From a virus, in IMG/VR virus record IMGVR_UViG_3300042520_003262, positions 1 to 27,359 of that record: a stretch of 27,359 bases of DNA; one strand, 5' to 3'. Position 1 is the stretch's first letter. Each line of letters opens with the position of its first letter. The notes under the pieces are model-generated. The model was not told the DNA's origin. It worked only from the letters and a program-made list of their open reading frames with translations, and ran no database searches. A program made the translations under genes and the position numbers. Positions 1-27,359 of this stretch are shown here, piece after piece.

Positions 1-15
1 CCTATTCACACGCAT
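1..15 (-). CDS. Possible 5' end of a gene running off the left edge
   Basis: A minus-strand ATG at 15-13 begins a frame (M-R-V-N-R) still open at the window edge. The only support is a CTATTTAC sequence 18 bases upstream (33-26), the same spacing as the CTATTTAT promoter candidates found elsewhere here. Fifteen bases are too few to judge coding. It would overlap nothing and lie just after the small sigma-like gene. Confidence 0.2.
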
Positions 16-21
16 TTGTTT

Positions 22-543
22 TCATGTAAATAGGTTGTCTGTAAGATTTGTCTTTAAAAAAGTTACTAATTTTTGGTCAAAATCTTTGATTTTTTGATAG
101 GAAAGATTCATTTGTTTTATAATCGTCTTATTGTCATAGTGTTTGAGATATTTATATTCATAAAAATTTTTCAATGTTTCATCTTGACAAATTTTCATAA
201 TTTCGCTCACGGAATTGAATTGATTTTCATAATCGGGCTTAATATAAACAGGCTCAATATCTTCTATGCCATTTTCTAAAGAAACATATTTTTTATACTT
301 TTTACGATTAATTTTTCTAACATAGTCATAAAAGTGATTTTGTGTAACAGTAAATACCCAATTATCTAATGTCTTCTTATTCAACTTTTTATGATAGTTG
401 ATAATAATTTTACTCATTGTTTCTGCACTTAAATCTTTTGATAGCTGAGAGTTTGAAGTTTTTGAGTAAAAATAACTTAATACTAATTTTTCATACTTTT
501 TGTAAATTTCTTTGTCTAATTTTTCTTTTTCTATATCTAACAT
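22..543 (-). CDS. Small sigma-70/ECF-like transcription factor
   Basis: This is a 173-aa lysine-rich protein. Residues about 15-85 look like sigma region 2: helical, with a WVFTVTQNHFYDYVRK stretch (62-77) matching the 'W-(L/V)-x-x-(I/V)-x-x-N-x-x-x-D-x-x-R-K' pattern of ECF sigma factors. Residues about 120-165 could be the region 4 helix-turn-helix. The length is close to that of T4 gp55, the sigma-like late factor (known from family). It is the last gene of a minus-strand group after a primase and a full sigma factor, with 26 bases between the primase stop and its ATG and no promoter-like motif in the gap. A role as phage late or middle sigma factor is inferred. It could instead be a degenerate or non-sigma DNA-binding protein. 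The stop is TGA. Confidence 0.55.
   Translation of the reverse strand: MLDIEKEKLDKEIYKKYEKLVLSYFYSKTSNSQLSKDLSAETMSKIIINYHKKLNKKTLDNWVFTVTQNHFYDYVRKINRKKYKKYVSLENGIEDIEPVYIKPDYENQFNSVSEIMKICQDETLKNFYEYKYLKHYDNKTIIKQMNLSYQKIKDFDQKLVTFLKTNLTDNLFT
26..33 (-). promoter_or_regulatory. Weak CTATTTAC promoter-like element
   Basis: The minus strand reads CTATTTAC, one base from the CTATTTAT element, and lies 18 bases before a possible ATG at 15. It sits inside the end of the small sigma-like gene, so chance occurrence is quite possible. Confidence 0.2.
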
Positions 544-569
544 TTATTTCCATATAATAAAACATTTAA

Positions 570-1532
570 TTATTGTTTTAAATTTGTTTTCATTAAATCA
601 AATATATACTTTTTTCCATAACTTTGCATATTTGCATTCAAATCATTATCATTATTATACATTTGTATCTTAACATTTGTTAACCCTAAACTCAATAATC
701 GTTCCTGAATTTCTAAAGATGAGTTTGGTGTCATGTTATAATTAAAATTTTGTCGTTTATCAATTGCATCAGGATTTAATAGAATAACCACATTGGGTTT
801 ATATTTTATTAATTTTGATAAAATATTATCATAAAGGGATTTACCCAATAAAATGATTGTATTTACGGGTATAGTAGTATATTCAAAGTATGCTTCTACA
901 ATATAAACAGTTCCATTCCAATTTATATTTTTTTCATTGAAAATTATCTCTCTTTTATCTGCATTTGGCAATTTATATGCTTGATTCTTCTCAACATTAT
1001 CCTTAAAGGTTCTAGTAATAAAATAATTAATTTTACCATCATTATCATATGATGGTATTATAATTCTATCTTTATAGAAACCTTCAATACAGAAACCAAG
1101 TTTGTCTTTATTGATAATAGATTTTGAAACTTTTCTTTTCTTTATATATTCATATGCTTCTAGATGTAATGGATTATTATTATCCATCTTTTCAAAAGAA
1201 ATAAATTCTTTAGGTAATGAAAAAACTTTAAATTTTTTTATTTGAGAAATAACACTTGGTTCATTCTCATATTTAAGAAATTCATCTATCTGTTGTTTAT
1301 TAGCATATCTTTTAAAAATAAAAAAAAGTGGGCCTGATAAACCACACTTCCAACACTTACAAACTTTATTGTATTTTCCTTTATTATTTAATGCAATGTT
1401 GACTTCAAGATTGTATTTATTATCGGAAACACCATAATTTAATTTCGTGCATTCAGGACAATTAAATTGCATCTGTGTTGATGCATTACTTTTAGGGTGA
1501 CCAAAGACTGACTCAAGAAGATTATAAATCAT
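570..1532 (-). CDS. DnaG-type DNA primase
   Basis: This 320-aa primase would make RNA primers for phage DNA replication. An N-terminal zinc ribbon is visible: C25-P-E-C28, then C58-K-C60-W-K-C63. The DnaG core follows, with RIIIPSYDNDGKINYF at about 156-171 matching the conserved 'R-(I/V)-x-(I/F)-P-(I/L)-x-D-x-x-G' motif. A TOPRIM-like region comes next: IVEAYFE at 211-217 supplies the catalytic Glu (E213), and VVILLNPDAID at 248-258 takes the place of the usual D-x-D. In it the first Asp is Asn253, while Asp255 is kept. At 320 aa it lacks the C-terminal helicase-binding domain of bacterial DnaG, so a separate helicase is expected outside the window. The ATG overlaps the end of the upstream sigma gene by 11 bases, which suggests translational coupling. 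It is odd for a primase to be co-directional with baseplate genes. Confidence 0.85.
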   Translation of the reverse strand: MIYNLLESVFGHPKSNASTQMQFNCPECTKLNYGVSDNKYNLEVNIALNNKGKYNKVCKCWKCGLSGPLFFIFKRYANKQQIDEFLKYENEPSVISQIKKFKVFSLPKEFISFEKMDNNNPLHLEAYEYIKKRKVSKSIINKDKLGFCIEGFYKDRIIIPSYDNDGKINYFITRTFKDNVEKNQAYKLPNADKREIIFNEKNINWNGTVYIVEAYFEYTTIPVNTIILLGKSLYDNILSKLIKYKPNVVILLNPDAIDKRQNFNYNMTPNSSLEIQERLLSLGLTNVKIQMYNNDNDLNANMQSYGKKYIFDLMKTNLKQ

Positions 1533-2364
1533 TTTTGATTTTTCTTATTGCGTTATTGTGAATTTTGTTTACTTCTTTTTCTTTCATATTTAACATATCA
1601 CTTATCTGGTTAAGATTTAGTTCAGGTTTATCAGCAAGTCCATACTTATATGAAATAATAATTTTTTCAATTTTATTAAGTTTATTAAAATTTATACAAT
1701 TCAAATCAACATCTCTATAAATATTATTATCATTCATTATTGATGAGGCTAATATTTCTTCATATGTTATTTCTTCAGCACCATTAAAAGAAGAGTGAAT
1801 TGAAAATATATTATTATCATCTATAGCGTTTATAGATTTAGCAATGATTTCACTAGCAGTTTCTTCTCCTAAATCTTCTTTTATATCATCAATGATTGGG
1901 TCAAAACCATAATGATTATAAAACTTATTTCTAAGTTCTATATATTTTTGATTTACTGAATGAGATTTGATTGGTTGCCTAATTGCTTTTGATTCTTTAG
2001 CAATACCATCTAAAATAGCTTGTTTAATCCACCATACGGCATATGTACTAAATTTAAACCCTTTTGATGGGTCAAATTCATCAATTGCTCTTATTAGACC
2101 AATATTACCTGAAGAGATTATATCCGTAAGTTCATAAAAATCACTATTATGATAATACTTAGATACATTAATTACAAATCTTAAATTATTTTTAATTAAA
2201 AGATTTTTAATTTTAGGGCATTTTGTTTGCCTATATTCAAAAAACATATCTAACTCTGTTTTTTTATCAATATCATCAATATTTCGGATTTCTTGATGAT
2301 AAAGTTTTAAAATTTCAGATGTATCCTTTGTTATTTTAACTGATTTTGAATTGATGTTTTTCAT
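1522..2364 (-). CDS. Sigma-70 family RNA polymerase sigma factor
   Basis: This is a 280-aa phage-encoded sigma factor with the main sigma-70 landmarks. Region 2 (about 57-120) contains NLRFVINVSKYY, the 'DIISSGNIGLIRAIDEFDP' equivalent of the core-binding region 2.1-2.2, and 'FSTYAVWWIKQAI' of the -10-recognising region 2.3-2.4. A region 3-like stretch (about 135-200) and a region 4 helix-turn-helix (about 225-278, ending NAIRKIKNDL) follow. The conserved acidic region 1.1 is absent. An upstream in-frame ATG at 2400 would add 12 hydrophobic residues, but it lies upstream of the predicted -7 box (2378-2385), so I chose the ATG at 2364. It probably redirects host RNA polymerase to phage promoters, with the CTATTTAT element as candidate target (inference). 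It is coupled to the downstream primase. Confidence 0.85.
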   Translation of the reverse strand: MKNINSKSVKITKDTSEILKLYHQEIRNIDDIDKKTELDMFFEYRQTKCPKIKNLLIKNNLRFVINVSKYYHNSDFYELTDIISSGNIGLIRAIDEFDPSKGFKFSTYAVWWIKQAILDGIAKESKAIRQPIKSHSVNQKYIELRNKFYNHYGFDPIIDDIKEDLGEETASEIIAKSINAIDDNNIFSIHSSFNGAEEITYEEILASSIMNDNNIYRDVDLNCINFNKLNKIEKIIISYKYGLADKPELNLNQISDMLNMKEKEVNKIHNNAIRKIKNDL

Positions 2365-2377
2365 ATGTGTGTAAATA

Positions 2378-2407
2378 CAAATATAAATAAAGATGCCCAA
2401 AAAACAA
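2378..2407 (-). promoter_or_regulatory. Host-type (Bacteroidota) promoter before the sigma gene
   Basis: Read on the minus strand, TTG (2407-2405) is followed by a 19-base spacer and TATATTTG (2385-2378). This fits the published Bacteroides housekeeping pattern of TTG at -33 and TAnnTTTG at -7. Transcription would start about 5-10 bases before the chosen sigma start at 2364. It would let host polymerase express sigma, primase and the small sigma-like gene early. Confidence 0.5.
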
Positions 2408-2416
2408 TGAAATTTT

Positions 2417-2713
2417 TTATTTTTCGTTAAAACGCTGATTTAAAATCAAAATCAGTTCTGCCCATTTTTTTTCAATCGCTTTAATTTTTTCCTCCAAAAT
2501 CAAACCTCTTTTTTTAAAGTCATCTTTTTTGACATTTTTATAAAAAAAGTCATCCTCAATTGGGGTTGTTTCAATTTCAGCTAATAACATTTCTAATTGT
2601 AAATGATATTTTTCAGATTCATCAACTAAAAAATTAATAGTTTCAATCAGTTTATCATTTTTTTCCTTTAAATAAGTATCACTTCTTCTTGAGAGAATTT
2701 CGTTTAATATCAT
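2417..2713 (-). CDS. Small coiled-coil protein, unknown function
   Basis: This 98-aa protein is dominated by charged and leucine-rich helices. Residues 15-50 and 62-95 have heptad-like spacing and could form a coiled coil or helical hairpin. There is no signal peptide or membrane segment and I recognise no family. It lies 21 bases after the preceding 133-aa gene and 52 bases before the chosen sigma start. The promoter candidate for the sigma gene lies in that 52-base gap, so this gene probably closes the structural part of the operon. Its size and position would suit an assembly chaperone or small virion component, but nothing in the sequence shows that. Confidence 0.6.
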   Translation of the reverse strand: MILNEILSRRSDTYLKEKNDKLIETINFLVDESEKYHLQLEMLLAEIETTPIEDDFFYKNVKKDDFKKRGLILEEKIKAIEKKWAELILILNQRFNEK

Positions 2714-2734
2714 AATTAATAAATATAAGTGTTA

Positions 2735-3136
2735 TTATTCAATAATTGTACCACCAATACCATATGTTACCGTTGAACCATAAACTACAATAGGAATACC
2801 TAAGTTACCAATACCTGTACCAATTAATTGAGTTCCAGGTGATGTAGCACTTGAGATTTTAGATTCATTAGTAATCTCATTAATAATTGCTTGAATAGCA
2901 GTATACCAAAGTATATCATCACAATTTGCAGTACCATCTGTTAAGTTACCTGTTGGTAAACCTAATGATTTTTTCTTTTCTAATACTGTATTGGCTGCTC
3001 TTAAAGCTGACATACCACCTCTTGCTTGGCTCAATACAACTATTGGTGGGGGTATAATACCAAAATTTGGTAATTCTTTAATACCTAGAATATTTTCTAA
3101 AGTATCAAGTATTGTGTTAAAAACTTCTCCTATCAT
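2735..3136 (-). CDS. Hypothetical virion-associated protein, Gly-rich C-terminus
   Basis: This is a 133-aa protein without a recognised family. The N-terminus is helical. A proline-rich turn (IIPPPIVVLSQARGG, about 27-41) and a helical stretch follow. The C-terminal 40 residues are rich in Gly, Ile, Val and Thr, suggesting a beta-structured end. It lies between a 419-aa probable tail protein and a coiled-coil protein, in the transcription unit headed by the gp6-like wedge, with gaps of 11 and 21 bases. Membership of the baseplate or tail is inferred from position only. Confidence 0.55.
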   Translation of the reverse strand: MIGEVFNTILDTLENILGIKELPNFGIIPPPIVVLSQARGGMSALRAANTVLEKKKSLGLPTGNLTDGTANCDDILWYTAIQAIINEITNESKISSATSPGTQLIGTGIGNLGIPIVVYGSTVTYGIGGTIIE

Positions 3137-3147
3137 ATTTTTAAAAA

Positions 3148-4407
3148 TTAAACAAATCTAGCCCCAGATAATGATAATAATATATCTTGTCTTTTTTTCA
3201 ATTGCTCCTTAATTAACTTTATTGTTACAATAATAACTAATCTTAATAATATTTTTTTAATAAACTCTAGTATAATACATAAAAAATCTTCATATACTTC
3301 ATCCCATAATTCTTTAAAGAAATCACCTAAATCTTCAAATAATGATTTAATATCTTTTTTAAAATCAAAATTAACATTCATTATTTTATTATAAAGATTA
3401 ACAAAGAAAATAACACTTGGTTGTTTAAAAAACATCGCCAATAATGCATCACCAATCGCTTCACCAATTTTTTTATAATAATCATTAACAACATTTGAAC
3501 TAATTTCAGTATCATATTCAGGTATTAATGTTCTAAAATTACTTACACTTGGTGCATTAGCAACAACATCTATTTGTTTTTGTGTAACTGTAATATTTTC
3601 TCTAAAACAATTTGCATCAACATTTAAACCTTTGGTTTGGGTATCTAATTCTAAATTTAATAACTTATTTAAGTCTAATTTAAAAACATTTTTACTTTCA
3701 TACTTTGAATATGAACGTGCCATTATTATAATTTTTGCATCTTCTTCAGTAAAATCAGTATGAAAAAGTAAATTTATAATTTCATTAGTAATAACTTTTG
3801 CATTAAATAATGGACCAATATATAATGTTAATGAAACCAATAATTCTTTTGCCGAAATAGCAGGAAGTTTTGTTAAAATTGAACCCTTTGTATCATTATA
3901 TTGCATTGTTACTGTTAAGGGTACTCCTTGTAGATTTGGTAATCCTTGTACACCTAATGTAACCTCTTGCCCTGCTGTTGTAAGTACTTTGTCCTGTATA
4001 TCTCTAAATAAATTATTGGGGTTAAATGCTGTTGAAGTGCTTGGTACGGGTTTTTTTAAACTATTGGTTAAATCAAAACTACCAATAGGCATTTCTATAC
4101 CATTAGTACTATATTGAGATGGTATTGTTATATTTTCAGGTATTTTTTTAGTTATTTTATTATAAAATTTATTTGTTAATTTATCTAAATATTCTTGTGT
4201 AATTACTTTACTCAATAAGTATTCTGTCATTGTTTCCAATGCATTTTCACCTTCTATGGTTTTATAAATGGTAAGTAAAAAATTTAAAGGGTCGTTTTGG
4301 TCAGATATGAATGATTCAAAACTTTTTACATCTATATCACTATTTGCCATAGTCATATAAAGTTTTATTTTATCAATAATATTTGATTTTTTTTGATTAA
4401 CATTCAT
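3148..4407 (-). CDS. Hypothetical tail/baseplate protein with hydrophobic C-terminus
   Basis: This 419-aa protein is in no family I recognise. The N-terminal third is mainly helical. A mixed, Pro/Thr/Gln-rich centre (about 100-190) follows, then another helical part. The C-terminal region (about 365-405) has an acidic amphipathic helix, then a very hydrophobic Ile/Leu/Val stretch followed by a basic helix, which could insert in a membrane or pack in a helical bundle. The start codon is two bases after the stop of the gp6-like gene, so the two are probably translated together. In T4-like phages, genes next to gp6 encode other wedge components, so a baseplate role is likely, but a membrane-active role of the C-terminus cannot be excluded. 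Confidence 0.6.
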   Translation of the reverse strand: MNVNQKKSNIIDKIKLYMTMANSDIDVKSFESFISDQNDPLNFLLTIYKTIEGENALETMTEYLLSKVITQEYLDKLTNKFYNKITKKIPENITIPSQYSTNGIEMPIGSFDLTNSLKKPVPSTSTAFNPNNLFRDIQDKVLTTAGQEVTLGVQGLPNLQGVPLTVTMQYNDTKGSILTKLPAISAKELLVSLTLYIGPLFNAKVITNEIINLLFHTDFTEEDAKIIIMARSYSKYESKNVFKLDLNKLLNLELDTQTKGLNVDANCFRENITVTQKQIDVVANAPSVSNFRTLIPEYDTEISSNVVNDYYKKIGEAIGDALLAMFFKQPSVIFFVNLYNKIMNVNFDFKKDIKSLFEDLGDFFKELWDEVYEDFLCIILEFIKKILLRLVIIVTIKLIKEQLKKRQDILLSLSGARFV

Positions 4408-4408
4408 T

Positions 4409-6226
4409 TTATCCTAATTTAGTTACAGTAACCTTAATATCATTATTATACTTTATTTCAAAAATACCATCATATGTGTTATATAGAATACCATCGGATA
4501 AATCTAATTCACCTGTTGTATTATCTAAAAACACAGCATTCATTTTATTTGAAGAATATGATACACCTGTTTTATTATAACACCTAATTGAGTTAATATT
4601 AATTACATTTGGAACATTATTGATTGCTTCAAATAGTCTACCGATATAAAGATTTTGCCCCATTACAGCTTTATATATTGAATGAAAATTCAATATCTCT
4701 TTAATGGTTCTAGCAATAATGTCAAAATCATTAGTATTTGTTTTTTCAACTAAAACATTTATATTGTAAGAAAGATTATATATTTTTCCATCATCAACTC
4801 TAATATAATCATTAATCATTCTATGTTTAGTTAAGAACTCCGCAATATTTTGTTTTAATAAATTTGTAGAAGTATTATCAAGTTTGCCTTCTGAATTTAA
4901 ACCAATAATATTATATACAATAGCATTATTTCTTAATGAAGTAGAAAATTTAAATGGTACACCATATTTACCATCCATTCTGAAAAGAATAGCATAATAA
5001 TCTTCCAATGTTACTGCTCTGTTTTGTGCTCCATAATTATAAGAAATCATATTTCTGATTTCTTCAATTGAAAGTGCATCCTTACCACCTAGTGCAGGGA
5101 TAGGATTATTGCAAGTCATTGTATTTATGATTGATTGGTTAATATTTTGTTTTGGACCGTTAATAATAACCGTTTTATTTGCAATTGTTGTTAATGTGTT
5201 TGGTCCAAGATTAGTATTTGAACCACCACCAACTCTATATTTTATGAATATTGTTGTGTTTCCTTTTACTTTTTCACCTAAAGCTGTATTGTATAGGTAA
5301 GACTCTATTTTTGAGAAATTTGCAGAGTTTTCTATAGTATTATTAAATACATTTATATTACCATCACCTCCACCAAAAGTTACTCTACAAAAACCTTCTT
5401 CACTAAATTCTTTAATAAATTTTTTCTTTATTTTTTTCCAATTTCCTTTTCTAACACCATTTTCAGAAATGACAGGAGATGTTTCAACAAAAACTTCAGA
5501 TTCGGCTAAATATTCAACTTGAAAAAATTGTAAATCTTGGTCATTAAATTCATCATCTGTAGGTACTGTAGTTATATTACCTGTTTTAGCAACTATTGAG
5601 GTTACATCAATAACATCATCTTCAGATAAAACAATTTGATAGAATGGTGTTGATTCTTCATTTGAAATATATCTTCTTGCAATTCTTGTAGAACCATTAT
5701 AAACAATTTCTTGTTTAATAATTCTATATGCTACAATCTCACCAAAGTTATTTTCAATTGGAACTGAAGACCTATTTTCAGATGTTCCTTCAATTGAAAA
5801 ATCAGTTGAAAAATCACAATCACCTAATAATTCAAATGTAACATTGCCATTTGTAAATTGTGTACCTGCTTTTACAATGGGTAGATAAGCATCATCAAAG
5901 CTTTCACCATTTGCTGGTATAACAGCTTCAATATTAATTAATGTGACAGCAGGTTTTTTATTTGGTAGTTTAACACCTAAGTTTTTAGCAATATTAAATA
6001 ATGACTTTTTTAATTGAGCATTTTCAAGTTGAGTTTCCTGAAATACACGGTCAAGATTGAAATAATTCATTTCACTTGTACCTGCTAATATATCAATAAA
6101 GACAGAACCTACTGAGGTATCTTCTAAGTTTAAAAAAACATCGGGATAATTAGTTTTGATATAATTTTTTATATCCTCTTTTATCTCAAAAAAATTCCTT
6201 TTATTATAATTTAATGCTGTAGCCAT
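4409..6226 (-). CDS. T4 gp6/phage J-like baseplate wedge protein
   Basis: This 605-aa protein matches the baseplate J/gp6 family that forms the inner wedge ring around the tail hub and triggers sheath contraction. The N-terminal region (about 1-100) carries the family pattern of a short helix, an 'NLEDTSVGSVFIDILAG' segment, then 'MNYFNLDRVFQETQLENAQ' and a conserved 'A-K-x-L-G-x-x' turn. A Gly/Asn-rich centre with a 'YRVGGGSNTNLGPNT' stretch follows, and then the typical 'N-P-x-P-A-x-G-G-x-D-A-x-S-x-E-E-I-R' block at about 375-391, diagnostic of J-like proteins. T4 gp6 is about 660 aa, so the length fits. It is the first gene of a minus-strand unit, with a CTATTTAT element 24 bases upstream of its ATG. 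Confidence 0.88.
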   Translation of the reverse strand: MATALNYNKRNFFEIKEDIKNYIKTNYPDVFLNLEDTSVGSVFIDILAGTSEMNYFNLDRVFQETQLENAQLKKSLFNIAKNLGVKLPNKKPAVTLINIEAVIPANGESFDDAYLPIVKAGTQFTNGNVTFELLGDCDFSTDFSIEGTSENRSSVPIENNFGEIVAYRIIKQEIVYNGSTRIARRYISNEESTPFYQIVLSEDDVIDVTSIVAKTGNITTVPTDDEFNDQDLQFFQVEYLAESEVFVETSPVISENGVRKGNWKKIKKKFIKEFSEEGFCRVTFGGGDGNINVFNNTIENSANFSKIESYLYNTALGEKVKGNTTIFIKYRVGGGSNTNLGPNTLTTIANKTVIINGPKQNINQSIINTMTCNNPIPALGGKDALSIEEIRNMISYNYGAQNRAVTLEDYYAILFRMDGKYGVPFKFSTSLRNNAIVYNIIGLNSEGKLDNTSTNLLKQNIAEFLTKHRMINDYIRVDDGKIYNLSYNINVLVEKTNTNDFDIIARTIKEILNFHSIYKAVMGQNLYIGRLFEAINNVPNVININSIRCYNKTGVSYSSNKMNAVFLDNTTGELDLSDGILYNTYDGIFEIKYNNDIKVTVTKLG

Positions 6227-6242
6227 TTAATACTTATTTTCC

Positions 6243-6250
6243 ATAAATAG
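6243..6250 (-). promoter_or_regulatory. CTATTTAT late-promoter candidate for gp6-like operon
   Basis: CTATTTAT on the minus strand begins 24 bases upstream of the gp6-like ATG. It is paired with an identical element on the other strand, separated by 10 bases. No -35 element is evident, as in T4 late promoters, which consist essentially of a -10 box. Confidence 0.6.
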
Positions 6251-6260
6251 TTAAAAAATA

Positions 6261-6268
6261 CTATTTAT
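6261..6268 (+). promoter_or_regulatory. CTATTTAT late-promoter candidate for the 140-aa gene
   Basis: CTATTTATAATAAA begins 18 bases before the ATG at 6279. It is the same element, with the same downstream A/T-rich extension, as at 21241. It faces away from the minus-strand copy at 6243-6250. Confidence 0.6.
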
Positions 6269-6278
6269 AATAAACTAT

Positions 6279-6701
6279 ATGCCTAGACTAAAACGCTCAA
6301 AATTATCGTTAACACAGGAAAGTATAGAAAAACATATGAATGAAGTTTATAGTATCCTTGAGAACTATAAACAAATGGGAGTCAGACATTATAATTTCGT
6401 ACTTCGTATCATTGAAGAGTTAGGCTCTGACAGCATTGAAGACCCTGTAAGGCTTCAATTAATGGCACAGCTTGAACAGTCAAGAAACAATTCTTTGAAT
6501 GCTTTTAAGGAGTATTTAAAGATGAAAACAGACCTAATTACCAAACATCTTAATAGTGTTAAAATCTTTGGTGATTTGGAAGTCAAATCAAATAAAACAA
6601 AAAGTAGTGGTTCTGATGATTCTTCTTTAAGTAAAGAAGACCAAGATGAGGTTCAAAAAATGATACAAGAACTTATGACAATGAAGCAAACTAAATTTTA
6701 A
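6279..6701 (+). CDS. Hypothetical helical protein, single plus-strand gene
   Basis: This 140-aa protein is not recognised. A basic N-terminus (MPRLKRSKLSL) precedes about 85 residues of amphipathic helix, then a Ser/Lys/Asp-rich flexible linker (about 105-120) and a final acidic-basic helix. A basic head plus helical bundle plus tail would suit a small terminase subunit, a scaffold or an assembly chaperone, but no motif decides between them. It is the only plus-strand gene in its neighbourhood, has its own CTATTTAT element, and ends in an 11-base convergent overlap with the amidase-like gene. Its separate promoter suggests a dose or time of expression independent of the flanking operons. Confidence 0.7.
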   Translation: MPRLKRSKLSLTQESIEKHMNEVYSILENYKQMGVRHYNFVLRIIEELGSDSIEDPVRLQLMAQLEQSRNNSLNAFKEYLKMKTDLITKHLNSVKIFGDLEVKSNKTKSSGSDDSSLSKEDQDEVQKMIQELMTMKQTKF

Positions 6702-6720
6702 AAATAATAGAATTTAGTTT
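6688..6720. terminator. Hairpin shared by two convergent gene ends
   Basis: AAACTAAATT (6688-6697) and AATTTAGTTT (6711-6720) are perfect inverted repeats, extendable inward by a G-T wobble and two more pairs to leave a 7-base loop (6701-6707). The stem spans both stop codons of the overlapping convergent genes. The A/T-rich stem and short T stretches on each side make it a candidate bidirectional terminator, though without a classical long U-tract. Confidence 0.5.
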
Positions 6721-7263
6721 ATCAACATTTAAAGTTGAATTTGGAGAATAAGAGAAGACATCAATATGATTTAAAAAAATTATAGAATTGTCTTCTCTAT
6801 TTTTTATGTTAATCTCTTTAAGATGTAAATTATGTTTATTTCCTAAATAAATGATTAAATGTGCTAATGCTTCTGTTTGGATTTTTGTGTATTTATCGTA
6901 AAAACTTGTATCCTTATTAAGACTTATTTCATCAACATTTTTTTTATCAATTTTATCATTACACCAATTTAAAAAGTTATCATCAATATTGATTAATTTA
7001 CCTGCATTTTCTAATGCAACAAAAATTGAGTTCTTATTTATTTTTTCTATTGTTGTGAAATCGGAATAATACTTTTCATCATAAAATTTATGTATAGACC
7101 CATCTTTCTTTATAACATATGCAGGTGCATACTCTTTTTTGGATAATGATGTAATATATTTATCAAAGTCATTCCTTAAAGTATCACATATGATAATATA
7201 CTTTTTATCATTTTCTTCTTTGACAAACTTATCAATCGGATTTAAAAGTATTTCTTTAAGCAT
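6691..7263 (-). CDS. Amidase_2/PGRP-like protein with degenerate zinc site
   Basis: This 190-aa protein follows the layout of N-acetylmuramoyl-L-alanine amidases of the T7 lysozyme/PGRP type: a hydrophobic strand (IIIC, 23-26), AYVIKKDGSIHKFYDE at 48-63 (family pattern 'Y-x-I-x-x-D-G-x-I-x-x-x'), NSIFVALENAG at 78-88 ('S-I-x-I-x-L-x-N-x-G'), YTKIQTEALAHLIIYL at 125-140 ('T-x-x-Q-x-x-x-L-x-x-L'), and NHIDVF at 165-170 ('G-H-x-D-V'). The His normally found after the first strand is not present; Cys26/Asp27 stand there, and only His166 of the zinc triad is clear. It may be an inactive, structural or altered-metal relative, perhaps a tail-associated wall-binding protein. It overlaps the upstream exonuclease gene by 8 bases. 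The family call comes from pattern alone. Confidence 0.5.
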   Translation of the reverse strand: MLKEILLNPIDKFVKEENDKKYIIICDTLRNDFDKYITSLSKKEYAPAYVIKKDGSIHKFYDEKYYSDFTTIEKINKNSIFVALENAGKLINIDDNFLNWCNDKIDKKNVDEISLNKDTSFYDKYTKIQTEALAHLIIYLGNKHNLHLKEINIKNREDNSIIFLNHIDVFSYSPNSTLNVDKLNSIIFKI

Positions 7264-7975
7264 CTATACACAATCTCTTCATCACTTTCCCTGTTAGTGC
7301 AACATCCATTTCACAATAATCAACAATCTTTTTTAGGTTCTTTTCTTTGTGGAATGTTGAACCAACCATTGACCCATCCATTATATCTTTATGTGTTTCA
7401 AGACCTAAACAACTGGCAACAGCATCCAAAGAAACAAAATTTCTTGTATTCATTTGCCATAAAAGAAATATATCTTTAAATTTTGCTGATAATTCCCAAG
7501 GTTTCTTGTCAAAAATTCTAAAAATAGGTGGAATTTGTTTAATATTATTAATAAATGCCCTTTTTATAATAAACGGTACATCAAATGTGTTAATATTATA
7601 ACCAACAATACAACTTGTTGGATTTTTTAAAATCTTTTTGTTAATAAATGTAAAAAAATTGTTAATAATTTCTGCTTCATCATATACAGATGAGAATGAA
7701 ATTGTAACAACTTCATCATCTTTGAATCCACCACAACTGATTACAACAATTTTACCATATTCTGAATAAAGAGGTGCTTTCTCAAAATAGATTTTACTTA
7801 GAAGTTCTTCAGTTAAGTCAGAACGATATTCATTATCGGCATACCATTTTGCTCTTTTTTGAAAACTTGCTGCTAATGCAGGTTTTAATTTTTTACATTC
7901 TTCAAATGACGAAAATTCGGGTACGGTTTCAATGTCAATGATAATACCGTTTTCAATATCGTATCTTGTAATCAT
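7256..7975 (-). CDS. DnaQ/PolB-type 3'-5' exonuclease
   Basis: This is a 239-aa stand-alone exonuclease of the DEDD superfamily, most like the PolB exonuclease-like proteins. Exo I is IIIDIET (11-17) with D14 and E16. Exo II is GYNINTFDVPFI (125-136) with D132. Exo III is YCEMD (220-224) with the Y-x-x-x-D form and D224. All four metal-binding acids are present, so it should be active. No polymerase domain is attached, so it would act in repair, recombination, end trimming or proofreading in trans. It follows the metallophosphoesterase gene by three bases and overlaps the next gene by eight, placing it in a DNA-processing cluster with RuvC-like and UVR-domain genes. Confidence 0.85.
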   Translation of the reverse strand: MITRYDIENGIIIDIETVPEFSSFEECKKLKPALAASFQKRAKWYADNEYRSDLTEELLSKIYFEKAPLYSEYGKIVVISCGGFKDDEVVTISFSSVYDEAEIINNFFTFINKKILKNPTSCIVGYNINTFDVPFIIKRAFINNIKQIPPIFRIFDKKPWELSAKFKDIFLLWQMNTRNFVSLDAVASCLGLETHKDIMDGSMVGSTFHKEKNLKKIVDYCEMDVALTGKVMKRLCIDA

Positions 7976-7978
7976 AAA

Positions 7979-9568
7979 TTAATAAAGTACTTCGTTTGTA
8001 AAGCTAAAACCTGAGTTTTCACAAATACCTAAAAGAAATCCTGGAAGTTGATTATTACCTAGTCTATCCAAAATAAACTCATCTACTGAGCAAACAGATG
8101 GTAAAGAGATTTCCATATAATTTGTTCCTGCATTAAATGAGATTTCACTTGAATGCCAATGACCATTTACAACCAAGTGATATCCTGATGTACCAATACC
8201 ATAAAGATTAACAAGTTCATGTCCTTTTTTCTTAATGATTTCAGCATCACCATGATGTGCAATGATACACAAATCATTCATATCATGGTTTTGATGTTTC
8301 TCAACATACACTTGTTTTCTTGGAATATTAAATCTGATAAAATCATCATTTTTAAATTCTCTTTCAATCATATGGTAAGCAATTAGAGAACCTGTTCTTT
8401 CTTGGTCATCATCTCTATCTTTACCAATTCTATCGTGATTACCACCAATGTATGTAACAACAATTGGGAATTCATTTCCTAATTCATTTCTTAATACATT
8501 TAAGAATTCAATTTGAGAATCAACACCAAAAATAAGTTGGTCAATACCTGTAATATCCATTGATTTAAGGTGTTCTGCTCTCATTCCACCTGTCATGATT
8601 GATTCATACATATCCCCACCAAAAAGAATATAAAGTTTATTAAGATTTTTAAATCTAATATAATCTACTGTCTTTTTAGCAATTTGCATCATTCTTTCAT
8701 GTGCAATGTCTTTATTATAACCTCTTCCAAAAACAGGAATACTGTATTTCTTACCATAGTGAATATCAGAATACATTAGATAACAAATATCTGTATATTG
8801 ACCAAAAATTTGAGGTTTTGACAATTCATTTGTTTCTTCTCTTGTATAATATTTTTCAATACTTTCCTCAATGAACTTTTGAATATCTTTTAAATCGTGA
8901 ATTTTTTCTTGACTTTCAAAATATTTCTTTTCAATGAATGATGCTCTTTTTTCAACAATTTTATTAAGACTTGCTGATGCTTTATTTTTTAATGCAAATT
9001 CAGCAATCTCTTCCTCTGTATGTTCTTCAAGAATATGCAAAGGAAAGAGCATGTCTTTTGTGATATTAAAACATCTAATAACTCTTTTAAATTGTTGAAA
9101 TGTTAAATAGGGAAAGTAAGAAGAAACATTCATCATTGTCACATAAGGATAATATTGATGAATAGTTTCAAGTTGTTCTCTTGTTAGTTTACCAACAAAT
9201 GGTTTTTCTCCTTGAATATAGATTGTAAAAGAGTAATCAATAATTTTATTATTCTCATCACGATTACCTATCCAAGTACTTCTATTATCGTATTTCTCTT
9301 CTTTATCCACATCCACTCTATGAACAATGCTAGGTGTTGTTTTAATATCTTTTAAAGAGTTGTATTTATTCCTTAATTCAATCAATTGAAAATATCTATT
9401 AGATTCTTTTATGGAATTACTTATAAATATTTTTTTAATAAACCCCTCATAAAAACCTAAATCAAGTTCGGCTTTATTGATAGACACATTATTTTGAAAA
9501 CAGTAATTGAAAATTTTAATTGCATTTTCAATTCTATTCTCAACTGAAATATAATTTTGTGTATTCAT
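7979..9568 (-). CDS. Calcineurin-like metallophosphoesterase with N-terminal extension
   Basis: This is a 529-aa protein. The C-terminal half (about 260-500) has the complete two-metal phosphoesterase signature: SDIHYG (D268, H270), GGDMYES (D319), GGNHDR (N377, H378), AHHGD (H438/H439) and NGHWHS (H470, H472). The first 250 residues are extra: an N-terminal segment (about 10-50) could be a helix-turn-helix, and about 180-250 is charged helix. This looks more like a phage DNA-binding nuclease or phosphatase than SbcD/Mre11 (T4 gp47), and no SbcC/gp46-like ATPase is next to it. Neighbours (exonuclease, UVR protein, RuvC-like) favour a nucleic-acid substrate, which is inferred. A TATATTTG sequence nine bases before the ATG resembles a -7 box but lacks a spaced TTG. 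Confidence 0.8.
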   Translation of the reverse strand: MNTQNYISVENRIENAIKIFNYCFQNNVSINKAELDLGFYEGFIKKIFISNSIKESNRYFQLIELRNKYNSLKDIKTTPSIVHRVDVDKEEKYDNRSTWIGNRDENNKIIDYSFTIYIQGEKPFVGKLTREQLETIHQYYPYVTMMNVSSYFPYLTFQQFKRVIRCFNITKDMLFPLHILEEHTEEEIAEFALKNKASASLNKIVEKRASFIEKKYFESQEKIHDLKDIQKFIEESIEKYYTREETNELSKPQIFGQYTDICYLMYSDIHYGKKYSIPVFGRGYNKDIAHERMMQIAKKTVDYIRFKNLNKLYILFGGDMYESIMTGGMRAEHLKSMDITGIDQLIFGVDSQIEFLNVLRNELGNEFPIVVTYIGGNHDRIGKDRDDDQERTGSLIAYHMIEREFKNDDFIRFNIPRKQVYVEKHQNHDMNDLCIIAHHGDAEIIKKKGHELVNLYGIGTSGYHLVVNGHWHSSEISFNAGTNYMEISLPSVCSVDEFILDRLGNNQLPGFLLGICENSGFSFTNEVLY

Positions 9569-9582
9569 ACGACAAATATAAA

Positions 9583-10095
9583 CTATTTTTTAATCTTTTT
9601 GATTTTTTCTCTAATTTTAACAGCTAATTCGTAATTCTCTGTTTTAAGAGCATCATCCAACTCCGACTGAAGTTCAATCTCTGTTTTTTTCCTTCTTTTT
9701 GTTTTTATTTTAAAAAGGTCAACAACATAAAGAGTTGTAAAATGTTCATTATTACTATAATGAACTGTTACAGGAATAAGCAAATCAATATAATCTTTTT
9801 TAATATGTTTCTTTTTATCTTCTATTGATATCTGTTCCCAAGTATTGATAAAGTCAATAAATTCAGTATCAACAAGAGTACCTGTTAAATACATTACCCT
9901 ATGCGATTGCTCAAGTATTGGGTCAAGTGTTTCAAAAAACTCTTCTGAATTTTCATATTCTTTACCATACTCTTCAAAAAAATCATCCACATCTTCAGGT
10001 AGAATCATTTCACAAGAAAAGTATGAAAACATATTAATTGTTGTTAATAAATTAACATATACTTGTGGTTTATCTTTTTTAGTATTCTTTTTCAT
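9583..10095 (-). CDS. UVR-motif protein of unknown function
   Basis: The chosen 170-aa form starts at MKKNTKKDK. A longer frame from 10146 would add 17 residues inside the resolvase gene and is less likely. The C-terminal 35 residues, ELQSELDDALKTENYELA followed by VKIREKIKKIKK, fit the UVR domain (helical hairpin, 'L-x-x-x-L-x-x-A-x-x-x-x-x-(Y/F)-E-x-A-x-x-x-R-x-x-I') used by UvrB/UvrC, ClpC and McsA for protein contacts. The rest is mixed alpha/beta with an acidic middle (about residues 37-60, E/D rich) and is not recognised. It probably serves as an adaptor that binds a host or phage repair or protease partner (inference). It overlaps the resolvase gene by 17 bases. Confidence 0.6.
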   Translation of the reverse strand: MKKNTKKDKPQVYVNLLTTINMFSYFSCEMILPEDVDDFFEEYGKEYENSEEFFETLDPILEQSHRVMYLTGTLVDTEFIDFINTWEQISIEDKKKHIKKDYIDLLIPVTVHYSNNEHFTTLYVVDLFKIKTKRRKKTEIELQSELDDALKTENYELAVKIREKIKKIKK

Positions 10096-10699
10096 AGTAT
10101 TTCTTAAATGATGATTTTGCAAGTGCAATAGAATCTGTAATATCAAAGTTTTCAGTTTTTAACTTACCGTTCTTATTATATAACCAAGAAATATTTTCAT
10201 AATCTTTTGCAATCTTTTCAAAGATATATGTTTTTGGGTCAATTTTCCTAGATTTAAATTTTAATGTAAACTTGTTTTTCTTTGCATCATATTCCGTCAT
10301 TTCAGGACAGAATATTCGCCTAACTTCATCAACACTCATAAATTTAGGTATGAGTCCAAGCACATCTCTTAATATATAGGAACATATACCATTGAATTTC
10401 AACAACTTATTTACCGTGTAGACATTATTTGACTTTACCAAAGGTTCTTCAACAAAGATATCAATAATTTCATAAATTTGCAATTGCTCAACAAATTTTT
10501 TAAATGCATCCCCCTTTGTAATTTCAGGGTCATCATTGCATTCTTTATTTGTTACCATTTTGAGTGCCTTTACTGAAATAAGTTCAAAATTTTGATTGTA
10601 CATTGAAAAACCAATGCAACTTGTTGATATATCAAAAGATATAAATACCCTATCTTTGGGTATCATAATACCCAAATCTTTAAAATCAATAATTTCCAT
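10079..10699 (-). CDS. RuvC-like Holliday junction resolvase/nuclease
   Basis: This is a 206-aa RNase H-fold nuclease. The first strand carries FISFDISTSCIGFSMYN (19-35) with catalytic D23, in the RuvC pattern 'D-x-(G/S)-x-x-x-x-G-(F/W)-(A/S)'. The second acid is in IFVEEPLV (81-88, E84 or E85). The C-terminal acids are in DITDSIALAKSSF (186-198, D186 and D189), matching the 'D-x-x-D-A-x-x-(I/L)-A' helix. Phage relatives resolve recombination and packaging intermediates or debranch DNA. The gene begins 13 bases after the 479-aa fibre-like gene, so it is likely read from the late promoter candidate at 12164-12171, as expected for a packaging-linked resolvase. Confidence 0.8.
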   Translation of the reverse strand: MEIIDFKDLGIMIPKDRVFISFDISTSCIGFSMYNQNFELISVKALKMVTNKECNDDPEITKGDAFKKFVEQLQIYEIIDIFVEEPLVKSNNVYTVNKLLKFNGICSYILRDVLGLIPKFMSVDEVRRIFCPEMTEYDAKKNKFTLKFKSRKIDPKTYIFEKIAKDYENISWLYNKNGKLKTENFDITDSIALAKSSFKKYYEKEY

Positions 10700-10712
10700 A
10701 AAATATAATACG

Positions 10713-12152
10713 TTATATTACCAATTTGATATTAAATGGTAAAATTGTGTTTGGTAATTTCTTTACAGGTTCACTAAATTTACCAATACCAATTAATTCA
10801 TAATTTGCATTGTAAAGGCCAATTGATGTGATGAATACAGGTTTTTCTGCTTCCTCTTCTCCGTAAGCATCTGCATATGTTGAATTGGTTGAACCAACAA
10901 ATTCTCCTGCATTTGCAATACACCATATATTTTGAATAAACTCTGTTGTGATTGAATCAAATTGTGCATTTGAAATTGTTGTATTTGTAAAGTAAATTTT
11001 TGCAAAATTTGTATCACCTGTGTATGCATTTCCAGCACCAATACCGTTATATCCTGAAGATTTTCCTGATATATATAAGAAATTATCAACTATTGTTGAG
11101 TCTGTAATAACAGCAATTCCTTTATCTTGGAAGAGAATTCCTACAGGTATATCATAAACAGGTATTGTACCAATTTTATTAAATGATGCGTATCTTTTTC
11201 CTCTTAAATCATTAGATGTGGTTGGAAATTTATTTGATGGGGATATGTATCTACTCCAAGAAAGATTTGAATTATCAATTGATTGTTTTATTATAACAGA
11301 TATGAGTTTTAATATAGGTTTTGAAAATTGACTTGTAGTTTCATCATAAATTATAATATTTTCATTTGTAAAACCTTCTGGTATTGTCACATAATTTGAA
11401 TATGAATTCTGATTTGAAGGGTATAATTTTTGATTTCCAATATATGCCACAATTCCAGCTATACTAGCATTTAGAACATTAGGAAAAATTTCAACTGAAA
11501 TTCTATCACCTGAACTGAAAGTAATAGACGTTAAGGTAATGGGATTGCCACGATAGTTTGAAATATTATTATCGTTTACTGTATATGATGATAAAAGAAC
11601 TGTTTGTTCATTACCTGGTAATTGTGGTCTTTGAATATCATTTGAAAATAGAAAAGATACATTTGAATTAAAATTACTATCAGAACTAGGTGGTATACCA
11701 AATTCACTAGATTGTTGATTTGGGTCACTTAATAAAGAATTTAAATTATTTATAAAAGTTGAACCATCAGAATCTTTATATCCAAAATATGTTGAATATA
11801 ATGTTGTTGATGTCGCTATGCTGTTTAGAGTAACAGGAATTGTTAATGCAAATGTTTTACCATCAATAAGTTCACCATATTGACCTTTTGGAATTTCGAC
11901 AACAATTATTCTATCTTTTTGTAAATATTGAAATGCAGTATCTTTATATTTTTGAGTAAATATTTCAATTTCACTTGGTGTAATTGGTAAGTTAAATGAT
12001 TTAAATAAATTACCATATGGTGTACTTGGTTCGTCAACTTTAGCAAAGGTGTATAATAAATTAACACCATTTAAATTTGAACTATTCCTTGTTGGAATTT
12101 TTTGAAATCCTGTCGTTCCTGATTCGATAAGTTTATATCCTGTTGCTGCCAT
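10713..12152 (-). CDS. Tail-fibre/baseplate protein with P2 gpH-like C-terminal motif
   Basis: This 479-aa protein is rich in Ser, Asn, Thr and Ile, typical of beta-rich virion proteins, with no signal peptide. The last about 43 residues, VFITSIGLYNANYELIGIG then KFSEPVKKLPNTILPFNI, align with the C-terminus of the 682-aa protein at 15082-17130 (VFVTEAGVYDDNNNLVAVSK...). The pattern resembles the 'I-T-E-(I/V)-G-(L/V)-Y-D-x-(D/N)-x-x-L-(I/V)-A-(V/I)-x-x' module of P2 gpH-type collar/fibre proteins, which is N-terminal there. I infer a fibre attachment or short-fibre role. It has its own CTATTTAT element 19 bases before the ATG and is followed by DNA-processing genes. Confidence 0.6.
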   Translation of the reverse strand: MAATGYKLIESGTTGFQKIPTRNSSNLNGVNLLYTFAKVDEPSTPYGNLFKSFNLPITPSEIEIFTQKYKDTAFQYLQKDRIIVVEIPKGQYGELIDGKTFALTIPVTLNSIATSTTLYSTYFGYKDSDGSTFINNLNSLLSDPNQQSSEFGIPPSSDSNFNSNVSFLFSNDIQRPQLPGNEQTVLLSSYTVNDNNISNYRGNPITLTSITFSSGDRISVEIFPNVLNASIAGIVAYIGNQKLYPSNQNSYSNYVTIPEGFTNENIIIYDETTSQFSKPILKLISVIIKQSIDNSNLSWSRYISPSNKFPTTSNDLRGKRYASFNKIGTIPVYDIPVGILFQDKGIAVITDSTIVDNFLYISGKSSGYNGIGAGNAYTGDTNFAKIYFTNTTISNAQFDSITTEFIQNIWCIANAGEFVGSTNSTYADAYGEEEAEKPVFITSIGLYNANYELIGIGKFSEPVKKLPNTILPFNIKLVI

Positions 12153-12163
12153 TATATTTTATA

Positions 12164-12171
12164 ATAAATAG
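12164..12171 (-). promoter_or_regulatory. CTATTTAT late-promoter candidate for the 479-aa gene
   Basis: CTATTTATTATAAAA on the minus strand begins 19 bases upstream of the ATG at 12152, in the 32-base gap after the 482-aa adhesin gene. It would re-initiate transcription within the long minus-strand unit. Confidence 0.55.
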
Positions 12172-12184
12172 TTGTTTAATTAAA

Positions 12185-13633
12185 TTACCATTCGTATGTA
12201 CTAGTTGTAAGTGTTAGTGTATCATTTACTATCAAACTTGAATTAGTTACTTTGATTTTAAATGTATAAAACCTTTGTTGTGGGGTAGGAAATGTGCCAC
12301 CAATAGGTTTTAAAAGTGAATTACTATTTCTAGCCACTCTTAAAGTTATTCTTTTAGTATAGATTGTATTACTAGGACTAGCTATTGCATCGCTAAAATT
12401 ATATATAATAGGTGTACTTAATGGTGCATATCCAGTTTGCTGATTATATAAATCATATGTAAGGTCCATAGTATTTGAATTACCTTCTGATTTTATTATA
12501 GAAAATGTAAAGTTTAGGTCATTAGTTGTTATTGCACTACCATCACTTCTAGTTAATAAAAGAGTAAGAGGAAATGTTACTTCCCCTGTTGTAATAACAG
12601 TTTGACCATTACTATTACCTATACCACCTACATTACCTGTTGCAAAAGTTGCAGGTGCAACATTTAATATTAAATCTCCAACAGATACTGCACAAGTTGT
12701 GGTTGTTGTATTAATAAGACCTTGATTTCCTTGTGAATCAATTAAATATATTTTATAATAGACATTATTATTTCCATATGTTGTTGGAAAATCATATGTT
12801 TCATTAGTTTGTTTAAAAGTATATATATTTGGGTCATACATAATTACAAGATTACCATTAGAATCAACTGGTACTGCTTTCCATTTATATGGACCACCTG
12901 CACCACCTACTGCGGAAATAATTTGTATTTTTAATTTATCTGTACCATTATCTAAACATGTTTGAATTATACCACCTTGTAAAGGAGGTAAAGGGGGTAC
13001 TGTAAGTGATGTATCATTAATAATTACTTGTGCTGCTGTTGCTAAAGTATCTCCTGCTGCATTTTTTAAATACACAGTTATATTTTCAGCACCTTCTGTT
13101 GAAACATCATTTCTTACATTTAAAGAAAATGAAGCAGATTTTATTGAAGGTGTTGATGTGTTTGTAATAAGTGATATTGGGTTCATTGACCCTGCACTAA
13201 TACCTTCGATAAAATCTGCTGAACTCGTTGTTCCATTGTATGACCAATATAAAATATTATCAGTAATATTTTGTGTTGTTATTGTATATGTAATTTTTTC
13301 TCCTTCATTAACAGAAATTTTATTAGGTTGAATTACATACTCAGGAGTTAATACAATTATAGGTGTTGTTAATGCATCTTTTAAAACCGTATTTAAAATA
13401 TTTGGGGAACAGATATTATCATCTCCTGTAATATCGGGAATAAATCCACTTGGTAGTGTATTGTATATATTATTTGATTTTTTAGATGATATGTAGTAAT
13501 TAACATCATTATCATGCAAAGAAAAATATTTAACTTGGAAATCAATGGTTTCACCAGTTAATATCTTTACTTTACCGTTTTGAGTAAGATATGCGTAAAT
13601 TTTTTTATTATTCGATTTATTTACAAATCCCAT
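12185..13633 (-). CDS. Modular adhesin-like protein with Calx-beta domain (paralogue 3)
   Basis: This 482-aa protein starts with a roughly 70-residue module shared with the next two upstream genes: MGFVNKSNNKKIYAYLTQNG, then YFSLHDNDVNYYISS and SGFIPDITGDD (to 72). Residues about 104-209 form a Calx-beta-like domain: 'SVNEGEKITYTITT', 'LYWSYNGTTSSADFIEG', 'STEGAENITVYL' and 'VIINDTS', the acidic residues being those that bind calcium in this family. Residues about 225-320 (GGAGGPYKWKAV... YKIYLIDSQGNQG) look like a further Ig-like or SprB-type adhesin repeat, and the remainder is beta-rich. The common N-terminal module probably attaches to the same virion site, while the rest projects and binds (inference). 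The gene starts five bases after the preceding stop. Confidence 0.65.
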   Translation of the reverse strand: MGFVNKSNNKKIYAYLTQNGKVKILTGETIDFQVKYFSLHDNDVNYYISSKKSNNIYNTLPSGFIPDITGDDNICSPNILNTVLKDALTTPIIVLTPEYVIQPNKISVNEGEKITYTITTQNITDNILYWSYNGTTSSADFIEGISAGSMNPISLITNTSTPSIKSASFSLNVRNDVSTEGAENITVYLKNAAGDTLATAAQVIINDTSLTVPPLPPLQGGIIQTCLDNGTDKLKIQIISAVGGAGGPYKWKAVPVDSNGNLVIMYDPNIYTFKQTNETYDFPTTYGNNNVYYKIYLIDSQGNQGLINTTTTTCAVSVGDLILNVAPATFATGNVGGIGNSNGQTVITTGEVTFPLTLLLTRSDGSAITTNDLNFTFSIIKSEGNSNTMDLTYDLYNQQTGYAPLSTPIIYNFSDAIASPSNTIYTKRITLRVARNSNSLLKPIGGTFPTPQQRFYTFKIKVTNSSLIVNDTLTLTTSTYEW

Positions 13634-13638
13634 TTTAT

Positions 13639-14328
13639 TTATATTAATTCGTATACCATAACATCAACTGAGATTTTAACAGTTTGTACAATGTTACTCA
13701 ATTGTATTTTAATTGTTTCTGCACCAATCTCTTTTATAAAATCCCCCCCCAATATTCTTGTAATTGTACCACTACCATTAGTGATAGTAACCGTACCTGT
13801 ATTTGTATTATCTATGAAATCGCTAGGGCTTGTAGTACCAATATTTTCCCAATATAAAACAGTATTATCTGGTATATCAGTTGTTTCAACTATGAATATA
13901 ACTGTTCTACCTTCTACTGATATTGCTCTTTCTGCTATTTCTAGTTTATTTGGTGTTATTTTATATGTAGGTACAGTTGTTGTGGGTGGGTTTACTACAA
14001 TAGGTGGATTTATTACGTCAGGTGGAATTGGTACAGTAACAATAGATGACCCTGTTAACATATTATTTTTAAGATAACGTCCTGATGCTAAACTTTTTAT
14101 ACATGTATCAGAATCTCCTGTAACATCGGGAATAAAACCGCTTGGTAATGTGTTATATGGAGTTGTAGTTGTGGGTTTACTACTTAAATAATAATTCACA
14201 TCATTATCATGAAGTGTAAAATATGTGACAGTAAAATTATTTTTCTCATCATTAAATATTTTCTCTCTTGCAGATTGTGTAAAATATGCATATAATTGAA
14301 TTGTTGATGAACTTGGTACAAATCCCAT
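13639..14328 (-). CDS. Modular adhesin-like protein with Calx-beta domain (paralogue 2)
   Basis: This is a 229-aa protein. The N-terminal module is MGFVPSSSTIQLYAYFTQSA, YFTLHDNDVNYYLSS and LPSGFIPDVTGD (to 72). A Pro/Thr/Val-rich linker (about 97-120) leads to a Calx-beta-like domain at about 125-229: ISVEGRTVIFIVETT, LYWENIGTTSPSDFID and GAETIKIQL. Codons 193-196 are written with eight consecutive G residues (13743-13750), the longest G/C run I saw in the window. One base gained or lost there would stop translation within about 3 or 14 codons and remove the last strands of the domain. The gap to the previous stop is eight bases. The role is inferred to be receptor or glycan binding on the virion surface. 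Confidence 0.65.
   Translation of the reverse strand: MGFVPSSSTIQLYAYFTQSAREKIFNDEKNNFTVTYFTLHDNDVNYYLSSKPTTTTPYNTLPSGFIPDVTGDSDTCIKSLASGRYLKNNMLTGSSIVTVPIPPDVINPPIVVNPPTTTVPTYKITPNKLEIAERAISVEGRTVIFIVETTDIPDNTVLYWENIGTTSPSDFIDNTNTGTVTITNGSGTITRILGGDFIKEIGAETIKIQLSNIVQTVKISVDVMVYELI
13743..13750 (-). repeat. G8 homopolymer inside an adhesin-like coding sequence
   Basis: Eight consecutive C on the plus strand (G in the coding strand) lie within a strongly A/T-rich genome. Other G/C runs I saw are five or fewer. Such tracts are classical slipped-strand mispairing sites. The frame as read is the one that aligns with the Calx-beta domain of the neighbouring paralogue, so the tract is in the 'on' state. 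Confidence 0.75.
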
Positions 14329-14336
14329 TTATAAAA

Positions 14337-15080
14337 TTATTCATTTTCTGATGGTCCTCCACCAGTTCCTTCTATTGTTAGTGTTACTGTATATGTAAAT
14401 GTTTGTGCTCCACGTTTTTCTAGTGCATAAGTTAAATTTGTAAACCCAAGTGTTATTGATGTTGTTATAGTTGAGTCTGTTTGACTTTGAACTGCTGTAT
14501 TTTTTTCAAAACTTAATGTGATATTTTTTATTGGATTATTATCAAATTTAATTATGTCACTATTACCTATAACACCATTAATAGCAATATTTTTAACAAA
14601 TTGACTATTTTCTAATACTGTAATAACAAATGAAGTGTTTTGAAATTCAGATGAAGTAATTGGTGTATTATCACCTATTGGTGCTGTAAGTGATACATTA
14701 AATGTATCATTAAATGAAGTATTGGTAGAACTTTGTGGTGATGTTTTTGTTGTTTCAACAAATCCAACAAATATGGGTCTGACGCTATTTAAATTTGTTC
14801 CACCTGTAATTACAGTATTTGGATTCACAATAATTCCTTGTGCAATACTTTTAATACAATCATCATCATCCCCTGTAATATCGGGAACAAAACCACTTTT
14901 TAATATATTATAATCACCATCAACGAAATCAGATGAGATATTGTAATTTATATCATTGTCATGTAAAGAAAAGAATTTTATATTAAAATCATTTTTATTA
15001 CCTGTTAATATGTACTGTCTACCTATTTGGGTAAGATAAGCTGTTAATGTTTTTGTTGATGCACTTGGTATAAATCCCAT
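14337..15080 (-). CDS. Modular adhesin-like protein, Ig-like body (paralogue 1)
   Basis: This is a 247-aa protein. The shared N-terminal module is MGFIPSASTKTLTAYLTQIG, FFSLHDNDINYNISS and LKSGFVPDITGDDDD (to 74). The rest (about 105-240) is Thr/Ser/Asn-rich beta structure that I cannot place in a named domain, ending in a short Gly/Glu tail (EGTGGGPSENE). It starts one base after the stop of the 682-aa gene. Its position nearest the gene with the most divergent N-module suggests stepwise tandem duplication. It is probably a virion surface protein anchored like its paralogues. Confidence 0.6.
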   Translation of the reverse strand: MGFIPSASTKTLTAYLTQIGRQYILTGNKNDFNIKFFSLHDNDINYNISSDFVDGDYNILKSGFVPDITGDDDDCIKSIAQGIIVNPNTVITGGTNLNSVRPIFVGFVETTKTSPQSSTNTSFNDTFNVSLTAPIGDNTPITSSEFQNTSFVITVLENSQFVKNIAINGVIGNSDIIKFDNNPIKNITLSFEKNTAVQSQTDSTITTSITLGFTNLTYALEKRGAQTFTYTVTLTIEGTGGGPSENE

Positions 15081-15081
15081 A

Positions 15082-17130
15082 TTAAAAATCCATATCTATT
15101 TCTATTGTAAATAATTTAGTGTTATTCTTTTTAATTGGGTTATTTAATTTTGAAACCGCAACTAAATTGTTATTATCATCATAAACACCTGCTTCTGTAA
15201 CAAAAACATTATCACCATCTTCAAATGTTGGATTATTTGAGGTATTGTATTGTGAAAATCCTAAACTTTGTGATATTTTTGTTTTATAAACATTTGCTTT
15301 TATACTAGTATTTACATTACCTAATAAAATACTTTCTTCTCCAAAACCTAAACCTGATGTATATGATGGTGAAGTTGGTAGTGGACCTATAAAACTTTCA
15401 ATATTATAAGTTGAACCTGCATCGTATTCAGTTTTTGTAATTCTGTATGTTTGGGTTAATGCTGATACTGGCATATTATAATTACCATTCCAATCAGCGT
15501 ATCCTGCTAAATTAGCAGTATAATCAATTAATTTCCAAGCATCAGGAGATGGTTTTGCATTATATGGCACTATTTGTGCTAAAATATAAAGATTATTTAC
15601 ATTAAATCCTGTTCCATCAGAACTTGGAAGATAATTTTCCATAAATATAAGGTCAGATTGTTCAAAACTAAATAAAATATTTCTATCTGTTGTTGAACTT
15701 TGGTCAAAATATTTTATATATCCACAATGAATACCACCTCTAAAACCAAAACTTCTATTTGTATGGTAATTTTGTGTTGTTAAAATATATGTCAATGCAA
15801 GATATTGAGTTGGTGACCCTATAAATTTTGGTAATAATAAATTATTTGCTGAAATCTCTGCTGCGGTTGCATTAACATTTTGCCATTTTGGTAATGGTAG
15901 TGTATGTGACCTATCACTTTTTAATGCTAAAGCATTTACAATTTCTTCGTCTTCAATTACAGCAATTCTTAAATCATTAAACACTTTACCAACAATATTT
16001 AAAGATGTTGTTTCAACCAAATCATAAAATTCGGTTGTGAAACCTGTCAAAGTAGTTGGTAGATTTTGTTTTGTCATTGCTGATAAAACAATACCCATTG
16101 TTCTAGTTTTTTTACCATGATACATAATTGTTGGTAGAGTTAATTTAAATGTGTTATTTAAAAATCCCTCACCATAATAATTTGAAATGGAGTTATTGGT
16201 ATAGTGTATAATACCTAACTGTTGTATATTTGATTTTGATGTTTGACCTTGAATGTATTCTTTAAAACCTGTGAAGACTGCATTGTCATAATATTGTGCT
16301 TCATAGCCATTTGTCACACCTGCTGGTGTTTGATTATAAGCAATGGTAAAGTTCCATACTGAAACATCATCGTTTGAACCAATGTTACAGGTTGAATCAA
16401 AAGCTAAAGTATTATAATTCCAATAAGAAACTGTAGTACCTGTACTATAATAATTATCAACTGCATTATTTGGTGGATAAACGTAAACCAAACTTTCTAC
16501 CGCCCCACCTTGAGCATTAAAATTTGGTAGTGGTCTATCAACTTCAATATTAATACCATTGACTGAAATAACTTTATACCAAAGAAATGGTCTTGGATAT
16601 GCTTCACCAATTACCCCTGTTAAAGCAGTAAAAGATAATAGTTTTGGATTTCTCCAATCAACTAAAAGCATTGTTCCTGCTGTAATATTTGTTGCAGATG
16701 CTACTTTAAGTATTGTAGAACCTGTAACACCCGTAATTAAAGCAGTTGTTATTCCTAAAACATAGGTTGAAGAAGTAAGTGCTGTAAATCCTGCTGAAGT
16801 TGAGCCTGTAAAAAATCCTCTTTGTTTTGCAGTATTTGTTATAAGACGAATAGTTGGACTTATTTGAACAATATCAGTTTTTGTATCTATAGATGTTTCT
16901 GATATTGGTAAAGGATATTTTATATTTGGATTAGCATCTTTAGGTCGCATCATCACAAAGTCAGTACCTTCAATAATTGCACTATTATCTCTTAGAAAAT
17001 TATAGTCCATTTCTGAATCACCAAATTCAATTTTCTTGAATGTTAAACTACCTGAAGCAAGTAATAATCTACCTGTATTTGTTAGTTTGCTATTTATTAC
17101 AACTGCATCACTTTTTTGTATAAAACTCAT
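15082..17130 (-). CDS. Large baseplate/fibre protein heading the adhesin series
   Basis: This 682-aa protein is the first gene of the unit. Its N-terminus (MSFIQKSDAVVINSKLTNTG, then FKKIEFGDSEMDYNF to 45) is a diverged copy of the module of the three following genes, with GDSEMDY where they have LHDNDVNY. The body (about 60-620) is Thr/Ser/Asn/Tyr-rich and beta-like. The C-terminus (VFVTEAGVYDDNNNLVAVSK, then LNNPIKKNNTKLFTIEID) matches the C-terminus of the 479-aa protein. It thus carries both modules found separately downstream and may be the parent or hub fibre of the group. A baseplate-attached fibre is the best guess; no enzymatic motif was seen. A symmetrical promoter-like site lies just upstream. 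Confidence 0.6.
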   Translation of the reverse strand: MSFIQKSDAVVINSKLTNTGRLLLASGSLTFKKIEFGDSEMDYNFLRDNSAIIEGTDFVMMRPKDANPNIKYPLPISETSIDTKTDIVQISPTIRLITNTAKQRGFFTGSTSAGFTALTSSTYVLGITTALITGVTGSTILKVASATNITAGTMLLVDWRNPKLLSFTALTGVIGEAYPRPFLWYKVISVNGINIEVDRPLPNFNAQGGAVESLVYVYPPNNAVDNYYSTGTTVSYWNYNTLAFDSTCNIGSNDDVSVWNFTIAYNQTPAGVTNGYEAQYYDNAVFTGFKEYIQGQTSKSNIQQLGIIHYTNNSISNYYGEGFLNNTFKLTLPTIMYHGKKTRTMGIVLSAMTKQNLPTTLTGFTTEFYDLVETTSLNIVGKVFNDLRIAVIEDEEIVNALALKSDRSHTLPLPKWQNVNATAAEISANNLLLPKFIGSPTQYLALTYILTTQNYHTNRSFGFRGGIHCGYIKYFDQSSTTDRNILFSFEQSDLIFMENYLPSSDGTGFNVNNLYILAQIVPYNAKPSPDAWKLIDYTANLAGYADWNGNYNMPVSALTQTYRITKTEYDAGSTYNIESFIGPLPTSPSYTSGLGFGEESILLGNVNTSIKANVYKTKISQSLGFSQYNTSNNPTFEDGDNVFVTEAGVYDDNNNLVAVSKLNNPIKKNNTKLFTIEIDMDF

Positions 17131-17137
17131 TAGAATA

Positions 17138-17145
17138 CTATTTAT
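17138..17145 (+). promoter_or_regulatory. CTATTTAT late-promoter candidate for the 114-aa gene
   Basis: CTATTTAT begins 25 bases before the ATG at 17163. Together with the minus-strand element at 17147-17154 it forms the near-perfect palindrome ACTATTTA-TAT-TAAATAGT, so one short site could serve both directions. Confidence 0.55.
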
Positions 17146-17146
17146 A

Positions 17147-17154
17147 TTAAATAG
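17147..17154 (-). promoter_or_regulatory. CTATTTAA promoter half-site for the 682-aa gene
   Basis: The minus strand reads CTATTTAA, one base from the common element, beginning 24 bases before the ATG at 17130. It faces the plus-strand element across one base, so the two candidate promoters would produce transcripts with overlapping 5' ends. Confidence 0.5.
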
Positions 17155-17162
17155 TTAGGATT

Positions 17163-17507
17163 ATGTTTAGTTCATTGTTAGAAAACCCATTGGTTAAAAC
17201 TTTATACAAAGTTTTTTTTGATTTATTTAGAGATAGTAATTCTAAAAAATACTCATTAAGTAGGTTTTTGGCTGCTATTTTATTTGTAATGGTTGTATGG
17301 TTTCATGTAAAAGCCATTCAAATAATGTTTGAAAAAAAAGAAGTTGACCACGCATTATTGTTAGAAGATTTTGCATTTATAAGTGCAATAATTTTTCAAA
17401 AAAATTATATTAACAGAAATAATGTAGAAATAGGTCTTCTAAGTGGTATTGAACCAACTGTGGAAGACCCTAATGTTACATCAGTACAAGAACAACAACT
17501 AAACTAA
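17163..17507 (+). CDS. Small membrane protein, possible holin
   Basis: This is a 114-aa protein. One clear membrane segment lies at about 35-56 (FLAAILFVMVVWFHVKAIQI), preceded by a basic, amphipathic N-terminus. A weaker hydrophobic stretch at about 64-80 contains Glu68/Asp69. The C-terminal 30 residues are polar and acidic. Size and topology would suit a holin or another lysis or superinfection membrane protein, but no family signature was recognised and no endolysin gene is adjacent. It is alone on the plus strand between two minus-strand blocks with its own CTATTTAT element, and its last nine bases overlap the 3' end of the glycosyltransferase gene. Confidence 0.6.
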   Translation: MFSSLLENPLVKTLYKVFFDLFRDSNSKKYSLSRFLAAILFVMVVWFHVKAIQIMFEKKEVDHALLLEDFAFISAIIFQKNYINRNNVEIGLLSGIEPTVEDPNVTSVQEQQLN

Positions 17508-18902
17508 TTCAAGTTGGTTTTCCTTTACAAGACTTCTATAAAAGTCTGCTCTTATTTTTGATAAAACATCAATATCATATCTTTTACAAGCAAGTTCATA
17601 TGCTGCTTCGCCCATATCTTTTACATGATTTGGATTATTAATACAATATTTAATCTTTTTATACCAATCCTTATATTGTCTATCGGGATTTACATATAAA
17701 ATGTTCTTTCCATCAACCCAATCTTTATCATGATTATAAATTGGAACATCAGAAGCAATTACAGGAACTTTATGGAATGCCGCCTCAATTACTTTAAGAT
17801 TTGATTTGGCAAACTGATAGCGATTATCAGAATTATCATCCATTACACCTTTACCATATACTTTAATTGGTGCAAGTGCAACATCACCATGTCTATAATT
17901 TGCTGCAAATTTATAAAGACCTTGAGTTTTATGTCTAAAATAGTTTTGTTCGGATTGTTTTTCATAAACAGCATCTAAATCAAACTTCATCAAGAAATCA
18001 TGGTAATCTTTATCTTTAATTAACTTATAATTACCTGTAAAAATCTCTTCATATCTTGTCCAAACTGTTTCTTGTGGTTTAATTGGTTGTGTATTTTCTG
18101 TTAAAACATTACCATTATATTTTTGAACAAGTTCTCTTGGTACTTCAGGAGTATTAATAATATCAAAATTATTTGAAACAAGTTTTTTATAAAGTTGTTC
18201 ATTAAAAATACCCATTGCTTGAATTTCTTTAATAAAATCCTCATTTATACTATAGTTTGTGGTTGTTCCTCTAAGGTCAAATCCTGAAAGGTGAATTTGA
18301 AATTTATTTGCAACTGATACATCATCAACTAACTTTTCAATACTATCTTTTAGGAGAGAAACATCTTGTAAGTGAGAAGAACCTGCAAGATAAAGAATTC
18401 TTAATTTATCATAACTACATTTATCATCAGATGGTGTCCATTCTTTTAGGTTTCTATTAACACCATTTGGAATAATAAGAATATTTTTATTATATTTTTG
18501 AATATAGTTTGCATATACTGAAGTTGTGGTTGAAACACCATCAACAATTTTAAGATTACCAACAATTTTATCTTTTAGATTATCTTTCTTAACTGCGTGA
18601 TAAAGAGGGTGTTCTTTTGAAACTTCCCAATAATCATCAATGTCAAGTATTACTTTAATTCCAAAAGAATGAAGTTTATCTACCAAGAATGGCATTTGAG
18701 CAAAATCACAAAGAGTTCTATGACCGTGAATAATATCATATTGTTTTAAAAAGGCATCATCATTCCAATCGGGATTTTTGATATAATCAATTTCAAATTC
18801 ATCATCATATAGTTTTGAAAGAGAAATGGCAGGTTGTTCAGAACGATAGAAGTTTACACCATGAACATCTTGGTTTGTTATCAAAATTTTTGGTTTTCTC
18901 AT
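17499..18902 (-). CDS. GT4-type (GT-B fold) glycosyltransferase
   Basis: This is a 467-aa protein. The N-terminal half has Rossmann-like strands (KILITNQ at 5-11, VILDIDDYWE at 84-93) and the GT4 hinge phrase ILIIPNGVN (141-149). The C-terminal half ends with SNLKVIEAAFHKVPVIASDV (about 367-386), matching the sugar-nucleotide-binding 'K-x-x-E-(A/G)-x-A-x-x-x-P-V-I-A-S' motif, with E373 as a key Glu. It should transfer a sugar from a nucleotide donor. An insertion of about 100 residues in the middle (about 205-310) is unusual. The acceptor is unknown: host surface glycan, phage structural protein, or DNA. It lies between the gp25-like gene and the membrane protein, inside the tail region. No CTATTTAT element precedes it; the 38-base gap to gp25 is only A/T-rich. 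The stop is TAG. Confidence 0.8.
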   Translation of the reverse strand: MRKPKILITNQDVHGVNFYRSEQPAISLSKLYDDEFEIDYIKNPDWNDDAFLKQYDIIHGHRTLCDFAQMPFLVDKLHSFGIKVILDIDDYWEVSKEHPLYHAVKKDNLKDKIVGNLKIVDGVSTTTSVYANYIQKYNKNILIIPNGVNRNLKEWTPSDDKCSYDKLRILYLAGSSHLQDVSLLKDSIEKLVDDVSVANKFQIHLSGFDLRGTTTNYSINEDFIKEIQAMGIFNEQLYKKLVSNNFDIINTPEVPRELVQKYNGNVLTENTQPIKPQETVWTRYEEIFTGNYKLIKDKDYHDFLMKFDLDAVYEKQSEQNYFRHKTQGLYKFAANYRHGDVALAPIKVYGKGVMDDNSDNRYQFAKSNLKVIEAAFHKVPVIASDVPIYNHDKDWVDGKNILYVNPDRQYKDWYKKIKYCINNPNHVKDMGEAAYELACKRYDIDVLSKIRADFYRSLVKENQLELV

Positions 18903-18940
18903 ATTTTATAATATTTAAAATAAAATACGATAAAATATTT

Positions 18941-19333
18941 TTATCCAAAAACCAATGTTATATCATCAAGTAAAGTATTGAAAAGATTAGTATAAGTAAA
19001 GATAATATTTATAGTTAATTTATTAACTTCTTCAGATTGGTCAATAATTATTTCTTGTATTTTTACATTTCTAAAATACTTTTCAACATCAGCTTTTAGT
19101 GATGTTTTAATTGAGTTTGCAGTTACACTATCATTCTTTTCAAATAAGAATTCGTGAAGTCTTGTTCCAAAATCAGGGTCATACCATCTTTCTCCCTTTT
19201 TGGTGTTTAAGAAAAAATATAAAGAGGAACGGACATCATCAACTGTTGTTGTATTCATTGCCAACAACTTTCCATTCTGTGTATCATCTTTAAATGGAAA
19301 TTTAATTGATATTGTCTTGTTATTATTTGCCAT
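18941..19333 (-). CDS. T4 gp25-like baseplate wedge protein
   Basis: This 130-aa protein belongs to the gp25/TssE/phage W family, which starts sheath polymerisation at the baseplate inner ring. The diagnostic block GERWYDPDFGTRLHEFLFE is at 47-65 ('G-E-R-x-x-x-P-x-F-G-x-x-L-x-x-x-L-F-E'), preceded by SSLYFFLNTKK and followed by a mixed alpha/beta C-terminus. T4 gp25 is about 132 aa, so the protein is full length. Its ATG overlaps the TAA of the upstream ParB-domain gene (TAATG), implying translational coupling and a common promoter at 20226-20233. Confidence 0.88.
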   Translation of the reverse strand: MANNNKTISIKFPFKDDTQNGKLLAMNTTTVDDVRSSLYFFLNTKKGERWYDPDFGTRLHEFLFEKNDSVTANSIKTSLKADVEKYFRNVKIQEIIIDQSEEVNKLTINIIFTYTNLFNTLLDDITLVFG

Positions 19334-20211
19334 TATGTAATGATTAACATTATTTTATCACCAAAATTGATTCCATCATATCCTGCTCTTTTTGCAAATC
19401 CATTTAATCTATTCTTAATGAAATGAGCATATACTTGATTTACATCTGATGCCATTTTTTTAATCATTGTAGGGTCTTTTTCAAAACTAGGGTCAAGTGT
19501 ATACATACCCGATAAATAAAATGGTTCATGAAGTTCCATCTCTTCGGCAGGTATATGCAAAACTTTATCAAAAAGAATTTCATATTCTTTATCATATCCT
19601 TTATCCTTTGTAAATGACATAATAAAACCTGAAGTATTACCCTTATCAAAAGGTCTTACTGAATATAGAGTACAAACTTTATTCTGAACATCATCAAAGG
19701 TTAATTTGTCTTCTAATTGCTCTTGTTCTTGCTCTTTATCCTTTCCTAAGTATTTTGCATCATCAACTACATCAACACTTTTAATTTCATTTTCAATAGG
19801 GTCTGAAATATTAATTGTGCTTGGGTTTGAAATACTATATTCTTTTTTAAACTCAATTCTATCTTGAATTTTATTTAAAATTCTAGAAGCATCTTTTGAA
19901 TTTAGAAATATTTTATAACATTCTACCTTGTCAATATCAGGTCTTGATTGATAAACATAACTCCTATGGTGACCATCTAATATATTATTATTGGCATCAA
20001 CCCAAGTCTGAGGTAAATATCCATCATTATCAATAACACTATTAATATCATCAATTTTTGACTTCATAACCTTTTTTTGTAAAGGTTTCAAATAACTTGG
20101 TTCTACCATTACTTTTTTAACAATGATACCACTATCTTTCAGTTCTTGAAGGATTTCACTAACATTTTCTTCCTTTATTTGAGGTAACCACATTTCTGAC
20201 ACAGTACTCAT
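19333..20211 (-). CDS. ParB/Srx-domain protein with unassigned C-terminal domain
   Basis: The 292-aa form begins at MSTVSEMW. A longer frame from 20247 would start upstream of the CTATTTAT element at 20226-20233, so the internal ATG is preferred. Residues about 31-110 form a ParB-like domain: VMVEPSYLKPLQ, then YLPQTWVDANNNILDGHHRS (65-84), with the family's 'D-G-x-H-R' motif at 79-83. A charged linker (about 120-175, with an E/Q-rich KDKEQEQEQLEDK) leads to a second domain (about 178-292) with LYSVRPFD, TSGFIMSF, YEILFDKVLHIPAEEMEL and AGYDGINFGD. That order faintly recalls phage ADP-ribosyltransferase-like domains, but the ExE glutamates are not evident, so no call is made. It is cotranscribed with gp25. 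Confidence 0.65.
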   Translation of the reverse strand: MSTVSEMWLPQIKEENVSEILQELKDSGIIVKKVMVEPSYLKPLQKKVMKSKIDDINSVIDNDGYLPQTWVDANNNILDGHHRSYVYQSRPDIDKVECYKIFLNSKDASRILNKIQDRIEFKKEYSISNPSTINISDPIENEIKSVDVVDDAKYLGKDKEQEQEQLEDKLTFDDVQNKVCTLYSVRPFDKGNTSGFIMSFTKDKGYDKEYEILFDKVLHIPAEEMELHEPFYLSGMYTLDPSFEKDPTMIKKMASDVNQVYAHFIKNRLNGFAKRAGYDGINFGDKIMLIIT

Positions 20212-20225
20212 GAATGTTTTTTTTA

Positions 20226-20233
20226 ATAAATAG
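20226..20233 (-). promoter_or_regulatory. CTATTTAT late-promoter candidate for ParB-domain gene and gp25
   Basis: CTATTTATTAAAA on the minus strand begins 22 bases before the ATG at 20211. The opposite-strand copy begins at 20249, so the two divergent units are driven from within about 30 bases. Confidence 0.6.
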
Positions 20234-20248
20234 TAAATACAAATCATA

Positions 20249-20256
20249 CTATTTAT
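20249..20256 (+). promoter_or_regulatory. CTATTTAT late-promoter candidate for the chaperone unit
   Basis: CTATTTATATAAAA begins 25 bases before the ATG at 20274. This placement supports that ATG over the upstream in-frame ATG at 20214, which lies before the element. Confidence 0.6.
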
Positions 20257-20273
20257 ATAAAATTTTATTATCT

Positions 20274-21059
20274 ATGGAAAATATGTCAAATGTTAAATCT
20301 AAGCTAGATAGCTTATTACCTAAAGTCGTATCGGATTATGTAGAATTGCCATCGCAAGGTGTATTCTATGAAAGCGGTATTGATAAACTTATGGTGGAGT
20401 ATATGACTGCATCAGATGAACAATATCTTTTATCTGAAAACTATATTAAGAATGGTACAGGTATTGAATTGTTAGCAAAAAATAAAATCAAAGACCCTGA
20501 ATTTAACGGTTCAATGGATGTTTTTGATTTACTTACAGGTGATTTAGATGCTGTTCTTCTATTTTTAAGAAGATTTGCATATGGAGAAGAATATCCTGTT
20601 CAAGTTCGTGATACCAATGGTGAGTCATATGAAACAACGATTGATTTATCCACAATTAAATACAAAGAAATAGTTAAACCAAATCAAAACATGCTTTATG
20701 AATTTGATTTGCCAATTTGTAAACATAAAGTTGAGTTTAAACTTCTAACTTATGGTGATAAAAAGAAATTAGACCAAAGATTAGAAAAAATTTCAAAATA
20801 TAAGAACGAATCTTCAATCTTTGAAATGCAAGAAAGAATTATTGCACAGCTTCAAACAATTGCAGGTGAATCAGACAGACAGTTTATTGACAAATTCGTT
20901 AAACTTATGCCACCAAAGGATTCATTAGAACTAAGGAGATACATTTTAAGTGTAGAGCCAGGATTAGATTACGATTATGAATTTGAAGGGAAATTCACAG
21001 GGGACTTTTTTCGTCAGACCATTGCCTTCGGTTTGGAGTTTTTTTATCCAAGAAAGTAA
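20274..21059 (+). CDS. T4 gp26-like baseplate hub/tail assembly chaperone
   Basis: The chosen 261-aa form starts at MENMSNVKSK. A frame from 20214 adds 20 residues upstream of the promoter element and is rejected. The protein fits the T4 gp26-type family (Pfam T4_baseplate): ELPSQGVFYESG (24-35; family 'L-P-S-x-G-x-x-Y'), VEYMTASDEQYLLSENYIKNG (split about 41-61), then DVFDLLTGDLDAVLLFLRRF and AYGEEYPVQV, the 'D-x-x-x-L-x-x-L-R' helix and 'Y-G-x-x-Y' turn. In T4 these proteins help build the hub and tape-measure complex. The tape measure lies two genes downstream, as expected. The frame ends at TAA 21057-21059 in the middle of what looks like continuous helical sequence that resumes in the +1 frame (next entry). 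Confidence 0.75.
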   Translation: MENMSNVKSKLDSLLPKVVSDYVELPSQGVFYESGIDKLMVEYMTASDEQYLLSENYIKNGTGIELLAKNKIKDPEFNGSMDVFDLLTGDLDAVLLFLRRFAYGEEYPVQVRDTNGESYETTIDLSTIKYKEIVKPNQNMLYEFDLPICKHKVEFKLLTYGDKKKLDQRLEKISKYKNESSIFEMQERIIAQLQTIAGESDRQFIDKFVKLMPPKDSLELRRYILSVEPGLDYDYEFEGKFTGDFFRQTIAFGLEFFYPRK

Positions 21060-21237
21060 ATACGAAGAACTAATCGCTGAAGAAGTTAATTTTCTTGTTG
21101 AAAATAACTACTCATATTATGATGTAATGTATTTAATACCTGTTTATCTTCGTAAAAAGATAATACAAATTATATACGAGCGAAATCAGAAAATGTTAGC
21201 CGAAAAGCAAAGAGCATCAGGTTATCAAAATGTTTAA
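20977..21237 (+). CDS. Trans-frame C-terminal extension of the gp26-like chaperone
   Basis: This frame is open from 20968 to 21237, in the +1 (or -2) frame relative to the chaperone. Its first about 25 codons overlap the end of the chaperone and read as a shadow. From SKYEELIAEEVNFLVENNYS onward it is a convincing helical protein (about 60 residues, ending QRASGYQNV) with no start codon near the chaperone stop. The ATG at 20977 lies 83 bases inside the upstream gene without a leader. The layout resembles lambda G/GT-type tail chaperones, in which a minor fraction is extended by ribosomal frameshifting, and Mu, which uses -2. The fusion would be about 320 aa. A true point frameshift (mutation or assembly error) is the alternative. 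Confidence 0.6.
   Translation: MNLKGNSQGTFFVRPLPSVWSFFIQESKYEELIAEEVNFLVENNYSYYDVMYLIPVYLRKKIIQIIYERNQKMLAEKQRASGYQNV
21039..21045 (+). other. Candidate frameshift slippery site (T7)
   Basis: Seven T occur just 11 bases before the chaperone stop, read in frame as GAG-TTT-TTT-TAT. A +1 or -2 slip of tRNA-Phe here moves into the open frame and joins GLEFF directly to IQESKYEEL. A T6 run at 21006-21011 is a second possible site, but using it would insert a less protein-like stretch. Confidence 0.5.
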
Positions 21238-21240
21238 TAT

Positions 21241-21248
21241 CTATTTAT
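21241..21248 (+). promoter_or_regulatory. CTATTTAT late-promoter candidate for the 332-aa gene
   Basis: CTATTTATAATAAAA begins 19 bases before the ATG at 21260 and three bases after the stop of the chaperone extension. It matches 14 bases of the element at 6261-6274. Confidence 0.6.
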
Positions 21249-21259
21249 AATAAAAATAT

Positions 21260-22258
21260 ATGAAGATATTAAATTATAAATATCTAAATGAAGCTATATT
21301 ACCATCATTAGGTAAAGCAGGTGCGGTAACAAATATTCCTCAAAAAAATGTGGATGCTCTTGTTGGTTTGAACTTGAAAAATTCAACAACTATGGGCGAT
21401 GCTGCTGTTGTTAGTTCATATAGATTAATTGGGTTAGAATTTTATGAGAAACAATCTTATAATAATTTTTTAACAGGTGCAATTCTTCAAAATGGTGTTC
21501 GTGTTGAAAATAAAATGTCATATAATTTTTTTACTTATTATGAAAATGACGATTGTTATCTTTATCCATTTACAGGTGTTGATGTACCAAGATTTGGTTC
21601 AAGTACTATTAAAACATATATTAAATTAAACTTATTTAAAAAGGCAAACCCAAATCAACCTGAAGATATTAAGATTTATTTTGATGATTTTAAAGAAAGT
21701 AGGACTATCAATAATGAATATAATACTAAAAATTATTCTTTAGAAATATTATCAAATTTTGATGAAATTAATAGAGAAAATAAAATTACAGATGAGGGGG
21801 TATTAAATCTACGAAATTATGCAGCAACAGACCCATCACAAACAAATTATTATTTGAGTTTTATTATGGTTAGTGAACCTGTTAGTGTTATTAACAACAG
21901 AGATATAACTAACAATGTTTTTTATAATATAGATTTTTATCCACCTAGAACTGTACCTCAAAATCAACCTACAAATGCTAATACTATTATTAATAATTTT
22001 AATATTGCATTTAGTGGTAGACAATTAAGATTATTACAAGAAACAAATACTAGTAGTTCTCCATTAGGAACAAATGCACCACAAGGTTTTGCTCAGTCTT
22101 ATCCTTATGTTACAATATTTACAAAACCAACTGGTAATATTCCCTATAATATTTATACAATAAGAAAACTTTTAACATATAAAGGGCAGGCAAGAACAGA
22201 TTGTTATATTGGTACAAACAATAATGAATTTATTCAATGTGAATTAGAATTTAATTAA
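21260..22258 (+). CDS. Hypothetical tail protein between chaperone and tape measure
   Basis: This 332-aa protein is not recognised. It has no signal peptide or membrane segment. It is rich in Asn, Tyr, Phe and Thr, with many short hydrophobic strands, consistent with a beta-sandwich virion protein. A Thr/Asn/Pro-rich stretch (about 232-265) may be a loop or linker. Having its own CTATTTAT element immediately before the tape measure suggests high late expression. In T4 the position between gp26 and gp29 is taken by hub proteins (gp51, gp27, gp28), so a hub or tail-tube-initiator role is possible on position alone. The gap to the tape measure start is five bases. Confidence 0.6.
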   Translation: MKILNYKYLNEAILPSLGKAGAVTNIPQKNVDALVGLNLKNSTTMGDAAVVSSYRLIGLEFYEKQSYNNFLTGAILQNGVRVENKMSYNFFTYYENDDCYLYPFTGVDVPRFGSSTIKTYIKLNLFKKANPNQPEDIKIYFDDFKESRTINNEYNTKNYSLEILSNFDEINRENKITDEGVLNLRNYAATDPSQTNYYLSFIMVSEPVSVINNRDITNNVFYNIDFYPPRTVPQNQPTNANTIINNFNIAFSGRQLRLLQETNTSSSPLGTNAPQGFAQSYPYVTIFTKPTGNIPYNIYTIRKLLTYKGQARTDCYIGTNNNEFIQCELEFN

Positions 22259-22263
22259 TTGTT

Positions 22264-24801
22264 ATGGCAGATTTGACAGATGAGCAAGCAAAAATGCTTG
22301 AAAATTTAAAAGCACAGTATCTATTAACAGAAGATAGAATAAGACTTGAGGAGAGATTAGGTATTGAACTAAGTAATCAAAATAAATCAATAGCAGGTTA
22401 TTTACAAGGTCAAGAAAACATTAGAAAAAAAGCATTAGAACATTCTAGAGCAACAAAAGCATTAATACCATTACAAGATGAACTTAATAAATTAACGGAT
22501 GAAAATGGTAATTTACTTGTAACACTTAATGACGAACAAAAAGAAAACTATAAAGTTTTAAAAAAGATTGTTGCTGAAAGTCAAAAAAATCTTAAATTAT
22601 TAGAAGAAGAAATAAATATACAAAAAGATAGACTTAGTATTAGCAAAGCTTTTGGTAATACATTGATGGATGGTGCTAAATCATTGCTTTCACAGCATTT
22701 TAGTTACACGGAAATATGGAATTATCTACAAAAAATTGATAAGGAGATTAGAATGAATAATCTTCTTCTTGGTTTATCTGGAGAAAAGGCGAAAGCAATG
22801 AGAGAACAACTTGAGGGTTCTATTAATGCTGTTGCTTATTTAGGTGCATCTTTAAAAGATATAGTTGAATTCCAACAAACTATTGCAGCTAAAACAGGTA
22901 GGGCATATTTATTTTCAAAGGAAGAAAATATAATGATGGCACAACTTGTAAAGGGTACGGGTTTAGCAGGTGAAGAGATAGGTAATTTGATTAGTAGTAT
23001 GATGCTAATGGGTACAACTGTTGAAGCAGGAAAAGAACTCATTGAGGATAGCATGAATTCAACAGCCAAATTAGGTTTATCAACAAATAATGTACTAAAA
23101 AAATTAAATGCAAATGTTGGTAAACTTAATAGTTATAGATTTCAAGATGGTATAAAAGGTCTTGAACAAATGGTTAAGTATTCTGAACAATTTCAAATCT
23201 CAATGGAGACTTCTTTTGCTGCTGCTGAAAAGTTTAGAACACTTGATGGTTTACTTGATACAGGTGCTAACCTAAGAGTATTGGGTGGTGAATTTGCTAA
23301 AATGGATGAATTTAAACTTTCATTCCTTGCAAGAAATAAACCTGAAGAATTTACAAAAGAACTAGCAAAACTAACAAAAGGTATGGCTAGTTTTAATAAA
23401 GAAACAGGAACATTTGAACTTTCTGATATTGATTTTGATAGGGCTAGGGCTGCTGCTGAAGCAACAAATACGGACTTTAGTAATTTAGTTGCATCAGCAA
23501 GACAAGTTGCTCAAATTGATTTTGCAAAAAAACAAATATTGATTGGTACTGATAAAGAAAAAGAAATGATTGCTAATTTAGCTAAATTTAAAGCAGGTAG
23601 TAATATGGGTATTATTCAGATTGGTAGTGAGTTTGTTAAATTAACAGAATTAACAGATAAACATCTTTCAACATTAAGAACAGAAGCACAAACATTAGAA
23701 GAAAGAACAATACAATCTCAAAACTTTAATGATACTTTAACTAATTTAGTTAATCAATTAAAAACAGTATTTCTTCCTGCATTAACACTCATAAATGATA
23801 TGTTAACAGCATTTAATAAGGGTTTAAATTTTTTTAGAGATGAAAAAACAAAAGAATTATCAACATTTGGTAAAATTTTAGGTGGTATAGCAATTGGTGC
23901 TGTATTGATTAGCCCAAAAATATTATCGGGTTTATGGGGGTGGTTAAAAGCAACTAAACTTTGGCAAAAAACAGGTGGTTTGTTGGGTGGTGGTACAAGT
24001 CCTGCTGCTACCACAACTCCAGGTGGTGGACTTAATGCAGCACAAATGTTAGCTTCGGGTAAGGGTGCAATGTATTCAAGTTTGGGTACTGCTGCAACTA
24101 TACTTGCTATTGGTGCTGCTCTTTATTTTGCAGCAAAAGGTGCAAGTTCATTGGCTGATTCAATTGCCAAATTAAATAGTGACCAAACAACAACATTAAT
24201 AGCAACTATGTCAATACTTGGTGTTACTATAAGTGCTACGGTTGTAGGTGCTATTTTTGCGTTAGGTAAAATAAGTGCTGCTGCTGCACCTGAATTATAT
24301 TTATTAGGTGGTGCTGTAGCTTTAATTGGCGGTGGAATTGGTGTTGCAGCAGCAGCTATTGGTTATATGATTAATGGATTAGCTAATTTGTATAGTGTAA
24401 TTCCAAATACCATAAACAGTATTGCAAATTTAGCAAATGTTGATGTTTCAAATTTAAGTAAAGTTGGAAAGGAATTAACTTCAATGTCTATCATATCACT
24501 TAATAGTCTTATACCTCTTCAGAATTTAAAATTTGTTGATAAGGATATTGAGAACATGAAACAAATGACTGCATTATTAGCACAAATTAATTCTATTGAT
24601 ACTTCAAAACTTGATGCACTTGGCAAATTATTCACAAGCGGAACAATGAAAGTTCAACTTGATGGTAACCCTACAATCCGCATTGATAATAGGATTGACG
24701 TGGATGGGACTATATTTTACAAGAAAGTTGAGAAGGCTGTTCCAATTATTATTAAACAGGGTTTTGACCCAAGAGGTATTGATTGGGCTAATTTGAAATA
24801 A
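22264..24801 (+). CDS. Tail tape measure protein
   Basis: This 845-aa protein has the usual layout. The first about 530 residues are mostly long charged helices (coiled coil about 5-140), with Ala/Lys/Glu-rich repeats. Hydrophobic Gly/Ala/Ile-rich segments follow at about 535-560, 600-625, 640-665 and 675-710, with a flexible Gly/Thr/Pro linker (LLGGGTSPAATTTPGGG, about 573-589) between the first two. A final polar domain closes the protein. The hydrophobic part is thought to be delivered to the host membrane during DNA entry. If a tape measure gives about 1.5 angstrom of tail per residue (known for the family), the tail would be about 125 nm, an approximation. It lies downstream of the chaperone, which is expected to coat it. 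Confidence 0.8.
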   Translation: MADLTDEQAKMLENLKAQYLLTEDRIRLEERLGIELSNQNKSIAGYLQGQENIRKKALEHSRATKALIPLQDELNKLTDENGNLLVTLNDEQKENYKVLKKIVAESQKNLKLLEEEINIQKDRLSISKAFGNTLMDGAKSLLSQHFSYTEIWNYLQKIDKEIRMNNLLLGLSGEKAKAMREQLEGSINAVAYLGASLKDIVEFQQTIAAKTGRAYLFSKEENIMMAQLVKGTGLAGEEIGNLISSMMLMGTTVEAGKELIEDSMNSTAKLGLSTNNVLKKLNANVGKLNSYRFQDGIKGLEQMVKYSEQFQISMETSFAAAEKFRTLDGLLDTGANLRVLGGEFAKMDEFKLSFLARNKPEEFTKELAKLTKGMASFNKETGTFELSDIDFDRARAAAEATNTDFSNLVASARQVAQIDFAKKQILIGTDKEKEMIANLAKFKAGSNMGIIQIGSEFVKLTELTDKHLSTLRTEAQTLEERTIQSQNFNDTLTNLVNQLKTVFLPALTLINDMLTAFNKGLNFFRDEKTKELSTFGKILGGIAIGAVLISPKILSGLWGWLKATKLWQKTGGLLGGGTSPAATTTPGGGLNAAQMLASGKGAMYSSLGTAATILAIGAALYFAAKGASSLADSIAKLNSDQTTTLIATMSILGVTISATVVGAIFALGKISAAAAPELYLLGGAVALIGGGIGVAAAAIGYMINGLANLYSVIPNTINSIANLANVDVSNLSKVGKELTSMSIISLNSLIPLQNLKFVDKDIENMKQMTALLAQINSIDTSKLDALGKLFTSGTMKVQLDGNPTIRIDNRIDVDGTIFYKKVEKAVPIIIKQGFDPRGIDWANLK

Positions 24802-24848
24802 TTTATAATTTATTTAAAAAAAAGGCTCTATATTTAGAATCAACATTT

Positions 24849-25778
24849 TTGTTTTACAAATCCTTGAAAAGTAGAGAAAGAACCCACTTGCACATCCCTT
24901 TGGAGATGATGTGTAGTATTGTGTCTTCTTCTACTTATAATTTAAATGAGTTTAAAACATATTTGAGTTTTGCGTTTAGAACTTCAGGTAACTGTAAATT
25001 AAATACAGAAATAAAGAATGAAGTTAGTAATCACTTATCAATAAGTCATAAGACTTTAAATAAACACATTCAATCTCTAATTGAAAAGAAGTATTTTGGA
25101 TATAATCCAAAAACAAATACTCTTTTTATAAATGGATTGAATAAAGTAAAAAGATTAGTGTTTGTTAAAAATGATTATAATGAACGTATTTTAAAGAAAG
25201 CATCATTTCTTTTAAACATATCAGATTTTGATAAATTAAAATTTCTCACTTTTTCAGCAATTGAACAATTGATTCTAAAATGCCAATCTAAGTATAAAGA
25301 TAGATTGAAGTTAGAAGAATATTTGAGAAAGAATGATTTATTAAAACGCTATGAGATTGGAAGCGATTCAGAACAGAAAAGACTAAAGAAGTTATATCTT
25401 CTTGAAAAGAAAACCAAAGGAGATTCAATGAAAAAGGAAAATCCAAACCACTTTGGTTTAAATCTTTTTACAGACGATAGAGATTATTTAGGTGTTTCAA
25501 ATTCTTTTATATCAGATAAATTTAATAGAACCAAATCTTGGGGTTCTAAGATGAAAAAAGAATCATCATTATTAAATTTATTAACCTATAATAAGAAATC
25601 AAAATATATTGATTCTTTTCCCATTACTTTTAATGTAAAGAAATATTTATCTATTAATAGTCCTATTAAGTATGGTAGATATTTCATAAAGAAGGGTGGT
25701 AATATGCTCAATGTATTTGAAACAGGATATGATGAGATTATATCTAATGTTGAGTTAACAACAAGAAGAATTAAATAA
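24849..25778 (+). CDS. Winged-helix-like DNA-binding protein, unknown role
   Basis: No ATG is available at the natural start of the frame. TTG at 24849 or 24864 gives about 309 or 304 aa, and the first ATG (24906) gives 290 aa; the start is unresolved. Residues about 55-105 (NEVSNHLSISHKTLNKHIQS, then KKYFGYNPKTNTLFINGL) look like a winged helix: a helix-turn-helix followed by a beta hairpin. The rest is highly Lys-rich, with helical LKLEEYLRKNDLLKRYEI at about 156-173. It is unlike its structural neighbours, has no CTATTTAT element, and is followed by two inverted repeats. A regulator, replication initiator-like protein, or inserted 'moron' gene are all possible. Confidence 0.6.
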   Translation: MFYKSLKSRERTHLHIPLEMMCSIVSSSTYNLNEFKTYLSFAFRTSGNCKLNTEIKNEVSNHLSISHKTLNKHIQSLIEKKYFGYNPKTNTLFINGLNKVKRLVFVKNDYNERILKKASFLLNISDFDKLKFLTFSAIEQLILKCQSKYKDRLKLEEYLRKNDLLKRYEIGSDSEQKRLKKLYLLEKKTKGDSMKKENPNHFGLNLFTDDRDYLGVSNSFISDKFNRTKSWGSKMKKESSLLNLLTYNKKSKYIDSFPITFNVKKYLSINSPIKYGRYFIKKGGNMLNVFETGYDEIISNVELTTRRIK

Positions 25779-25812
25779 TGGTTTCTATTTTTTTGGAAAA
25801 TCTGGAAACCAT
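25778..25812 (+). terminator. Hairpin directly after the DNA-binding gene
   Basis: ATGGTTTC (25778-25785) and GAAACCAT (25805-25812) are a perfect 8-bp inverted repeat, extendable by one wobble and one A-T pair. The stem begins at the last base of the stop codon. The distal arm is followed by A7-GG-T5, not a clean U-tract, so the terminator function is only likely. Confidence 0.4.
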
Positions 25813-25832
25813 AAAAAAAGGTTTTTATATAG

Positions 25833-25872
25833 ATTTCTATATTACTCAATATTAGATTATTAATATAGAAAT
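25833..25872. repeat. 12-bp perfect inverted repeat in the 150-base intergenic gap
   Basis: ATTTCTATATTA (25833-25844) and TAATATAGAAAT (25861-25872) are perfect complements around a 16-base loop. The element lies in the only sizeable non-coding gap of the window (25779-25928). It may be an operator for a dimeric regulator such as the adjacent winged-helix protein, or an RNA structure. The rest of the gap shows no gene. Confidence 0.55.
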
Positions 25873-25928
25873 TTAAAAAAACTAATTATAAGAGAATAGA
25901 ATACTAAAGTATTTAAAATGTATATTTT

Positions 25929-27359
25929 ATGAGCATGAATTTAATAGACCCTAATGAAGAAATTCTAAGAGACCAAAGTTGGTTTATAAGAGGCTCTGAA
26001 GATAATAATGTTAGAATACCTGATTTTGAAAATATAAGGTCATATGTTGAATTGAGTATGAGACCTAAAATACAGGGTTATGTTGAAGTTAATGATGAGA
26101 ATGCTTATAGGTTTGTAAAATCATCTAGTATAGATAAAATTGTGTTAAGTGGTTTTCATACAAGAAAAAATGGTGATGGAACTACTAATGAATATTATTC
26201 AACCAAGTATACCGATGAATTAATGGGTAATAATGGTAGAAATAAAGATTATGAAGGTTTTGGAATTAAAAGTGTTGAGGTTGTATACGATGCAAATAAA
26301 GTACCAATTGTAACTGTTGTTTTTTATGATTTAAGAGGAAATGTATTGAGTAATTTTGATAGTAAATTTGCTCAAATGTTTCAATTACCTTATCCTATTT
26401 TTGATTTAAAGATTAAAGGTGGATTTGGACCAATGGTTAAATATAGTCTCTTAAAAACAAGAGATGATATAGCAATTGATGAATCAGGAAATTATATAAT
26501 TACAAGTAAATTTGTTGGTAATAGATTTGCACCATTAGCTGATATTCCATTATTATATTTAATGGCTATTCCTTATTTAGATGGACAAAAAGTAAATCTT
26601 ACTGATGATAAAATTACTAGTTTTAATGAATTAATAATAAATATTAAAACATTATACTCAAAATTAGAACAACAAATCAATTCTGAACAACAAAGAGAAA
26701 ATATTGCAAAGTTAGAAACTAGTAGAGATAATTTCATAAACTTAAAAAATATTTATGATGATTTAAATAAAGGTAAACCTACAATTCAAACACTTTTTGA
26801 GGGAAATGATGAATTTATAAAACTAGATAGTGATGCAAAAATTAGAATACAAACAAATTATATTGATGCAACAAATAATGGTGAAAATGTTATAAATTTT
26901 CGCCAAGTTGGTCCTACATCTTTAAATAATTCAAACTTTGAAAATTTACTTCCTCAAGATATTATAACAATAAATAATATTATTGATGATTTTATAACTA
27001 AAAAAAATACATCTATTAAAACATCAACAAAAAATAATAAAAATTTAATAACAACAATTTTACATATACCTAGTAATGGTATTGGTGTTATAGCATCTAT
27101 TGATTATACTTTATTACAAAAAGAAACAACAAAAATAAACGATAATCTTATTTATGATGCTGATAGACAGGCATCTAGTTTAGAAACTAGATTATTGCAA
27201 TTAATAACAAAAGTTTTAGGTACTACTAGGCTTACAGTTGGTAGTGTTTTTGAAATACTACTTGAAGATTATAATAAATTACTTAAAAAAATATATGAAG
27301 TAGCAATAGAAGCAAAGAAAGATACTAGTAGAACAGGAAAAAATATAAGAGATATTATT
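25929..27359 (+). CDS. Hub/baseplate-like virion protein, truncated at window edge
   Basis: This frame starts at ATG 25929 (M-S-M-N-L-I-D-P) and stays open for 477 codons to the last base, so the C-terminus is missing. The first 220 residues are beta-rich, with FQLPYPIFDLKIKGGFGPMV (151-170), SGNYIITSKFVGNRFAPLAD (186-205) and IPLLYLMAIPYLDG, a pattern of a structural baseplate or hub protein placed after the tape measure. A helical, Lys/Asn/Ile-rich region follows. I cannot assign a named family; T4 gp27- or gp48-like roles fit position only. The leader (GTATTTAAAATGTATATTTT) is a weak relative of the CTATTTAT element. The start could also be the second Met at residue 3. Confidence 0.65.
   Translation, partial: MSMNLIDPNEEILRDQSWFIRGSEDNNVRIPDFENIRSYVELSMRPKIQGYVEVNDENAYRFVKSSSIDKIVLSGFHTRKNGDGTTNEYYSTKYTDELMGNNGRNKDYEGFGIKSVEVVYDANKVPIVTVVFYDLRGNVLSNFDSKFAQMFQLPYPIFDLKIKGGFGPMVKYSLLKTRDDIAIDESGNYIITSKFVGNRFAPLADIPLLYLMAIPYLDGQKVNLTDDKITSFNELIINIKTLYSKLEQQINSEQQRENIAKLETSRDNFINLKNIYDDLNKGKPTIQTLFEGNDEFIKLDSDAKIRIQTNYIDATNNGENVINFRQVGPTSLNNSNFENLLPQDIITINNIIDDFITKKNTSIKTSTKNNKNLITTILHIPSNGIGVIASIDYTLLQKETTKINDNLIYDADRQASSLETRLLQLITKVLGTTRLTVGSVFEILLEDYNKLLKKIYEVAIEAKKDTSRTGKNIRDII

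Follow-up and report, generated by a model that had tools for sequence, protein, structure and literature searches.

A short A/T-rich repeat, CTATTTAT, recurs just upstream of start codons on both strands of a 27.4-kb virus contig. This raises the question of what the repeat is and what reads it. The contig, here called the window (27,359 nucleotides, analysed whole), is a single virus record with a G+C content of 27%. Its gene products include a baseplate wedge and a baseplate hub protein, a primase, nucleases and two sigma factors. The phage is described as Bacteroidetes-type, and the best match among cultured phages is Flavobacterium phage immuto, with 25% identity across the whole baseplate wedge protein. 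An earlier note on this DNA listed eight copies of the repeat 18-25 nt before start codons, four per strand, and proposed a late promoter without a -35 box, read by a dedicated phage sigma factor. The copies, strands and distances were all correct as given.

The repeat is only the visible part of a longer element. The earlier note took it for the whole and overlooked its bipartite nature: an invariant AAA stands four bases after CTATTTA, and the full element is 14 nt, CTA(T/A)TTA-N4-AAA (Table 1). The raw count of CTATTTAT in the window is near chance (8 versus 4.25 +/- 1.95 expected; at least 8 in 4 of 100 shuffles). The full CTATTTANNNNAAA (CTATTTA-N4-AAA) is found nine times versus 0.70 expected, a count reached in 0 of 100 shuffles, and every copy lies 18-25 nt before an ATG. 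No copy had been noticed inside a gene, but one exact copy exists there (17090-17097) and it alone lacks the AAA. The supposedly weaker CTATTTAC at 33-26 is indeed present, but as a full member of the set, CTATTTACATGAAA.

Table 1. Predicted late elements, sigma factor genes and related features of the window
Feature	Position	Strand	Context
Predicted late element CTATTTACATGAAA	20..33	-	18 nt before ATG at 15(-); gene cut by contig end, PhoH-like in relative G006
Predicted late element CTATTTATGGAAAA	6237..6250	-	24 nt before ATG 6226; baseplate wedge gene 4409-6226
Predicted late element CTATTTATAATAAA	6261..6274	+	18 nt before ATG of 6279-6701, divergent partner of wedge gene
Predicted late element CTATTTATTATAAA	12158..12171	-	19 nt before ATG 12152; gene 10713-12152
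Predicted late element CTATTTATATTAAA	17138..17151	+	25 nt before ATG of gene 17163-17507
Predicted late element CTATTTAATATAAA (8-mer copy CTATTTAA)	17141..17154	-	24 nt before ATG 17130; gene 15082-17130
Predicted late element CTATTTATTAAAAA	20220..20233	-	22 nt before ATG 20211; gene 19333-20211
Predicted late element CTATTTATATAAAA	20249..20262	+	25 nt before ATG of baseplate hub gene 20274-21059
Predicted late element CTATTTATAATAAA	21241..21254	+	19 nt before ATG of gene 21260-22258
CTATTTAT without AAA	17090..17097	+	inside gene 15082-17130; judged a non-member
ECF-like sigma factor, candidate reader	22..543	-	region 2 and putative divergent region 4
RpoD-like sigma factor, candidate reader or earlier cascade step	1522..2364	-	regions 2 and 4
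Host-type promoter ATTG-N19-TATATTTG	2378..2408	-	upstream of RpoD-like sigma gene; same place in relatives matches better

The two parts of the element depend on each other for their location. Of 129 copies of the bipartite element in the window plus seven related contigs, 112 lie 13-32 nt before a start. This placement falls to 5/94 when the AAA is broken and to 7/141 when the first C is changed. It is nearly lost on change of a core base, the fourth base alone being tolerant (23/37 upstream). The element is commoner upstream than in genes, as the earlier note had expected, and an equal in-gene frequency was not found. The contigs compared are mostly fragments, and the genes were called with a simple ORF caller, so that single starts may be off, which biases against enrichment. 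In a de novo count with no prior motif, CTATTTAT or ACTATTTA was the top upstream 8-mer in every long relative belonging to the window's clade. The core 8-mer lies 15-30 nt before starts in 69 of 103 copies, versus 0-7 for ten control 8-mers. The same procedure applied to 50 kb of T4 returned TATAAATA, the known late promoter of that phage. A by-product of A/T richness was considered and rejected on the evidence of the A/T-rich LR756508, Mel-JY01 and Lak-B1, which have no TATTTATA enrichment in 50 kb.

When 106 upstream sites from six genomes were aligned, the AAA was present in 96-98% of them, and no other strong conservation was seen beyond CTATTTA and AAA. No -35 conservation was found in these sites; upstream of the element, information peaks at 0.31 bits on the neighbouring base and amounts to 0.18 at -24. 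Orthologs retain the element at a rate of 0.89 versus a background of 0.23; its conserved positions do not vary, and the flanking sequence is about 55% identical. Genes with the element are unit heads: 10/122 lie within 10 nt of a preceding same-strand gene, versus 272/485 of other genes. An intrinsic terminator lies directly upstream, its end no more than a few bases away from the element, in 6/125 cases versus 3/482 controls. In these six cases the terminator abuts the element, so that the promoter there has to be the element. Divergent genes share close or overlapping elements; the copies at 17138 (+) and 17141 (-) together form a 17-bp palindrome, which is found in several genomes. The start codons that the earlier note chose for one divergent pair (20211 and 20274, not the overlapping longest frames 20247 and 20214) are consistent with how the orthologous pair is spaced in relatives.

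G006, a relative of 170 kb, carries the element ahead of its genes for terminase, portal, capsid (at 34 nt), sheath, tube, baseplate wedge, baseplate hub and PhoH, and its small-gene block at 13-36 kb is almost free of it. The late timing of these genes is inferred from such gene content. The enrichment over whole genomes, the conservation in orthologs, the classes of gene served and the terminators adjacent to the element in the relatives strongly support the proposal of a late promoter without -35 box before structural genes and unit heads. On this sequence evidence, CTA(T/A)TTA-N4-AAA is very probably the late promoter of the window's phage.

Other readings were weighed. The element always lies near a start codon, in phages where Shine-Dalgarno-like sites are nearly absent (2/216 genes in G006), as would be expected of a 5' leader signal acting in RNA, such as a translation enhancer or an A/U-rich ribosome-binding element, with no promoter function. 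However, the AAA stays at a constant distance from CTATTTA, while the distance to the ATG varies. Operon-internal genes are mostly without the element, and the six abutting terminators leave no space for another promoter, so that we regard an RNA signal as highly improbable. A dimeric phage activator or repressor binding a degenerate 17-bp palindrome, CTATTTAT-N-ATAAATAG, is very unlikely, if a shade less so. It would account for the full palindromes between divergent genes and for a conserved AAA where the mirror half-site would be. Yet the second half of one-way sites is conserved at the AAA only, and neither the 45 nt upstream nor the short stretch before the ATG shows any further promoter-like conservation.

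The least credible of the alternatives is that these are ordinary host sigma-A promoters in A/T-rich DNA, active at any time of infection. The Bacteroidetes sigma-A consensus is TTTG-N19-TAnnTTTG (PMC6847099, PMC9723704). With the host's spacing applied, the TA of the element would match the -12/-11 position in the host -7 element. The element nevertheless lacks TTTG at both places, at -33 and at the end of the -7 box; distinct early-type motifs occur in the same genomes, and the element is missing from other A/T-rich phages in the 50 kb read of each.

Under the late promoter reading, the RNA polymerase of the host, directed by a phage specificity factor, would read TA(T/A)TTA as a -10 element, and transcription would start on or beside the AAA. 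The messages would have short leaders without Shine-Dalgarno sequence. Translation in Bacteroidetes is Shine-Dalgarno-free, and short leaders are compatible with it. The geometry is taken from the host -7 element (PMC6847099): with the first T of TATTTA set at -12 and the A at -11, the AAA would cover about -2 to +1 and leaders would therefore be mostly 5-12 nt. The mean leader in F. johnsoniae is 33 nt (PMC6847099), longer than these. We further propose a cascade in which host sigma-A would transcribe early genes, including that of the RpoD-like sigma, from TTTG-N19-TAnnTTTG, and the phage factor would then redirect polymerase to the late element. Upstream of the RpoD-like sigma gene, TTTG-N19/20-TAnnTTTG is found in G006, G007 and the G001/G003 type, with near matches in the window and G002, in line with the published Flavobacterium consensus (PMC6847099).

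In T4 the late promoter is TATAAATA, and gp55 recognises it together with gp33 and the gp45 clamp (PMC2988020, PMC7892883). Both systems have a single -10-type A/T box without -35, before virion genes and on both strands, and 6/8 sense-strand bases are equal. The likeness to T4 drawn in the earlier note stands as to the -10-only box, but not as to placing the T4 box on the other strand: the sense strand here reads TATTTAT(A) in all sites, with two central bases unlike TATAAATA. In addition, the element has an obligatory C (G or A by lineage) before the box and a rigid AAA after it, and lies 18-25 nt from an ATG without Shine-Dalgarno, whereas T4 elements were found at 22-36 nt and without the rigid AAA. 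In the relatives TATAAATA does not head the list of upstream words, and membership in the T4 consensus fails. Judged by these features, the element is a variant of the -10-only phage late promoter that would work like that of T4 but falls outside its consensus.

A dedicated phage sigma factor that reads the element, as proposed earlier, is plausible, and three proteins are candidates. The one we favour is a gp55-like protein with a sigma-region-2 fold, encoded outside the window. It is found in G006 (164500-165294), G007, G002, G008, G011 and immuto (gp118), and the family comprises at least 558 viral loci. It superimposes on RpoS region 2 (Z 9.2, rmsd 3.0 over 95 residues) and on SigA (Z 8.6, rmsd 2.3 over 98 residues); by itself, Foldseek matched no PDB entry at E < 0.001. 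The T4 gp55 structures (7D7C/7D7D) are absent among the structural neighbours listed, which carries no weight either way, and the BFVD neighbours are annotated as late sigma factors. Alignment to gp55 is weak but co-linear. The protein shares the region 2 fold with the gp55 family (phrog_234) but is about 80 residues longer, and its match to that profile is weak or absent (E = 0.008 in immuto only; 0.5 for one of six members); T4 gp55 itself, as a control, matches at 3e-69. In the clade its C-terminal tail is short, acidic and hydrophobic (DDYLSI). A search for a bacterial-type clamp (PF02768) found none. In G006 the operon with the gp55-like gene is not headed by a late element, which fits a factor that is made ahead of the late genes. 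In immuto it is the only sigma-like protein found, with no ECF-like or RpoD-like sigma detected. Another immuto protein, gp143, was rejected as a sigma because its match (E 4e-5) is an acidic one of biased composition.

The chance that the gp55-like protein is the reader is put no higher than about even, because its gene was not detected in some contigs with TATTTAT, and the motif is missing from some sequences that encode it. Three combinations accompany TATTTAT: an RpoD-like sigma only, ECF-like and gp55-like proteins together, or the gp55-like protein only. In G012, G015, G016 and G020, which have TATTTAT upstream, an RpoD-like sigma is the sole one detected; in LR756508 and Mel-JY01 the gp55-like protein is present and the motif absent from the 50 kb read. 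The element does not track any one protein, and sigma gene content does not single out its reader.

The ECF-like sigma of the window is a less likely reader. Region 2 was recognised in 11/11 relatives, and the best structural matches are full-length ECF sigmas (model pLDDT 66); no match to the region 4 profile was obtained. ECF sigmas normally need a -35 element, which counts against this candidate. The RpoD-like sigma of the window is more doubtful still. The size and LFT tail of the ECF-like protein also suggested gp55 itself. This identity was rejected: the best family is phrog_1740, not phrog_234, and the LFT codons are promoter bases. The LF tail is confounded as a clamp-binding motif because the LFT* codons, CTATTTAC, encode the promoter itself. 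The late element at 20-33 shares its bases with this end and stop of the gene, and an element lies inside the 3' end of the ECF-like sigma gene in six genomes (the window, G006 at 102229, G007 at 69795, G005 at 26305, G002 at 58887 and G008 at 66345).

Versions of the element appear to be used by many related, mostly uncultured phages. In the 246-kb phage G011 the word is GTATTTAT with the same AAA (GTATTTAN4AAA 33/45 upstream; 8/98 with AAA broken). Immuto has (A/C)TATTTATA followed by A-rich bases before the terminase, portal, sheath, tube and tape measure genes; it differs in its first base, A or C, and in looser downstream A positions. Words of the TATTTATA type top the upstream list in 49 non-redundant loci with an RpoD-like sigma, and likewise in 57 with a gp55-like gene. 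We tentatively suggest, at somewhat less than an even chance, a lineage-wide late system of Bacteroidetes phages. In such a system the divergent gp55-like sigma family would read a TATTTAT-type -10 whose first base is C, G or A by lineage. In the window's clade this box would be fused to an initiation-site AAA, with 17-bp palindromes firing both ways and near-leaderless messages.

Late transcription in T4 has been worked out in detail. In the literature searched, we found no report of CTATTTAT or TATTTATA late promoters in such phages, nor of late promoters in Flavobacterium phages, the immuto element included. The element would provide a compact, highly specific 14-nt rule by which late genes, unit heads and true start codons can be read from metagenomic contigs. 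Immuto, with Flavobacterium sp. LMO8 as host, offers a cultured test case, and an overlooked sigma-like protein family is put forward as a candidate. From lineage to lineage the first base changes among C, G and A, which could act as a natural experiment on -10 recognition.

Several other upstream motifs were observed. At 12.9-36.2 kb of G006, about 30 copies of a second long motif, TTTGTAAGATT-N10-TTTGATATATTAAGG, precede small genes; it is probably an early promoter, and was not found in G007 or the window. Immuto has a second motif, GTTG-N19/22-TAnnTTTAGG (15/19 before genes), which resembles the Bacteroidetes host promoter and is probably its early promoter. G009, a 35.7-kb relative, has long open frames over only about half of its length, with its sigma gene split over two frames. 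Stop recoding was rejected as the cause, since neither TAG nor TGA as sense restores coding density; frameshift sequencing errors may explain it. A further upstream word of G011, AACGTATAAG (ACGTATAA in 11/20), is perhaps another promoter class. With TAG read as sense, ATAAATAT (9/30) is among the most enriched upstream words at 180-230 kb of Prevotella phage Lak-B1, where TATAAATA is upstream in 5/26, and Lak megaphages possibly have a T4-like late promoter.
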